A DNA stretch of 64,000 nucleotides from Rhodococcus rhodochrous (GTDB lineage Bacteria > Actinomycetota > Actinomycetes > Mycobacteriales > Mycobacteriaceae). The translations under genes and the position numbers were made by a program. The DNA is taken from assembly GCF_900187265.1 (NCBI RefSeq), contig NZ_LT906450.1:2409444-2473443 (forward strand), given 5' to 3'. Of this stretch, positions 1 through 64,000 are shown one piece after another; the stretch's first letter is position 1, and every line of letters begins with the position of its first letter. The notes beneath the pieces are model-generated. The model was not told the origin of the DNA, searched no databases, and saw only the letters and a list, made by a program, of their open reading frames with translations.

Positions 1-669
<669 letters not shown>

Positions 670-673
670 TCCG

Positions 674-1165
674 ATGCGGATGGAGCAGATGTACCAGGAA
701 GTGATCCTGGACCACTACAAGCACCCGCACAATCGCGGACTGCGCGAGCCGTTCGGCGCCGAAGTGCACCACGTCAACCCGACCTGCGGCGACGAGGTGA
801 CCCTGCGCGTGCACATCGACGGCGACACCGTCGCCGACGTCTCCTACGACGGGCAGGGCTGCTCGATCAGCCAGGCGTCGACGTCCGTGCTCACCGACCA
901 GGTGATCGGTGTTCCGCTCGGCGACGCGCTGAAGATCGTCGAGGGGTTCGTCGAGATGGTCGGCAGCCGCGGCACCGTCGAGGGCGACGAGGACCTGATC
1001 GGCGACGGCATCGCGTTCGCCGGCGTCGCGAAGTACCCGGCGCGCGTGAAGTGCGCGTTGCTGGGCTGGATGGCCTTCAAGGACGCGGTCGCGCAGACCG
1101 TGGACGCCGCCCCCGCCGACCTGGCAGGTGGCGCGCACACCCTTTCGAGCGGAGGACAGAACTGA
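674..1165 (+). CDS. sufU: Fe-S assembly sulfur acceptor SufU
   Basis: SufU is a 163-residue zinc protein of the IscU-like fold that accepts sulfur from SufS. It starts YQEVILDHYKHPHNRG, typical of the family, and carries the three conserved cysteines in NPTCGDE, QGCSIS and RVKCALL, plus the Asp that completes the zinc site. It starts 4 bp after sufS, and its stop overlaps the next start (TGATG). In Gram-positive and actinobacterial SUF systems SufU acts as a sulfurtransferase partner of SufS rather than as a scaffold. The length is normal. Confidence 0.95.
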   Translation: MRMEQMYQEVILDHYKHPHNRGLREPFGAEVHHVNPTCGDEVTLRVHIDGDTVADVSYDGQGCSISQASTSVLTDQVIGVPLGDALKIVEGFVEMVGSRGTVEGDEDLIGDGIAFAGVAKYPARVKCALLGWMAFKDAVAQTVDAAPADLAGGAHTLSSGGQN

Positions 1166-1584
1166 TGACCGAACCCGCACCGGGCACCGTGAACACCGAC
1201 GAGAATCCGACGGCCGAGTCCGGCGAGGACGAGACCTCGACGCTGGTCGCGGCCACGGCTCCGCCGCTGGATCCGGGCCGCCTCGACGAACTCGAGGAAG
1301 CGCTGCGCGACGTCGTCGACCCCGAGCTCGGCATCAACGTCGTCGATCTCGGTCTCGTCTACGGGATCTCCGAGGTCGACGAGACCGTGACCGTGGACAT
1401 GACGCTGACCTCGGCGGCGTGCCCCCTCACCGATGTCATCGAGGAGCAGGCCAAGGGCGCACTCGTGCGCAGCGGCCTGTGCGACGAGCTGCGTATCAAC
1501 TGGGTGTGGATGCCGCCGTGGGGTCCCGACAAGATCACCGACGACGGACGCGAGCAACTGCGCGCACTCGGGTTCACCGTCTGA
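1165..1584 (+). CDS. DUF59/MIP18-type Fe-S assembly protein (SufT-like)
   Basis: This 139-residue protein has an acidic, low-complexity N-terminus of about 35 residues followed by a DUF59 domain (EEALRDVVDPELGINVVDLGLVY, then SAACPLTDVIEEQ and a C-terminal VWMPPWGPD motif). It matches the position and type of Rv1466 at the end of the mycobacterial suf operon. DUF59 proteins help insert or mature Fe-S clusters in target proteins. The ATG overlaps the sufU stop, so translation is coupled. It is the last gene before a strong hairpin, so it closes the operon. Confidence 0.9.
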   Translation: MTEPAPGTVNTDENPTAESGEDETSTLVAATAPPLDPGRLDELEEALRDVVDPELGINVVDLGLVYGISEVDETVTVDMTLTSAACPLTDVIEEQAKGALVRSGLCDELRINWVWMPPWGPDKITDDGREQLRALGFTV

Positions 1585-1610
1585 TCCGGCTGTCTCCGGC
1601 TCCGAGCCTC

Positions 1611-1649
1611 GGCGCCTGATCTCCGACTTCTCGTCGGAGCTCAGGCGCC
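1611..1649. terminator. Bidirectional hairpin between sufT-like gene and ku
   Basis: The arms GGCGCCTGA (1611-1619) and TCAGGCGCC (1641-1649) enclose a second stem, CTCCGAC/GTCGGAG, with loop TTCTC and one mismatch (1620/1640). It sits between two convergent genes and includes the ku stop codon. There is no long U-tract, as is usual for actinobacterial terminators. Confidence 0.75.
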
Positions 1650-2681
1650 TTTGCGTTCGCCGGAGGTCTTCTTGGCGGCCGTCTTCTTCGCAGGACTCTT
1701 CTTGGCCGCCGCACTCTTGGACGCGGTCTTCTTCGCTGTGCTCTTCTTCGCGGGACTCTTCTTCGCCGTGCTCTTCGACGCCGTGCTCTTCGATGCGGTC
1801 TTCTTCGCGGGGGCCTTCTTCTTCGCGCCCTCGTCCTCGTCTTCGTCGTCGTCCTTCGAGGACTTCTTCCCGCCGGAGGACGAACCGGAGGGGACCTTCT
1901 TGTCCGCCGCGTCGACGCTGCGCTGCAGGGCCGCAACGAGGTCGAGGACCTCGGCGTCCTCTTCGTCGGTGTCGGGTTCGGCGACCTGGAAGACCTTCTC
2001 GCCGCCGCGGGCGAGGGCCTCGTCGATCAGGGTGCGCAGTTCCACCTGGTACTCGTCGGTGAACTCGGTGGGATCGAAATCGTCGGACATCGACTCGACG
2101 AGGGTCTCGGCCATCGCGAGTTCGCGTTGCTTCGGCTTCTCGATGTCGTCCAGCGACTCGAACTCGGCCGCGCGGACCTCGTCGGGCCACAACAGGGTCT
2201 GCAGGATGAGCAGTCCGTCGCGGGTGCGCAGCGCCGCCAACCGGGTGCGCTGACGAAGGGTGAAGTGCACCAGCGCCGTCCGGTCGCTCTGTTCGAGGGT
2301 CGCGGCGAGCAGGCCGTAGGCCTTCGGCGACGACGAATCGGGTTCGAGATAGTAGGACTTCTCGAACAGGATCGGATCGATCTGCTCGGTGGGCACGAAC
2401 TGCAGCACCGGGATCTCGTGCTTCTCGGCGGCGGGGAGCTTGTCGAAATCCTCGTCGGTGAGCACCACCCGCTCGCCGTCCTCGGAGTCGTACGCCTTGT
2501 CGATGTCCTGGTAGGGGACGACCTCACCGCACTCGGTGCACACGCGCTGATATTTGATCCGCCCGCCGTCCTTCGCGTGCACCTGGTGGAAGGAGATGTC
2601 GTGCGACTCGGTGGCCGAATACACCTTCACCGGGACGTTGACGAGGCCGAACGCGAGTGAGCCTTTCCAGATCGACCGCAT
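1641..2681 (-). CDS. ku: Non-homologous end-joining protein Ku
   Basis: This is bacterial Ku, which binds DNA ends and recruits the ligase LigD. The 346-residue protein opens MRSIWKGSLAFGLVNVPVKVYSAT, the standard Ku start, so the ATG at 2681 is preferred over longer upstream openings. The Ku core covers about residues 1-255. An acidic patch (KDDDEDEDEG) follows, then a long tail of KKxxAKK/SPAKK repeats to the end. Lysine-rich extended tails occur in mycobacterial and Streptomyces Ku and bind DNA. No ligD is visible within the window. It lies 98 bp downstream of the cyclase gene on the same strand. The tail is compositionally biased but in frame throughout. Confidence 0.96.
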   Translation of the reverse strand: MRSIWKGSLAFGLVNVPVKVYSATESHDISFHQVHAKDGGRIKYQRVCTECGEVVPYQDIDKAYDSEDGERVVLTDEDFDKLPAAEKHEIPVLQFVPTEQIDPILFEKSYYLEPDSSSPKAYGLLAATLEQSDRTALVHFTLRQRTRLAALRTRDGLLILQTLLWPDEVRAAEFESLDDIEKPKQRELAMAETLVESMSDDFDPTEFTDEYQVELRTLIDEALARGGEKVFQVAEPDTDEEDAEVLDLVAALQRSVDAADKKVPSGSSSGGKKSSKDDDEDEDEGAKKKAPAKKTASKSTASKSTAKKSPAKKSTAKKTASKSAAAKKSPAKKTAAKKTSGERKGA

Positions 2682-2779
2682 GTGTCCATCATGATCGACA
2701 CCTCGGGAGCACGCTGGAAAGCTGCGAAACTCACCGGCGGGTTCGTCGAGACGTTCGCCACACCGCCGCATCCGTCGGA

Positions 2780-3895
2780 TCAGCGGAGCGAACGCAGAAT
2801 CGTCATGCGTGCGTCCATCGGCAGCACCCGGAACAACCGCCACATCGTGGCCGCCACGCCGGTCGCATCGTCGCGACCGGACAGGTAGGCGCGTTGCTGC
2901 TCGACCGGCAGAGCGAAGAACGCGTCGAAGAACTCGATCGCTCCGCGTGCGTCGAGTCGCAGCAGGACCCGCAGTCCCATCTGCCGGAGGGTCGCCACGG
3001 AGCGGGCGCGGACAGGCCACAGGACGCGGTCCGGATCCTCGCCGCGACGCATCGCATCGACCACCGCATCCGCCGTGGACAGGGCGGTCGCCACCGCGTA
3101 TCCCGTTGCGGGATGCATGAGGCCACCGCGAGCGCCGAAGCCGACCACCCCGGGTGCCGTCGGTGCGCCCTCGACGGCGAAGCGCACCCGTTCGACCACC
3201 TCGTCGCCGGTCGTACGCACGCCGCGCGCTTCGAGGCGGACGTGCAGGCGCCGTTCGAGTTCGCCGAGACCGAGTGCCGGGCGACCGACGAGGCAGGTCT
3301 CCTCGACGATCGTGCGTCCGTCACCGGCGGGCACCGCGTACAGGAAGGACGGCACGTCGTCGGGGCCGGTGCCGTTGTCGCGACGCCAGTCCATGAACCA
3401 GGCGGCGTGACCGTCGAGCGCCGGAGAAGCGATCGCATCGTCCACGATCAGCCCGAACGCCGTCTGCTGAGCGTGTCCCGGATCGGCGGGAACCCCGCGG
3501 GCATCGACGACGTAGCGCGCAGGCATCCTGCGACCGTCCCCGAGGACCACACCGTCCGCATCGACGTCGCGTACCCGGCCCGTCACCACCGTGACCTCAT
3601 CGAGGGCGAGGAACTCCTGCAGGCGCGTCGTGTCCAGCACCCGGTAGGCGCGATCGACGGTGTGGGGTCCGGTCGTCCATGCTGCGGGGCTGTCGATGTG
3701 CGCTGCCACCACCTCGTCGGGCAGCCAGGCGGGTAGTTCGTCGGCCCACGCCGCGTAGGTCGCGGTCCACCGGCGCTGCGGGCGCACGTCGACGGCCGTC
3801 ACCGACAGTCCGGCCGCGGCCGCCCGGAACGCCAGCGCACGGCCGGCGGGACCGAGTCCGGCCACGACGAGGTCGGTGGGGGGAAGGTGGGTCAC
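2780..3895 (-). CDS. Lycopene cyclase family FAD enzyme (CrtL/CrtY type)
   Basis: This is a 371-residue flavoprotein of the lycopene beta-cyclase family. The N-terminal dinucleotide-binding motif DLVVAGLGPAGRALAFRAAAAGL is followed by ARYVVDARG, then a central YAVPAGDGRTIVEETCL segment and GARGGLMHPATGYAVATAL near the C-terminus, all family signatures. It should cyclise the ends of lycopene to beta-ionone rings in carotenoid synthesis. Such CrtL-type cyclases are known in Rhodococcus, where they sit apart from the main crt cluster, as here. The start is GTG at 3895. No other carotenoid gene is visible nearby. Confidence 0.88.
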   Translation of the reverse strand: MTHLPPTDLVVAGLGPAGRALAFRAAAAGLSVTAVDVRPQRRWTATYAAWADELPAWLPDEVVAAHIDSPAAWTTGPHTVDRAYRVLDTTRLQEFLALDEVTVVTGRVRDVDADGVVLGDGRRMPARYVVDARGVPADPGHAQQTAFGLIVDDAIASPALDGHAAWFMDWRRDNGTGPDDVPSFLYAVPAGDGRTIVEETCLVGRPALGLGELERRLHVRLEARGVRTTGDEVVERVRFAVEGAPTAPGVVGFGARGGLMHPATGYAVATALSTADAVVDAMRRGEDPDRVLWPVRARSVATLRQMGLRVLLRLDARGAIEFFDAFFALPVEQQRAYLSGRDDATGVAATMWRLFRVLPMDARMTILRSLR

Positions 3896-4063
3896 GGGCG
3901 CCAGCCTAGGTCGCGTGCGGAGAGCTCCCTGGCTGCGCGTGGTCAGGGGTAGCGCATCTCACCGTGGGGGAGGGGCGCTGTCACGGTAAAATGAGTGGTT
4001 CGTGTGCCCGGCTGTTTGCCACCATGGCACCCAACCATCGTCTTTCTTCCTAGGAGCCCGTGC

Positions 4064-5695
<1,632 letters not shown>

Positions 5696-5815
5696 TCGGG
5701 CTGCCGGTCGGATCCGCCCCCTGATCCGCTCCCGCTGGTCCGATCTGCGTCCGCGCAACCTGACAGTCCTCTAGCCTGGGAAAGGGACCTTTGGCGAGGG
5801 CGCAGGGAGGATCCG

Positions 5816-6067
5816 ATGGCGCGAAATTCCGGTGGTGGAGAGACGACCTACGCGAAGGGAGCCCGAGTTACAGGCGAATCGCGGGACCGCTTGCAGGAGG
5901 ATCTGAAGCGCCGCTACGAGGAAGGCGCGAGCATTCGGAGGCTCGCGCAGGAAACCGGTCGATCCTACGGTTTCGTGCACAACGTTCTCGTGGAGTCGCA
6001 GGTGCGGCTGCGGGGCCGCGGCGGCCCGAACCGTCGTCGGGCGGCAGCGAGCGACGAGAAGGCGTGA
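5816..6067 (+). CDS. Small helix-turn-helix protein (Rv1473A-like)
   Basis: This is an 83-residue basic protein. The central segment RLQEDLKRRYEEGASIRRLAQETGRSYGFVHNVLVESQVRLRGRG is a predicted helix-turn-helix of the resolvase/Hin-like DNA-binding type. The termini are polar. Its place between the ABC-F ATPase and the convergent acnR gene equals that of Rv1473A in M. tuberculosis. A GGGAGGATCCG Shine-Dalgarno region precedes the ATG. The target is unknown. Confidence 0.85.
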   Translation: MARNSGGGETTYAKGARVTGESRDRLQEDLKRRYEEGASIRRLAQETGRSYGFVHNVLVESQVRLRGRGGPNRRRAAASDEKA

Positions 6068-6084
6068 GGAACGGATCCGGCGCG

Positions 6085-6651
6085 TCAGTCGCGGCGACGC
6101 ACGGATTCCTCGACGAGGTCGAGAACCGCGACGAGGTCCTGTTCGGTGTGCCCTGAAGCGAGGCGGGCGACGAGCCCGTCGAGCACGAGGTCGAGATAAC
6201 CCAGAACGACTTCGGTCGGCACGTCGTCGCGTAGCCGGCCCGCTTCGCGCTGCCGTTCGAGGCGCCCGACGGTGGCCTCGGTGAGTTCGGCCGAATGCTG
6301 CATCCACGCCTTCGCGAACTCGGGGTCGGTGCGGAGGCGGCGCGTGATCTCGAGCCGAGTCCCGAGCCAGTCGAACTGGTCGGGGGAGGACAGCATGTCG
6401 CGCATGACCTGCACGAGACCCTCGTTGGCCGCGACGTCGGCCATCCGTCTCGCATCCTCCTGGGCGAGGGCGAGGAACAGTCCGTCCTTGTCCTTGAAAT
6501 GGTGGAAGATCGCGCCACGGGACAGACCCGTGGCGTCTTCGAGCAGTCGCACGGTCGCGCCGTCGTAACCGTATTCGGCGAAGCAGCGACGGGCACCGTC
6601 GAGGATCTGCCTGCGCCGCGCGGCGAGATGGTCCTCACTGACCTTGGGCAC
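6085..6651 (-). CDS. acnR: TetR-family repressor of aconitase (AcnR)
   Basis: This is a 188-residue TetR regulator. The N-terminal HTH (RRQILDGARRCFAEYGYDGATVRLLEDATGLSRGAIFHHFKDKDGLFLAL) is canonical. It lies directly downstream of acn on the same strand, as AcnR does in Corynebacterium glutamicum, where it represses acn. An AcnR-type operator upstream of acn in this window (9691-9706) supports the assignment. The start is GTG (MPKVSEDH), with GGAAGTGG upstream. A hairpin between acn and this gene probably limits but does not abolish read-through. Confidence 0.93.
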   Translation of the reverse strand: MPKVSEDHLAARRRQILDGARRCFAEYGYDGATVRLLEDATGLSRGAIFHHFKDKDGLFLALAQEDARRMADVAANEGLVQVMRDMLSSPDQFDWLGTRLEITRRLRTDPEFAKAWMQHSAELTEATVGRLERQREAGRLRDDVPTEVVLGYLDLVLDGLVARLASGHTEQDLVAVLDLVEESVRRRD

Positions 6652-6680
6652 GCGCCACTTCCTTTCGGCTCGATGGAGAC

Positions 6681-6715
6681 GGCGGGCCCGAGACGAGTCT
6701 CGTCCCGGGCCCGCC
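6681..6715 (-). terminator. Hairpin between acn and acnR
   Basis: The arms GGCGGGCCCG (6681-6690) and CGGGCCCGCC (6706-6715) enclose GACGAG/CTCGTC with a single A/C mismatch and a one-base loop as drawn. It lies about 40 bases after the acn stop and ahead of acnR, so it can act as a terminator or partial attenuator. Confidence 0.7.
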
Positions 6716-6756
6716 GCTTCACACGGATGTGACCGATCGGGTCACGAGCACTGCTC

Positions 6757-10452
<3,696 letters not shown>

Positions 10453-10677
10453 GGTCTCTTTCGCGTCACCGCGGGCGTGATTTCGGGGCTGTCCGCGCCT
10501 CTTTCGCGACGGAACCCGGCAGGGAGGATCGTTCGGCATCCTCACGGTCTTCCTCGGTGTCCTCGCCGTGTTCGTTCGGCGTTCTTTCCGCCGATCTTCG
10601 TGACTGTCATGCGACATACCCCTGTGGTGTCGTACGGTTCTCATGACGCTCTTGGGGAAGGTGTGTCACAACCCGGC

Positions 10678-10810
10678 TCGTGGGGACGCTGCCCACGACC
10701 GGTGTACGACTGCAGCGTGTGAGCCGTGGGGCACCCACGGCCGGCGGATGCTGCCTGCCTTCCTCGGGTCGTCTGGCCGGATGTCTCGGCCACCAGGTGC
10801 GACCGAGGGA
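10678..10810 (+). promoter_or_regulatory. Structured leader upstream of ripA
   Basis: The 365-bp gap 10453-10817 has no credible gene, but its last 140 bases fold well. There are perfect stems at 10678-10684/10692-10698 (TCGTGGG/CCCACGA), 10724-10730/10734-10740 (CCGTGGG/CCCACGG) and 10774-10779/10787-10792 (TGGCCG/CGGCCA). A stem CCTCGG (10762-10767)/CCGAGG (10803-10808) would overlap the Shine-Dalgarno of ripA. c-di-AMP (ydaO) riboswitches are known before actinobacterial NlpC/P60 and rpf genes. I could not match the ydaO consensus by eye, so the class is open. Confidence 0.4.
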
Positions 10811-10817
10811 GACGCAA

Positions 10818-12767
10818 GTGAGACGGTTCGGTATCCACGGAGGGATTCCGCGACGGTCGGGGCCGGACGGCACCGCCACGACGCTCACTGCAGGCCGTCG
10901 ACCCGACGGACCGGCACCCGGTCGCGCCCCGCGGACGCGTACCGGCACGCTCCTTGCCGGTTTGGGGTTGGTCACAGCCGTGCTCCTCACCGTGACCACC
11001 ACGGCGTCCGCCGCACCGCCCCCGCCGCCGAACCCCTCCGACGCCGAGATCGACCGCGCGGGTGCAGCGGTCGCGGCCAACATCGATCGGGTCGGGCAGC
11101 TGATCGTCCGGATCGCCGACGCGGATCAGCAGCTCGCCGAGCTCGATGCGCAGGTCGCCATCCGCCGCGAGGACGTCAACCGGGCGCTCGTCGACCTCCA
11201 GAGCGCGCGCGACGCGGCGGACCTCGCCGAGCGGGTGGTCGTGGACTCCCGCCGCGCACTCGACGACGCCGCCGACCGGATCGCCGCTGCCCAGAAGAAC
11301 TTCGACGCGTTCGTCCGCGACAGCTACACCCGCGGCGCCAACTCGGTCTCCCTCGCGGCCTTCCTCGATGTCGACGGGCCCGACGATCTGCTCGACCGCG
11401 CCCAGGTCATGCGACTGCTGTCGGCCGGGCGCACCGCAGTGCTCGATGCGCTCCAGCGCGCCCGGGCCCAGGAGGCCAACTCCCATTCGCGGGCACGCGC
11501 AGCCAAGCTCGAGGCCGATGCGGCAGCGGAGGCCGCCGAGCAGCGCAGGGCAGAGGCAGAGGCCGCGATCGCCGTCGCGCGAGCCGAACTCGGTCGGCAG
11601 GCCGTCGAGAAGTCACGTATCGAGCAGGAACGTGCGAGCGCGCAGAGCGAACTCGACCGGGCCCGCGTCAACGTCGCGGGCCTCGAAGGGCAACGCGCGC
11701 AGTACCAGGACTGGGAGCGTCGCCGCGCGGCCGAGGAAGCAGCTGCCGCAGCGGCCGCAGAGGCGGCACGGGTCGCGGCGGCGGAGGCGGCCGAGCGGGT
11801 CGCCGCCGACGCCGCAGCCCGAGCGCGCGCGGCGGAACTCGCCAACGGCCGGCGCCCCCACACCCTGATCGAGGAATCTCCGTCGACCGGCGGCAGCGAC
11901 GTCACCTCACCGGGTGAGGTCACCACCGAATCCGGAGCGTCGGACGGCAGTGACACCGATGCGAGTGGCCCCGATAGGAGTGACACCGACGCGAGTACGC
12001 CGGATTACACCGAGGACGTCACCGTCCCCGATTACGGCGACCGGGGAAGCGTCCTGGACGACGTTCTGGACGACACGGACAGTGGAACGGTCCCGGATTA
12101 CGACGACGGTGGAACCGTCCCCGATGACACCGACGACACCGTCCCGGACGATACCGACAGCGGCACGATCCCGGACGAGGACGACGACGAGGGCACCGGT
12201 AGCGACGGTGGGATCGACTGGGACAACCCGGATCCGGGCGACCCCGTCTTCGAATCCCCGGGATCGGGCACCGGAGGATCGGGTTCCCGTCCCTCCACAC
12301 CGAATTCGACGCCCAGCACCCCGTCGCGTCCGTCCGTCACCGGTCCCGCTGCGGTGGAGATCGTCATCGACCGCGCGATGTCCCAGATCGGCGTCCCGTA
12401 CGCCTGGGGTGGTGGAAACGAGAACGGCCCGACCCGCGGTATCCGCGACGGCGGCGTCGCCGACGTCCACGGCGACTACGCCAAGGTCGGCTTCGACTGT
12501 TCCGGGCTGATGATCTACGCATTCGCGGGCATCGGCATCTCGCTCCCGCACTACACCGGCTACCAGTACACGGCAGGCACGCAGGTCCCGTCGTCGCAGA
12601 TGAGGCGGGGCGACATGATCTTCTACGGGCCCAACGCCAGCCAGCACGTCGCGTTGTATCTCGGTGACGGACAGATGCTCGAGGCGCCGCAGTCGGGATC
12701 GTTCGTGAAGATCTCGCCGGTACGCTGGGGCGGCATGACACCGTACGTGGTGCGCATGGTGTCGTGA
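10818..12767 (+). CDS. Peptidoglycan endopeptidase RipA-like (NlpC/P60)
   Basis: This 649-residue secreted cell-wall hydrolase should cut the D-Glu-mDAP peptide bond in septal peptidoglycan. It has a basic N-terminus and signal peptide (TGTLLAGLGLVTAVLLTVTTTASA-APPP), a long coiled-coil (about residues 70-350), an acidic Asp/Thr/Ser/Pro linker with repeated TVPDD/TIPDE units (about 370-500), and a C-terminal NlpC/P60 domain. The catalytic Cys561 is in GFDCSGLM and His610 in QHVALYLGDG. The GTG at 10818 has GAGGGAG upstream. It corresponds to Rv1477 by position. The acidic linker is unusual, and no ripB follows it. Confidence 0.93.
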   Translation: MRRFGIHGGIPRRSGPDGTATTLTAGRRPDGPAPGRAPRTRTGTLLAGLGLVTAVLLTVTTTASAAPPPPPNPSDAEIDRAGAAVAANIDRVGQLIVRIADADQQLAELDAQVAIRREDVNRALVDLQSARDAADLAERVVVDSRRALDDAADRIAAAQKNFDAFVRDSYTRGANSVSLAAFLDVDGPDDLLDRAQVMRLLSAGRTAVLDALQRARAQEANSHSRARAAKLEADAAAEAAEQRRAEAEAAIAVARAELGRQAVEKSRIEQERASAQSELDRARVNVAGLEGQRAQYQDWERRRAAEEAAAAAAAEAARVAAAEAAERVAADAAARARAAELANGRRPHTLIEESPSTGGSDVTSPGEVTTESGASDGSDTDASGPDRSDTDASTPDYTEDVTVPDYGDRGSVLDDVLDDTDSGTVPDYDDGGTVPDDTDDTVPDDTDSGTIPDEDDDEGTGSDGGIDWDNPDPGDPVFESPGSGTGGSGSRPSTPNSTPSTPSRPSVTGPAAVEIVIDRAMSQIGVPYAWGGGNENGPTRGIRDGGVADVHGDYAKVGFDCSGLMIYAFAGIGISLPHYTGYQYTAGTQVPSSQMRRGDMIFYGPNASQHVALYLGDGQMLEAPQSGSFVKISPVRWGGMTPYVVRMVS

Positions 12768-12938
12768 GGGCGAGGTTTGCCGCGGCCCTCGCACCACCGA
12801 GGAGGGGCTTCATCCGGTCGTTTCCGGGTGCCGTCTCCCGGTCGGTGCAGGGGCGACGACACACCGAGCCGGCACCTGCAATAGTGGTGCAGCAGGTGTT
12901 TCCAGCGGAGCGACGTAGGCGAAAGCGGTGGATTGTTG

Positions 12939-14333
12939 GTGACCTCACGCGAGGGTGGGACGTCCGGTTCGGCAACGCCGGGCAACGAGGGCGGTAACGA
13001 CGGACGCAAGAACAACCAGGCTGCGGCGGGCGCCGCGCCGGCGCCGAAGGCGGCCGGCGTGAACGGTCCGGCCCCGCAGGGGTCCGGTGCGAACGCCCAA
13101 CCGGCTCCGCAGGGGCCCGGTGCGAACGCCCAGCAGGGACCTGGTGCGACCGCTCAGCCGGCAGCCGGCGTGAACACTTCGCCTGCTCCGCAGACAGCCG
13201 GCGCGAATATGCGGAAACCCGGCGACGCTCCCGCGAAGGCGTACGACCCGGCCGACGACGTCCGTCTCCTCGAACGGGCCATCTACGAGGTCAAGCGTGT
13301 GATCGTCGGCCAGGATCTGCTGGTCGAGCGGATGCTCGTCGGTGTGCTCGCGCGCGGGCACGTGTTGCTCGAAGGCGTTCCCGGCGTCGCGAAGACGCTG
13401 GCCGTCGAGACCTTCGCGAAGGTCGTCGGTGGATCGTTCTCGCGCGTGCAGTTCACTCCCGACCTCGTGCCGACCGACCTCGTCGGTACCCGCATCTACC
13501 GGCAGGGACGCGAGGAGTTCGACACCGAACTCGGACCCGTCGTCGCGAACTTCGTGCTCGCCGACGAGATCAACCGCGCCCCGGCGAAGGTGCAGTCGGC
13601 GCTGCTCGAGGTGATGGCCGAACGCCACGTCACCATCGGCGGCAAGACCTTCCCGATGCCCGAGCCGTTCCTCGTGATGGCGACGCAGAACCCCATCGAG
13701 AACGAGGGCGTCTACCCGTTGCCGGAAGCGCAGCGCGACCGCTTCCTCTTCAAGGTCCTCGTCGATTACCCGACGGTGGAGGAGGAACGCGAGATCGTCT
13801 ACCGGATGGGTGTCGCCGCTCCCGAACCGAAGCAGGTGCTCGACAACGAGCAGCTCCTGCGCCTGCAGAAGATCGCCGGACGTGTGTTCGTGCACCACGC
13901 GCTCGTCGACTACGTCGTGCGGGTCATCTTCGCGACGCGTCGGCCCGCCGAGCTCGGCCTGCACGACGTGCAGGGCTGGATCGCCTACGGTGCCTCGCCT
14001 CGCGCGACGCTCGGCATCATCTCCTCGGCGCGTGCCCTGGCGCTCGTGCGCGGCCGCGACTACGTGGTGCCGCAGGACATCGTCGACGTCATTCCCGATG
14101 TGCTCCGTCACCGCCTGGTGCTGTCCTACGACGCGCTCGCGGACGATGTCTCCCCGGACCAGATCATCACGCGCATCCTGCAGACCGTGGGTCTTCCGCA
14201 GGTCGCCCCGCAGGCCAACGCACCCGTACCGACCGCGACTCCCGGCCCGGCGCCCGCGGATCCGCGGGCCGTTGCCGGTCAGCAGGCGCCCGTCGGTGCA
14301 CCCGGTCCGCAGGGAGGTGCGGGCGCGCGGTGA
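12939..14333 (+). CDS. moxR: MoxR-family AAA+ ATPase
   Basis: This 464-residue ATPase is of the MoxR chaperone type. Residues 1-100 are low-complexity Ala/Gly/Pro/Gln with repeated APQG/GANAQ units. The AAA core follows, with Walker A GVPGVAKT near residue 146, LADEINRAPAKVQSALLEVM (Walker B) and MATQNPIENEGVYPLPEAQRDRF. It is the first gene of a moxR-DUF58-VWA set that overlaps stop to start, equal to Rv1479-Rv1481. MoxR proteins assist maturation of VWA partners. The start is uncertain: GTG 12939 (VTSREGG) resembles the mycobacterial MTSAGG start, but TTG at 12933 or 12936 is possible. Confidence 0.92.
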   Translation: MTSREGGTSGSATPGNEGGNDGRKNNQAAAGAAPAPKAAGVNGPAPQGSGANAQPAPQGPGANAQQGPGATAQPAAGVNTSPAPQTAGANMRKPGDAPAKAYDPADDVRLLERAIYEVKRVIVGQDLLVERMLVGVLARGHVLLEGVPGVAKTLAVETFAKVVGGSFSRVQFTPDLVPTDLVGTRIYRQGREEFDTELGPVVANFVLADEINRAPAKVQSALLEVMAERHVTIGGKTFPMPEPFLVMATQNPIENEGVYPLPEAQRDRFLFKVLVDYPTVEEEREIVYRMGVAAPEPKQVLDNEQLLRLQKIAGRVFVHHALVDYVVRVIFATRRPAELGLHDVQGWIAYGASPRATLGIISSARALALVRGRDYVVPQDIVDVIPDVLRHRLVLSYDALADDVSPDQIITRILQTVGLPQVAPQANAPVPTATPGPAPADPRAVAGQQAPVGAPGPQGGAGAR

Positions 14334-15289
14334 GCACACGTCCTCACGACGGGTCGCCACCGCGGTTCCGCTCCGGTGAACTGCGCGATCCCGCGCTCAC
14401 CGCCGCGCTCCGCACCCTCGAGCTCACCGTGCGGCGCCGTCTCGACGGCGTCCTGCACGGCGACCACCTCGGTCTGATCCCGGGCCCGGGTTCCGAACCG
14501 GGGGACGCCCGCGAGTACCAACCGGGCGACGACGTGCGGCAGATGGACTGGTCGGTCACCGCGCGCACGACGCACCCGCACGTGCGGCAGACGGTCGCCG
14601 ACCGGGAACTCGAGACGTGGCTCGCGGTCGACCTGTCGGCCAGCCTGGACTTCGGTACCGGCATGTGCGAGAAGCGCGACCTGGCGATCGCAGCGGTGGC
14701 CGCGCTCGCACATCTGACCACCGGCGGTGGAAACCGGATCGGCGCGGTGATCTCCACCGGCAGCGAGACGATCCGCGTCCCCGCGCGCGGCGGACGGCTG
14801 CACGCCCAATCGTTGCTGCGTACCGTCGCGACCACCCCGCACGCACCCGACGGGACCCGTGGCGATCTCCAGGGGCTCGTCGAGTCGCTGCGACGTCCTC
14901 AGCGCCGCCGCGGTCTGGCTGTCGTGGTGAGTGATTTCCTCGGTCCGCTCGACTGGGAGCGATCCCTGCGGGCGCTGTCCGGCCGGCACGAACTGCTCGC
15001 CGTCGAGATCATCGACCGCCGCGACCTCGAACTGCCCGATCTGGGCGACGTGGTGCTGCACGACCCGGAGACGGGCCGCACCCGCGAATTCACGACCACT
15101 CCCGAACTGCGGGCCGATTACGCGCAGGCCGCCGCCGAACATCGCGCGGCCGTGCACCAGGCGCTGCGCAGTTCCGGTGCACCCGTGCTGACGTTGCGCA
15201 CCGACCGCGACTGGATCGGCGACGTCGTCCGGTTCGTCGCGGCCCGGCGACACAGCTTCGGCGCACCCGCACGGCAGGGGGGACGATGA
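14330..15289 (+). CDS. DUF58 domain protein
   Basis: This is a 319-residue protein with the DUF58 signature ([27 protein letters not shown]) and a VWA-like fold in the second half ([14 protein letters not shown]). It has no membrane segment. The GTG overlaps the moxR stop (GTGA) and AGGGAGGTG lies upstream, so it is translationally coupled. It corresponds to Rv1480. It probably works with MoxR and the next VWA protein at the membrane; the exact role is unknown. Confidence 0.9.
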
Positions 15290-16266
15290 GCCTGTCCGGT
15301 TTCACCTCACCGTGGTGGTTGCTGCTGCTGTTCGTCGTCGCTGCCCTCGGCGGCGCCTACGTGCTGGTCCAACGCCGGCGCCAGACGAACACGCTGCGCT
15401 TCACCAATCTCGAGCTGCTCGAGAAGGTCGCACCCGCCCGCCCGGGACGCGCCCGGCACATCCCCGTCGCGTTGTTGCTCGTCGGCCTCGTCTTCCTCAC
15501 CGTGGCGCTCGCCGGCCCGACCGCCGAACAGCGGGTGCCGCGCAACCGGGCCACGGTCGTGCTCGTCATCGACGTGTCGTTGTCGATGGAGGCCACGGAC
15601 GTCGCACCCACGCGACTCGCGGCCGCGCAGGAGGCGGCCAAACAGTTCGCCGACGACCTGACGCCCGGCATCAACCTCGGTCTCGTCGCATTTTCGGGGA
15701 CCGCCTCGGTCCTGGTCTCGCCGACCACCAATCGGGAGGCGACCAAGTCCGCGATCGACAACCTGCAGTTGAGCGAGCGCACCGCGACCGGTGAGGCGAT
15801 CTTCACGGCGATGCAGTCGATCGACACGCTCGCCGCCGTGCTCGGCGGCAGCGACCAGGCGCCGCCCGCGCGGATCGTGCTGCTGTCCGACGGCAAGCAG
15901 ACCGTCCCCGAGAGTCCCGACGATCCCCGCGGTGGGTTCACCGCGGCGCGACAGGCGGCGGAGAAGGGGATTCCGGTCTCGACCATCTCCTTCGGCACCC
16001 AGACGGGCACCGTCACCATCGAGGACGATCGGATCCCCGTGCCCGTCGACGATCCGTCGCTCAAGGAGATCGCGAACCTCTCGGGTGGGAGTTTCTTCAC
16101 GGCCGCCAGCCTCGAGGAACTCGAGGACGCCTACAACACGCTCGAGGAACAGATCGGTTTCGAGACGACCCGTGGCGATGCCAGCCGTCCGTGGCTCATG
16201 CTCGGAGCGCTGTCGGTGATCGCGGGGCTCGGCGCGGCCATGGTGTTGCGCCAGCGGCTGCCCTGA
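15286..16266 (+). CDS. Membrane-anchored VWA domain protein
   Basis: This 326-residue protein corresponds to Rv1481. Two N-terminal membrane helices ([19 protein letters not shown] and [19 protein letters not shown]) precede a von Willebrand A domain. Its MIDAS motif is DVSLSM (Asp96), and a C-terminal helix ([19 protein letters not shown]) follows. It belongs to the BatA-like class partnered with MoxR. Its ATG overlaps the DUF58 stop. M. tuberculosis has a small gene (Rv1482c) after it, which is absent here; fabG1 follows at once. Confidence 0.9.
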
Positions 16267-16289
16267 TCCACCTTGTGCACGCTCACTGA

Positions 16290-17081
<792 letters not shown>

Positions 17082-17127
17082 CGGTCTCGCGACCACATCC
17101 GAATCTCACTGGAGGACCGACACACTC

Positions 17128-17934
17128 ATGGGCGGACTGCTCGAGGGCAAGACCATTCTCGTCACCGGCATCATCACCGATGCCTCGATCGCCTTCCACA
17201 CCGCGAAGGCCGCGCAGGAACAGGGCGCGAAGGTGATCATCACCGGCTTCGAGCGACTCCGGTTGATCGACCGGATCGCACAGCGTCTCCCGCAGCCGGT
17301 GCCGCCGGCGATCAGCCTCGACGTGCAGAACCAGGAGGATCTCGACGGTCTCGCCGACAAGATCCGCGAACTCGCACCGGAGGGGATCGACGGTGTCGTC
17401 CACTCCATCGGCTTCGCACCCCGGTCGTGCCTGGGCAGCCCGTTCCTCGACGCGCCGTGGACGGACGTCGCGGTGGCGCTCGAAGTGTCGGCCTACTCCT
17501 ACGGCGCGCTCGCCAAGGCCGTCCTGCCCGTCATGAACGAGGGCGGTTCGATCGTCGGAATGGACTTCGACCCGTCCCGGGCCGTTCCGTTCTACAACTG
17601 GATGGGTGTCTCCAAGGCGACGCTCGAGTCGGTCAACCGCTACGTGGCCAAGGAGGTCGGCCCGCGCGGTATCCGTTCGAACCTCGTCGCCGCCGGCCCG
17701 ATCAAGACGCTCGCCGCCAAGGCCATCGCGGGCGACGCGACCGGCCCGGGCGCGGAGATGAACCGACTGAACGAGGGTTGGTCGGCCGCGTCCCCGATCG
17801 GCTGGGACGTCGACGATCCGACGCCTGTGGCGAAGACCGTGTGTGCGGTGCTGTCCGACTGGCTACCCGGGACCACGGGATCCATCGTCTACGTCGACGG
17901 TGGCTTCCACTCCCAGGTCGGCTTCGGTAGCTGA
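17128..17934 (+). CDS. inhA: Enoyl-ACP reductase InhA
   Basis: This 268-residue NADH-dependent trans-2-enoyl-ACP reductase of FAS-II is the isoniazid target in mycobacteria. It has the short-chain fold with the InhA start [33 protein letters not shown] and the catalytic Tyr156/Lys163 in YNWMGVSK. The substrate-loop region (TLAAKAIAG) and the C-terminal VDGGFHSQ are present. Length and operon position after fabG1 are as in mycobacteria and indicate mycolic acid synthesis in this organism. Confidence 0.97.
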
Positions 17935-17956
17935 CCGCACCACGGAAGGCACTTCC

Positions 17957-19033
17957 ATGACGAACACCCCCGGGGCGTACGACGCGCTGCTGCTGCTGTC
18001 GTTCGGCGGACCGGAAGGACCCGACGACGTGCGGCCGTTCCTCGAGAACGTCACCCGCGGACGTGGGATCCCGCCGGAACGACTCGACGAGGTCGCGCAG
18101 CACTATCTGCACTTCGGGGGTGTCTCGCCGATCAACGCCCTGAACCGGGCGATCATCGACGACGTCCGCGCCGAGTTCGACACGCACGGTATCGATCTGC
18201 CGATCTACTTCGGCAACCGCAACTGGCATCCCATGGTCGAGGACACCGTCGCGCGGATGCGCGACGACGGGATCCGTAACGCCCTGGTGTTCGCGACCTC
18301 CGCATGGGGCGGCTACTCGGGATGCCGGCAGTACCACGAGGACATCGCCCGGGCGCGGGATGCCGTCGAGAACGCGCCCCGGCTGACGAAGCTCCGGCAC
18401 TTCTACGACCACCCGTTGTTCCTCGACGCCGTCACCGACGCCGTGCGCGCCGCCCGCGTCGAGCTCGCCGACGAGGTGCGCGATTCCGCGCGTGTGGTGT
18501 TCACCGCCCACTCCGTGCCGACCTCCTTCGACGCGACCGGTGGTCCGCCGGAGGAGGGTGGCCGTCTCTACAGTCGGCAGGTCGCCGAAGCGGCGCGGTT
18601 GGTGGCCGAGGCTCTCGGCGAGGACGACTACGACCTGGTGTGGCAGTCGCGATCCGGTCCGCCGCAGGTGCCGTGGCTCGAGCCCGACATCGTCGACCAC
18701 ATCGACGCCCTGCACGAACGGGGGGTCCGCGCCGTCGTGGTCGTGCCGGTCGGATTCGTCTCCGATCACCTCGAGGTCGTGTGGGATCTCGACACCGAGG
18801 CCCGCGACCGTGCGGCCGAACTGGGCATGGGCTTCTCGCGTGCGGCGACGGCCGGAACCGACCCGCGCTTCGCGCAGCTGGTCCGCGAACTCGTCGAGGA
18901 ACAGCGCGAGGGGGTCACCGCTCGCCGCTGCGGCACCGAACCGCTGCTCGGGTCCGCGTGCAACGGGAGCCTGTGCGCCGTGGGATGCTGCGAGCCGCCG
19001 AAACGCCCGTCCCGGCCGGCCGCGAACCGATAG
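17957..19033 (+). CDS. hemH: Ferrochelatase (coproporphyrin type, Fe-S)
   Basis: This 358-residue ferrochelatase inserts Fe2+ into coproporphyrin III in the actinobacterial heme route (CpfC). Family motifs are [32 protein letters not shown] and [18 protein letters not shown]. The C-terminus has Cys335, Cys340, Cys344 and Cys345 ([13 protein letters not shown]), matching the [2Fe-2S] ligand region of mycobacterial ferrochelatase. The ATG at 17957 has GGAAGG upstream. It follows inhA by 22 bp, as in M. tuberculosis (Rv1484-Rv1485). Confidence 0.95.
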
Positions 19034-19041
19034 ATCCCCCC

Positions 19042-19074
19042 GCCTCACCGGGTGGCGTGCCCGGCCGGTGAGGC
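19042..19074. terminator. Convergent hairpin after hemH
   Basis: GCCTCACCGG (19042-19051) pairs perfectly with CCGGTGAGGC (19065-19074) around a 13-base loop. It overlaps the 3' end of the convergent HxlR gene and can stop transcription in both directions. Confidence 0.65.
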
Positions 19075-19725
19075 CAGAGGAGAGTCGAACCAGCGCGGCA
19101 GAGACCGGCGCAGAGCGCTCGGACCGTCGACGACCACGGCGCCCGAACGTAGTGCGTCCGGCCAGGTGGCTTCGCCACGCCAGATCTCGGTCAGCTCCCG
19201 CATCCCCGCCGTCACCCGGATCGAGACCTCGAATCCCGGATCCTCGTCGCACACGTCGACGTCGTGCGGCGTGATGACCATCCACCACCGGCGCGACGCG
19301 TGGGTGACCGCGGGGAAGACGAACTCCACGACCACCCTGGAGTCCGGCAGCGCCGCGTGGTCGACGTGCCGGTGCATGTCCCACATCAGCAGCCGCGGAT
19401 CGAGGTCGACGTCGCCGAGCTTCCCGGTCCACCGCGTACCCCAGGCACCGAGTGCGTCGACGACGGCCTCGAGATCGCGTCCCGCGGGTGTGAGCACGTA
19501 TCGGACGTCGGCCCCGTCCTCGAGACGCCGCACGATGCCCGCTGCCGTGAGCTGGTGCAGTCGCTTCGACAGCAAGGTCGGCGACATACGGGGCAGGCCG
19601 CGTCGGAGATCGTTGAACCGTTCGCTGCCGAGCACGAGTTCGCGCACCACGAGCAGCGTCCACCTCTCGTCGAACAGTTCCATCGCCTTGGCGACGGGAC
19701 AGAACTGGTGGTAGGGCGGGCCCAT
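19045..19725 (-). CDS. HxlR-family winged-helix regulator with C-terminal SCP2-like region
   Basis: This is a 226-residue protein. The N-terminal winged helix (FCPVAKAMELFDERWTLLVVRELVLGSERFNDLRRGLPRMSPTLLSKRL) is of HxlR type. The remaining ~110 residues (VVVEFVFPAVTHASRRWWMVITPHDVDVCDEDPG, then VDGPSALRRSLPRWF) look like the SCP2-like ligand domain seen in some actinobacterial HxlR proteins. The ATG at 19725 gives the usual short N-terminus. It is divergent from a methyltransferase gene. A perfect 7-bp inverted repeat in between (19780-19798) is its likely operator. Confidence 0.88.
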   Translation of the reverse strand: MGPPYHQFCPVAKAMELFDERWTLLVVRELVLGSERFNDLRRGLPRMSPTLLSKRLHQLTAAGIVRRLEDGADVRYVLTPAGRDLEAVVDALGAWGTRWTGKLGDVDLDPRLLMWDMHRHVDHAALPDSRVVVEFVFPAVTHASRRWWMVITPHDVDVCDEDPGFEVSIRVTAGMRELTEIWRGEATWPDALRSGAVVVDGPSALRRSLPRWFDSPLASPAGHATR

Positions 19726-19779
19726 GATCGGATCGTAGGCCGGTCGGACCGCGGTGACCAGCACGAATGTGCGGCCGTG

Positions 19780-19798
19780 CAGTACAGATTGTGTACTG
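19780..19798. promoter_or_regulatory. Palindromic operator candidate (HxlR)
   Basis: CAGTACA-GATTG-TGTACTG is a perfect 7-bp inverted repeat with a 5-bp spacer. It lies in the 169-bp divergent region, 55 bases upstream of the HxlR start and 97 bases upstream of the methyltransferase. It suits a dimeric winged-helix regulator. Confidence 0.6.
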
Positions 19799-19894
19799 GA
19801 GGACACTGCGCCCGCGTTCCTACAGTCGATCTGTGACCCGGACCGCCTCTCCGACGGCGCCGACGCCGGGTCCCTCGACAGGAGGAATCCTCTG

Positions 19895-20725
19895 ATGACC
19901 GACATCTCGACGACACACGACGCCGATCTCGCCCTGAAGGCCAAGCACCGGGCGATGTGGGCCCTCGGCAACTATCCGGCGGTGGCGACCGAGGTCATCG
20001 CCGAACTCGGCCCCACTCTCGTGGCCGCCACCGGAATCGGTCCGGACGACCGCGTCCTGGACATCGCCGCCGGATCGGGCAATGCATCGATCCCCGCCGC
20101 GCTCACCGGTGCGACGGTGCTCGCGACCGACCTGACCCCGGAACTGTTCGAGGTCGGCCGCCGTGACGCCGAAGCGGCAGGTGCGACGCTCGACTGGCAG
20201 GAAGCCGACGCCGAAGCGCTCCCGTTCGACGATGCGAGCTTCGATGCCGTGATCTCCTGTGTGGGAGTGATGTTCGCGCCCCATCATCGGGCCGCCGCCG
20301 ACGAACTGCTTCGGGTGACCCGGCGGGGCGGACGCATCGGCCTACTGAGCTGGACCCCCCGCGGCTTCATCGGGCAGATGTTCGCGACGATGAAACCGTA
20401 TGCGCCACCGCCTCCGCCGGGTGCACAGCCGCCGCCACTGTGGGGCGACGAGGTGCACGTGCGCGAGCTGATCGGCGACCGTGTCACCGACCTGCAGGTA
20501 CGCACCGACAATCTGCGCGTCGAACGCTTCGCGACCGGAGAGGACTTCCGCGAGTTCTTCAAGTCCGCCTACGGTCCCACGATCGCGGTGTACCGCAACA
20601 TCGCGGACGACCACGAACGGGTCGCTGCTCTCGATCTCGACCTGCTCGAGCTCGCTCAACGTCACGATCTCGGTGGAGGAGCTATGGATTGGGAGTATCT
20701 GCTCGTCACCGCGCAACGGAGTTGA
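19895..20725 (+). CDS. SAM-dependent class I methyltransferase
   Basis: This is a 276-residue methyltransferase of the UbiE/Methyltransf_11 type. Motif I is VLDIAAGSGNASIPAA, followed by VLATDLTPELFEVG, WQEADAEALPFDDASFDAVISCVGVMFAPHH and VTRRGGRIGLLSWTP. AGGAGG lies 9 bases before the ATG. The N-terminus has no transit or membrane segment. Its acceptor is unknown. Divergence from an HxlR regulator suggests induction by a small molecule. Confidence 0.88.
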   Translation: MTDISTTHDADLALKAKHRAMWALGNYPAVATEVIAELGPTLVAATGIGPDDRVLDIAAGSGNASIPAALTGATVLATDLTPELFEVGRRDAEAAGATLDWQEADAEALPFDDASFDAVISCVGVMFAPHHRAAADELLRVTRRGGRIGLLSWTPRGFIGQMFATMKPYAPPPPPGAQPPPLWGDEVHVRELIGDRVTDLQVRTDNLRVERFATGEDFREFFKSAYGPTIAVYRNIADDHERVAALDLDLLELAQRHDLGGGAMDWEYLLVTAQRS

Positions 20726-20743
20726 TGCGCACTGCCGCCGCGG

Positions 20744-21553
20744 TCAGTGATGGTGCTCGGCCCGCAGAGCCGCCGCGACCGCACCGGTGCGGGCCTCGCG
20801 CACCGCGGCCCACAGGGGCTGCAGCGCACCATCGCGACCGGTGGTGGCGGACGCCGAACCGGCCCGCAGACCCCCTCCGCGGCCGGCCACGGTGAGGATT
20901 GCCGCGACCTGGTCGGCGGTGTCCAGCACGCGCACGGCACGTGGGGGCAGTGACGGGGGGTAGCGGTGCCGGGCGAGCTCGGCGGCCTCCTCGGCGATCT
21001 CCGCCCGCGGATCGGCGCGGCGACCGTCCGTTCCCACCGTCGGGATCCCGCTCAACGCGGAGGCGGCCTCACGCACCGCCTCTCGGATCGCGAACTCGGC
21101 CGCACCGAGACCACCGTCGACGGCGATCTCGGGGACCGCCGGCAGCGTGAAGACGTTCCACCGCAGGACGTCCGGGCCTTCGATCACGGGCACCAGACCC
21201 AGTCCGGGGGCGCCGGGCGCTCCCACCACGACGCCCTCACCGGCCGCGAGCGCCGCGGAGGCGAAGGCTGTACCGGCGGGCAGTGCGCGGACGTCGCCCG
21301 GGGCGGGAAGGACGAGATGCAGACCGGCGCCGGCGGCGGAGTCGACGCGGCGGATCAGGGTGAGCAGCAGGGCGGCACCGTCGGCCACACCCCGGTCGGG
21401 CAGACCCGCCGCGGAGGCCGTCGCCGCGTCGTGGGCACCCACGAGATGCATCGGCGCCCACTCGTGCAGCGCATCGATCACATCGTCGGGTGAGGCGTGA
21501 CCGGACAGCCAGGACCCCGCCCACACGGTCAGCGTCAGGCTCGGAGAACTCAC
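20744..21553 (-). CDS. Rv1486c-like conserved protein
   Basis: This 269-residue protein of unknown function is rich in Ala, Gly and Val, with no signal peptide or membrane helix. Recognisable stretches are TLTVWAGSWLSGHASPDDVIDAL, GAALLLTLIRR and DVLRWNVFTLPAVPE. It occupies the place of Rv1486c after hemH. It probably forms an alpha/beta domain, but I see no catalytic motif. It ends 18 bp from the convergent methyltransferase. In mycobacteria the next genes are the NfeD/SPFH pair, which here lies 11 kb away. Confidence 0.75.
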   Translation of the reverse strand: MSSPSLTLTVWAGSWLSGHASPDDVIDALHEWAPMHLVGAHDAATASAAGLPDRGVADGAALLLTLIRRVDSAAGAGLHLVLPAPGDVRALPAGTAFASAALAAGEGVVVGAPGAPGLGLVPVIEGPDVLRWNVFTLPAVPEIAVDGGLGAAEFAIREAVREAASALSGIPTVGTDGRRADPRAEIAEEAAELARHRYPPSLPPRAVRVLDTADQVAAILTVAGRGGGLRAGSASATTGRDGALQPLWAAVREARTGAVAAALRAEHHH

Positions 21554-21635
21554 CCCGAAAGCATACGGCGACCCGGTGCAGCGGTCCGGCGTGGCAGCGT
21601 GAGCGGTCCCGCGCGATGTCCTAGGGTCGACTGGC

Positions 21636-22469
21636 GTGAGCCCACGCGATATCTACGGCGGCGACATCTATGCCGGTCACGCCCGCACCAAGAAGAAGGC
21701 CGTCCCCGAACTCGCGGCGGAGCGCGGTGTCGTCGTCGAGGACGCCGCATCCGGTTGGTGCGGCGCGATCGTGGGGATCGAGAAGACCTACGACGGCGAC
21801 TTCGTGCGGCTCGAGGACGCACAGGGGCGCACCCGGTTGTTCGCGATGCGCCCTGCGGCCTTCCTGGTCGACGGAGCACCCGTCACCCTCGTCAAACCGA
21901 AGATCCGTCCCGCCTCCGTACCGACGAGATCCGCCTCGGGGTCCACCCGGGTGGACGGTCTGCGCGCACGCGTGGCGCGGGGGAGCCGGATCTGGGTGGA
22001 GGGCGTGCACGACGCCGCCCTCGTCGAACGGGTGTGGGGGCACGACCTGCGGGTCGAGGGCGTAGTCGTCGAACAACTCGAAGGCCTGGACAATCTCGGT
22101 GTCCGGCTCGCCGAGTTCGAACCCGGCCCGGGTCGGCGGGTCGGTGTCCTCGCCGACCACCTCGTCACCGGGTCCAAGGAAGAGCGCCTCACCGCGAATC
22201 TCGGTCCGCATGTGATGGTCACCGGCCATCCCTACATCGACGTGTGGCAGGCGGTGAAGCCGAAGGCCGTCGGCATCGACGCCTGGCCCACCATTCCCCG
22301 AGGCCAGGACTGGAAGACCGGTGTCTGCCGAGAACTCGGCTGGGGCACCCCGCAGGACGGCTGGCGGCGCGTCTACAACGCCGTGAACTCGTTCCGCGAT
22401 CTCGAATCGCACCTCATCGGCGCCGTCGAGCGCCTCGTCGACTTCGTCACCGAACCCGACGAGGGCTGA
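21636..22469 (+). CDS. DUF3097 family protein
   Basis: This 277-residue protein starts MSPRDIYGGDIYAGHARTKKKAVPEL and contains WCGAIVGIEKTYDGDFVRLED, RIWVEGVHDAALVERVWGHDLR and VLADHLVTGSKEERL. These segments are typical of an actinobacterial family I know as DUF3097, with a Toprim-like core (EGVHDAAL, VLADHL). The function is unestablished. The start is GTG at 21636. It is divergent from the Rv1486c-like gene (82 bp apart) and converges on the mce operon with 12 bp between stops. Confidence 0.8.
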   Translation: MSPRDIYGGDIYAGHARTKKKAVPELAAERGVVVEDAASGWCGAIVGIEKTYDGDFVRLEDAQGRTRLFAMRPAAFLVDGAPVTLVKPKIRPASVPTRSASGSTRVDGLRARVARGSRIWVEGVHDAALVERVWGHDLRVEGVVVEQLEGLDNLGVRLAEFEPGPGRRVGVLADHLVTGSKEERLTANLGPHVMVTGHPYIDVWQAVKPKAVGIDAWPTIPRGQDWKTGVCRELGWGTPQDGWRRVYNAVNSFRDLESHLIGAVERLVDFVTEPDEG

Positions 22470-22481
22470 CCGACCGGAAAC

Positions 22482-23174
22482 TCAGCGGCCCCCGTCCGCC
22501 GGCGCCGGCGCAGGTTCCGGCTCCCCGGTGCCGCCCGGCAGGCCGGTGCCCACCCCGCCGACGTCGGTGATGGTCCAGTCGGACGCGCGGTCCATCGTCA
22601 CCGTGTAGGTCGCGGTGGCGGCGACACCGTCGGGTGTCTGCTTGCTCGTCGAGATCATGTCGACGAAGACCTGCACGACGAAGGTGTCGCCGTCGTTGCT
22701 CGCCACCTCGGCGGCGAGCAGACGGGCATCGGCGGTGTACTCCATCTGCGTCAGCCACGGAGCCACGACGTCCACGGCTCCTTCGAGTTTCGGTGCGAGT
22801 TGCTCGCTGACGCCGTCGGTGAGCGCCGCCCGCCAGGCGTCGAGGTCACGGAAGTCGACCTCGGAGACGCTCAGCGCGTAGTCGGAGGCGACGGCTTCGG
22901 CCTCGGCCTCGGTGTCGAGCCGGCTCTGCAGGGCCTGCAGCTGCTCGGACGAGTCGTCGGTCGCCCACAACACCCCGAAGGTCACCGCGGCGACGACGGC
23001 GAGCACCGTGACGACCGCGAGGGCACGCACCGACGACCACCACGGACCGCGGCTTCCCGCCTCGGTGGCAGTGGAGGTGGAGGTGGAGGTGGACGTGGAG
23101 GTGGCCTGATCCTGTTCGGTGAAACCGGTGTTCGAGGGGCCGGTGTTCGACATGACGCTGTCTTCCTTCTTCAT
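22482..23174 (-). CDS. Mce-associated membrane protein
   Basis: This 230-residue protein has a Ser/Thr-rich N-terminus with an uninterrupted ST repeat, one membrane helix (VRALAVVTVLAVVAAVTFGVLWA), and an extracytoplasmic ~140-residue NTF2-like domain typical of Mas proteins. It ends in a Pro/Ala tail. Its start overlaps the mceF stop (ATGA), so it is the last gene of the mce operon. Mas proteins are thought to stabilise the Mce complex. An alternative start is the ATG at 23153. Confidence 0.85.
   Translation of the reverse strand: MKKEDSVMSNTGPSNTGFTEQDQATSTSTSTSTSTATEAGSRGPWWSSVRALAVVTVLAVVAAVTFGVLWATDDSSEQLQALQSRLDTEAEAEAVASDYALSVSEVDFRDLDAWRAALTDGVSEQLAPKLEGAVDVVAPWLTQMEYTADARLLAAEVASNDGDTFVVQVFVDMISTSKQTPDGVAATATYTVTMDRASDWTITDVGGVGTGLPGGTGEPEPAPAPADGGR
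23071..23104. repeat. GTGGAG hexanucleotide tandem repeat
   Basis: There are about five copies of GTGGAG (one reads GTGGAC) inside the Mce-associated gene, encoding alternating Ser and Thr on the minus strand. Because the unit is 6 bp, slippage would change the length of the ST tract without shifting frame. Confidence 0.85.
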
Positions 23175-24121
23175 CGGGGTACGTTCACGGTGAATCGGAC
23201 ACTGTCGCCCGGCATGGTCGCGATGGCCTGTTCGAGCAGGGTACCGAGATCCATCCGGCCCACCACGGAACCGGTGGCCTGGGTGACCGGGCGGAGCGCG
23301 ACGCCGATCGCACCGAGTTCGGGCGCGAACCGCCGGAGGAAGTCGGCGAGTTCGATCTCCTCCTCGCGCCACGAGCCGAGGATCTCCTCACCCTTCAGGA
23401 CCGAGGACCCCTCGAAGAGGTACTCGTACGAGACACCGAGCGTCTCGCCGAACCGATCCAGCATGGGAGGTGCCGCGACCATCGCGGGCCGGACCCAGTC
23501 GACATCGCCCATCATCCACATCAGGTCGCTCAATACCGTTTCCAGCGATCCCTCGTGCCGGGTCAGGGTCGACAGCAGCAGCTCGGCCCCACGTCCCGCC
23601 GCAGGCATCGTCTCCTCGAGACCCGCAACCGATTCGGTGAACGTCGCGACGAGCTCGTTCAGCGATTCGGCGTCGGTCTGTTCGAGCAGTTCCGAGGTGG
23701 TCGCGAGCAGATCGGGGACCGAGATGGGCAGCTCGACGATCTCGGTCAGGTGGGCGCCGTCCTCGAGATAGGGCCCCTCGGCCGAGGCCGGTAGGAACGA
23801 GAACACCGGTTCGCCCAGCGACGACAGGTTCTCGACGCGCATCGTGCTGTCGACGGGGATGCGGTGTTCGGCCTCGTAGGAGATGTTCATGCGGACGAAA
23901 CCGTCGAGGTTCTCCATACCGTCGACCCGCCCGATGTTCACCCCGCGGTAGACGACGCTCGATCCGGTGCGCAGTCCTGCCGCGTCGCGCATGTCCACCA
24001 CGGCGTGCGCGCGGGGCCGGGTCGGATCGATCTGCAGCACACCGACGACGAGATACCAGGTGCCCAGGATCATCACGAGGACCAGGGCGAGTGCGGACAT
24101 CCAGGCCGGGATTCGGGTCAC
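23171..24121 (-). CDS. Mce family protein MceF
   Basis: This is a 316-residue exported MCE protein: an N-terminal helix (MSALALVLVMILGTWYLVVGVL), then the MCE/MlaD domain (ARAHAVVDMRDAAGLRTGSSVVYRGVNIGRVDGM) and a helical C-terminal region with LPASAEGPYLEDG. Position after MceE identifies it as the F subunit of the hetero-hexameric lipid-transfer tunnel. It starts GTG at 24121, overlapping the mceE stop. No long disordered tail is present, unlike some MceF proteins. Confidence 0.9.
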   Translation of the reverse strand: MTRIPAWMSALALVLVMILGTWYLVVGVLQIDPTRPRAHAVVDMRDAAGLRTGSSVVYRGVNIGRVDGMENLDGFVRMNISYEAEHRIPVDSTMRVENLSSLGEPVFSFLPASAEGPYLEDGAHLTEIVELPISVPDLLATTSELLEQTDAESLNELVATFTESVAGLEETMPAAGRGAELLLSTLTRHEGSLETVLSDLMWMMGDVDWVRPAMVAAPPMLDRFGETLGVSYEYLFEGSSVLKGEEILGSWREEEIELADFLRRFAPELGAIGVALRPVTQATGSVVGRMDLGTLLEQAIATMPGDSVRFTVNVPR

Positions 24122-25146
24122 GGGATCGCTCCGATCATGCGCAGGAGAACCAGTCCGTCGGCCGCCGGACTCCCCTCGTTACCGGCGATGGTCACCTCAC
24201 GGATGTCGATGCCGGGTTCGAGCAGGAAGGGGACGAGCTTCTCGTCGACGAGTTCGACGAGTTCTGCTGCGTTGCCGCGCAGTTCGGCGGCGCTCGGCGA
24301 CGGTTCGCGCAGCAGCGGTGTGAGGATCTCGAGGTTGTCGTTGATGTGCGGGAGGCGGGGGATCAGCCATTCCAGGCCTGTGACCATGGTGTTCACGTCG
24401 ATGACGATGTTGAGCACGGCCTCCATGAAGTACGGCACCCGGTCGAGACGTCGTCGCGCGGTGTCGGAGAACAGGAACCCCACGTCGTCGCGAGCGGCAT
24501 CGAGCCGTTGGGACAGGTCCTCCGTCGCGACGACGATGCGATCGATCTGGTCCAGGTTGGCCGCTGCGTCGCTCAGATCATCGGAGACGACCGCCGACAA
24601 CTCGCGGGTCTCCTCCGTGTCCTCGGGCAGCACGTCGTTCAGTCGCGCGAGCGAATCCTGCAGGCGGGTCAGGCTTCCGCCGTTGACGAACATCGCGATC
24701 CGTTCGAGCATGTCCTCGATCTGCGGACCCGGGTCCGTGTCCCGCAGTGGGATCGTGTCGCCGTCCTGCAAGGGCGCACCGCTGCCGTCCTTCGGCGGGA
24801 GCAGAGCGATGTAGATGTCGCCCAGCACTGTGTTCTGCCGCAGTTCGGCGCGGGTGCCCGCCGGCACGACCACCGACTCGCGTACGTCGATCCGGGCGAC
24901 GGCGCTGTGCGGTTCGAGATCGATCGCCCGCAAGGTGCCGACGGAGATGCCTTCGGAGCGGACGTCCGCCCCGGCCGGCAGGCTCAGCAGCGATTCGAAT
25001 TCGAGGTTCAGCCGGTAGGTCGGGCCGCGCACCCCGGACCCGGGCAGCGCGTGGTCGCTGGGATCGAAACTGCATCCGCACAACGTCACCAGAGCGGTGA
25101 GGACCGCACCGATGAGAAGGCGGGACGGGAAGAACGAACGGGTCAC
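24118..25146 (-). CDS. Mce family lipoprotein MceE
   Basis: This is a 342-residue lipoprotein of the Mce complex. The signal ends in a lipobox (LVTLCGC-SFDPS), as is standard for the E subunit (LprK type). The MCE domain (TYRLNLEFESLLSLPAGADVRSEGISVGTLRAIDL) and LRQNTVLGDIYIALLP follow, then long helices. GTG at 25146 overlaps the mceD stop. The encoded order A-F is complete in this operon. Confidence 0.9.
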   Translation of the reverse strand: MTRSFFPSRLLIGAVLTALVTLCGCSFDPSDHALPGSGVRGPTYRLNLEFESLLSLPAGADVRSEGISVGTLRAIDLEPHSAVARIDVRESVVVPAGTRAELRQNTVLGDIYIALLPPKDGSGAPLQDGDTIPLRDTDPGPQIEDMLERIAMFVNGGSLTRLQDSLARLNDVLPEDTEETRELSAVVSDDLSDAAANLDQIDRIVVATEDLSQRLDAARDDVGFLFSDTARRRLDRVPYFMEAVLNIVIDVNTMVTGLEWLIPRLPHINDNLEILTPLLREPSPSAAELRGNAAELVELVDEKLVPFLLEPGIDIREVTIAGNEGSPAADGLVLLRMIGAIP

Positions 25147-26243
25147 GGCGTTGCTCCGATCGTCGACAGGACCAGCTGGGGCAGCGGCACCGACACCGAG
25201 CGGGAGGACACCACGGTGCAGCTGTCGGGTGCGATCTGCTCGAGCGCCGTGCAGGTCAGCGCGGCGTCGGGAGCCGGCACTTCGGCACGGGCTGGGTCGA
25301 GTTCGAGGGCGATCGAGCCGGGACGGGTCTGCACCATGGTCTCGAGCATGGTGATCGTGCCCGGAATGGTGGCGAGCAGTTCGCTCGAGCTTTCCGCCTG
25401 CGTGCGCAGCATCGTCAGCGTGGGCAACGTCGAGTTCAGGGCGTTCATCAGGTACGGGAAGTGCTCGTTGAACAGCCGGTCGAGCGGTCCGACGGCCAGT
25501 GACAGCTTCTCGACGAGGATCTTCGCCACGACGAGCATCTGCTCGATGCCGGCCAGGCCCGGAGCGAACGTCCGGATCGTGGACTCGACGTTCTCCCAGT
25601 CGCCGGTGAGCAGGGTCGTCATCTCGGCCGAGTTGTCGAGGACCTGTCCCAACTGGTCCATGAAGTTGTCGGGGGAGGACAGCAGGTCTGCGAGGTCGCG
25701 CAGTTCGCGGTTGAGCGTCGGCCCCAGGTCTTCGAACTCGCGGCCCGCGTCCTTCAGCGCGGATTCGAGCGGCGCGGTCCCGTCGGGCCCGCGCTCGGTC
25801 ATCTGACGCACGAGCTCGGAAAACGAGCCGAGCGCATCCGACACGCTCACGGGGGTACGGGTGTGCGCCGTGTCGATGCACGTCTCCGGAGACAGGGTCG
25901 GTCCGGGCCGGGGATCGGCGTCGACGAGTTCGAGCCTGCGGTCGGTGAGGATGGACGCGTTGGTGATCACCGCACCGGTCTCGGCGGGAAGTTCGCGGTC
26001 GCCGACGGTCATGTCGACGCGCACGCGCGCACCGTCGGGTTCGATCCGGTGCACGGTCCCGACCGAGATGCCGCGGATGGTCACCGGGGAACCGGGGTAG
26101 AGGCCGTAGGAATCCTCGAAGTACGCGCAGATCGAGGTGTCGTCCCCCGAGGTCGCGGCGAAGGCGGTCGCGCCGGCCACGGCCAGCGCCACGACCGTCA
26201 CCGCGGGAACGAGTCGTCGTGTATTCGTTGTCGGTGTTCGCAC
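25143..26243 (-). CDS. Mce family protein MceD
   Basis: This is a 366-residue exported protein with an N-terminal signal helix (LVPAVTVVALAVAGATAFA) and MCE domain (CAYFEDSYGLYPGSPVTIRGISVGTVHRIEPDG). Helical repeats (DLADLLSSPDNFMDQLG) and a C-terminal cysteine pair region (ALTCTALEQIAPDSCTVV) follow. It starts GTG at 26243, one base after the mceC stop. It is part of a lipid or sterol importer; the cargo cannot be read from sequence. Confidence 0.9.
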   Translation of the reverse strand: MRTPTTNTRRLVPAVTVVALAVAGATAFAATSGDDTSICAYFEDSYGLYPGSPVTIRGISVGTVHRIEPDGARVRVDMTVGDRELPAETGAVITNASILTDRRLELVDADPRPGPTLSPETCIDTAHTRTPVSVSDALGSFSELVRQMTERGPDGTAPLESALKDAGREFEDLGPTLNRELRDLADLLSSPDNFMDQLGQVLDNSAEMTTLLTGDWENVESTIRTFAPGLAGIEQMLVVAKILVEKLSLAVGPLDRLFNEHFPYLMNALNSTLPTLTMLRTQAESSSELLATIPGTITMLETMVQTRPGSIALELDPARAEVPAPDAALTCTALEQIAPDSCTVVSSRSVSVPLPQLVLSTIGATP

Positions 26244-26244
26244 G

Positions 26245-27261
26245 TCAGCACCGTGTTCCCGGCATCGGGAGACAGACGTCGGGTCGCTGGACCGTCAGTC
26301 CGCTCTGGTCGACAAGGGCCTGGCCTTCGGGACCGGCGACGGCCGCCAGTCCTGTGAGGGTGGAACGGAGGGATTCCGTCATCGACTCGACGGAGGCCGA
26401 CAGTTCCGCGCTGCTGTCGGCGGCTTCGACGAGGTGCGGGATGATCGGTTCGACCTTCTCCTGGTACGGGCCGCTGAGGAAGTCGAACAGCAGCCCGGCG
26501 AGCCCGGAGAGTCCGTCGGCGAAGATCTTCACGTCCTGATGTGCCTCGACGATCTTCGGGCCGAGGATCGCGTAGCCCCGGATGATCTCGAGCGCGAGCT
26601 CCTTGTTGTCGTTGGCGGTGCGGAGATACTCGTTGGACAGCTCGAGCAGGCTCTCGATCTGGTCCTTCTGATTCGCGATGACGTCCATGACCGCTTCGAG
26701 ATCGGTGACCGTGATCCGCACCGAATCCGGGGATTCGCCGAGCAGCGCCGCGGTCTTGTCCAGGGCGGTGCGCAGCGCCTCGGTGTCGAGTTCCTCCACC
26801 ACCTCCGTGGCCTCCTCGAACATGTCGTTCACCAGGAACGGTAGTGCTGCGCGGTTCTCGGGGATCGGCTCTGTGAGCGGCTGCCGGCCGGCCGGGTGCA
26901 CCGCGAGATACAGGCCCCCGATGGGGGTGAGCATCCGCACCGACACGGAGGACTGATCACCGACGAAATGCTCGGAGTCCACGGTGAACTCGACGTCGAC
27001 GTGGTCGTCTGCCAGCTGCAGGCCGGTGACCGACCCGACCGGCACACCCGCGATGCGCACGTCGTCGCCCGCAGCGAGCCCCGCCGATTCCGGCAGTTCG
27101 AGTCGGTAGGTCGTCGAACCGACCGGTCGCAGATAGAGCACGAGGACGATGCCTGCGACGAGGGCGAGAACGATCAGACCCGACAGTGCCCACCACATCT
27201 GGGTGCGGGGATCGGCGTCCTCGGCGCCGAAGTCGAGTCGTCCGAACAGGCGGGTGCGCAT
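26245..27261 (-). CDS. Mce family protein MceC
   Basis: This is a 338-residue protein with a cytoplasmic N-terminus, one membrane helix (MWWALSGLIVLALVAGIVLVLYL) and the MCE domain (YRLELPESAGLAAGDDVRIAGVPVGSVTGLQL), then VRMLTPIGGLYLAVHPAG and helices. Its ATG overlaps the mceB stop (ATGA). The C-terminus ends in a short Cys-containing segment (DVCLPMPGTRC). Confidence 0.9.
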   Translation of the reverse strand: MRTRLFGRLDFGAEDADPRTQMWWALSGLIVLALVAGIVLVLYLRPVGSTTYRLELPESAGLAAGDDVRIAGVPVGSVTGLQLADDHVDVEFTVDSEHFVGDQSSVSVRMLTPIGGLYLAVHPAGRQPLTEPIPENRAALPFLVNDMFEEATEVVEELDTEALRTALDKTAALLGESPDSVRITVTDLEAVMDVIANQKDQIESLLELSNEYLRTANDNKELALEIIRGYAILGPKIVEAHQDVKIFADGLSGLAGLLFDFLSGPYQEKVEPIIPHLVEAADSSAELSASVESMTESLRSTLTGLAAVAGPEGQALVDQSGLTVQRPDVCLPMPGTRC

Positions 27262-28298
27262 CAGGCACCTCCGTTGCAGATGGTCAGGGGACGGCCCCGG
27301 AGCAGCACGTCGGCCTCGATCGGCAACTGCACCGCGCCGTTGCTGCACTGGCGGGACTCGTCCACCTGCGGCACCAGTGAGTTGATGCCCTCGAAGATCC
27401 CCGGCAGCACCGACAGGGTGTCGATGGCCGTCTGCGGGTCCGGGATCACCTGGTCCACCCGGACGATGAAATCGTCGTTGCGTTCGAGGAATCCGTCGTG
27501 CTCGGCGGGCGCACCGAGGCCGAGCCGGGAGAGCAGGTTCACCGTGCGGTCGACCTCCGCCATCTCGAGAGCACCGAGCTTGGTCAGGGACAGGAACTCG
27601 GTCATGCGCGTCACCAGCGGTGTGAAGATCGAATGGAAGACTTCGAGGATGTTCTCGAGGTTCTCGGACCGGCCTTCGAGTTGCTCGTTGAGGGCCGTGA
27701 AGTTGTCGAGCAGGGTGCTCATCAGGGCGCTGCGGTCCTCGGCGTAACTCGCGAGCTCGGCGATGTCACGCATCACCGGCGTCGGACTGGACTCGCTGCC
27801 TTCGATCAACGCGGCCACATTGGTCGCAAGCCGGTTGTAGACGGCCGGATCGGCTTCGCGCAGAAGTGGTTTGAGGCCGTTGAAGACCGTGGTGATGTCG
27901 AACGAGTCGACGGTGTTCACGACCAGCTCCGACGGGTCCACCTCCTGACCGCCCTCCTCACTGCGATCGAGTTCGAGATAGCGCTGACCCGTGAGGTTCT
28001 GGAACTTGACGAGCAGCCGGTCCGACTCGCGCAGGCGGTACTCCTCGAGCACCGTGAAGTCGACGAGCGCACGGTTGCCGTCGGACACCGAGATGTCGGT
28101 GACCTTGCCGATCTGTACGCCCCGCAGGCGCACGTCGGCGTTCTCCTTGAGGCCGAAGACATCACCGAACTGGGCCTTGTAGGCGACGGTCGATCCTCCG
28201 ACGGGGCGTTCGATCGCCTGCACGATCAACACGACGATCAGGACGACGACGCCGGCGAGCAGGGCGAGCCGGACGGCTGCCTGGCGTGGAGTTCTCAT
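27261..28298 (-). CDS. Mce family protein MceB
   Basis: This is a 345-residue exported MCE protein: N-terminal helix (LALLAGVVVLIVVLIVQAI), MCE domain (YKAQFGDVFGLKENADVRLRGVQIGKVTDISV) with FQNLTGQRYLELDR, then extended helices including FNGLKPLLREADP and a C-terminal CSNG/TICNGG region. It overlaps mceA and mceC at both ends by stop-start sharing, so the operon is tightly coupled. Confidence 0.9.
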   Translation of the reverse strand: MRTPRQAAVRLALLAGVVVLIVVLIVQAIERPVGGSTVAYKAQFGDVFGLKENADVRLRGVQIGKVTDISVSDGNRALVDFTVLEEYRLRESDRLLVKFQNLTGQRYLELDRSEEGGQEVDPSELVVNTVDSFDITTVFNGLKPLLREADPAVYNRLATNVAALIEGSESSPTPVMRDIAELASYAEDRSALMSTLLDNFTALNEQLEGRSENLENILEVFHSIFTPLVTRMTEFLSLTKLGALEMAEVDRTVNLLSRLGLGAPAEHDGFLERNDDFIVRVDQVIPDPQTAIDTLSVLPGIFEGINSLVPQVDESRQCSNGAVQLPIEADVLLRGRPLTICNGGA

Positions 28299-29311
28299 CG
28301 GGTACCCCCGGTGGTCTCGAGCGGGACCCGGAAGGCCGGGAAGGTGTCGACGAGCACGTCCACCCCCAGGACCACCCGGTCGCCCTGGTGCTGCAGTGCG
28401 CCGTCGGCGCCGTCGACGAGCCGGTCGACCTGGTCGGGGGTGACCCCGCCCAGACTCTGGTTCAGCGGGATCAGGATGTCGAGGAGCATGTCGACGGCAG
28501 ACGAAGTGGGGCCGAGCGCGCCGACGATCTCACCCGAGAGTGCGAGCACCAGATGCGAGACCTCGGTGATCGTCTCGCTCGCCTGCTGCGTGCGGAAGTC
28601 GTCCTCGAGTTCCTCGACGGACGCGATGGCCGACAGAGTGTTCAGTGCCGACGGAGTGAACGCCGCGACACCTTCGGAGACATCCGCGAATTTCGGCAGC
28701 AACTCACTGAGCGGCTCGTTCTGGGTGCGGGCGATGTTGCGCATGACGAGCAGCGACGAGGCGAGCAGCGGCGCCATCTGCTGGGTCAGTTCGGCGGCGC
28801 TGTCGATCGAGTCCGACAGCTGTGGCGTCACCACGTCGAGCAGGAGACGACCGGAATCGCGCAGCACCGTGGTGACGGTGTAGTCCCCGACATCGCCGAG
28901 GGCGAGGGTGCTGCCGGCTCGGATCGGCTCGCCGCCCGGCATCGGGATGAGCTCGAGTGCGGTGGAACCGAAGATGTTCGACGAGACGAAACGGGTGTGC
29001 ATGGCCGTCGACAACTCGTCGACGCGGTTCTCGTCGACACTGAGCGTGACGATCTGTTGCTGCGGGCCCTGCGGTTCTACCTCGATCACCGATCCGATCG
29101 AGATGCCCCGCAGACGCACGGCGGTGTCGGTGGAGACCCCGTCGCCGAGATTCGATGCGGTGACGGCGAACTGCACCTCTCCGGAACGGTCGGGCTGCGA
29201 GGCCCACCAGGCCGCGGTGACGACGAGTGCGGCGGCGACCACGACGGCGAGCCCGCGGATCCGGAGTCCGCGGCGGCTGGGGCCGAAGCCCGAATACTGT
29301 GCTGCGCTCAC
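28295..29311 (-). CDS. Mce family protein MceA
   Basis: This is a 338-residue protein, the first MCE subunit after the permeases. It has a basic N-terminus and membrane helix (LAVVVAAALVVTAAWWA), MCE domain (VQFAVTASNLGDGVSTDTAVRLRGISIGSVIEVEP) and FVSSNIFGSTALELIP. The start is GTG at 29311, 7 bases after the stop of the second YrbE gene. I cannot assign a specific mce number (mce1-4) from sequence by eye. Confidence 0.88.
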   Translation of the reverse strand: MSAAQYSGFGPSRRGLRIRGLAVVVAAALVVTAAWWASQPDRSGEVQFAVTASNLGDGVSTDTAVRLRGISIGSVIEVEPQGPQQQIVTLSVDENRVDELSTAMHTRFVSSNIFGSTALELIPMPGGEPIRAGSTLALGDVGDYTVTTVLRDSGRLLLDVVTPQLSDSIDSAAELTQQMAPLLASSLLVMRNIARTQNEPLSELLPKFADVSEGVAAFTPSALNTLSAIASVEELEDDFRTQQASETITEVSHLVLALSGEIVGALGPTSSAVDMLLDILIPLNQSLGGVTPDQVDRLVDGADGALQHQGDRVVLGVDVLVDTFPAFRVPLETTGGTR

Positions 29312-29318
29312 TGGTTCC

Positions 29319-30203
29319 TCACCCCGAGAAGCTGATCGTCGCGTCGAGGCCCCACATGATGAGCGTGAGCACCATGTCGGTGGTCACGATCAGCACGAGG
29401 CTCGCCCGGATGGCGCGGCCCGAGGCGATCCCGACCCCCTCGGGACCACCGCTCGCGTGGTAGCCCTGATAGGCGTGCACGAGCGTCACGACCAGGACGA
29501 ATACGACCACCTTGATCAGCGAGTAGAGCAGATCGATCGGCTCGGTGAACATATGGAAGTAGTGGTCGTAGGCACCCGCTCCCTGGCCCTGCACCACGGT
29601 GACGGTCGCGCCGGTGGCGGCGAATCCGAGGGCGAGCGCGATCAGGTAGGACGGGACGACGGCGCCGACGGCGGCGATGAGGCGGGTGGAGACGACGTAC
29701 GGGATCGAGTCGATGGCCTGCGCTTCGAGCGCGTCGATCTCCTCCGAGATCCGCATGGCGCCGACCTCGGCTGTGATGCGGCAACCGGCCTGGGCTGCGA
29801 ACCCGATCGCCGCGATGAGGGGAGCGAGTTCGCGGGGATTCGCCAGGGCCGACATGGCTCCGGTCAGCGGTCCCATGCCGAGCATGTCGAGTGCGGAGAA
29901 GCCGACGAGGCCGACCATCGCCCCGGCGACGATGCCGAGGATGGCCAGCACCGGTGCGACGCCTCCGCCGACGATGACTGCGCGGCCGTTGCCCCATGTC
30001 AGGTCGGTGAAGATGGCGACGGTCTGGCGGCGGTTGCGGCGCAGGGCGTGGCCGATGCCTCGGAACGAGACGACGACGAAGTGCAGGTGGAGCCCGAGGG
30101 CTTCGATCGGGTTCCACGCCCGGCCGGCGTGGCGGGTCCACCGCAGACCGCGGGGGCGATAGGGCGACGGCGTCGCAACGGGTCCGCTGCGCGTGGTGCT
30201 CAT
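29319..30203 (-). CDS. YrbE/MlaE permease B of the mce system
   Basis: This is a 294-residue MlaE-type ABC permease with about 5-6 membrane helices (VIVGGGVAPVLAILGIVAGAMVGLVGF; LIAAVGAVVPSYLIALALGFAATG). The MlaE signature AGCRITAEVGAMRISEEIDALEAQAIDSIPYVV contains the E-x-D loop that contacts the MceG ATPase. The ATG overlaps the stop of the first permease gene. MceG itself is not encoded here, which is usual since one MceG serves all mce loci. Confidence 0.92.
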   Translation of the reverse strand: MSTTRSGPVATPSPYRPRGLRWTRHAGRAWNPIEALGLHLHFVVVSFRGIGHALRRNRRQTVAIFTDLTWGNGRAVIVGGGVAPVLAILGIVAGAMVGLVGFSALDMLGMGPLTGAMSALANPRELAPLIAAIGFAAQAGCRITAEVGAMRISEEIDALEAQAIDSIPYVVSTRLIAAVGAVVPSYLIALALGFAATGATVTVVQGQGAGAYDHYFHMFTEPIDLLYSLIKVVVFVLVVTLVHAYQGYHASGGPEGVGIASGRAIRASLVLIVTTDMVLTLIMWGLDATISFSG

Positions 30204-31048
30204 CAGAGGAACCTCATGGGGACGAACATCAGGACCACCTGGGTGATGAAGAGGTTGACGACCATGCAGGCGATGATGCTGAGCACCACGGCCGCATTGA
30301 CGCTGTCCGCCACGCCCTTCGGGCCGCCTTTGGCCTCGAGACCGCGCTGGCTGGAGATGACCGCCACCACGTACCCGAAGACAGCGGCCTTGAACAGGCA
30401 GACGATCAGGTCGGTGGTCGAGGCGAAGCTGCCGAACGACAACCAGTACGAGCCGGGGGCGACCCCCTGACCGAGCGAGGCCACCGCGAAGCTCGCCAGA
30501 ATGCTCATGAGGATGATCAGCACCGACAACATCGGGGCGACGACGACCATCGCCAGGATGCGGGGCGAGACCAGCCTGCGCTGGGGGTCGATGCCCAGGG
30601 TGCGCAACGCGTCGATCTCCTCCCGGATGGTTCGCGAGGCGAGGTCGGCGGAGATGGCCGAACCACCGGCACCACCGATGAGCAGTGCCGCGGCCAGGGG
30701 CGCGATCTGCTGCATCACTCCCATTCCGCCCACCGCGCCGGCCATCGAGTTGGCGCCGACGTTGTCGGTCATGCTGCCGACCTGCACGGCGATGACCACG
30801 CCGAGCGGTAGCGCCACCAGAACGGCGGGCACGGCCGAGACGGAGACGAAGAACCATCCCTGGACGATCGCCTCCCGCATCGGGAAACGACCGCGTGCGA
30901 TGTCGACGATCAGGTATGCGGTGGCGCGGAACGCCAGACGGAGCGTGCGTCCGAATGTGCGTGTGGAGTCGGCGGTGCGTGTGACCACGGCACCCCCGAA
31001 CGTCCGCTCGCCCCGGACGTCTGCGTCCGTGGGTTGCGAGGTCTTCAT
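30203..31048 (-). CDS. YrbE/MlaE permease A of the mce system
   Basis: This is a 281-residue MlaE permease and the first gene of the mce operon proper. It has helices such as VSAVPAVLVALPLGVVIAVQVG and MLSVLIILMSILASFAVASLG, and the signature GSAISADLASRTIREEIDALRTLGIDP. AGGGGGCCC precedes the ATG. The 161-bp region upstream carries a perfect hairpin (31163-31185) after the MpaB-like gene, so the mce genes may have their own promoter. Confidence 0.92.
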   Translation of the reverse strand: MKTSQPTDADVRGERTFGGAVVTRTADSTRTFGRTLRLAFRATAYLIVDIARGRFPMREAIVQGWFFVSVSAVPAVLVALPLGVVIAVQVGSMTDNVGANSMAGAVGGMGVMQQIAPLAAALLIGGAGGSAISADLASRTIREEIDALRTLGIDPQRRLVSPRILAMVVVAPMLSVLIILMSILASFAVASLGQGVAPGSYWLSFGSFASTTDLIVCLFKAAVFGYVVAVISSQRGLEAKGGPKGVADSVNAAVVLSIIACMVVNLFITQVVLMFVPMRFL

Positions 31049-31162
31049 CGGGCCCCCTGATGAACTGCACCGAATCGATCGGTACTGGTCGGAACCGGCG
31101 CCGAAGCAACCGGATCTCCGGGTCGGGTATGTGCAGAACGGCCGACGACTGCACCATCGGCT

Positions 31163-31185
31163 CGCGTCCGCAGCGAGCGGACGCG
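31163..31185 (-). terminator. Hairpin between mpaB-like gene and mce operon
   Basis: CGCGTCCGC-AGCGA-GCGGACGCG is a perfect 9-bp stem with a 5-base loop, about 25 bases after the end of the MpaB-like gene on the minus strand. It may end the tetR-mpaB transcript or attenuate entry into mce. Confidence 0.55.
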
Positions 31186-31209
31186 TGTACGGGGATGACG
31201 ACCGGTGGG

Positions 31210-32073
31210 TCAGACCCCCAGTGCGGCGCGGGCTTCCGGGATCGAGCGGAGGCGCTCGGGAACCAACCGGGAACCGACGTGCGCGAGTGCGAGGATTGCG
31301 CGGAACTCACGTTCGCGGGCCGCGCTCCACGGCACTCCCCAGATCCGGCGGACGGACTCGGGGAATGCGCCGAACATCAGCGTCTCCACCGGCCGCCCCG
31401 TCATCTTCCTCAGGATGGCGGGAAGGGGCCGGGGGAGTGCGGCGAGTTTCGGCTCGAGGGTTGCGATCACGTCCTGTTCGTCGACGAGTTGCTGCATCCG
31501 CCGGGTGCCGGGCGACATCGCGAGCTTGTCGGCGACCCCTCGGTCGACGTAGGCGCGAAGACCTGCCACATCGTCCGGCATGTCCTGCTCACGGACGCCG
31601 AACAGCATGCCGAGCCGGCAGCTCTCCCGGTGGAAGGCCTCCACCTCCGGTGCGGGTTGCGCACCGAAGCAGACCTCGATCGCGTAGATGAGCGATTCGA
31701 TGGTGGTGAGGTGGACCCAGGTCCACACGTCGCGGTTCCAGGCGTGGTATCTCCGGCCGTCGTAGTCGAGTCCGGTGACAGGTCGGTGCATCTCCCGCAG
31801 TTCCCGTGCCGAATCGGCGACGTTCTCGCCGAAGTAGATGCGGTAGGTGTACGCGAGCGTGTTCTCTGCGCGTACCGACGGTTCGGTGAACGATTTCGAA
31901 TGCTGTTCGAGCGCAACCATGACGGTGGGGTGGGTGCCCTGGAGCGACAGTGCCCGGAACAGGAACATGGGCCAGATGCGGCGGTCTGCCAGCAACCGGA
32001 CGAAGGTGCGGTCGGCGACGGGTGCATCGCTTTCGATGTCGGTGCGAACACGTTGTGCGGGAGTGACTTCCAT
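31210..32073 (-). CDS. MpaB/DUF2236 family oxygenase-like protein
   Basis: This is a 287-residue protein of the MpaB/rubber-oxygenase (DUF2236) family. Typical segments are FRALSLQGTHPTVMVALEQHS, RIYFGENVADSARELREMHRPVTG and YHAWNRDVWTWVHLTTIESLIYA, whose conserved His residues bind heme b in characterised relatives. The oxidised substrate is unknown. It lies 43 bp after a TetR gene and 161 bp before the mce genes on the same strand, so a link to a hydrophobic Mce cargo is possible. Confidence 0.82.
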   Translation of the reverse strand: MEVTPAQRVRTDIESDAPVADRTFVRLLADRRIWPMFLFRALSLQGTHPTVMVALEQHSKSFTEPSVRAENTLAYTYRIYFGENVADSARELREMHRPVTGLDYDGRRYHAWNRDVWTWVHLTTIESLIYAIEVCFGAQPAPEVEAFHRESCRLGMLFGVREQDMPDDVAGLRAYVDRGVADKLAMSPGTRRMQQLVDEQDVIATLEPKLAALPRPLPAILRKMTGRPVETLMFGAFPESVRRIWGVPWSAAREREFRAILALAHVGSRLVPERLRSIPEARAALGV

Positions 32074-32116
32074 TGCCGGACTCCTCGGGTTCGATGGCGG
32101 GGAACGGATGCGGAGA

Positions 32117-32752
32117 TCAGCTGTCGGTGGAGGGGTTCGAGGGCACGATCAGGAAGGACAGCATGGTCCGGGCCACCCGTCGTACCCCGTCGTCGGTCGC
32201 GGTGGCGTCACCCAGATCGGGTGCGAGCCACACACTTGCGAAGAACCGCGCGACGATCTCTGCGGCGGTGGCCGTGTCGAACGTGATCCCCGCCCGTTGT
32301 GCGGTGAGGTCGAGTTCGTGGCGGACCGAGGTGAGCAGTGCGGCGGTGATCTGGGGGTCGTGCAGAAGCGGGAGAGCGGCTCCGTCGACGACGAATCGTC
32401 GTGCGACCGGGTGGTTGCGAACGGTACGGACCGCTTCGACGATCCATTCGACTGCGCGCTCGTACGGGTCCTCGATGTCGTCGATGGCCGCGTGGAACCG
32501 CGTGACGAGCTGATCGAGCTCCCACGCGAATGCGCGACCCAGCAGTTCTTCCTTGGTGTCGAACCGCCGGAAGACCGTGGCGCGACCGACTCCGGCCTCC
32601 GCCGCGACGTCGGCCACCGTCGTCCGTTCGAGTCCGTGGTGGCTCAGGCAGCGGATGGTGGCCGCAAGGATTGCGGTGTCGGTCGGATCGGCGTCGGCGC
32701 TCTGGCCGATCAACGCGCCCACGAGGAGCGAACGCACGGGGGTGATACCCAT
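32117..32752 (-). CDS. TetR-family transcriptional regulator
   Basis: This is a 211-residue TetR regulator with the N-terminal HTH AILAATIRCLSHHGLERTTVADVAAEAGVGRATVFRRFDTKEELLGRAF and a helical ligand domain. It heads the minus-strand run tetR-mpaB-mce, so it may control lipid import; that is inference. A perfect inverted repeat 19 bases upstream of its start (32771-32785) is a likely autoregulatory operator. Confidence 0.87.
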   Translation of the reverse strand: MGITPVRSLLVGALIGQSADADPTDTAILAATIRCLSHHGLERTTVADVAAEAGVGRATVFRRFDTKEELLGRAFAWELDQLVTRFHAAIDDIEDPYERAVEWIVEAVRTVRNHPVARRFVVDGAALPLLHDPQITAALLTSVRHELDLTAQRAGITFDTATAAEIVARFFASVWLAPDLGDATATDDGVRRVARTMLSFLIVPSNPSTDS

Positions 32753-32770
32753 AGTTCGGGGACGGTATCA

Positions 32771-32785
32771 CCGATCTCACATCGG
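32771..32785. promoter_or_regulatory. Inverted repeat upstream of tetR
   Basis: CCGAT-CTCAC-ATCGG is a perfect 5-bp inverted repeat with a 5-bp spacer in the 214-bp region between the divergent tetR and nfeD-like genes. It is placed where a TetR autorepressor would bind. The same region holds an AT-rich stretch with TATAGA (32867-32872) pointing toward nfeD. Confidence 0.45.
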
Positions 32786-32966
32786 CAAAAGGATGTGTTT
32801 CGGCCAACTTCACTTATGAGCCCGTGGGAGTCCGAGCGGGACGGAAAACGGAAAAATATAGAACTTTCGGCCCGTGAATCTCCCCTCCGGAACCAGCATC
32901 GAGGTCGAGGAGTCCACAGGGCTTCCTCGACCAGGGCATCTGCCAGGATGTCCGATTTGTGGTTCG

Positions 32967-33407
32967 ATGGTGACCGTGGCCGCATTGATTTGGTTGATCG
33001 CCGGAGTGGCGTTGGCGGCCGGCGAAGCGCTCACGGGCGATTTCGCGCTGCTGATGCTCGGCGGTGCAGCGCTCGTCACCGGGGGTGTCTCCGCGGTGAC
33101 CGATCTGCCCGTCTGGATCGACGCGGTGATCTTCGCCGTGACCTCGCTGGTTCTGCTGGCCGGTGTCCGGCCGATCCTGAGGCGGCGGTACTCCCAGCCG
33201 CCCGCTCTGCCCACCGGGATCGACGCTCTTCCGGGAAAGCATGCGCTGGTCCTCGAGCAGGTGGGGGAGCATTCCGGGCGTGTGAAGATCGACGGTGAGG
33301 TGTGGACCGCCAGGCCGCTGGACGCCACCGAGGTGTACGAGCCGGGAACGACAGTGACAGTGATGCAGATAGACGGCGCGACAGCCGTCGTATGGAGGGG
33401 TGTCTGA
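32967..33407 (+). CDS. NfeD-like membrane protein (Rv1487-like)
   Basis: This is a 146-residue short NfeD: three hydrophobic segments in the first 75 residues (VAALIWLIAGVALAAGEAL, FALLMLGGAALVTGGVSA, VIFAVTSLVLLAGV), then a C-terminal OB fold (GKHALVLEQVGEHSGRVKIDGEVWTARPL). NfeD proteins partner with stomatin-like proteins; the SPFH gene starts 2 bp after its stop. The ATG at 32967 fits the mycobacterial start; an opening 31 codons upstream adds a non-hydrophobic leader. This resumes the Rv1487-Rv1488 backbone. Confidence 0.88.
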   Translation: MVTVAALIWLIAGVALAAGEALTGDFALLMLGGAALVTGGVSAVTDLPVWIDAVIFAVTSLVLLAGVRPILRRRYSQPPALPTGIDALPGKHALVLEQVGEHSGRVKIDGEVWTARPLDATEVYEPGTTVTVMQIDGATAVVWRGV

Positions 33408-33409
33408 GG

Positions 33410-34651
33410 ATGGAAGCTCTGATCGTGCTCGCCGTGGTGGTGGCACTGGTCGTGGTGGTCGTGGCCAAATCGGTATCGCTGGTACCGCAAGCGGAGGCCG
33501 CGGTCATCGAACGTCTCGGCCGGTACTACCGGACGGCGTCGGGTCAGCTCACCTTCCTGGTGCCCTTCGTCGACCGCATCCGGGCGAAGGTCGATCTGCG
33601 CGAACGCGTCGTCTCGTTCCCGCCGCAGCCGGTCATCACCCAGGACAACCTGACGCTGAGCATCGATACGGTCGTGTACTTCCAGGTCACGAACCCGCAG
33701 GCGGCCGTCTACGAGATCAGCAACTACATCGCCGCGGTCGAGCAACTCACCGTCACCACGCTCCGCAACGTCGTCGGCGGAATGACCCTCGAGGAGACGC
33801 TCACCTCGCGCGACTCCATCAACGGTCAGCTCCGCGGTGTGCTCGACGAAGCCACCGGCCGATGGGGACTGCGTGTCGCGCGAGTCGAACTCAAGAGCAT
33901 CGATCCGCCGCCGTCGATCCAGGAATCGATGGAGAAGCAGATGAAGGCCGACCGCGAGAAGCGCGCGATGATCCTCACGGCCGAGGGTCACCGCGAATCC
34001 GCGATCAAGACCGCCGAGGGCGACAAGCAGTCGCGCATCCTCTCCGCCGAAGGCGCGAAGCAGGCCGCGATCCTCGAGGCCGAGGCCGACCGGCAGTCGC
34101 GGATCCTGCGTGCGCAGGGTGATCGCGCGGCGCGGTACCTCGAGGCCCAGGGTGAAGCCAAGTCCATCGAGAAGGTCTTCGCCGCGATCAAGGCCGGCAA
34201 GCCCACTCCGGAGCTGCTCGCCTACCAGTACCTGCAGACCCTGCCGCAGATGGCCCAGGGTGACGCGAACAAGATGTGGGTGGTGCCGAGCGACTTCGGC
34301 AAGGCGCTCGAAGGCTTCGCGCGGACGCTCGGCGCACCCGGCGATGACGGCGTCTTCCGGTTCGAGCCGAGTCCTGTCGACGAAGAGCTGCAACGCCCCG
34401 AGGACGACAGCGCCGAGGTCGAGGACTGGTTCGCGACCAAGCGCGACCCCGAGGTGGCCCAGGCAGTCGCCGAAGCCGAGGCGGTCGCGCGCAAGCCGGT
34501 CGATCCCGCGGTCCGGACGGGTCTCGCCACGGAGGGTGCGCAGGGTGGTGCCGGTGAAGGACAGTCGGCGCTGCCCACCCCGCCGCCGGCCCAGCGCTGG
34601 ATGGCAAACGACGCATCCGAGCAGCCGGCCGAGCCGCCGCAGCAGCAGTAA
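33410..34651 (+). CDS. SPFH/stomatin-like protein (Rv1488-like)
   Basis: This is a 413-residue protein with one N-terminal helix (LIVLAVVVALVVVVVA), an SPFH/band-7 domain (QAEAAVIERLGRYYRTASGQLTFLVPFVDRI, then TLSIDTVVYFQVTNPQAAVYEISNY), an Ala/Glu/Arg coiled-coil (AILEAEADRQSRILRAQGD), and a Pro/Gln-rich tail. It is paired with NfeD, a conserved combination in membrane microdomain organisation. A hairpin terminator follows. It corresponds to Rv1488 by type and position. Confidence 0.92.
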   Translation: MEALIVLAVVVALVVVVVAKSVSLVPQAEAAVIERLGRYYRTASGQLTFLVPFVDRIRAKVDLRERVVSFPPQPVITQDNLTLSIDTVVYFQVTNPQAAVYEISNYIAAVEQLTVTTLRNVVGGMTLEETLTSRDSINGQLRGVLDEATGRWGLRVARVELKSIDPPPSIQESMEKQMKADREKRAMILTAEGHRESAIKTAEGDKQSRILSAEGAKQAAILEAEADRQSRILRAQGDRAARYLEAQGEAKSIEKVFAAIKAGKPTPELLAYQYLQTLPQMAQGDANKMWVVPSDFGKALEGFARTLGAPGDDGVFRFEPSPVDEELQRPEDDSAEVEDWFATKRDPEVAQAVAEAEAVARKPVDPAVRTGLATEGAQGGAGEGQSALPTPPPAQRWMANDASEQPAEPPQQQ

Positions 34652-34663
34652 CAGAACGGATTC

Positions 34664-34700
34664 GAGAGGGAGGGCGCGCCGGTCGGCCGCCCTCCCTCTC
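34664..34700. terminator. Convergent hairpin terminator
   Basis: GAGAGGGAGGGCG (34664-34676) pairs perfectly with CGCCCTCCCTCTC (34688-34700) around an 11-base loop. It sits between the SPFH gene and the convergent EamA gene. Confidence 0.85.
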
Positions 34701-34727
34701 GTCATCTGCGGCCGGATGTCGGCCGTG

Positions 34728-35768
34728 TCATCGACGACCGAGCATCGGCAGGGCCATCGCTACCACGATGAGACCGGCGCCCGCGGCGGCGAGCACGGTC
34801 ACGGACTCTCCGAAGGCGACCACGCCGATCATCAACGCGACCACGACTTCGAGGTAGGACAGGCCGGACAGTTCTGCAGCGCGAAGGTGCTTTCCCGCGA
34901 CGACGAGCAGCCCCAGTGCGAACAGGCCGCAGACGACGAAGAATCCACCGGCCCACAGCCAGTTCGTCGCAGTCATCCCCGACATGTCGGGTCGGGTCAC
35001 CGCGACCATCCCACCTGCCGCGACGGCACCGAAGACGAAGTTCCACAAGGACCGGACGTCGGACGGCATGTCGGTGCGATAGCGGTAACACAGCAGGGCC
35101 GCGCCGTAGAAGACTCCCGAGGCCGCGCCCAATACGGTGCCCAGCGTTTCGTGCTCACCCCCGGACGACTCACCGCCCACCAGACCGGCGGCGAGCAGCA
35201 TCCCGGCGAACGCCGTGCCGATCGACAAGGCGTCGAGACGACCGACCCTCTCCTTCAGGAACACCCGGGCGAGAGCCGTCGCGACGACGGGACCGAGGTA
35301 GTGGAGAACCACGGCACGGGACAGGTCGGTCAACACCGTGGCGGACAGATAGGTCGCGAGGGACAATCCGAGAAGGACGCCTCCGCCGACAACCGACCAG
35401 GACAGGCGGGTCCGGCGCAACTGTCCGAGACGGCGGGACAACGCGATCAGGACGAGCATGCCGATCGCTCCGACTGCCATCCGGCCGAGTGTCAGTGCTT
35501 CACCGAGGACCGCGCCTTCAGGAGTGGCCTTGCGGCCGAACAACCCTGCGGCGCCCATCGCGGTCGCGGACAGCACGATCGCGGCGATCCCGAGTCGCCG
35601 ATTCGTGCGTGGCGGCGACTTCGGAGCGGGGGAGGGAGGGAGAGCGGGGCCCCGCGACTCGGTCGGCGCAATGTCGGTGCGCTTCTGCTCGAGCAGCGCA
35701 TCATCGGCGCGCAGGGGCACGGACAGCGCATCATCGGCGCGCAGGGGCGCGCCCAGGGAAACGGTCAC
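34728..35768 (-). CDS. EamA/DMT-family transporter under glycine riboswitch
   Basis: This is a 346-residue drug/metabolite transporter with ten predicted helices in two EamA repeats (for example AIVLSATAMGAAGLFGRKATP and GLFALGLLVVAGKHLRAAELSGLSYLEVVVALMIG). A polar N-terminus of about 57 residues contains a duplicated PLRADDAL segment. The GTG at 35768 has GAGGTAGAC just upstream. A tandem glycine riboswitch lies 54 bases upstream in the leader, so the protein probably exports glycine or a related amino acid when glycine is high. Substrate is inferred from the riboswitch only. Confidence 0.88.
   Translation of the reverse strand: MTVSLGAPLRADDALSVPLRADDALLEQKRTDIAPTESRGPALPPSPAPKSPPRTNRRLGIAAIVLSATAMGAAGLFGRKATPEGAVLGEALTLGRMAVGAIGMLVLIALSRRLGQLRRTRLSWSVVGGGVLLGLSLATYLSATVLTDLSRAVVLHYLGPVVATALARVFLKERVGRLDALSIGTAFAGMLLAAGLVGGESSGGEHETLGTVLGAASGVFYGAALLCYRYRTDMPSDVRSLWNFVFGAVAAGGMVAVTRPDMSGMTATNWLWAGGFFVVCGLFALGLLVVAGKHLRAAELSGLSYLEVVVALMIGVVAFGESVTVLAAAGAGLIVVAMALPMLGRR
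35694..35748. repeat. Two-copy 25-bp direct repeat in the EamA gene
   Basis: The same 25 bases occur at 35694-35718 and 35724-35748, separated by 5 bp (30-bp period). They encode PLRADDAL twice in the cytosolic N-terminus of the EamA protein. It looks like a recent in-frame duplication. Confidence 0.9.
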
Positions 35769-35822
35769 ACGTCTACCTCGGGTCCAGGGTGCACGAAACG
35801 AGCACCAGCGGGTGTTGTCGTT

Positions 35823-35996
35823 CCCCGCTCTGTCATCGGACCTGAGAGCTTTCGCGGACGGAGCCGCTTACACCTTCGGTGAACCCGGAAGAGTTGCTTT
35901 CCAGAGGAGCCTCGCCGTGGCGGTCTGGGGGCCTGAGAGATTCCCGGGGAGGTTGCTCCTTCGGCGCCCGCTGTGTGCGGGACTCTCCCGCCGCGG
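35823..35996 (-). promoter_or_regulatory. Tandem glycine riboswitch
   Basis: The minus strand carries the hallmarks of both glycine aptamers in order. Aptamer 1 has GGGAGAGTC, GGCGCCGAAGGAGCAA, GGGAATCTCTCAGGC and CTCTGGAAAGC. Aptamer 2 has TTCACCGAAGGTGTAAGC, GCGAAAGCTCTCAGGTC and GATGACAGAGCGGGG. The layout follows the Bacillus gcvT riboswitch (aptamer 1 closed by CTCTGG, aptamer 2 by GACAGAG). The only downstream gene on this strand is the EamA transporter. No clear terminator follows, so control may be translational. Confidence 0.9.
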
Positions 35997-36144
35997 TTCG
36001 GTGGCTGTTCAGTTGTGGCGTCAAGTATGCCATGTGGTTCGACGCCGGTTCATCAGGACGCGCACGGGGTGGCGTGTCGCACATTTCGCCTGGTGAGAAG
36101 GCTGTCAGAAAATTCCGAGCGATACCTTCACAAATATTGGCATA

Positions 36145-36166
36145 ATTGCTATGGTGTGCATCACAC
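36145..36166 (+). promoter_or_regulatory. Promoter/operator of the catabolic operon at 36.2 kb
   Basis: An AT-rich island, unlike its surroundings, holds ATTGCTATGGT (36145-36155) with TATGGT as a -10 candidate. Overlapping it is a perfect palindrome GTGTG-CAT-CACAC (36154-36166). The 11-base box ATTGCTAT(A/G)GT recurs at 53301-53311 before the CaiB gene, with a related palindrome nearby. It lies about 100 bases before the acyl-CoA synthetase start. The rest of 35997-36262 shows no gene. Confidence 0.5.
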
Positions 36167-36262
36167 GGTCTCGCGACCGAGGGTTCGGTGCCCGGTGATC
36201 GCGAGCGCCGGTCGATTCGTCTCTTCTCTCGTACGGCAAGGCTTCTGAAGACAGGTGGTCAT

Positions 36263-37756
36263 ATGGGTATCGGGATGGTCCTCGACATGGCGTCCGCCGC
36301 CACCCCCGATCGGATCGCGATGGGTCCTCGCGCGAACGGCGTCACCTACCGCCGGCTCGACGAACTCGCTTCGCGCGGTGCGGGATTGCTCGGTGAGCTC
36401 GGAGCCCGACACGTCGTCTTCGTCGGAGTGAACGGTCCAGTCCTTCCCACGCTCATGTTCGCTGCCGGTCGTGCCGGTGTTCCACTGGCGCCCTTGAACT
36501 ACCGGCTTCCGGCCGCGCAACTGCTCGAACTGATCGACAGGCTGGACGAACCGATCGTCGTTGCGGATGCCGACTTTGTCGGCAAGCTCGACGGGTGCGC
36601 GCACCGAATCGTCTCGACCGACGAATTCCTCGGTCTCGCGGAGGGTACGGACCTTCTGGAGGGCGACCGATCGGACGACGAGGGAACCGCGATCGTGCTG
36701 TTCACCTCCGGGACCACCTCGGCTCCGAAAGGAGTGCTGCTCCGGCACCGGCACCTGCTGTCCTACCTCATCAACACCGTCGAATTCGGCTCCGCAGCAG
36801 AGGAACAGGCCACTCTGGTCAGCACGCCGCCCTATCACATCGCAGGTCTCGGTGCCGTCCTGAGCAACGTCTACTCGGGTCGCCGCATGGTGTACCTGCC
36901 CGACTTCACGCCGCAGGGTTGGCTCGATCTCGTCCGCACCGAGGGCGTCACCAGCGCGATGGTGGTGCCCACGATGCTCGCTCGCATCGTCGACCACCTC
37001 GACGGTGCGCCGGCCGAGGTTCCGACTCTCGAGTCGCTCGCCTACGGAGGGGCGAGGATGCCCCAGCCGGTCCTCGAACGTGCTCTCGCGGCGTTCGGTG
37101 ACACCGGATTCGTCAACGCCTACGGCCTGACGGAGACCAGTTCGACGATCGCGGTGCTCGGACCCGAAGAGCATCGGGAGGCCTTCGCGAAACCCGAACT
37201 GCGAGGGCGTCTCTCCTCGACCGGGCGGATCGTGCCCGGCATCGAAGCGCAGATCCGATCCGAGGACGGCGAACGCGTGCTGTCCGACGGGCAGACGGGT
37301 CTGCTGTGGGTGCGCGGGGCCCAGGTCAGCGGCGAGTACATGGGCAACGGTTCGGTTCTGGACGCGGAGGGTTGGTTCCCGACCAGGGATCGCGCCCGGA
37401 TCGAGGACGGCTATCTCTACATCGGTGGCCGCGCGGACGACACGATCATCCGAGGTGGGGAGAACATCGCACCGGCCGAGATCGAGGACGTGCTGGCGCA
37501 CCACCCGCAGGTGCGCGAGGTGGCCGTGATCGGTACTCCCGACGACGAATGGGGCGAACGGATCTGCGCGGTGATCGTGCCGGCCGTCGACAACCACGAC
37601 GACGCCGATTCGATCCGCACGTGGTGCCGTGAACGTCTGCGCGGTTCGAGGACCCCCGACGACGTCGTGTTCGTCGACGACCTGCCCCGTACCCCCACCG
37701 GCAAGCTCGTGCGCCGCGATCTCGTCGAGCAGGTCACGGCCGGACTCGCGGGATGA
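36263..37756 (+). CDS. Acyl-CoA synthetase (AMP-binding, class I adenylate-forming)
   Basis: This is a 497-residue CoA ligase that should activate the carboxylic acid entering this catabolic locus. Motifs are the P-loop IVLFTSGTTSAPKGVLLRH, AYGLTETSST, GWFPTRDRARIEDGYLYIGGRADDTIIRGGENIAPAEIE and the catalytic lysine in RTPTGKLVRRDL. It is first in a plus-strand run reaching 49.2 kb. The ATG at 36263 is in the conserved place; translation open upstream lacks similarity. Substrate class (aromatic, cyclic or branched) cannot be told. Confidence 0.93.
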   Translation: MGIGMVLDMASAATPDRIAMGPRANGVTYRRLDELASRGAGLLGELGARHVVFVGVNGPVLPTLMFAAGRAGVPLAPLNYRLPAAQLLELIDRLDEPIVVADADFVGKLDGCAHRIVSTDEFLGLAEGTDLLEGDRSDDEGTAIVLFTSGTTSAPKGVLLRHRHLLSYLINTVEFGSAAEEQATLVSTPPYHIAGLGAVLSNVYSGRRMVYLPDFTPQGWLDLVRTEGVTSAMVVPTMLARIVDHLDGAPAEVPTLESLAYGGARMPQPVLERALAAFGDTGFVNAYGLTETSSTIAVLGPEEHREAFAKPELRGRLSSTGRIVPGIEAQIRSEDGERVLSDGQTGLLWVRGAQVSGEYMGNGSVLDAEGWFPTRDRARIEDGYLYIGGRADDTIIRGGENIAPAEIEDVLAHHPQVREVAVIGTPDDEWGERICAVIVPAVDNHDDADSIRTWCRERLRGSRTPDDVVFVDDLPRTPTGKLVRRDLVEQVTAGLAG

Positions 37757-37796
37757 TCGCGCTGCCGTCCGCATCACGAAGAGAACGGGCATCCTT

Positions 37797-38840
37797 GTGA
37801 CCGACACCGTGGACACCGAACTCGTCCGACGCGAATGGATCCTCCGGGCGCGCCCGAGCGGCCGTCCCCGTGACACCGACGTCGAGTTGGTCGGAACCGC
37901 TCTCGGCGTACCCGCCCCGGGGCAGGTCCGCGTGCGGAACCTCGTCATGTCCGTCGAGCCGTACATGCGGGGCAGGATGGGCGGTGAGGCGACCTACGCG
38001 GAGCCCTATGCACTGGGGGAGCCGATGCTGGCTCCGACGGTCGGGGTCGTGTCCTGGTCCGATCGACCCGAGTTGCCGATCGGATCGCTGGTTCTCCACG
38101 AGTACGGCTGGCGGACGGAAAGTTTCGTCGACCCGTCCGACTGCCGCAGGCTCCGGCACGACGATCTCCCCGCAGCCCTGCACCTGAGTGTCCTCGGCAT
38201 CCCGGGTATGACCGCCTGGGTGGGAATCGAGCGGATCGCGCAGGTGCGCAGCGGCGACGTGGTGTTCGTGTCGTCCGCGGCCGGTGCGGTCGGATCCACT
38301 GCGGTCCAGCTGGCGAAACAGCGTGGTGCCGTGGTGATCGCGAGCGCCGGATCTCCTGAGAAGGTCTCTCTTGTCAGGGAACTCGGTGCCGACGCGGCGT
38401 TCGATCATCACGAGGGGCCGGCGAAGGACCTGCTGCGCAGCGCTATGGCCGAGGTCGGTGCCACCGCGCTCGACGTGTATTTCGACAATGTCGGGGGCGA
38501 ACAGCTCGAAGCGGCCATCCGCGTGCTCGCCGACCACGCCCGAATCGCTCTGTGCGGGATGATCAGCGTCTACAACTCCGCGACACCCGTGCCCGGACCG
38601 AACAACCTGCTCAAACTGATCTGGCGTCGCGCCCGGATGGAAGGCTTCCTGCTGGCCGACCATCTCGATGCGCGCGATGCCTTCGAGGACGAGATGGCCG
38701 CGCTCGTCCGGAGCGGCCGGATCCGGCCCGTCCACACCGAGTTCGCCGGTGGTATCGGCGGTGCATGGGATGCCTTCGTCGGGATGCTCGACGGCGCCGC
38801 AACCGGTAAGGCCCTCGTCCCTCTCGTTCCCTCGACCTGA
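37797..38840 (+). CDS. MDR-family NADP-dependent oxidoreductase
   Basis: This is a 347-residue zinc-free medium-chain reductase of the LTB4 dehydrogenase/CurA type. It has VRNLVMSVEPYMRGRM near the N-terminus, the NADP site VFVSSAAGAVGSTAVQLAKQRGA, VYFDNVGGEQLEAAI, and C-terminal GMLDGAATGKALVPL. Such enzymes reduce the C=C bond of enones or 2-alkenals. The start is GTG at 37797, 40 bp after the synthetase. A role in saturating an enone intermediate is inferred. Confidence 0.87.
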   Translation: MTDTVDTELVRREWILRARPSGRPRDTDVELVGTALGVPAPGQVRVRNLVMSVEPYMRGRMGGEATYAEPYALGEPMLAPTVGVVSWSDRPELPIGSLVLHEYGWRTESFVDPSDCRRLRHDDLPAALHLSVLGIPGMTAWVGIERIAQVRSGDVVFVSSAAGAVGSTAVQLAKQRGAVVIASAGSPEKVSLVRELGADAAFDHHEGPAKDLLRSAMAEVGATALDVYFDNVGGEQLEAAIRVLADHARIALCGMISVYNSATPVPGPNNLLKLIWRRARMEGFLLADHLDARDAFEDEMAALVRSGRIRPVHTEFAGGIGGAWDAFVGMLDGAATGKALVPLVPST

Positions 38841-38944
38841 CTCCGTCGGGACCGTCCCGACGTCGCTGCGGCGGCGCCGGTGTCCCGCCGCACCTTCTCA
38901 CTCTTTCGGCGCCTTCGACGCCGACCTCATCGACAGGAGCCCGC

Positions 38945-39709
38945 ATGACCACGCATCCCCGTCCGCTCGAAGGAAAGGTAGCGCTCGTCACCGGTGGCAG
39001 CCGCGGCCTGGGCCGCGAGATGGTTCTCGCCTTTGCGAACGCCGGTGCCGACGTCGTCATCGTCAGCCGCAAGGTCGACAGCTGCGAGAAACTCGCCGCG
39101 GAGGTCGCCGAGACCACCGGGCGCAAGGCCCTGCCTCTCGCACTGCACGTCGGTGACTGGGACGCCCACGAGCCGGTCGTCGACCGGGTCTACGACGAGT
39201 TCGGCCACCTGGACGTCCTGGTGAACAACGCCGGCATGGCGCCTCTGTACCCCAGCCTCGACCAGGTGACCGAGGAACTGTTCGACAAGGTGATCGGTGT
39301 CAATCTCAAGGGTGCCTTCCGTCTGACCGCCCTCGTCGGTCCCCGGATGGCGGCGGGTTCCGGGGGGTCGATCATCAACATCAGCTCCATCGCCTCCCAG
39401 CGGCCGATGACCACCGATCTTCCGTACGCGGCGGCCAAGGCGGGACTGAACACCCTGACCAAGGGCTTCGCGCAGGCATACGGTCCCAGCGTGCGGGTCA
39501 ACACGATCATGGCCGGTGCCTTCCTCACCGACATCAGCAAGGCCTGGGACATGGACTCGGCCAACGAACTGTTCGGGGCGATGCCGCTCCGGCGTGCCGG
39601 AAATCCGGACGAGATCGTCGGCGCCGCACTGTATCTCGCGGGGCCCGGTTCCACCTACACCACCGGTGCTGTGATCCCCGTCGACGGCGGCCGCACCTCC
39701 ACCCCCTGA
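38945..39709 (+). CDS. Short-chain dehydrogenase/reductase
   Basis: This is a 254-residue classical SDR. The cofactor motif is TGGSRGLG, followed by NNAGMAP, Ser in NISSIAS and the catalytic YAAAK; the C-terminus is VIPVDGGRTSTP. Basic residues after beta-2 (SRKVDS) suggest NADP. The first of six SDRs in this locus, it probably oxidises or reduces a hydroxyl/keto group of the substrate. It starts 104 bp after the MDR gene, with ACAGGAGCCCGC upstream. Confidence 0.9.
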   Translation: MTTHPRPLEGKVALVTGGSRGLGREMVLAFANAGADVVIVSRKVDSCEKLAAEVAETTGRKALPLALHVGDWDAHEPVVDRVYDEFGHLDVLVNNAGMAPLYPSLDQVTEELFDKVIGVNLKGAFRLTALVGPRMAAGSGGSIINISSIASQRPMTTDLPYAAAKAGLNTLTKGFAQAYGPSVRVNTIMAGAFLTDISKAWDMDSANELFGAMPLRRAGNPDEIVGAALYLAGPGSTYTTGAVIPVDGGRTSTP

Positions 39710-39749
39710 CCCGATCCGCGGCCCACGGGCCGACGACCAGGAGCCTCTC

Positions 39750-40844
39750 ATGGACTTCATCCGAGCACCGCGCCGTACCCGGCGCACCTTCCTGTCGACC
39801 CTGACCGCCGCCGCGCTCGCCGCGACCCTCGCGGCCTGCGGTGGAAACGGTGGGGACGACCGCATCACCTCGGAATCGATCGGATCGACCGGCCCGGCCG
39901 GCGACGATGCCTGGCAGCAGGTGGTCGAGGCGGCCAAGGCGGAGGGCGAGGTCACGATCTACTCGTCGAACGCCGCGGACGCTCTCGCCGAACTGGGCCG
40001 CCGCTTCGAGGCCGACTACGGCATCCGCCTGAACGTCGTGCGTGACGTCGATGCGAATCTGCACCAGAAGATCGGTGCGGAGGCCGAGACCGGCAACCGG
40101 GTCGCCGACGTGGTCACGCAGGCGAGTGTGCCGTGGGCCGTGAGCCTCGGCGCGGAGGGGGAGTTCGCCGAGCCCGTCGGCCCGGCCTTCACCGACTCTG
40201 CCAGTGAGTACGACGTCACGACCCTGAAGGACGACACGGGTTACTTCGTCTCCAATGCGTCCGTCCTGACCTTCGGCTGGAACACCCAGCGCTACCCGGA
40301 CGGCGTCGACAGCTACGGCGATCTCCTGGATCCGGCGCTCGGCGACGGCAGGATCGGCATCGTCCTTCCCACGTCGACCGCGCACGTGGATTTCTACGAC
40401 AACTATCTCGAGCAGGTCGGAGGGGAGGGCTATCTCGAGAAGCTGGCGCAGCAGCGTCCGCGGATCTACCCCAGCGCGCTGCCGTTGGCGCAGGCCCTCG
40501 CCTCCGGTGAGATCGCCGCCGCCGCCTTCGTGCAGGACCAGAAGAGCGAGCAGGAGACCGGCGCCCCCGTCGACTCGGCCTTCGGAGACGTCGTGTGGGG
40601 CGCGCCCATGTACACCGCGATCCTCGCCGATGCCGTTCATCCCAATGCAGCCCAGGTCCTGGCCAACTACATGATCACCCCGGCGGGTCAGGAAGCGGTC
40701 TCGTTCCGCAATGCCTCCGTTCTGCCCGGCATCGGCTCGGCGGTCACCACCGTCGACAAGGTCGCCCCTCAGAACACGGACGCCATGACGCCGGAAGCAC
40801 TCGAAGAACTCAAGGCCCGCTTCGGCCGTCTGTTCAACCAGTAG
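39750..40844 (+). CDS. ABC importer substrate-binding lipoprotein (orphan copy)
   Basis: This is a 364-residue extracellular solute-binding protein of family 1/6 (Fe3+/putrescine-like fold). The N-terminus has RRTRRTFLSTL (Tat-like) and lipobox LAAC-GGNG. The mature part includes AWQQVVEAAKAEGEVTIYSSN, TFGWNTQRYPDG, SGEIAAAAFVQDQKSEQETGAPV and HPNAAQVLANYMITPAGQEA. It is clearly paralogous to the protein at 57524-58585. I see no Tyr-Tyr iron pair, so iron is unlikely. The nearest permease and ATPase genes are 20 kb away. Confidence 0.88.
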   Translation: MDFIRAPRRTRRTFLSTLTAAALAATLAACGGNGGDDRITSESIGSTGPAGDDAWQQVVEAAKAEGEVTIYSSNAADALAELGRRFEADYGIRLNVVRDVDANLHQKIGAEAETGNRVADVVTQASVPWAVSLGAEGEFAEPVGPAFTDSASEYDVTTLKDDTGYFVSNASVLTFGWNTQRYPDGVDSYGDLLDPALGDGRIGIVLPTSTAHVDFYDNYLEQVGGEGYLEKLAQQRPRIYPSALPLAQALASGEIAAAAFVQDQKSEQETGAPVDSAFGDVVWGAPMYTAILADAVHPNAAQVLANYMITPAGQEAVSFRNASVLPGIGSAVTTVDKVAPQNTDAMTPEALEELKARFGRLFNQ

Positions 40845-40875
40845 TTCCGGGTTCGCCGGAGAAGGAGTCACCCCC

Positions 40876-41703
40876 ATGGGAAGAGTTGAAGGAAAGGTCG
40901 CACTGATCACCGGCGCGGCCCGTGGCCAAGGACGCGCGCACGCCGTGCGTCTCGCCGAGGAAGGGGCGGACGTCGTCCTCCTCGACGTGTGCAGGTCGAT
41001 CGACTCGGTGCCGTACCCGCTTGCCACCGGGGACGACCTCAAGGAGACCGAGGCGCTCGTCGCCGCGACCGGCCGCCGGGTCCTGTCCCGCATCGCCGAC
41101 GTCCGGGACCAGGCACAACTCGACGCTGCGGTCGCGGATGCGATCGGAACGTTCGGGCACATCGACATCGTCTGTGCCAACGCGGGCATCGTGGGCTTCC
41201 GGCCCACCTGGGAGTTGAGCGACGCAGAGTGGCAGGACATGCTCGACGTCAACCTCACCGGGGTGTTCCACACCGTCCGAGCCGTCGTCCCGGAGATGAT
41301 CCGCGCCGGCCGCGGTGGATCGATCGTCATGACCAGCTCGATCCAGGCGATGCTCGGCTCGGCCAACATCGGTCACTACAACGCGTCGAAGAGCGGTGTC
41401 GTCGGCCTCATGCGGACTCTGGCCACCGAACTCGGCCCCCACGGCATCCGCGTCAACACGGTCAATCCGAGCGCCGTGGAAACCCCGATGCTGCACAACG
41501 AGGCGACCTTCCGGATCTTCGGGCCCGATCTCGAGAATCCGGGACCGGACGACCTGTGGGAGCGCTCGAAGGACCGCAATCCGATGGGCATCGGCTGGGT
41601 GGCGCCCGAGGACATGAGCAACGCCGTGTTGTTCCTCGCCTCGGACGAAGCACGATTCATCACCGGCGTGGCGCTGCCGGTCGACGCGGGGGTGCGACTG
41701 TGA
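40876..41703 (+). CDS. Mycofactocin-coupled SDR family oxidoreductase
   Basis: This is a 275-residue SDR with the insertion that marks mycofactocin-coupled enzymes (carveol dehydrogenase type): after TGAARGQGRAHAVRLAEEGADVVLLDV come CRSIDSVPYPLATGDDLKET and ALVAATGRRVLSRIADVRD. The catalytic motif is YNASK. These enzymes hold NAD tightly and pass electrons to the peptide-derived cofactor mycofactocin, oxidising secondary alcohols. It starts 31 bp after the binding protein, and its stop overlaps the next gene. Confidence 0.9.
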   Translation: MGRVEGKVALITGAARGQGRAHAVRLAEEGADVVLLDVCRSIDSVPYPLATGDDLKETEALVAATGRRVLSRIADVRDQAQLDAAVADAIGTFGHIDIVCANAGIVGFRPTWELSDAEWQDMLDVNLTGVFHTVRAVVPEMIRAGRGGSIVMTSSIQAMLGSANIGHYNASKSGVVGLMRTLATELGPHGIRVNTVNPSAVETPMLHNEATFRIFGPDLENPGPDDLWERSKDRNPMGIGWVAPEDMSNAVLFLASDEARFITGVALPVDAGVRL

Positions 41704-42515
41704 CCGCTCTGGACAACGAAACCCGGCCCGAGACCGCCCGGGTGCCGCGCAGACTCGAAGGTCGCCGGATCTTCGTGACCGGCGGTGGAAGCGGCATCGG
41801 TGAGGCCGTGGCGAAGCGACTCGCCGCCGAGGGTGCAGCGGTCGCGGTGACCGACGCCCGGGGCGAGGCCGCGGAGACCGTGTCCGCCTCGGTCGCGGAG
41901 ACCGGCGCACCGACGCTGGGGCTGCGGTGCGACGTCGGCGACGAGACCTCGGTCGCGGACGCCGTGGCTGCCGCGGCCGACGAGTTCGGAGGCCTCGACG
42001 GCGTGGTGACCTGTGCGGGCATCAACGGGACGGCGATGCTCCACGAGATGGAACTCGCCCATTGGGAACGCATCCTGCGCGTAAACCTCACCGGCACCTT
42101 CCTGCCGTTGCGGGCCACCCTGCCCCACCTTCTCCAGGCCGGCGGGGGCTCGATCGTGACCGTCGGCTCGGTCGCGTCGCTGGTGGCGACCAACCTGAAC
42201 ACCCCCGGTTACGACGCGTCCAAGGGCGGTGTCCTGCAGCTGACCCGGTCGGTTGCCATGGGGTACGCCGACCGGAACATCCGGGCGAACTGCCTGTGCC
42301 CCGGCCTGGTGCGAACGGGCCTGCGCGTGAACTCGCAGGCGTTGCAGGGCCCCGAGCCCGAGGCGACCCGCAGCCGCGTGGTGGAGAACACCGCGCTCGG
42401 ACGCTCGGCGGACCCGGCAGAGATGGCATCGGTGGTGGCCTTCCTGCTGTCCGACGACGCCTCCTTCGTGACCGGCGCGGCGATCGCCGCCGACGGCGGA
42501 CTGACCGCGAACTGA
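41700..42515 (+). CDS. Short-chain dehydrogenase/reductase
   Basis: This is a 271-residue classical SDR: TGGGSGIGEAVAKRL, VTDARG (acidic residue after beta-2, favouring NAD), CAGING, Ser in TVGSVAS and catalytic YDASK; the C-terminus is AIAADGGLTAN. The GTG at 41700 overlaps the stop of the mycofactocin SDR (GTGA), so the two are translated together and may act in sequence on one substrate. Confidence 0.9.
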   Translation: MTALDNETRPETARVPRRLEGRRIFVTGGGSGIGEAVAKRLAAEGAAVAVTDARGEAAETVSASVAETGAPTLGLRCDVGDETSVADAVAAAADEFGGLDGVVTCAGINGTAMLHEMELAHWERILRVNLTGTFLPLRATLPHLLQAGGGSIVTVGSVASLVATNLNTPGYDASKGGVLQLTRSVAMGYADRNIRANCLCPGLVRTGLRVNSQALQGPEPEATRSRVVENTALGRSADPAEMASVVAFLLSDDASFVTGAAIAADGGLTAN

Positions 42516-42559
42516 CTCCCCGCCCGCTGCGGCGGGCACGACACAGAGGTGACCCACAC

Positions 42560-43747
42560 ATGTCCACCGACCCGACCTGGCGCAGGGATGCCTGCGCCAT
42601 TGCAGGAATCGGAACCACCGCGTTCTCCAAGGACTCCGGTGTCTCCGTGACAGCGCTCGCCGTCGAGGCCGCCGCGGCGGCCCTCGAGGACGCCGGACTG
42701 ACCCCGGCCGACGTCGACGGCGTCGTCCGCAACGATATGGATCTCGTCTCGTGCGCGGCGCTCGCCGACGGCCTCGGCGTCCCGCACCTGACCTACTGGG
42801 GTGAAGCCGGCCCGGGTGGATCGGGACCGGCCGCGATGGTCGCCCAGGCCGTCGCCGCCATCATGAGCGGACAGGCGACCACCGTCGTCGTGTTCCGTTC
42901 GCTCAACGGCCGATCGGGCCGTCGGTTCGGCCTGTCTCCGGTCGTCACCCCCGAGGTGGGCGGCAACGAGACCTTCGAGGAGTTCTTCGGCCCGTACGGG
43001 CTGCTGTCGTCCGGCCAGTACTTCGCGCTCATGGCTCAGCGCTACATGACCGAAACCGGCCTGACCTCCGAACAACTCGCGCAGATCGCGCTGGTGACCC
43101 GCAAGCGCGCCAATGCGAATCCGGCCGCCCAGATGTACGACCGGACGATGACGCTCGACGACTACTTCGATTCGCGCATGCTGTCGTCGCCCCTGCGACT
43201 GTTCGACTACTGTCTCGAAACCGACGGTGCCGCAGCGGTCGTCGTCACCACCGCCGAACGCGCCAACGACCTGCGGCAGACGCCGGCACTCATCCGGTCG
43301 GTCGCGATGTCGACCTGCCGTCACCCCCAGCCGGGCCTGATGTACCCGACTCTCATGCGTGAGGACATCACCGCCCTGCCGTCGCGGGAATGCCAGGACA
43401 CGCTCTACAGCCGTGCCGGTCTCGGTCCCGCGGACGTCGACGTCGCGCAGATCTACGACTGCTACTCGATCACGGCCCTCATCCAGCTCGAGGACTACGG
43501 GTTCTGCAAGCGCGGCGACACCGGCGACTTCCTCGCCGAGGGTCAGATCGACCTCGGTGGAGCGATACCGATCAACACCAGCGGAGGACACATGTCCGAG
43601 GGATACATCCACGGAATGAACCACGTCGTCGAAGGGGTGCGGCAGATCCGCGGTACCTCCACGAGTCAGGTCGAGGGTGCGCAGGTCTCCCTGGTCACCT
43701 CGGCCCCGCCCCCGGCGGCGTCCGCGCTGATCCTGGTGGCGGCATGA
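42560..43747 (+). CDS. Thiolase-fold lipid-transfer protein lacking the nucleophilic Cys (Ltp2-like)
   Basis: This is a 395-residue thiolase-superfamily protein. Where thiolases have the nucleophilic Cys, it reads WGEAGPGGSG with Ala83, so it cannot be a normal thiolase. The C-terminal motif is NTSGGHMSEGYIHGMNH rather than the GHP thiolase motif. This agrees with Ltp2-type retro-aldolases of steroid side-chain breakdown, which work with a DUF35 partner. A DUF35 gene overlaps its stop. I infer C-C cleavage of a beta-hydroxyacyl-CoA thioester. The ATG at 42560 follows GAGGTGACC. Confidence 0.88.
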   Translation: MSTDPTWRRDACAIAGIGTTAFSKDSGVSVTALAVEAAAAALEDAGLTPADVDGVVRNDMDLVSCAALADGLGVPHLTYWGEAGPGGSGPAAMVAQAVAAIMSGQATTVVVFRSLNGRSGRRFGLSPVVTPEVGGNETFEEFFGPYGLLSSGQYFALMAQRYMTETGLTSEQLAQIALVTRKRANANPAAQMYDRTMTLDDYFDSRMLSSPLRLFDYCLETDGAAAVVVTTAERANDLRQTPALIRSVAMSTCRHPQPGLMYPTLMREDITALPSRECQDTLYSRAGLGPADVDVAQIYDCYSITALIQLEDYGFCKRGDTGDFLAEGQIDLGGAIPINTSGGHMSEGYIHGMNHVVEGVRQIRGTSTSQVEGAQVSLVTSAPPPAASALILVAA

Positions 43748-44226
43748 GCGCCGCAGCAGCCGCGAGCGCGGCGACCACCGACCGTCTTCGTCCCCTCGTC
43801 ACCGAACGGGGCAGCGCCGGCTTCTTCTCCGCCGCCGCCGAGCGCCGCATCGAGATCCTCACCTGCGAGGACTGCGGGCGACGCATCCACCTGCCGCGCC
43901 CGCGATGCGTGTATTGCGCGAGCACCGAGGTGTCGTGGAAGCCGGCGCCCCACACCGGCACGGTGTACAGCCACACGATCGTCGAGCATCAGGTGCATCC
44001 GCTGTTCCCGGTCCCGTACACCGTGATCGTCGTCGACCTCGACGGAGAGCAGGCCGGCGTGCGCCTGATCGGCAATCTGCCCGGTCGTGCGGACGTCACC
44101 GCCGGAACCCCGGTCCGCTGCACCTTCGAGGACCTCGGCGAGGACGCGGCCGGAAACCCTGTGGTGCTGCCGGTCTGGGAGATCGACACCGAGCGCGCGA
44201 GCGCCGGAACCGGGGAGGACGAATGA
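43744..44226 (+). CDS. Zn-ribbon/OB-fold DUF35 protein
   Basis: This is a 160-residue DUF35 protein: rubredoxin-like zinc ribbon CEDC...CVYC (about residues 40-58) followed by an OB fold (GTVYSHTIVEHQVHPLFPVPYTVIVVDLDGE). DUF35 proteins bind acyl-CoA and partner with thiolase-fold enzymes such as Ltp2. Its start overlaps the Ltp2-like gene and its stop overlaps the second DUF35 gene. It probably forms a complex with the protein at 42560. Confidence 0.9.
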   Translation: MSAAAAASAATTDRLRPLVTERGSAGFFSAAAERRIEILTCEDCGRRIHLPRPRCVYCASTEVSWKPAPHTGTVYSHTIVEHQVHPLFPVPYTVIVVDLDGEQAGVRLIGNLPGRADVTAGTPVRCTFEDLGEDAAGNPVVLPVWEIDTERASAGTGEDE

Positions 44227-44654
44227 CCACGGCACCCACCCGACCGATCGACCCGCTCCTGTTCGTCGACGACGACCCGAACGTCGCCCTGCGCGGCGCC
44301 CGTTGCTCCCGCTGTTCGACCGTCACCTTCCCGATCCAGCACAGCTGCCCGCGCTGCGGGGCCGCGGAGATGAACCCCGAGGCACTGCCCACCGAGGGGG
44401 TGCTCTGGTCCTACACCGTGCAGTCGTTCGCCCCGAAGAAGCCCTTCCTGCACACCGAACCGTTCACCCCCTTCGGGGTCGGCTACATCGATCTCGGTGA
44501 CGTGATCGTCGAGTCCCGCCTCACCGTGAACGACCCGGAATCGCTGGAGATCGGTATGCCGATGCGGTTGTGCAGCATCGTCAACCACGTCGACGACGAC
44601 GGCACCGAGGTCGTCACCTTCGCATTCGCACCGAGCAAGGAGGAGGCGGCATGA
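44223..44654 (+). CDS. Zn-ribbon/OB-fold DUF35 protein
   Basis: This is a 143-residue DUF35 protein with zinc ribbon CSRCSTVTFPIQHSCPRC (residues about 28-45) and OB fold (GVLWSYTVQSFAPKKPFLHTEPFTPFGVGYIDL). It shares stop-start overlaps (ATGA) with the preceding DUF35 and the following thiolase gene, so the four genes 42560-45793 form two thiolase/DUF35 pairs. It probably partners with the thiolase at 44651. Confidence 0.9.
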   Translation: MTTAPTRPIDPLLFVDDDPNVALRGARCSRCSTVTFPIQHSCPRCGAAEMNPEALPTEGVLWSYTVQSFAPKKPFLHTEPFTPFGVGYIDLGDVIVESRLTVNDPESLEIGMPMRLCSIVNHVDDDGTEVVTFAFAPSKEEAA

Positions 44655-45793
44655 AGGTCGCGATCGTCGGTATCGGTATCCACAGGTTCGGTCGCACCGA
44701 GGGCGTGAGCGGCCTGGACCAGGGCGCCTACGCGGCCCGGCAGGCGATGGCCGACGCCGGGGTCGAGTTCGAGGACATCCAGTTCGCCTACGGCGGCAGC
44801 GATTCCGCCGGCAACGCCGACACCCTCGTGTCGACCCTGGGCCTGACCGGACTGCCCTTCGTCAATGTCTCCAACGGCTGCGCCACCGGTGGCAGCGCCC
44901 TGACCTCGGCGGTCAGCCGGATCCGGTCCGGCGAGTCCGATCTCGGTCTCGTCGTCGGCTTCGACAAGCATCCGCGCGGAGCATTCAACCCTCGTCCCGA
45001 GGACAACGGGTTGGGCCGCTGGTACGGCGAGACCGGGATGATGGTCACCACCCAGTTCTTCGCCATGAAGATCCAGCGGTACCTCGTCGAGCACGGACTG
45101 CCGAAATCGCTGCTGGCCACGGTGGCGGCCAAGGCGTTCCGCAACGGCTCGCTCGCCCCCCATGCCTGGCGGCGAACTCCGCTCGGCGAGGAGGAGATCG
45201 CCGGGTCGACGATGGTCAACGATCCGCTCACCCAGTACATGTTCTGCTCCCCGGCAGAGGGCGGGGTCGCGCTCGTGCTCGCCCGCGCCGACCGGGCCCA
45301 CCGCTACACCGACACGCCGGTCTTCCTCGAGGCCGCGGAACTGCGCTCGCGGTTGTTCGGTTCGTTCGAGGTGTTCAGTCCGTGGACCTCACCCGAACGT
45401 GCCGACGGGCCGACGGTGACCGCCTCCCGCGCGGCCTTCGAAGCGGCGGGGATCGACCCGAGCGACATCGACGTGGCGCAGATCCAGGACACCGAGGCAG
45501 GTGCGGAGATCATGCACCTGGCGGAGACGGGACTGTGCAAGCACGGCGAGCAGGAGACACTCATCCGCTCCGGCGCCACCGAGATCGGCGGATCGATCCC
45601 GGTCAACACCGACGGTGGATGCCTCGCGAACGGGGAACCGATCGGCGCGACCGGTCTGCGTCAGGTCTACGAGAACGTCGTCCAGCTGCGCGGTGCAGCG
45701 GGGGACAGGCAGGTGCCGGGCGACCCCAAGGTCGGATTCACCCATGTGTACGGGGCGCCGGGCATCAGCGCGTGCACCGTCCTCACACGCTGA
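44651..45793 (+). CDS. Thiolase family protein (nucleophilic Cys present)
   Basis: This is a 380-residue thiolase-superfamily protein. Cys77 sits in VSNGCATGGSAL, the position of the acylated cysteine. The C-terminal motif is NTDGGCLANGEPIGATG, where GHP of classical thiolases is GEP. It may perform thiolytic or Claisen-type chemistry on an acyl-CoA with the DUF35 partner. GGAGGCGGC precedes its ATG, which overlaps the upstream stop. Confidence 0.88.
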   Translation: MKVAIVGIGIHRFGRTEGVSGLDQGAYAARQAMADAGVEFEDIQFAYGGSDSAGNADTLVSTLGLTGLPFVNVSNGCATGGSALTSAVSRIRSGESDLGLVVGFDKHPRGAFNPRPEDNGLGRWYGETGMMVTTQFFAMKIQRYLVEHGLPKSLLATVAAKAFRNGSLAPHAWRRTPLGEEEIAGSTMVNDPLTQYMFCSPAEGGVALVLARADRAHRYTDTPVFLEAAELRSRLFGSFEVFSPWTSPERADGPTVTASRAAFEAAGIDPSDIDVAQIQDTEAGAEIMHLAETGLCKHGEQETLIRSGATEIGGSIPVNTDGGCLANGEPIGATGLRQVYENVVQLRGAAGDRQVPGDPKVGFTHVYGAPGISACTVLTR

Positions 45794-45849
45794 ATCGGCG
45801 ACCGGATCGCCGACGAGAACTTTTCATCACACGGTAGGAGACGATCGAC

Positions 45850-47139
45850 ATGGCATGGGATTTCGAAACGGACCCGGAGTTCCAGGAGAAGCTGGACTGG
45901 GTGCAGACCTTCGTGAACGAAGAAGTCGCCCCCGTCGACCGCGTGATCGAACACGCCTGGGACGTGACCGATCCGACGCGCAACAAACTCATCCGTCCGC
46001 TGCAGCAGATCGTGCGGGAGAAGGGCCTGTGGGCCTGCCATCTCGGCCCGAAGCTCGGCGGTCCGGGCTACGGGCAGCTCAAACTCGCACTGCTCAACGA
46101 GATCCTGGGTGCCACCCACAGCGGTCCGGTGGTGTTCGGCTGCCAGGCGCCGGATTCCGGTAATGCCGAGATCCTCGCGCACTACGGCACACCGGAGCTG
46201 AAGGAACGCTACCTGCAGCCGCTCATCGACGGTGAGATCGCATCGTGCTACTCGATGACCGAACCCCAGGGCGGGTCCGATCCGACCAGCTTCGTCACCC
46301 GCGCGGTGCGCGACGGCGACCACTACGTCATCAACGGTGAGAAGTGGTTCTCCTCGCACGCACGGTTCTCGTCCTTCCTCATCGTGATGGCCGTGACCGA
46401 TCCCGAGGCTCCCCGGACGAAGCGGGCGTCGATGTTCGTCGTCCCGATGGACACGCCGGGCATCGAGATCGTCCGGAACGTCGGTGTCTGGGGTCATCAG
46501 GAGTCCGAGGGCACGCACGCCTACATCCGGTACACCGATGTGCGGGTCCCGGCCGATCACCTCCTGGGGGAGGAGGGTGAGGGCTTCGCGGTCGCACAGA
46601 CGCGTCTGGGCGGCGGACGGATCCACCATGCGATGCGCACGGTCGGCCTGGTCAAGGCGTCGCTGGACATGATGCTCGAACGTGCCGTGTCGCGGCAGAC
46701 GCGCGGTCGTTCGCTCGCCGACATGCAGTTGGTGCAGGACATGATCGCCGAGTCGTGGGTCGAACTCGAGCAGTTCCGCCTGCTCGTGCTGCGGACGGCG
46801 TGGAAGATCGATCGGCTCGACGACTACAAGAAGGTCATCGCCGACATCTCCGCCGTGAAGATGGTGATGCCGAAGGTCCTCAACAACGTCGTCTCCCGCG
46901 CGATCCAGCTGCACGGTTCGCTCGGTATCTCCACCGAGATGCCGTTCGGCAAGTGGCTTCTCGAGAGCTACCACATGGGCTTGGCGGACGGCGCGACCGA
47001 GCTGCACAAGCAGCAGATCGCCAAGCAGTTGCTGAAGACGGCGACGCCGGCCGAGGGGCTGTTCCCGACGACCCATCTGCTCGCACTGGATGCTGCGGCA
47101 GAGGCCAAGTTCGGGTTGCCGGCGCTGGGGGTGCAGTGA
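45850..47139 (+). CDS. Acyl-CoA dehydrogenase, ACAD10/11-like
   Basis: This is a 429-residue acyl-CoA dehydrogenase. It has CYSMTEPQGGSDPTSFVTRAVRDGDHYVINGEKWFSS (flavin region), EGTHAYIRYTDVRVPADHLLGEEGEGFAVAQTRLGGGRIHHAMRTVG, and QLHGSLGISTEMPFGKWLLES with LADGATELHKQQIAKQLL. This pattern is that of the ACAD domain in ACAD10/11 and bacterial relatives. The next gene, overlapping its stop, is an APH-like kinase, the other half of ACAD10/11. The pair may turn 4-hydroxyacyl-CoA into enoyl-CoA via a phospho-intermediate. Confidence 0.92.
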   Translation: MAWDFETDPEFQEKLDWVQTFVNEEVAPVDRVIEHAWDVTDPTRNKLIRPLQQIVREKGLWACHLGPKLGGPGYGQLKLALLNEILGATHSGPVVFGCQAPDSGNAEILAHYGTPELKERYLQPLIDGEIASCYSMTEPQGGSDPTSFVTRAVRDGDHYVINGEKWFSSHARFSSFLIVMAVTDPEAPRTKRASMFVVPMDTPGIEIVRNVGVWGHQESEGTHAYIRYTDVRVPADHLLGEEGEGFAVAQTRLGGGRIHHAMRTVGLVKASLDMMLERAVSRQTRGRSLADMQLVQDMIAESWVELEQFRLLVLRTAWKIDRLDDYKKVIADISAVKMVMPKVLNNVVSRAIQLHGSLGISTEMPFGKWLLESYHMGLADGATELHKQQIAKQLLKTATPAEGLFPTTHLLALDAAAEAKFGLPALGVQ

Positions 47140-48254
47140 TGACGGGCGTCGCCGAAGAGTCGCGCGTCGAGGGCGTGGAGGAACCGCGGGTCGAGATAGC
47201 GCCGGTCCGTCCCGGGGAGGAACTCGACTGGGACGCGCTCGAGGCCTACCTGCGGTCGAACCTCGACGGTCTCGACGGAGAGTTCTCGGTGCTGCAGTTC
47301 CCGCGTGGTTCGGCGAACCTGACCTACCGGGTCGCCTTCGGTGATCGACTGCTGGTCGTGCGCCGTCCTCCCTTCGGGCAGATCGCACGCGGCGCGCACG
47401 ATATGGCGCGCGAGCATCGGGTGCTCGCCCGCCTGTACCGCGCGTACGACCGGGCTCCGCGTGCGCTGCTGCACTGTGCCGACACCTCTGTCGTGGGCGC
47501 CGAGTTCTTCGTCTCCGAGTACCGCGACGGGATCGTGGTGTGGGACGAGATCCCGGAGTCGATGTCGCATCGTGCCGATGCGGGCAGGCGGATCGGTTTC
47601 GCCGTGGTCGACGGGCTCGCCGACCTGCATGCCGTCGATCCGGCATCGTGCGATCTCGCGGATCTCGGTCGTCCGGAGGGATACCTGGAACGGCAGGTCT
47701 CCGGATGGTCGGCCCGGTGGGACGCCGTCGCCGAGTACGTCTCCGACCGTGAGGTCGCCGATCTCGTCGAGGAGGTCGGCCTTCGGATCCGGGCCGACGT
47801 TCCCGCGAGTCAGCGGGCCGGCATCGTGCACAACGACTACAAGGTCGACAACTGCCAGTTCCCGCACGGCGACCCCGACCGGGTGAAGTCGGTGTTCGAC
47901 TGGGACATGGCCACGACCGGTGATGTGCTCGTGGACCTGGGCACCCTGCTCAACTACTGGCCGGACCGGACCGTGGCTCCCGACTCGGACGCGGCGTTCA
48001 TCGTCGTTCCCGGTATGCACGCGCTCGATCTGCCGTCGCGGGCGGAGATCGTCGAGCGCTACGCATCGGGCAGCGATCTCGATCTCTCGCGCATCGACTG
48101 GTACGAGGCCTTCGGTTGCTGGAAGACCGTGGTCATCCTGCAGCAGCTCTATGCGCGGTTCGTCCGTGGAGAGACCACCGATCCGCGGATGGGACAGCGA
48201 GGGGAGCTCGTCGCGCCGCTCGCGCGCCGAGCGCTCGGCCTGCTTCCTGCATGA
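47139..48254 (+). CDS. APH-like phosphotransferase, ACAD10/11 kinase half (LvaA-like)
   Basis: This is a 371-residue kinase of the aminoglycoside-phosphotransferase fold. It has FPRGSANLTYRVAFGDRLLVVRRPP (nucleotide loop), FVSEYRDGIVVWDE, the catalytic loop HNDYKVDN (Asp233) and the metal motif DWDMATTGD (Asp254/Asp256). Its start overlaps the ACAD stop. In ACAD11 and in the levulinate pathway (LvaA) such kinases phosphorylate the 4-hydroxyl of an acyl-CoA. Antibiotic resistance is unlikely in this setting. The substrate is inferred from pairing. Confidence 0.88.
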   Translation: MTGVAEESRVEGVEEPRVEIAPVRPGEELDWDALEAYLRSNLDGLDGEFSVLQFPRGSANLTYRVAFGDRLLVVRRPPFGQIARGAHDMAREHRVLARLYRAYDRAPRALLHCADTSVVGAEFFVSEYRDGIVVWDEIPESMSHRADAGRRIGFAVVDGLADLHAVDPASCDLADLGRPEGYLERQVSGWSARWDAVAEYVSDREVADLVEEVGLRIRADVPASQRAGIVHNDYKVDNCQFPHGDPDRVKSVFDWDMATTGDVLVDLGTLLNYWPDRTVAPDSDAAFIVVPGMHALDLPSRAEIVERYASGSDLDLSRIDWYEAFGCWKTVVILQQLYARFVRGETTDPRMGQRGELVAPLARRALGLLPA

Positions 48255-48341
48255 GCGGAGATCCTCTCCGCACGGGGCACGTCCGGCGGTGCGAACCGCC
48301 CGGGCATGCCCTGTCTCCGTACCAGACCACGAGGAGAAGAC

Positions 48342-49235
48342 GTGCCCACCATCGGATTGTGCACCTACGGAATCACGCCGCTCGAGGCGCTCGAATTGGC
48401 CCGCGCGGCCGACGAACTCGGGTTCGACGCGCTGTGGCTGGGGGAGCACGTGTTGCACCCGGCCGCGTACACGAGCGATCACCCGTCGACGGGAACCCGC
48501 CAGCATCATTCGGGACCGATCGTCGACGACACCACCGAACTCACCGATCCGCTCGCGCTGCACGCGTCGATCGCGGCGGTCACCGAGCGGTTGAAACTCG
48601 GCACGGCCGTGTACGTCACGGCGCTGCGTCACCCCTTGCACACCGCGCGTACCACGATCACCCTCCAGGAACTGAGCGGTGGGCGGCTGTTGTTCGGTGT
48701 CGGCGCAGGGTGGCTCGCAGAAGAGTTCGCCGCGCTCGACGTGCCCTTCGCCGGGAGGTTCTCGCGCACCGACGAATGCGTGGAGATCCTGCGCAAGGCG
48801 TGGGGCGGTGAGTCGTTCTCGCACGAGGGCGCCCACTACCGGTTCGACGAGGTGCGATCGCATCCTCGACCCGTGGCCGTGCCGGTCGTCTACGGAGGCA
48901 ACGGACCTCGTGCGCTTGCGCGTGCGGCGCGTCTCGGCGATGCCTGGATCTCCTCGGGCACGCCGACCTTCGAGGAGGCCGTCGAGTTGGTGGACGTGCT
49001 GCGTCGGCACCGCGTGGAAGCGGGCGGGAATGCGGAGTTCCCGTGTTACGTGCGGGTCGAGGTCACCGAGGCGACGACGGCGGCCGATCTCGAATGCTAC
49101 CGGGATCGTGGACTGGACGATCTGGTCGTGTGGGCGGATGCGGGTTGGAAGGGCGCCACCGTCGCGGAGCGACGCGAGAATCTCGCGGCCCTCGCGGGCC
49201 GGCTCGGTGTGCGATCTCCCGCGTATCTCCGGTGA
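48342..49235 (+). CDS. LLM-class F420-dependent oxidoreductase
   Basis: This is a 297-residue luciferase-like TIM-barrel protein. It starts VPTIGLCTYGITPLEALELARAADELGFDALWLGEHV and has RLKLGTAVYVTALRHPLHTARTTITLQELSGGRLLFGVGAGW and PVVYGGNGPRALARAARLGDAW, typical of actinobacterial F420 enzymes. It would use F420 for hydride transfer on a ketone, alcohol or enone. The GTG at 48342 has GAGGAGAAG just upstream. It is the last gene of the plus-strand run; a strong terminator follows. Confidence 0.85.
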   Translation: MPTIGLCTYGITPLEALELARAADELGFDALWLGEHVLHPAAYTSDHPSTGTRQHHSGPIVDDTTELTDPLALHASIAAVTERLKLGTAVYVTALRHPLHTARTTITLQELSGGRLLFGVGAGWLAEEFAALDVPFAGRFSRTDECVEILRKAWGGESFSHEGAHYRFDEVRSHPRPVAVPVVYGGNGPRALARAARLGDAWISSGTPTFEEAVELVDVLRRHRVEAGGNAEFPCYVRVEVTEATTAADLECYRDRGLDDLVVWADAGWKGATVAERRENLAALAGRLGVRSPAYLR

Positions 49236-49242
49236 ACCGGAT

Positions 49243-49282
49243 GCAAGAGGACCCCGCGGATTCGACCGCGGGGTCCTCTTGC
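49243..49282. terminator. Perfect 17-bp hairpin terminator
   Basis: Bases 49243-49259 pair perfectly with 49266-49282 (outer GCAAGAGGACCC, inner CGCGG) around the loop ATTCGA. It lies between the LLM gene and a convergent SDR gene and ends both transcripts. Confidence 0.92.
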
Positions 49283-49296
49283 GTCGGGGACCGGGA

Positions 49297-50016
49297 TCAG
49301 TGATCGGATGTGGTTCCGGTGACGGGGATCAGCGCGCCGGTCACCGAGCGGGACGCGTCGCTCAACAGGAAGGTGATGACGTCGGCGATGTCGGCCGGGC
49401 GGGCCCACGACGAGGTGTCGGCGTTCGGCATCGCGCTGCGGTTGGCAGGGGTATCGATCATCGATGGCACGAGACCGTTGACGCGGATGGCGTCGGGTGC
49501 GTACTCGACCGCCATGCTCTGGACCAGCGCCGCGACAGCGGCTTTGGAGGCGATGTAGCCGGCGGCTCCGGGGAACGGGCGGGTTGCGGCGGCCGACCCG
49601 ATGCACACGACCGATCCGCCACCGCGTCGGATGAGTTCGGGCAGTGCGGCCTGGGTGACGAGATAGGCGATCCGCAGGTTGAGGGAGAGCTGGGCGTCGA
49701 GCACCTCCACGGGTGTCTCGTGGACGCGGCTACCGGAGTGGAAGCCCCCGACGAGGTTGACCAGGCCTGTCAGGGGGCGGGACTCGTCGGCGGTGGCGAG
49801 GCCGAGCACCCGCTCGACATCGTTCTCGTCGGACAGGTCGGCCTTGACGAGGACGAGATCGGGGTGGGGTGTCAACCGGTCGGCTTCGGCCTCGTCGTAC
49901 CAGGGGACGACCACCCGTGCGCCGGATGTGAGGAGGCGTTCGGTGACTGCGGTGCCGAGACCACCGGTTCCGCCGGTGACGACGACGGAACCGGATCCGA
50001 GGGAAAGTTCGCTCAT
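49297..50016 (-). CDS. Short-chain dehydrogenase/reductase
   Basis: This is a 239-residue SDR with TGGTGGLGTAVTERL, a variant NLVGG in place of NNAGG, Ser in CIGSAAA and catalytic YIASK; the C-terminus is LIPVTGTTSDH. It is the only SDR of the locus on the minus strand. Its 98-bp upstream gap is AT-rich with a perfect inverted repeat (50054-50071). It may belong to the same pathway but be separately regulated. Confidence 0.88.
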   Translation of the reverse strand: MSELSLGSGSVVVTGGTGGLGTAVTERLLTSGARVVVPWYDEAEADRLTPHPDLVLVKADLSDENDVERVLGLATADESRPLTGLVNLVGGFHSGSRVHETPVEVLDAQLSLNLRIAYLVTQAALPELIRRGGGSVVCIGSAAATRPFPGAAGYIASKAAVAALVQSMAVEYAPDAIRVNGLVPSMIDTPANRSAMPNADTSSWARPADIADVITFLLSDASRSVTGALIPVTGTTSDH

Positions 50017-50053
50017 GACGAGGCCTTTCGTGCCGTAGGCAGAAGAGGGAATC

Positions 50054-50071
50054 GACGATCAAAACATCGTC
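50054..50071. promoter_or_regulatory. Inverted repeat upstream of the minus-strand SDR
   Basis: GACGAT-CAAAAC-ATCGTC is a perfect 6-bp inverted repeat with a 6-bp spacer, 38 bases upstream of the SDR start and inside an AT-rich island (50058-50095). The likely regulator is the nearby GntR protein, but this is a guess. Confidence 0.45.
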
Positions 50072-50114
50072 ATATTTGGGATATTAGAGAGCATAGCGCG
50101 TGGAGTGGCCCACG

Positions 50115-51371
50115 TCACCCCCGGATCGTAGAGGGACTCCCGACAGTCGCTCGATCAGGGTCGCCCTCCCCGGACACAGCACGTCGAGGTCGCGGAGGCA
50201 GGCTCTTCCGGCCGAAGGCGAGGGCGCCCAGGCCGAGTGCGGTCGCGCCCGCCGCCGCGGCGAAGGGCACGGACGGAGCGGTGGCCTCCCCGAGCCATCC
50301 GGCGAGCCACGGCGCGCAGGCGCCCCCGCCGAAGCGGACGAAACTGTAGCTCGCCGCAGCTGTGGCGCCGTCCACAGGGGAGACGTGCATGCCGATCTCG
50401 GTCACCAGTGCGTTGAGCACACCGACGAACAGCCCGGAAACGACGATGCAGACCGTCACGACAGCTCTGTTCTCGGTGAAGACCGCGATGAGCGCGATCG
50501 TCGTCGCGAACAGGGCCAGTGCCGCTGCAACGGTCGGCACGGCACCGACGGAACCCCGCAGACGGGGTGCGGCCACGACCGACGCGAAGACCAGACAGAC
50601 ACCCCAGCCGGAGAACACGAAACCCGTTTGCGCGGGCGAGAACCCGAGCACGAACGGTGCGTAGGAGAACACCGTGAAGAGACCGAGATGGTAGAGCAGC
50701 GACACCGCCGCGACCGAGAACAGACCCCGGTGGGTGAGGGCTCGGAACGGCGCGACGAGCGAAGTCGGTTCGGCGGCACGCGGGGTACGGGGAAGTACGA
50801 CCGCCAGAAGGGCGAAGGACAGTGTGACCAGAAGTGCGGATCCGAGAAAGGCGGCCCGCCACGAGATCTGCCCGAGGAGACCGCCGACGAGCGGACCGGT
50901 GGCGATGCCGGCCCCTACCGCGGCCTCGTAGTAGGTGATCGCACGTGACCGCCGTCCCGGCATCGCGGCCACGATCGCGGCCAGGGCCGTCGCGACGAAC
51001 AGCGCGTTGCCGAGTCCCCAGCCCGCGCGGAAACCGATGATCGGTCCCAGCGCCCACGATGCACTCGACCCCACCGCGGCCACCGCGATCAGTGCCAGGC
51101 CGATCAGGAGAGTGGCGCGCACCCCCGTGCGGCTCGAGATCCAGCCGGTGACCACCATCGCCAGACCCATCACCGCCATGTAGCTGGTGAACAGCAGGGA
51201 GACCTGAGCGGGGGATCCTCCCAGTTCGTCGGCCAGGGACGGAAGGATCGGACTCACGACACCGATGCCCATGAAGACACCGACGGTGGCGAACGAGATC
51301 GCCCACGCCGCGCGGGGGAGCGCGATGCGTGGGCGTGTACGTTTCGGATCGGACGCAGCTTTCGGCGACAC
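50115..51371 (-). CDS. MFS transporter
   Basis: This is a 418-residue, 12-helix major facilitator. It has FATVGVFMGIGVVSPILPSLADELGGSPAQVSLLFTSYMAVMGLAMVVTGWISSRTGVRATLLIGLAL and motif A-like GRRSRAITYYEAAVGAGIATGPLVGGLLG, typical of drug/metabolite antiporters. The start is uncertain; GTG at 51371 gives a short polar lead before helix 1, with GGAG close upstream, and avoids overlap with gntR. It could import or export a pathway compound. Confidence 0.85.
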   Translation of the reverse strand: MSPKAASDPKRTRPRIALPRAAWAISFATVGVFMGIGVVSPILPSLADELGGSPAQVSLLFTSYMAVMGLAMVVTGWISSRTGVRATLLIGLALIAVAAVGSSASWALGPIIGFRAGWGLGNALFVATALAAIVAAMPGRRSRAITYYEAAVGAGIATGPLVGGLLGQISWRAAFLGSALLVTLSFALLAVVLPRTPRAAEPTSLVAPFRALTHRGLFSVAAVSLLYHLGLFTVFSYAPFVLGFSPAQTGFVFSGWGVCLVFASVVAAPRLRGSVGAVPTVAAALALFATTIALIAVFTENRAVVTVCIVVSGLFVGVLNALVTEIGMHVSPVDGATAAASYSFVRFGGGACAPWLAGWLGEATAPSVPFAAAAGATALGLGALAFGRKSLPPRPRRAVSGEGDPDRATVGSPSTIRG

Positions 51372-51501
51372 ACGGACTCCGGTTCGATACGGCGACCTGC
51401 GTCGACGATCCGTCGGGCACGCAGGCACGCCGGGCCGTGGTTGATCGATGTTCAGGTCGCGGGCGGATGCCCGGATGCAGGTCGTCGCCGAGAGGGAGGG
51501 C

Positions 51502-52290
51502 TCAGCGCCAGTCCACGCGTTCGTCCAGCATCCGGGGGTTGAGGGCGGAGAGGCGATCGATGACCTCACGCATGTGTTCGCGGGCCAGGCGGCGGGCGCG
51601 TTCCGGTTCGCCGGCGGCGATGGCATTGTGGATCGCCTGGTGCGGCCCTTCGAATCCCTCGCGTTCCTCGTCGTCCCAGACGTCGGGGTGCGCCTCGAGC
51701 ATGCGGAAGGTGTAGATGTGCGCGAGCGCCGATCCGGTGAGGGTGAGCACGTAGTTGCCGGACATCTCCCGCAGTGTCTGGTGGAACCCGACCGCGGTGT
51801 CGACGACCTCGTCGTCGGTCATCTCCGGCACGATCTGTTTCCCGGCCAGGGCATCGAGATCGACGTCCTCGCCGGCAGCGACCCGGTCGGCGAGCATCGC
51901 GGCTGCGAGCCCCTCCATCTCCAGTGCGGCCTCGGCGACCTCCCGGAATCGAACGCCTTTGGCCTGCAGGTACATCGACAGTGTGTCGCCGAATTCGCTC
52001 CCCGTGGGTTCGGAGACGATGGGGCCACCGCCGAGGCCTTGCCGGACCGTCACCAGGCCCTGGGCCTCGAGCAGTCGCAGCCCTTCGCGGACGGAGGCGC
52101 GGCCGACGCCGAAGCGGCGAGCCATCTCGGACTCGGCTTCGAGGGCCGAACCGGGAGCGAGCTGCCGGTCGGCGATCTCCTTGGCGACCATGCGTGCCAC
52201 TGTGCGCGAAACCTTCTCGGTGCGAGTCATGGCTACCGCGCGTCGTCGCGCGGCGGTGTCCGACTGCGAGCTCGTGAAGTTGCGGGTCAT
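51502..52290 (-). CDS. GntR/FadR-family transcriptional regulator
   Basis: This is a 262-residue FadR-subfamily regulator. The winged HTH (VSRTVARMVAKEIADRQLAPGSALEAESEMARRFGVGRASVREGLRLLEAQGLVTVRQGLGGGPIV) is followed by an all-helical FCD ligand domain with a likely metal site (FHQTLREMSGN, ARRLAREHMREV). Ligands of this class are often organic acids or acyl-CoAs. It is divergent from an SDR gene and is the only obvious regulator inside the catabolic locus. Confidence 0.9.
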   Translation of the reverse strand: MTRNFTSSQSDTAARRRAVAMTRTEKVSRTVARMVAKEIADRQLAPGSALEAESEMARRFGVGRASVREGLRLLEAQGLVTVRQGLGGGPIVSEPTGSEFGDTLSMYLQAKGVRFREVAEAALEMEGLAAAMLADRVAAGEDVDLDALAGKQIVPEMTDDEVVDTAVGFHQTLREMSGNYVLTLTGSALAHIYTFRMLEAHPDVWDDEEREGFEGPHQAIHNAIAAGEPERARRLAREHMREVIDRLSALNPRMLDERVDWR

Positions 52291-52431
52291 GGTGTCCTCG
52301 TCGTCTCTGCAGGGGCCCGCACTCGTCCGAGCGGGGGTGAGCGTGCGGCCGAGTATAGGGAGGAAGCCCGGTGCTGAGGGCTACCCGGAAATATATGTAT
52401 GTTTCGGTTAGTTGATGTTATACCACTCTCT

Positions 52432-53238
52432 ATGACCCAGAACACACGTATACCCCGAGATTCTGCGAACTACACCGGCGCGGGCTCTCTCGCCGGGCAA
52501 CACGTCCTCGTGACCGGAGGGAGCGAGGGCATCGGCTACGGCATCGCCGAGCGCCTGCTCGATGCCGGAGCGACGGTCTCCCTCGCGGCACGTCGGCTCG
52601 AAGTGCTCGACGCGGCGGTCGAGAGACTGCAGATGCGGTGCAAGGCTGCGGACCGGGTCTCCGGCGTCGTCGCGGACATCAGCGACGCGGACTCCATCGC
52701 CGCGATGTTCGAGACCGCGGAGGACCGGAACGGGCCGCTCAACGTACTCGTCGCCAATGCCGGGAGCGGGAGTGTGGTGCCCTTCCTCGAACTGACGCCG
52801 CGGCAATGGCAGGACTGCATCGATCTGAACCTGACGGGGACGTTCCTCTGTGTGCAGGCGGCGGCGCGATCCATGGTCGAGCGCACGGACGAGAACCGGT
52901 CCATCGTCGTCGTCTCCTCGATCCGCGCACTCGGTGCCCGGCCCTCGCTCGTTCCCTACGGCACCTCGAAGGCGGGCCTGAACCAGCTGGTCCGCCTCGC
53001 GGCCTACGAGCTCGCGCCCACGGGGGTGCGCGTCAATGCGCTGTCTCCCGGCATCACTGCGACCCCGCTCGCCCAGGACCGCAACAACCTGTTCGACGAG
53101 CGCGCCGCGACGGTCCCCATGGGTCGGGCCGGCACCCCGGCGGACATGGCCGCTGCCGCACTGTATCTCGCGAGTCCGGATTCGGCGTTCGTCACCGGCA
53201 CGAACCTCGTGGTGGACGGGGGTGAGTCGCTCTACTGA
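52432..53238 (+). CDS. Short-chain dehydrogenase/reductase
   Basis: This is a 268-residue SDR with TGGSEGIGYGIAERL, NAGSG, Ser in VVSSIRA and catalytic YGTSK; the C-terminus is LVVDGGESLY. An Arg-Arg after beta-2 (AARRLEV) favours NADP. The ATG at 52432 is preferred over a TTG/ATG opening 11 codons upstream within the AT-rich promoter. That promoter (52390-52430, including GTTGATGTTATACC) is shared with the divergent gntR. Confidence 0.88.
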   Translation: MTQNTRIPRDSANYTGAGSLAGQHVLVTGGSEGIGYGIAERLLDAGATVSLAARRLEVLDAAVERLQMRCKAADRVSGVVADISDADSIAAMFETAEDRNGPLNVLVANAGSGSVVPFLELTPRQWQDCIDLNLTGTFLCVQAAARSMVERTDENRSIVVVSSIRALGARPSLVPYGTSKAGLNQLVRLAAYELAPTGVRVNALSPGITATPLAQDRNNLFDERAATVPMGRAGTPADMAAAALYLASPDSAFVTGTNLVVDGGESLY

Positions 53239-53277
53239 CCCGCCCTGCGTGGCGTCGCCTCGCGACCTCCCGAAAAA

Positions 53278-53311
53278 TTGTGATGTACAACGCACAAAAC
53301 ATTGCTATAGT
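53278..53311 (+). promoter_or_regulatory. Promoter/operator upstream of the CaiB-CoA-transferase operon
   Basis: An AT-rich stretch contains TTGT-GATGT-ACAA (53278-53290), overlapping TTGTG(N10)CACAA, and ATTGCTATAGT (53301-53311) with TATAGT as a -10 candidate. The ATTGCTAT(A/G)GT box repeats that at 36145. The palindrome resembles, on the opposite strand, GTGTGCATCACAC at 36154 (10 of 13 bases). A common regulator is possible. Confidence 0.5.
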
Positions 53312-53442
53312 TACGGTGTTTTCAGCTCGCGTTCGAGCTTCCGCCGAATCCCCCGACCCGCATCTCACGGAGTCGCTCGGCGCTCACTTCCCATGCTGTG
53401 CGCGGCCTCTCGTGGCCGTGAGACGACGAAGGAGAACACTCG

Positions 53443-54660
53443 ATGACCACGGTGATGAACGGGATCAAGGTCGTAGAGGTGGCGCTGTACGCGTTCGTCC
53501 CCTCGGCGGCCGCGATCCTCTCCGACTGGGGAGCCGACGTCGTCAAGATCGAGCACTCGGATTTCGGCGACCCCACTCGATCCACCGCAGCCTGGGGTGT
53601 CCCCGCCCAGGTCGACGGCCTCGCGAGCCTGTTCGAGATCAACAACCGCGGAAAGCGCGCTGTCGCACTGGACATCGCCCACCCCGAGGGGCGTGAGGTG
53701 CTCATGAAGCTCGTCGAATCCGCCGACGTCTTCATGACGAACTTCCTGCCCGACGCGCGCGCCAAGCTGGGTATCGACGTAGACGACATCTTCGCGCGCA
53801 ATCCGCGGATCGTGTACGCCCGCGGCACCGCTCAAGGTGTGGCCGGCCCGGACAGCGACAAGGGCGGTTTCGACGGCATCACCTACTGGGCGCGCTCGGG
53901 TGCGGCCGGATCCATCGCCCCGGACGATCTGGACTGGCCTGCCAACATGCCCGGTCCGGCCTTCGGCGACTCCCAGAGCGGCATGGCCCTGGCCGGCGGC
54001 ATCGCGGCGGGTCTGCTCCACCGCGAACGCACCGGTGAGGGCATCGTCGTCGACACGTCGCTGTTCTCGGTCGGCGCCTGGGCGATGCAGGCGACCATCG
54101 CGGGTTGCCAGATGATCGGTGCCGACGAACTGCCGTACCCCGACCGCTACAACCCGGTCAATCCCGTCTCGAACATCTACCGCACCAGCGACGGGCGCTA
54201 CATCCATCTCGCGCTGCTGCAGAGTCAGAAGTTCTGGCCCGGCCTCTGCGAGGCGATCGGCCTGTCCCACCTGATCGACGACCCGCGGTTCGCGACGTTC
54301 GAGGACCGCGCCCGCAATTCCCGTGAGTGTACGGCGATCCTGACGGAGATCTTCGAGCAGCGCACCCTTGCGGAGTGGACCGACATCCTGGGCAAGCAGG
54401 AAGGGCAATGGGACGTCTTCCGCAAGCCGATCGACGTGCTGTCCGATCCGCAGGCCCTGGCCAACGGCTTCGTCCGCACCGTCGAATACGAGGACGGGCG
54501 GACCCTGGACATGGTGACGGCACCGACCTCCTTCGGCGGGGAGGCCCCGACACTGACGCGAGCCCCGCACCACGGCGAGCATACCGACGAGGTGCTGCTC
54601 GAGCACGGTCTGGATTGGGACCGCATCGTCGAACTCAAGATCTCCGGCGCGATCAAGTAA
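53443..54660 (+). CDS. CaiB/BaiF family (class III) CoA-transferase
   Basis: This is a 405-residue family III CoA-transferase that swaps CoA between carboxylates. It has [44 protein letters not shown], a catalytic Asp204 in [10 protein letters not shown], and a C-terminal [18 protein letters not shown]. It starts the second plus-strand operon of the locus (to 63.1 kb). It may move CoA from an end product to incoming substrate, complementing the synthetase at 36263. A racemase role is the other family option. Confidence 0.92.
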
Positions 54661-54773
54661 CCCCTTCCGGGCGATCACAGAATCTTTCCCGGCTGCGACC
54701 GGACGTCGCCGCCCTTCCAGCGCACGTGCGCACCCGAATTTCCACTTCCCGATCTCCACAAGGAGGAGTTCTC

Positions 54774-55943
54774 GTGTACGACCTTCGCGATATCAAGATC
54801 ATCGATACCGACACCCATGTCGTCGAACCGCCGGACCTGTGGACGTCCCGGATGTCGAAGAAGTGGGGCGATCTCGTTCCCCACGTGCGGTGGGACGAAC
54901 AGCGTGGCGACGAGGCGTGGTTCGTCTCCGGTACCCGCATGAGCGCCGTCGGTGCGCCCGCGATGGCCGGCTGGCACGAGTACCCGCCGAGCTGCCCGCC
55001 GCGCTTCGCCGACACCGATCCGCGTTCGTGGGATCCCGCCAAGCGTCTGGCGCTGATGGACGATTACGGCATCCACGCACAGATCCTGTACCCGAACGTC
55101 GCGGTCTTCAGTCAGAAGACGCTGCAGTCCAACGGATCCAACGATCTGCAGCTCGAGTGTGTCCGTGCCTACAACGACTACCTCACCGAGTGGGCCCAGT
55201 TCGCACCCGGCCGCTACGTCCCGGTGGGCATCCTGCCCTTCTGGGACATGGAGGCGACCATCGCCGAGGTCGAGCGGGTCGCGGCTGCCGGGCACAAGGG
55301 CCTGGTGTTCACGCAGAACCCGGCCGCATTCGGATTGCCGGTACTGACCGACCCGTACTGGGACCGGCTGTGGGCGTCCGCGCAGGAGAAGAAGCTGCCG
55401 ATCAACTTCCACATCGCCTCCGGCGAGGTCGATCTGAGCGGCTTCGGGCACGAGAGCAACGGTGTGGCGGCCAACTACGGCATGATGGGCATCTCGTTCT
55501 TCATGGACAACGCCCGCACGATCTCGCAGCTCATCTTCGGCGGCATCTGCGACCGGTTCCCCGAATTGAAGTTCGTCTCCGTGGAGTCGGGCATCGGCTG
55601 GATGCCGTTCGCGCTCGAGGGCATGGACTGGCAGTGGCGGAACAGCGGCGTGCACAAGGAGCACCCGAACTACGAGCTTCTGCCCAGCGAGTACTTCAAG
55701 CGGCAGATCTACGGCTGCTTCTGGTTCGAGCAGGATTCGGCGCGCAGCGCGATCGAGCAGCTCGGTGCCGACAACGTGCTCTACGAGACGGACTACCCGC
55801 ACCCGACCTCGATGTCCCCGGGGCCGGCGAGCGATGCCGTGCGGCCGGACGACTACCTGCGTCGCAACTTCGCGCATCTCTCCGAGGCGGACGCGCGAAA
55901 GATCCTGCACGACAACGCTGCGGCGCTCTACAACCTGGACTGA
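54774..55943 (+). CDS. Amidohydrolase-family metal enzyme (PF04909 type)
   Basis: This is a 389-residue TIM-barrel metal hydrolase/decarboxylase. Metal-site motifs are DTDTHVVEP at the N-terminus, INFHIASGE in the middle, VSVESGIGWMP and YETDYPHPTS near the end. AGGAGGAG lies 8 bases before the GTG at 54774. Members include decarboxylases and ring-opening C-C hydrolases, and they are frequent in actinobacterial catabolic clusters. A hydrolytic or decarboxylating step on a CoA intermediate is plausible but unproven. Confidence 0.88.
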   Translation: MYDLRDIKIIDTDTHVVEPPDLWTSRMSKKWGDLVPHVRWDEQRGDEAWFVSGTRMSAVGAPAMAGWHEYPPSCPPRFADTDPRSWDPAKRLALMDDYGIHAQILYPNVAVFSQKTLQSNGSNDLQLECVRAYNDYLTEWAQFAPGRYVPVGILPFWDMEATIAEVERVAAAGHKGLVFTQNPAAFGLPVLTDPYWDRLWASAQEKKLPINFHIASGEVDLSGFGHESNGVAANYGMMGISFFMDNARTISQLIFGGICDRFPELKFVSVESGIGWMPFALEGMDWQWRNSGVHKEHPNYELLPSEYFKRQIYGCFWFEQDSARSAIEQLGADNVLYETDYPHPTSMSPGPASDAVRPDDYLRRNFAHLSEADARKILHDNAAALYNLD

Positions 55944-56187
55944 CGTCCTCGAGTCCCAGGTGCCGGCCCGTGCCCTCCAGGGGCGGGCCGGCACCGGCGG
56001 TTCGCAGCCGGTTCCCGGTCCTCGGCGGGGTGACACGCATCTCTCGCATCACTGGACTGTGACTTAAATCTCCGTTAATATGCGTATGTTCCTAATGGAT
56101 GCCGAGCGGGTAGCTTCTGCCACCGGCCGCGGACCGACCAACAGCCCGATCGCCCCACACGGGACGATCTCAGCCAGTGGAGTATTC

Positions 56188-57441
56188 ATGTCCCTCTCGG
56201 AATTCGAGACCCGCGCCCGCACCTGGGTGACCGACACCCTGGCCCGACTGGCGTTCACCGTCCGCGACGACGAGTACGACGTCTCGGTCTTCCACGATCT
56301 CCCCGAAGACGAGGAGCGGGCGCTCCTCGACCGCCACCGCACCTGGCAGCGCGAGAAGTTCGACGCCGGCTACGGTGCGCTCGGATGGCCGATCGAATAC
56401 GGCGGCACGGAGACCGGAACCGAGGTTGCGGAAGCCTTCGCGCGCATCGAGAACGAACTGTGCCCGCTCCCGCCGCACGAGCTCGTCTCGGTCACCCTGC
56501 ACCTCATCGCCCCCACCATCAGGCTCCTCGGTACCGACGAACAGAAGCAGCAGTTCCTGCCGAAGATGCTTCGTGGTGAACTTCTTGCGTGCCAACTGTT
56601 CTCCGAGCCCGACGCCGGCTCCGACCTCGCGAATCTCGGAACACGCGCGGTGCGGGACGGCGACGACTGGATCGTCTCGGGGCAGAAGGTCTGGACGTCG
56701 GGCGCGCAGTTCGCCGAATGGGGCGAACTCATCGCCCGCACCGATCCCGACCAGCCCAAGCACCAGGGCATGACCGCCTTCCTGATTCCTCTCGACGCTC
56801 CCGGTGTCGAGATCCGCCCGATCCGGCAGATGTCCGGGGGCAGCAGCTTCAACGAGGTCTTCCTCGACCGGGTCCGCATCCCCGACAGCCTCCGTCTCGG
56901 GGAGGTGGGCAAGGGGTGGTCCGTCGCCCTGACCACACTTGCCTTCGAACGCGAAGGCGGGTCCAACACCGCCAATGTCGGCGGGCAGTTCGATCAGCTC
57001 GTGGCCACGGCCCGGCGCCTCGGGCGCGACGAGGACCCGCGTGTGCGTGAGCAACTGGCCCGGGTGTACCTGCGCCAGCAACTCGCCGCGGTGGACCTGC
57101 TGCGGGACCGCCAGGCTCGCGACGGCGGAGCGGCGCCCTCGGCGATCGGATCCGTCCGCAAGATCCAATGGGTCGACAAGCTCGCCGCGGTCTCCGCTGC
57201 GGCACGAACCGTGCTGGGGCGTAACCTCATCGCGGACACCGGCATTCCCGGTACCTACGAATGGAATGCGCACGTTCTCGGCGCCCCCGGTTACAGCATC
57301 GCCGGCGGGTCGGATCAGATCCAGCGCAACATCGTCGCGGAACGACTTCTCGGGCTCCCCGCGGAGGCTCGTGCGGACCGTGGCCTGACCTGGCGCGAAG
57401 CGCGTAATCGCGTCCACGGTCGGGTCGTCTCCGGAAGCTGA
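56188..57441 (+). CDS. Acyl-CoA dehydrogenase
   Basis: This is a 417-residue acyl-CoA dehydrogenase of the actinobacterial FadE17/FadE-like class. It has LFSEPDAGSDLANLGTRAVRDGDDWIVSGQKVWTSGAQFAEWGELIARTDP, MSGGSSFNEVFLDRVRIPDSLRLGEVGKGWSVALTTLAFER and IAGGSDQIQRNIVAERLLGLP. Such proteins often act as alpha2beta2 heterotetramers with a second subunit; the gene at 59016 may be that partner, as in steroid catabolism. The ATG at 56188 has AGTGGAG upstream. Confidence 0.92.
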   Translation: MSLSEFETRARTWVTDTLARLAFTVRDDEYDVSVFHDLPEDEERALLDRHRTWQREKFDAGYGALGWPIEYGGTETGTEVAEAFARIENELCPLPPHELVSVTLHLIAPTIRLLGTDEQKQQFLPKMLRGELLACQLFSEPDAGSDLANLGTRAVRDGDDWIVSGQKVWTSGAQFAEWGELIARTDPDQPKHQGMTAFLIPLDAPGVEIRPIRQMSGGSSFNEVFLDRVRIPDSLRLGEVGKGWSVALTTLAFEREGGSNTANVGGQFDQLVATARRLGRDEDPRVREQLARVYLRQQLAAVDLLRDRQARDGGAAPSAIGSVRKIQWVDKLAAVSAAARTVLGRNLIADTGIPGTYEWNAHVLGAPGYSIAGGSDQIQRNIVAERLLGLPAEARADRGLTWREARNRVHGRVVSGS

Positions 57442-57523
57442 GCATCCCGGCCGTCCCACCGCATCGCCCTTGTGCCTCCCGGCGCACGGTCGCTCGACTC
57501 TTCAGAAAATCGAAAGGTCTGCC

Positions 57524-58585
57524 ATGAGATTTCCGTCGCTTCGTCGCTCGATTGCCGGAATCGGCATCGCCGCAGTGACGTTCGCTGCTGCTGCGTGCGG
57601 GTCCGGTACCACGGAGGTGTCCGCGGAGGATCTCGGTCCGGCCGGCGACAGCGCCTGGGAGGAGCTGGTCGAGGCCGCGAAGCAGGAAGGCTCGGTCACC
57701 TATTTCACCGGGCAACCGACGGACAACCTCCAGGAAGTCGCGGCCCGATTCGAGTCGGTGTACGGCATCGGGGTGGAGATCGTCCGCGACAACGACGCCA
57801 ACCTCCAGACCAAGCTGGCGGCGGAGGCGGAAACCGGTCGCCACACGGCCGATGTCATCGCCACCGCTTCCCAGCCCTGGGTGGACACACGGCTGACCGA
57901 GGACTACTTCGTCCCGGTCACCGGCCCCGCCTTCGACGCCTCCGAGTTCGACCGCGAGAAGTTCCTGCGGGACGACGACCGGATCTTCCTCTCGTCGGCT
58001 GCGGTGCTCACCTACGGCTGGAACACCGGCCGGGTCCCGGACGGCATCGACGGATACGAGGACCTGCTCGATCCCTCCCTCGCGGACGGGAAGATCGGTG
58101 TGATGCTTCCGGTGTCCTCGGCCATCGTGGACTTCTACGACTTCCTGGGAGACACGGTCTCACCCGACTACGTCGAGAAGCTCGCCGGGCAGAAGCCCCG
58201 CACCTACCCGGGCGCCCAGGCGATGGCCCAGGCACTGACCTCCGGTGAGATCGCCGCGGCCCTCTACACCATGCCGCTCACCGCGGAGAAGGAAGCCGGT
58301 GCTCCGGTCGACTCCGGTCTGCCCTCGCCGGTCTTCGGTGCCCCCTTCCTCACAGGGGTCCCGGCGACCGCACCGCACCCCAACGCCGCACAGTTGTTCG
58401 CAAACTTCCTGGTGACCAAGGCCGGCCAGGAGGCCGTCGCCGACCGCGCCGGCTCCGTGCTGCCCGACATCTCCACGGCGGCGACATCCGCGGACGACAT
58501 CTGGGTCAACAGCCGGATCGTCACCGCCGACGACACCGAGGCCTTCCGCGCCGAGTTCGCCCAGCTGTTCGGCTCCAGCCAGTAG
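57524..58585 (+). CDS. ABC importer substrate-binding lipoprotein (transporter-linked copy)
   Basis: This is a 353-residue solute-binding lipoprotein: signal with lipobox AAAC-GSGT, then AWEELVEAAKQEGSVTYFTGQPTDNLQEVAARFESVYGIGVEIVRDNDANLQTK, LTYGWNTGRVPDG and HPNAAQLFANFLVTKAGQEA. It is paralogous with the protein at 39750-40844 along its full length. It is 1.6 kb upstream of the ATPase and permease genes. It lacks an obvious Tyr-Tyr iron site, so an organic anion from the local pathway is a more likely ligand than iron. Confidence 0.9.
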   Translation: MRFPSLRRSIAGIGIAAVTFAAAACGSGTTEVSAEDLGPAGDSAWEELVEAAKQEGSVTYFTGQPTDNLQEVAARFESVYGIGVEIVRDNDANLQTKLAAEAETGRHTADVIATASQPWVDTRLTEDYFVPVTGPAFDASEFDREKFLRDDDRIFLSSAAVLTYGWNTGRVPDGIDGYEDLLDPSLADGKIGVMLPVSSAIVDFYDFLGDTVSPDYVEKLAGQKPRTYPGAQAMAQALTSGEIAAALYTMPLTAEKEAGAPVDSGLPSPVFGAPFLTGVPATAPHPNAAQLFANFLVTKAGQEAVADRAGSVLPDISTAATSADDIWVNSRIVTADDTEAFRAEFAQLFGSSQ

Positions 58586-58672
58586 AACCCACCGCCGCCG
58601 GCAGTGCCGCGTCCGGCACCCGGCGAGCCCTCCGGAGACCCGGATCGGTCCCGGACACGAGAGGAAAGAAAC

Positions 58673-58957
58673 ATGAAGGTCGGAGAACGTCTCAAGAGCC
58701 CCGTGTGCGGTGCCGAAGTCGTGGTCGTCCGAGTCGACGATGCGGTGACCGGACCTCTGTTGTGCGGGGGAGAGCCGATGTCCGCCGATGCCGCACCGGC
58801 TTCCGACGCGGCCGCAGGCCAGGGTCTTCTCATCGGCAAGCGATACGAGGGTGGGGGAGTCGAGGTGCTGTGCGTACGTCCCGGCACCGGACCCCTCGCG
58901 ATCGGCGACGCGGTTCTCGCCGAGAAGCAGGCCCGGCCCCTTCCGTCCTCGGATTGA
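58673..58957 (+). CDS. Small Cys-containing protein of unknown function
   Basis: This is a 94-residue protein starting MKVGERLKSPVCGAEVVVVRVDDAV and containing LLCGGEPM, so a Cys-x(18)-Cys arrangement that could bind a metal, then an Ala/Gly-rich second half. GAGAGGAAAG lies just before the ATG. It sits between the binding protein and an acyl-CoA dehydrogenase in the same direction. I do not recognise a characterised homologue. The CG-x-E-V-V-V and CGG-x-PM pieces recall small desulforedoxin-like proteins, but this is weak. Confidence 0.7.
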   Translation: MKVGERLKSPVCGAEVVVVRVDDAVTGPLLCGGEPMSADAAPASDAAAGQGLLIGKRYEGGGVEVLCVRPGTGPLAIGDAVLAEKQARPLPSSD

Positions 58958-59015
58958 GCAGATCCAGACGCCGGCAGCAGCTCCCACGGCCGGCATCCCC
59001 AGGAAAGGCGACACC

Positions 59016-60203
59016 ATGATTCTCTCGAGCGCGACCGGCGCGGAGGATACGGCGCTCCTCGTCGACACCGTCCGAGCCGCCGTCGGCCGGGCCGACCCGG
59101 CCGACGGGCGGACCGATCGGGTCTACCGCGACGGTGCCCTCGACCGCGAACTGTGGTCCGTGCTCGGCCGCGAGATCGGAATCGGCGCTCTCGCCGTCCC
59201 CGAGAACCTCGGCGGTCTCGGCACCTCTTTCGCAACCGTGGCAGCCGTTCTCGAAACCCTCGGTGCGGAACTGACCCGGGTCCCCGTCCTCGGCGGTGTC
59301 GTCGCCGCCGCGGCTCTCACCCGCTGCACCGAGCACCCCCTCGCCGGGGACCTCCTCGAAGGGATCGCCTCGGGCGCACGAATCGTCGCCACGGTGGTCC
59401 CCGGGGACGAGTGCGACGCTCACTCCACCGAGAGCGCCTTCCGCGCGGTCGAGGGAGGATCAGGCGTGACCCTCACGGGCCGAGCCGATTTCGTGCTCGA
59501 CGGAACTGTGGCGGATACGCTTCTGATCCATGCCGTCGATCGGTACGGAGCCCTGGGTCTCTACGCAGTCGACCGCGTCCATCTGACGGTCGAACCGATG
59601 GAGGCCACCGACGCCACCCGAGACCTGGCCCGTGTCCACGCCGAGAACGCCCCGGCCACCCTGCTCACCGACCGGCCCGAACCGGGCCGCGTACGCGATC
59701 GGGCTCTCGTCGCGCTGGCCTGCGACAGTCTCGGCGTCGCCCGGGCGTGCCTCGACGCCGCGGTGGCCTACGCGAAGGAACGTGTGCAGTTCGGCCGCCT
59801 CATCGGCGAGTTCCAGGCCGTGAAGCACATGCTCGCCGAGGTGGCCGTGGCCGTGGAACTGGCCGACTCCGCTGTGGCACACGCGGTGTGGGCAGTCGAG
59901 GAGGGCACCGACGACGAGCTCGCCGAGGCAGCGGCCATCGCGGCGATCGCGTGCGGAGACGCAGCCGGCCTTGCCACGGCGACGAATGTCCAGGTGCACG
60001 GAGGCATCGGTTTCACCTGGGAACACACCGCCCATTTGTACTACCGCCGGGCCCTGAGCTCGAGCGTGCTGTGGGGCACCGCCGACGAACACGCACAGCG
60101 GCTGTATCGGCTCGCGACCGGCCGCGCAGACCGGGACGGCGGCACCCCGTCCCCTGAACCCGTCCGCGAACCGGCACCCGCCCTGTTCGCCACCGAGCAC
60201 TGA
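59016..60203 (+). CDS. Acyl-CoA dehydrogenase (divergent, FadE partner type)
   Basis: This is a 395-residue acyl-CoA dehydrogenase homologue. It has IGIGALAVPENLGGLGTSFATVAAVLETLG, a degenerate central beta domain (LTGRADFVLDGTVADTLLIHAVD) and a better conserved C-terminal domain (AYAKERVQFGRLIGEFQAVKHMLAEVAV, QVHGGIGFTWEHTAHLYYRRALSSS). The missing CMSEPxxGSD-type FAD motif suggests the structural partner of a heteromeric FadE pair with the protein at 56188. It is followed 28 bp later by the transporter ATPase. Confidence 0.88.
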   Translation: MILSSATGAEDTALLVDTVRAAVGRADPADGRTDRVYRDGALDRELWSVLGREIGIGALAVPENLGGLGTSFATVAAVLETLGAELTRVPVLGGVVAAAALTRCTEHPLAGDLLEGIASGARIVATVVPGDECDAHSTESAFRAVEGGSGVTLTGRADFVLDGTVADTLLIHAVDRYGALGLYAVDRVHLTVEPMEATDATRDLARVHAENAPATLLTDRPEPGRVRDRALVALACDSLGVARACLDAAVAYAKERVQFGRLIGEFQAVKHMLAEVAVAVELADSAVAHAVWAVEEGTDDELAEAAAIAAIACGDAAGLATATNVQVHGGIGFTWEHTAHLYYRRALSSSVLWGTADEHAQRLYRLATGRADRDGGTPSPEPVREPAPALFATEH

Positions 60204-60231
60204 TCTCCGATGGTCGGAAAGTGAGTACACG

Positions 60232-61398
60232 ATGTCCCATGTCTCGATACGCCAGCTGCTGAAGAACTTCGACGGCAAGCCCCCGACGGTGGCCGTGGAT
60301 CATCTCGACCTCGAGATCGAGGACGGCGAATTCCTGGTACTGCTGGGCCCGTCCGGGTGCGGTAAGACGACGACGCTTCGATGCCTGGCCGGCCTCGAAC
60401 AGCCTGCGAGCGGCTCCATCACCCTCGGCGACGAGGTGGTCTTCGACGGTGCCCGCCGTGTGAACCTGCCGCCCGACAAGCGCTTCATCGGCATGGTCTT
60501 CCAGTCCTACGCGCTGTGGCCGCACATGACCGTCCGCAAGAACATCGCCTACCCGCTCAAGTCCCGCAAGCTCACCGACGCGCTCGCCGACGGCCGGGTC
60601 GAGGAGACCGCGGCACTGGTGGACTGCGAACGTCTGCTCGACCGGCTCCCGGCGGAACTGTCCGGTGGGCAGCAGCAGCGCGTCGCTCTGGCACGCGGCC
60701 TGGTCTCCCACCCCGATCTCGTCCTGTTCGACGAGCCGCTCAGCAACCTCGATGCGCGCCTGCGCGATCAGGTCCGGGCGGAACTGCACGACCTGCACCA
60801 GCGCAAGCCGTTCACGGCGGTGTTCGTGACGCACGACCAGAGCGAAGCCCTCGCGCTGGGCACCCGCATGGCCATCATGCGCGCCGGCCGGATCGTCCAG
60901 ATCGGGCCGCCGCGCGAGGTCTTCGAGGAGCCGGTCGACGAGTACGTCGCAGGCTTCACCGGTATGTCGAACCGGGTGCCCTGCGAGTACGTCGACGGAC
61001 GCTGGTACGCGCTGGGCACCGAGATCCACGGCATGCAGCCGCGGGCGGAGGCTTCGGTGGGTTCGTTCGTCCTGCGCCTGCGACCGGAGAAGGTCCGGCT
61101 GGTGACCGACGTCGCGGACCTGCTGCCCGGTGAAGCCGGGATGGCCGTGCACATCGACGATGTCGAGTACGGTGGCCTGCACTTCGACGTCATGTGCTCG
61201 GTGGTGGGCGACGGATCGGTGCGCCGCCAGCTGCATGCCCGCATCCAGACATTCGACACGGCGCGCATGCCGCGCACGGTGAATCGCGGCGCGACGATGA
61301 TCTTCGCGTTCGATCCGCTCGACGCGCGCACCTTCGACACCGACGGCACGGCACTGGCAATGCCCCGACAGGCGCTGACCGGCGCTCTGGTGGGGTGA
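60232..61398 (+). CDS. ABC importer ATPase (PotA/FbpC type)
   Basis: This is a 388-residue ATPase with Walker A GPSGCGKTTTL, Q-loop VFQSYALWPHMTV, signature LSGGQQQR, Walker B LVLFDEPLSNLDARL and H-loop VFVTHDQSEALAL. A C-terminal TOBE/MOI-like domain of ~130 residues (SNRVPCEYVDG to the end) is typical of spermidine, iron or sugar importers. The permease gene starts 7 bp after its stop. Confidence 0.94.
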   Translation: MSHVSIRQLLKNFDGKPPTVAVDHLDLEIEDGEFLVLLGPSGCGKTTTLRCLAGLEQPASGSITLGDEVVFDGARRVNLPPDKRFIGMVFQSYALWPHMTVRKNIAYPLKSRKLTDALADGRVEETAALVDCERLLDRLPAELSGGQQQRVALARGLVSHPDLVLFDEPLSNLDARLRDQVRAELHDLHQRKPFTAVFVTHDQSEALALGTRMAIMRAGRIVQIGPPREVFEEPVDEYVAGFTGMSNRVPCEYVDGRWYALGTEIHGMQPRAEASVGSFVLRLRPEKVRLVTDVADLLPGEAGMAVHIDDVEYGGLHFDVMCSVVGDGSVRRQLHARIQTFDTARMPRTVNRGATMIFAFDPLDARTFDTDGTALAMPRQALTGALVG

Positions 61399-61405
61399 GG
61401 CGGAC

Positions 61406-63139
61406 ATGGCTGTCATGACGTTGCCGACCGCCGAGGTCGGTGAAGCCCCTCCGAGCGTCCCCCGCGGGCCCGGGAACGACGCGGTGCGGGTCGTCGCGCG
61501 CCGCCTCGGCGTCGTCGCCTTCGTGGCGCTGCTCTGCTACCTGGTCGTGCTTCCGGTGGTGCGATTGCAGGCGACGGCCTTCGAGGACGGAGCCGCCGGC
61601 TACGACCGTGCCTTCGGTCTGCCCCGTATCGGTCAAATACTCTGGAACACGGTCGGTCTGGCGTTCGGGTCGTTGGTGATCGCGATGGTTCTCGGTACGG
61701 CACTGGCGTGGGCGGCGAACCGGCTTCCCCGACGCCTGGCGGTGTTGCAGATCCTGCCGATCCTGCCGATCGTGATTCCGGCCGTCGCCGCGATCGTCGG
61801 CTGGGCGTTCCTGCTCTCACCCCGTCCCGGCTACCTCAACGCGATGCTGCGGAACCTGCCGTGGTGGTCGCATCTCGAAGAGGGCCCGATCGACATCTAC
61901 TCGATCCAGTGGATCGTGATCATCACCGGGTTCTCGCTGAGTTCGTTCGTGTACATGTTCGTCCGCTCGGGTTTCGAGAACATCAACTCGGAGATGATCG
62001 AGGCCGCCCAGGTCTCCGGGATGCCGGAATGGAAGGTGTTCTTCAAGATCACCCTGCCCTTGTTGCGTCCCACGCTCATCTACGGCGCGGGCGTCGCGCT
62101 CCTGCTCGGGCTCGGGCAGTTCACCGGCCCGCTGTTGCTGGGCACGAACACCGGGGTCAGCGTGCTGACCACGGAGATGTACTTCCAGATCAGCGACTCG
62201 CCGGCGCAGTTCGCCACCGCCGCGGCCCTCGGCTCGCCGCTGCTGATCGTGGGGATCGTGGTGGTCTTCGCGCAGAAGGCGATGCTGGGCAATCAGCGTC
62301 GCTTCGTCACCCACGGCGGCAAGGCGTTCCGTTCCCAGGGGCGCCCGTCGAAGACCGGTGTGGCGATCATCCTGCTCTTCTCGCTGCTGTCGACGGTACT
62401 GCCGCTGCTGGCACTGGTGTTCGTGGCCCTGTCGCGTTACTGGAGTGGCACCGTCAACTTCTCCGCGCTGACCTTCGAGAACTTCCGGACGATCTTCTCC
62501 GGCACGGCGGTGCCCGCTGCGGTGGGCAACAGCGTGATGTTCTCCCTGATCGCGATGGCGATCGTCCTGCCGCTCGGCTTCGTCGCCGCGAACCTCATCG
62601 TGCGTGGCACGAAGTACCCGGTGCTGCGAGTGGTCACCGACGTGCTCGTGTCCATGCCGTTGGGAGTGCCGGCGGTCATCTTCGGTGCCGCCTTCCTGCT
62701 GACCTACACGCAGGGGCCGATCGTCCTCTACGGCACGTCGTGGGTGGTGATCCTGGTGTACGTGACGCTGATGCTGCCGTTCGCGACCCGCATGCAGCTG
62801 TCCTCGATGCTCGCCCTCGGCGAGACCTACCTCGAGGCGTCCCGGGTGAGCGGTGCCGGTTTCGTGGCCACCAACGTGAAGATCCTGTTGCCGCTCATGC
62901 GCGGCAGCCTCGGCGGGACCGCGGCCCTGTTGTTCGTCCTGCTCACCCACGAGTTCACTGCGTCGCTGCTGGTGCGGGCCTCGCAGACGCAGGTGATGGG
63001 CACCATCCTGTTCGAGTACTGGTCCAACGGCGGTTACCCGCTCGTCGCCGCCGTCGCCCTGGTCATGACCGGGGTCACCGCGGTCGGTGTCGCCGCGGCG
63101 ATGCTGGTGGGCGGAACCGACGCGCTCAGCAAGATGTGA
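61406..63139 (+). CDS. ABC importer permease, fused double-domain (FbpB type)
   Basis: This is a 577-residue permease with two homologous six-helix halves in one chain. The first half has EAA-loop EMIEAAQVSGMPEWKVFFKITLPLLRPTLIYG, the second YLEASRVSGAGFVATNVKILLPLMRGSLGG. Fused permeases are the rule in FbpB/ThiP-type importers. With the ATPase and the lipoprotein at 57524 it makes a complete importer; the second lipoprotein at 39750 may use it too. A terminator follows. Confidence 0.93.
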   Translation: MAVMTLPTAEVGEAPPSVPRGPGNDAVRVVARRLGVVAFVALLCYLVVLPVVRLQATAFEDGAAGYDRAFGLPRIGQILWNTVGLAFGSLVIAMVLGTALAWAANRLPRRLAVLQILPILPIVIPAVAAIVGWAFLLSPRPGYLNAMLRNLPWWSHLEEGPIDIYSIQWIVIITGFSLSSFVYMFVRSGFENINSEMIEAAQVSGMPEWKVFFKITLPLLRPTLIYGAGVALLLGLGQFTGPLLLGTNTGVSVLTTEMYFQISDSPAQFATAAALGSPLLIVGIVVVFAQKAMLGNQRRFVTHGGKAFRSQGRPSKTGVAIILLFSLLSTVLPLLALVFVALSRYWSGTVNFSALTFENFRTIFSGTAVPAAVGNSVMFSLIAMAIVLPLGFVAANLIVRGTKYPVLRVVTDVLVSMPLGVPAVIFGAAFLLTYTQGPIVLYGTSWVVILVYVTLMLPFATRMQLSSMLALGETYLEASRVSGAGFVATNVKILLPLMRGSLGGTAALLFVLLTHEFTASLLVRASQTQVMGTILFEYWSNGGYPLVAAVALVMTGVTAVGVAAAMLVGGTDALSKM

Positions 63140-63161
63140 CCACACGGATCGAGATGTCATC

Positions 63162-63200
63162 ACCGGGCCCGGCAGCGAGTCGCTCGTTGCCGGGCCCGGT
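63162..63200 (+). terminator. Long GC-rich hairpin terminator
   Basis: ACCGGGCCCGGCA (63162-63174) pairs perfectly with TGCCGGGCCCGGT (63188-63200), and the stem continues through CGAG/CTCG with a TCG loop. It ends the operon 22 bases after the permease stop. Confidence 0.88.
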
Positions 63201-63252
63201 CTCGCCTGCCGCCTCGGCAAGGCCGGGGCCGGCACGAACGGAAGGACGCCAG

Positions 63253-64000
63253 TTGACGTACAGGACGGCTCCGGATCATCTCCGGGACGCGGGTGTCGTC
63301 GTCACGGGAGCCGGTAACGGTATCGGCCGGGCTCTGGCCCACCGCCTCGCGCAGGCCGGCGCCCGTGTCGTGGTCAACGATCTCGACGCCGACGCGTGCG
63401 CCCGCGTCGCCGAGGAGATCGGTGGCATCGCAGTACCGGGGGACGCGGCAGGGGAGCAGGGCGTCGCCGAGTTGGTCGCCCGCTCGCTCGCCGCTCTCGG
63501 ATCCGTGGACGTGTGGTTCGCCAACGCCGGGGTCGAGACGGGAGCGGCCGAGAGCGAGGCGGCATGGCAGCTGTCCTGGGAGGTCAACGTCATGGGGCAC
63601 GTCCGCGCCGCCCGGGCACTGCTGCCGGAGTGGCTCGAGCGGGGTGCCGGACGGTTCGTGGTGACGGCCTCGGCGGCGGGACTGCTGACCATGCTCGGTT
63701 CCCCGGCGTACTCGGTGAGCAAGCACGCTGCCGTCGCCCATGCGGAGTGGCTCTCGGCGACCTACGGGGACAAGGGCGTGATCGTCCAGTGTGTGTGCCC
63801 GCAGGGCGTCGCGACGGATCTGCTGCCGACCGACGCTGCGGGCCGGGTGATCTTCGAGAGTGGGGTGCTCACCCCGGACGAGGTCGCCGACCATATCGTC
63901 GGAGCGCTCGGCGACGACCGGTTCCTGATCCTTCCGCACCCCGAGGTGGCGGAGTACTACCTGCGGCGAGCATCGGATCCGGATCGGTGGCTGCGTGCGA
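63253..64000 (+). CDS. Short-chain dehydrogenase/reductase, partial (runs off window)
   Basis: This SDR is open to the last base with 249 codons seen. It has VVVTGAGNGIGRALAHRL, VNDLDADA (Asp after beta-2, NAD type), FANAGVE, TASAAG and catalytic YSVSK, then QCVCPQGVATDLL. The start is a TTG at 63253 with GAAGGA 7 bases upstream; no ATG or GTG fits upstream in frame. It follows a strong terminator, so it probably belongs to a separate unit whose promoter lies in 63201-63252. It is the sixth SDR of the locus. Confidence 0.87.
   Translation, partial: MTYRTAPDHLRDAGVVVTGAGNGIGRALAHRLAQAGARVVVNDLDADACARVAEEIGGIAVPGDAAGEQGVAELVARSLAALGSVDVWFANAGVETGAAESEAAWQLSWEVNVMGHVRAARALLPEWLERGAGRFVVTASAAGLLTMLGSPAYSVSKHAAVAHAEWLSATYGDKGVIVQCVCPQGVATDLLPTDAAGRVIFESGVLTPDEVADHIVGALGDDRFLILPHPEVAEYYLRRASDPDRWLRA

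Follow-up and report, generated by a model that had tools for sequence, protein, structure and literature searches.

A modular accessory gene block in Rhodococcus rhodochrous predicted to break down a gamma-oxygenated, branched or alicyclic acid by kinase and retro-aldol chemistry

Analysis of a 64-kb stretch of the Rhodococcus rhodochrous genome (the whole of the DNA analysed, hereafter the window, in whose positions all coordinates are given, with genes on the + strand unless stated otherwise) revealed a modular accessory block that probably serves the catabolism of a gamma-oxygenated, branched or alicyclic acid through kinase and retro-aldol chemistry, a reading drawn from sequence comparison to which we assign a probability of about 0.64. 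A compact, accessory and testable gene set can be named for acid breakdown.

The block occupies 36035–64000 of the window (no strand assigned) and its right edge, at 64155, lies beyond the window, giving a length of 28.1 kb, close to the 28 kb proposed in an earlier sequence-only reading. These limits were taken from the empty site in two close relatives (G002 and G015), in which the flanks are contiguous with 86 and 65 bp in between. The genes for the permease, AmdH and Thl1 were each found in an identical set of 8 of 18 Rhodococcus genomes (R. rhodochrous itself included), a neighbouring SPFH gene was present in all 18, and the gene order of the block was co-linear across seven relatives. 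R. aetherivorans DSM 44752 and R. zopfii NBRC 100606 are among the strains that carry the block. On these comparisons the block is a discrete, presumptively catabolic accessory unit that is either whole or absent within Rhodococcus, and the earlier proposal of a single catabolic unit, CoA-dependent and equipped with an importer, is supported within the genus; it is further backed by a common element at two promoters and by rearranged recurrence of the block, importer included, in Nocardioides zeae. No direct repeat of at least 10 bases was found at the block edges, and an inverted match of 11 bases between sites close to 36057 and 64143 was taken as chance, as 275 of about 2000 random stretch pairs were equally good.

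The best mechanistic clue in the block, missed by the sequence-only reading, is an APH-fold kinase (47136–48254; PF01636), whose gene overlaps that of the dehydrogenase ACAD1 (45850–47139). ACAD11 was among the top PDB matches for both proteins, ACAD1 being ACAD11/LvaC-like and the kinase ACAD11-kinase/LvaA-like. The active-site residues described for ACAD11 (R626, R631, H634, R637 and D753; PMC12440821), of which R626, H634 and R637 were treated in our test as phosphate-recognising and D753 as the catalytic Asp, were kept in ACAD1 and in 21/21 homologs of at least 58% identity, and kinase residues D220, N225, R86 and R176 were kept in 21/21 rows (E<=1e-30, 60% coverage). Since every tested ACAD11 active-site residue is kept, the pair points to conversion of a 4-hydroxyacyl-CoA via 4-phosphoacyl-CoA to a 2-enoyl-CoA, the chemistry of ACAD10/ACAD11 and of LvaA/LvaC of Pseudomonas putida, with which the tested residues are shared (PMC12440821, PMC11342911). 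As in lva, the kinase and ACAD are two separate chains encoded by adjacent, overlapping genes; unlike ACAD10/11 and lva, the block pair sits among genes for an aldolase, a second thiolase-fold pair, a CoA-transferase and an ABC importer, which would place bacterial counterparts of ACAD11 chemistry inside a carbon-cleaving pathway. Such pairs are not specific to the block, as a second kinase/ACAD pair occurs in genome G309, and in the Dietzia-type ACAD1-like proteins (37–40% identity) Tyr replaces H634 in 12/12 rows.

The second clue lies in Thl1 (42560–43747) and the adjoining DUF35a (43744–44226; PF01796, PF12172), which on residue evidence carry the Sal/Ltp2 retro-aldolase signature. The closest PDB relative of Thl1 was Ltp2 (6ok1); the base Tyr, the Cys of YDC[YF] and the equivalent of Tyr344 were found in 20/20 homologs of at least 58% identity, and across 20/20 homologs at this level the nucleophilic Cys was absent, as in Thl1 itself, and the catalytic Tyr in YD[HC][FY] present. 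Translations of both DUF35a and DUF35b contain a Cys4 zinc ribbon (Cx2Cx10Cx2C). Thl1 resembles the steroid aldolases Ltp2-ChsH2(DUF35) and Sal-Shy(DUF35) (PMC12329534) in fold, base Tyr, YDCY motif and adjoining DUF35 protein, although it combines the Sal-type Cys with the Ltp2-type Tyr344 and, in contrast to both systems, the block has no hydratase gene. The likeness of Thl1 to Ltp2, and the YDCY motif that it has in common with Sal, an aldolase of bile-acid breakdown, would speak for a steroid or bile-acid side-chain module, in which Thl1 and the ACADs would shorten the side chain and the importer would take up a steroid acid or ring fragment, as does the fact that IpdE2 was the best NCBIfam match of the IpdE2/PimD-like ACAD3 (59016–60203, start approximate). 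However, ACAD3 fell well below the IpdE2 profile cut-off (NF050027, 185.3 against 450 bits) and was not filed as IpdE2, neither a MaoC hydratase partner (Shy, ChsH1/H2) nor a ring-degrading gene was seen among the scanned genes of the block, and a step of the kinase/ACAD1 kind is not known from steroid pathways; we regard such a module as unlikely.

The second pair, DUF35b (44223–44654; PF01796, PF12172) and Thl2 (44651–45793), differs in its active site. When tested as an SCP2/BbsB-type thiolase, Thl2 retained the nucleophilic Cys and lacked both catalytic His residues (HD motif and GHPxGA), having QDTE and GEPIGATG instead, and this arrangement was identical in 23/23 homologs of at least 60% identity; both His were present in 5/5 displayed PDB sequences (two of them one protein). 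A DUF35 and thiolase-fold pair is common to the block and to the bbs operon (BbsAB), which also groups class III CoA-transferase, ACAD and SDR genes, as the block does. BbsB, however, has the HD and GHP histidines, and Thl2 has neither. Thl2 represents a thiolase-fold subfamily that lacks the catalytic histidines and has members in at least Rhodococcus, Dietzia and Nocardioides.

Taken as a pathway, these enzymes would act on a carboxylic acid brought in by the ABC system and converted to its CoA thioester by the AMP-dependent acyl-CoA ligase (36263–37756; PF00501/PF13193), with the class III CoA-transferase (53443–54660; PF02515) handing CoA on to later acid (recycling). The mycofactocin-coupled SDR, the other SDRs, the F420-dependent LLM oxidoreductase (48342–49235; TIGR03619, 215.5 bits, cut-off 166.9) and the MDR reductase of curcumin/LTB4 reductase type (37797–38840; PF16884, PF00107; NF058644 score of 261.6 bits, short of the cut-off of 440) would interconvert or reduce functional groups at the alcohol, ketone and enone level. 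The kinase would phosphorylate the 4-hydroxyacyl-CoA and ACAD1 eliminate the phosphate to give the 2-enoyl-CoA, as ACAD11 and LvaA/LvaC do, ACAD2 (56080–57441; for some orthologs the alignment begins only near residue 29) and ACAD3 would carry out dehydrogenation, Thl1/DUF35a would act as a retro-aldolase that splits a 3-hydroxyacyl-CoA whose beta-carbon is blocked into an acyl-CoA and a carbonyl compound, and Thl2/DUF35b would serve a second carbon-carbon or thioester step. As the block has no enoyl-CoA hydratase, this activity must be supplied from outside it.

Among substrates, a gamma-oxygenated, branched or alicyclic (terpenoid-like) acid is the most likely, and the classes listed in the sequence-only reading (alicyclic, branched, already oxidised, terpenoid or levulinate-like acids) remain plausible. 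Were the substrate instead a small unbranched acid with a 4-oxo or 4-hydroxy group, degraded by a levulinate-like route, with the other genes peripheral, the ligase, the SDRs and the residues that the kinase and ACAD1 share with ACAD11 and LvaA/LvaC-type enzymes would be accounted for. Yet the Sal/Ltp2-type aldolase, the second thiolase-fold pair, two more ACADs and CoA-transferases recur in the majority of the core loci described below (seven in all) and are not known to be required in the levulinate pathway, which makes this route very improbable. We think it highly improbable that the locus is biosynthetic or lipid-remodelling: a synthetic role is also possible for CoA enzymes and for proteins of the thiolase-fold/DUF35 type (PhlABC is one example), but the importer, the GntR/FCD regulator (51502–52290, - strand; PF00392, PF07729), the retro-aldolase motif and the patchy accessory distribution would fit catabolism. 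No description of such a catabolic core turned up in searches of an open-access library. We put forward, tentatively and as less probable than its opposite, that the block encodes an undescribed actinobacterial route in which a split ACAD11-type pair dehydrates the gamma-hydroxyacyl-CoA of a terpenoid or alicyclic acid, after which a Sal-type retro-aldolase and a thiolase-fold enzyme whose active site (Cys, Gln-Asp-Thr-Glu, Glu) would be new remove carbon, with one core that is either importer-fed or P450-fed. For such a route, abscisic-acid-like acids may be one chemically fitting class; Rhodococcus sp. P1Y reportedly forms dehydrovomifoliol and rhodococcal acid from abscisic acid, and these products would suit successive retro-aldol steps.

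Pfam scans confirmed all of the predicted uptake genes, namely the binding lipoproteins SBP1 (39750–40844; PF13531/PF13416) and SBP2 (about 57524–58585), the ATPase (60232–61398; PF00005) and the fused permease (61406–63139; PF00528 in two stretches). The lipobox-position Cys30 of SBP1 was invariant (alignment A2). The importer is split over two operons, SBP1 belonging to the ligase operon (36.2–49.2 kb) and SBP2, ATPase and permease to the CoA-transferase/importer operon (53.4–63.1 kb). A promoter element, CACAAAN{1,2}ATTGNNATANTT, lies upstream of the ligase operon (36129–36147, + strand), with a second copy upstream of the CoA-transferase operon (53293–53312, + strand); the pattern, which was post hoc and read off the same two sites used for the search, had two matches in the whole 5.27-Mb genome, about 17 kb apart, and none in the reversed control. 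The ligase-side element was exact in 3/7 relatives holding the region, with a near-match in three more, and the CoA-transferase-side element was exact in 6/8, missing from G016 and R. triatomae; in R. triatomae, where the ligase-side site has diverged, the element is absent at both. At 53278 the sequence TTGTGATGTACAA forms a perfect inverted repeat, which was set aside as a candidate operator (four matches at up to 3 mismatches against 2.27 expected).

It could be argued that the importer is unrelated to the adjoining genes and serves the uptake of some other nutrient such as iron or phosphonate, as the nearest NCBIfam families are 2-aminoethylphosphonate-type systems for the SBPs and permease and sugar and phosphonate types for the ATPase (all below cut-offs), and as importer and core rarely share a genome outside the genus. 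Among 394 genomes drawn across the class (threshold E<=1e-130), Thl1 was found in 7, the permease in 5 and both in only 2 (our own included), a result that cost the main reading a little of its probability (0.66 before, 0.64 after) and raised that of an unrelated importer slightly. Against this, the SBP genes are set among SDR and ACAD genes, an arrangement kept in seven relatives, the two operons have the promoter element in common, and 10 of 16 importer relatives (55–64% identity) are flanked by an ACAD or thiolase homolog of the block; four others have only SDR, LLM, hydratase or hydrolase homologs in the fetched flank, and the last two are on short contigs with the importer alone. An unrelated importer is accordingly quite improbable. 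FbpA-type ferric-iron SBPs have tandem Tyr iron ligands; a ferric-iron importer was judged unlikely from the lack of YY in SBP1 and SBP2 and from the gene context of the importer relatives, YY occurring somewhere in the sequence of 5 of the 18 SBP homologs listed.

Outside the genus, importer and core can separate. The sequence-only reading had held that sub-blocks conserved independently in unrelated contexts and responding to different substrates would speak against a single pathway, and this was borne out in part: the Dietzia type has the importer with a related but different core, R. opacus, DMU1, G309 and G370 have the core with no importer nearby, and in the class-wide draw co-occurrence was confined to the two genomes above. 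In seven core loci outside the window type (partial loci excluded from the count), Thl1/DUF35a, ACAD1, the kinase, ligase, SDR1, ACAD2 and a CoA-transferase pair were present in 7/7, and Thl2/DUF35b and ACAD3 in 6/7. A P450 and ferredoxin accompany an equivalent core in R. opacus, the DMU1 plasmids and G309. The clusters on R. opacus pRop44186_a and the Rhodococcus DMU1 plasmids share core genes with the block at 39–81% identity (CoA-transferases and GntR apart) and add a P450, ferredoxin, reductase and two CoA-transferases, while the importer, AmdH and MDR were unmatched in the 41 kb fetched; the R. opacus P450 matched nothing in the PDB at E<=1e-50, and NCBIfam offered no name for it above cut-off. 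The core of the block and that of the P450-bearing clusters are of one kind. The alternation of P450 and importer around one core offers a handle on the substrate, as the product of the P450 should resemble the cargo of the importer. These relatives, together with a work cited in PMC12507874 whose title names R. zopfii as an estrogen degrader, led us to consider the estrogen aed cluster; it was set aside on gene content, as the passages of PMC12507874 that list the aed genes include neither a kinase nor a DUF35 protein.

The description of the locus as oxygenase-free agrees with Pfam scans of the block's genes, in which no P450 or ring-hydroxylating oxygenase family was found, but as a pointer to the substrate it is not safe, since an equivalent core can bear a P450/ferredoxin front end and the nearest solved relatives of AmdH (54774–55943; PF04909) are DitZ and the hydroxylase PtmU3. 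AmdH keeps the six metal ligands (DxH, H, E, D, H) of amidohydrolase-related dinuclear oxygenases, the six first-shell ligand residues also of PtmU3/DitZ/AibH2 (PMC7782822, PMC10811679); no report of DitZ's own activity was found in the literature searched. In contrast to these enzymes, AmdH has Thr two residues after the last His, and the block has no Rieske or ferredoxin gene. According to PMC7782822, binuclear enzymes are the only ones to conserve an acidic residue at His+2; this position is Thr in the window and in 10/10 distinct close homologs (11 rows, one duplicate), and Asp in 5/5 distant paralogs. AmdH may be an oxygenase, although this one tested feature fails.

The remaining gene content was largely as first proposed: the AMP ligase, class III CoA-transferase, MDR and F420/LLM enzymes, three ACADs, two thiolase-fold/DUF35 pairs (42560–45793) and the amidohydrolase (Amidohydro_2) were all recovered. 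Six SDRs had been counted up to 63139, where we found five: SDR1 (38945–39709), SDR3 (41700–42515), SDR4 (49297–50016, - strand) and SDR5 (52399–53238), all PF13561, and the mycofactocin-coupled SDR (40876–41703); SDR6 (PF00106, 132.1 bits) starts only near 63265 and ends at 64074, outside the window. An MFS transporter (50115–51371, - strand; PF07690) was unmatched in the blocks of G008 and R. triatomae. This transporter, the APH kinase, the GntR/FCD regulator and the mycofactocin coupling of one SDR were absent from the earlier gene list; the last of these is indicated by a TIGR03971 score over cut-off (397.5 against 300) and by the presence of an MftC gene in the genome.

Pfam and NCBIfam searches bore out the gene kinds named for this locus by the sequence-only reading (gene models combined ORF lists with a codon-usage script and alignments against related genomes, and the starts of MDR, ACAD2, SBP2, ACAD3 and SDR6 are approximate). 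Five of the six SDRs it claimed fall inside the locus as first drawn, while the sixth (PF00106) extends past the window and ends at 64074. The locus also encodes an APH-family kinase (47136–48254), a GntR/FCD regulator and an MFS transporter that this reading had not listed, and one of the SDRs is of the mycofactocin-coupled kind (TIGR03971 at 397.5 bits, cut-off 300), likewise absent from its list. The maturase of mycofactocin, MftC, is encoded in the same genome (660.4 bits, cut-off 265), and none of 14 control genomes exceeded that cut-off. No tRNA turned up in the window, nor any hydratase in the block.

The genome is closed (5.27 Mb, with the window at G000:C1:2409444-2473443). The match to two block-free relatives, G002 and G015, stops on the left at window position 36034 and starts again on the right at 64156; these genomes have 86 and 65 bp in place of the block, which was therefore delimited as 36035–64155 (28.1 kb); no direct repeats of at least 10 bases were found between its edges. 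A search for the importer permease in 61 genomes (our own and 60 relatives) gave orthologs of at least 88% identity in seven same-genus relatives, plus a single 56% ortholog from a different genus (G020). Gene order was co-linear in the seven, except that MFS had no match in G008 and the contig of G007 starts at SDR1. Permease, the amidohydrolase-fold protein AmdH and the thiolase-fold protein Thl1 each occurred in the identical 8 of 18 genus genomes, our own included (E≤1e-100), and the neighbouring SPFH gene in all 18. Across these comparisons, the block evidently behaves as a single unit within the genus, Rhodococcus. It is not tied to a single site, since the G006 copy is on an 809-kb contig and SPFH on a different one, and neither SPFH nor EamA matched beside it in G006 or G016. 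A Rhodococcus genome without the block carries an isolated 109-residue permease match mid-contig (G013:C193:53914-54246, 80%), perhaps a remnant.

The importer genes are divided between two operons, with SBP1 in the ligase operon (36.2–49.2 kb) and SBP2, ATPase and permease in the CoA-transferase operon (53.4–63.1 kb). Aligned upstream regions revealed a conserved element ahead of both, CACAAAN{1,2}ATTGNNATANTT, which matched solely at those two sites in 5.27 Mb, with no match in the reversed genome or 100 window shuffles; having been derived post hoc from the same two sites, the pattern indicates specificity and makes no independent prediction. Of eight relatives, six had the exact pattern ahead of the CoA-transferase, and of the seven in which the region ahead of the ligase is available, three had it there, with no further exact matches in the stretches fetched; three further ligase sites were 1–2 bases off, and R. 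triatomae had the pattern at neither site.

Importer relatives at 55–64% identity were found in several genera, among them Nocardioides, Georgenia, Dietzia, Pimelobacter and Pseudofrankia. Gene content was counted in seven loci of other than the window type that carried Thl1, ACAD1 and kinase at 56% or above: R. opacus plasmid L131, Rhodococcus DMU1 plasmid L132, G309, G370, N. zeae, Georgenia C33 and an Actinomycetes MAG (C121). All seven had Thl1/DUF35a, ACAD1, kinase, ligase, SDR1, ACAD2 (38–71%) and a CoA-transferase pair; Thl2/DUF35b and ACAD3 were each present in 6/7, LLM in 4/7 and an importer within the cluster in 1/7. An R. opacus-like P450 was found in 3/7 (R. opacus itself, otherwise 62–81%), and a P450 of 26–28% in two more. 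N. zeae held most of the gene set in rearranged order, with no AmdH match in its locus. Left out as partial were G181 (with two AmdH homologs of 60–64%, one adjoining Thl1), G325, G249, Pseudofrankia contigs including L067, and Georgenia C23, a contig equal in length to the importer-bearing L062. A second type of locus (Dietzia, R. yunnanensis, BH4 plasmid L133, G333, G102, G270) combines the importer with Thl2/DUF35b, ACAD2, kinase-like and ACAD1-like proteins, SDR1 and a hydratase.

Among 394 genomes drawn from across the class (E≤1e-130), Thl1 occurred in seven and the permease in five, with both only in our own genome and G391; core and importer are thus rare, patchy and mostly separate outside the genus. 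This count slightly raises the probability of the alternative that the importer is unrelated to the neighbouring catabolic genes, which we nevertheless regard as improbable. A single accessory catabolic unit with its own importer, operating by the mechanism proposed below, is the reading we prefer, at a probability of roughly 0.64, lowered slightly because Thl1 and permease co-occurred in only those two genomes.

The closest solved relative of Thl1 is Ltp2 (6ok1). Sal is reported to use Y302 and C304 within YDCY, and Ltp2 to use Tyr294 and Tyr344 (PMC12329534); Thl1 shares YDCY with Sal and has an equivalent of Tyr344, and the nucleophilic Cys is absent from it. The base Tyr, the Cys of YDCY and the Tyr344 equivalent were kept in 20/20 Thl1 homologs of at least 58% identity, with the last Y replaced by F in some; two distant rows at 30–33% had YDGF, and the remaining rows listed were Thl2. 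Thl2 (44651–45793) retains the nucleophilic Cys but has QDTE for the HD and GEP for the GHP of the displayed thiolases, and is therefore not classed as a thiolase. These features agreed in 23/23 homologs of at least 60% (one 29% row, a Thl1, was left out), which with Thl2 form a subfamily of the thiolase fold in which Cys, Gln-Asp-Thr-Glu and Glu are invariant and both catalytic histidines are replaced.

The kinase and ACAD1 genes overlap by four bases, and ACAD11 was among the best PDB relatives of both products. All nine ACAD11 residues tested, taken from PMC12440821 for the dehydrogenase (R626, R631, H634, R637, D753) and the kinase (D220, N225, R86, R176), are present in the block's proteins. 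The former were kept in 21/21 ACAD1 homologs of at least 58% identity, some outside core clusters, and the latter in 21/21 kinase rows (E≤1e-30, 60% coverage), a limit under which the Dietzia-type kinases (27–28%) fell and were left out. Dietzia-type ACAD1-like rows had Tyr at H634 in 12/12; of more distant rows, two at 34% kept every residue and three at 28–29% were other ACADs. ACAD10 and ACAD11 are described as sharing the same chemistry, with bacterial homologs able to substitute for ACAD10 domains (PMC11342911).

For AmdH, the nearest solved relatives were DitZ and PtmU3, the latter described in PMC7782822 and PMC10811679 as a diiron hydroxylase taking CoA-ligated substrates. All six ligand residues are present in AmdH, with Thr at His+2, where the former source reports an acidic residue conserved in binuclear enzymes only. 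This Thr recurred in 10/10 distinct close homologs (11 rows, one duplicate), and Asp in 5/5 distant paralogs; AmdH may or may not be an oxygenase.

With gene content, within-genus unit behaviour and motif conservation established at the sequence level, we propose that an acid would be imported and CoA-activated, its alcohol, ketone and enone groups adjusted, a 4-hydroxyacyl-CoA converted by kinase and ACAD1, and dehydrogenation carried out by ACAD2/3; Thl1/DUF35a would then perform retro-aldol cleavage, and Thl2/DUF35b some further step of unspecified type. Abscisic-acid-like acids fit retro-aldol chemistry and are only a candidate substrate, since the enzymes that Rhodococcus sp. P1Y uses on abscisic acid are still to be found according to PMC9599779; the P1Y products named there and in PMC7996341 are dehydrovomifoliol and rhodococcal acid. 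Of the papers listed by full-text searches of the open-access literature for such a gene combination, none describes this block as judged by title and opening of the abstract, and for PMC12507874 also by passages of its text.

A close relative of the R. opacus P450 occurs, among 18 genus genomes, only in R. zopfii (G009, 78%), which also carries the window-type block; our own genome has no close relative (best 32%). At ~14.5–24.1 kb of the joined stretch L174-L175 (G009:C16), R. zopfii holds a remnant of a P450-fronted core cluster that keeps the P450-type front end (ferredoxin, reductase, mycofactocin SDR, CoA-transferase pair), with SDR1 in two pieces and Thl1 and ACAD3 as fragments only, consistent either with simple decay or with both being served by the core of the window-type block. 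Several core clusters encode, just ahead of the ligase gene, a protein of ~100 aa (L131:26869-27171 in R. opacus; 45–57% identity) that belongs to no Pfam or NCBIfam family and has no gene model for a counterpart in the window.

Near the block, MlaD-family and MlaE permease genes (28295–31048, minus strand) look like part of an Mce operon, and a protein with an MPAB/Lcp (rubber oxygenase family) catalytic domain (31210–32073, minus strand) adjoins a TetR regulator gene. A glycine riboswitch (RF00504, 67.1 bits, gathering 32) lies at 35911–36000 on the minus strand, 34 bases ahead of the block's left edge; its place upstream of an EamA-family transporter gene (34728–35768, minus strand) hints at a glycine-responsive transporter.
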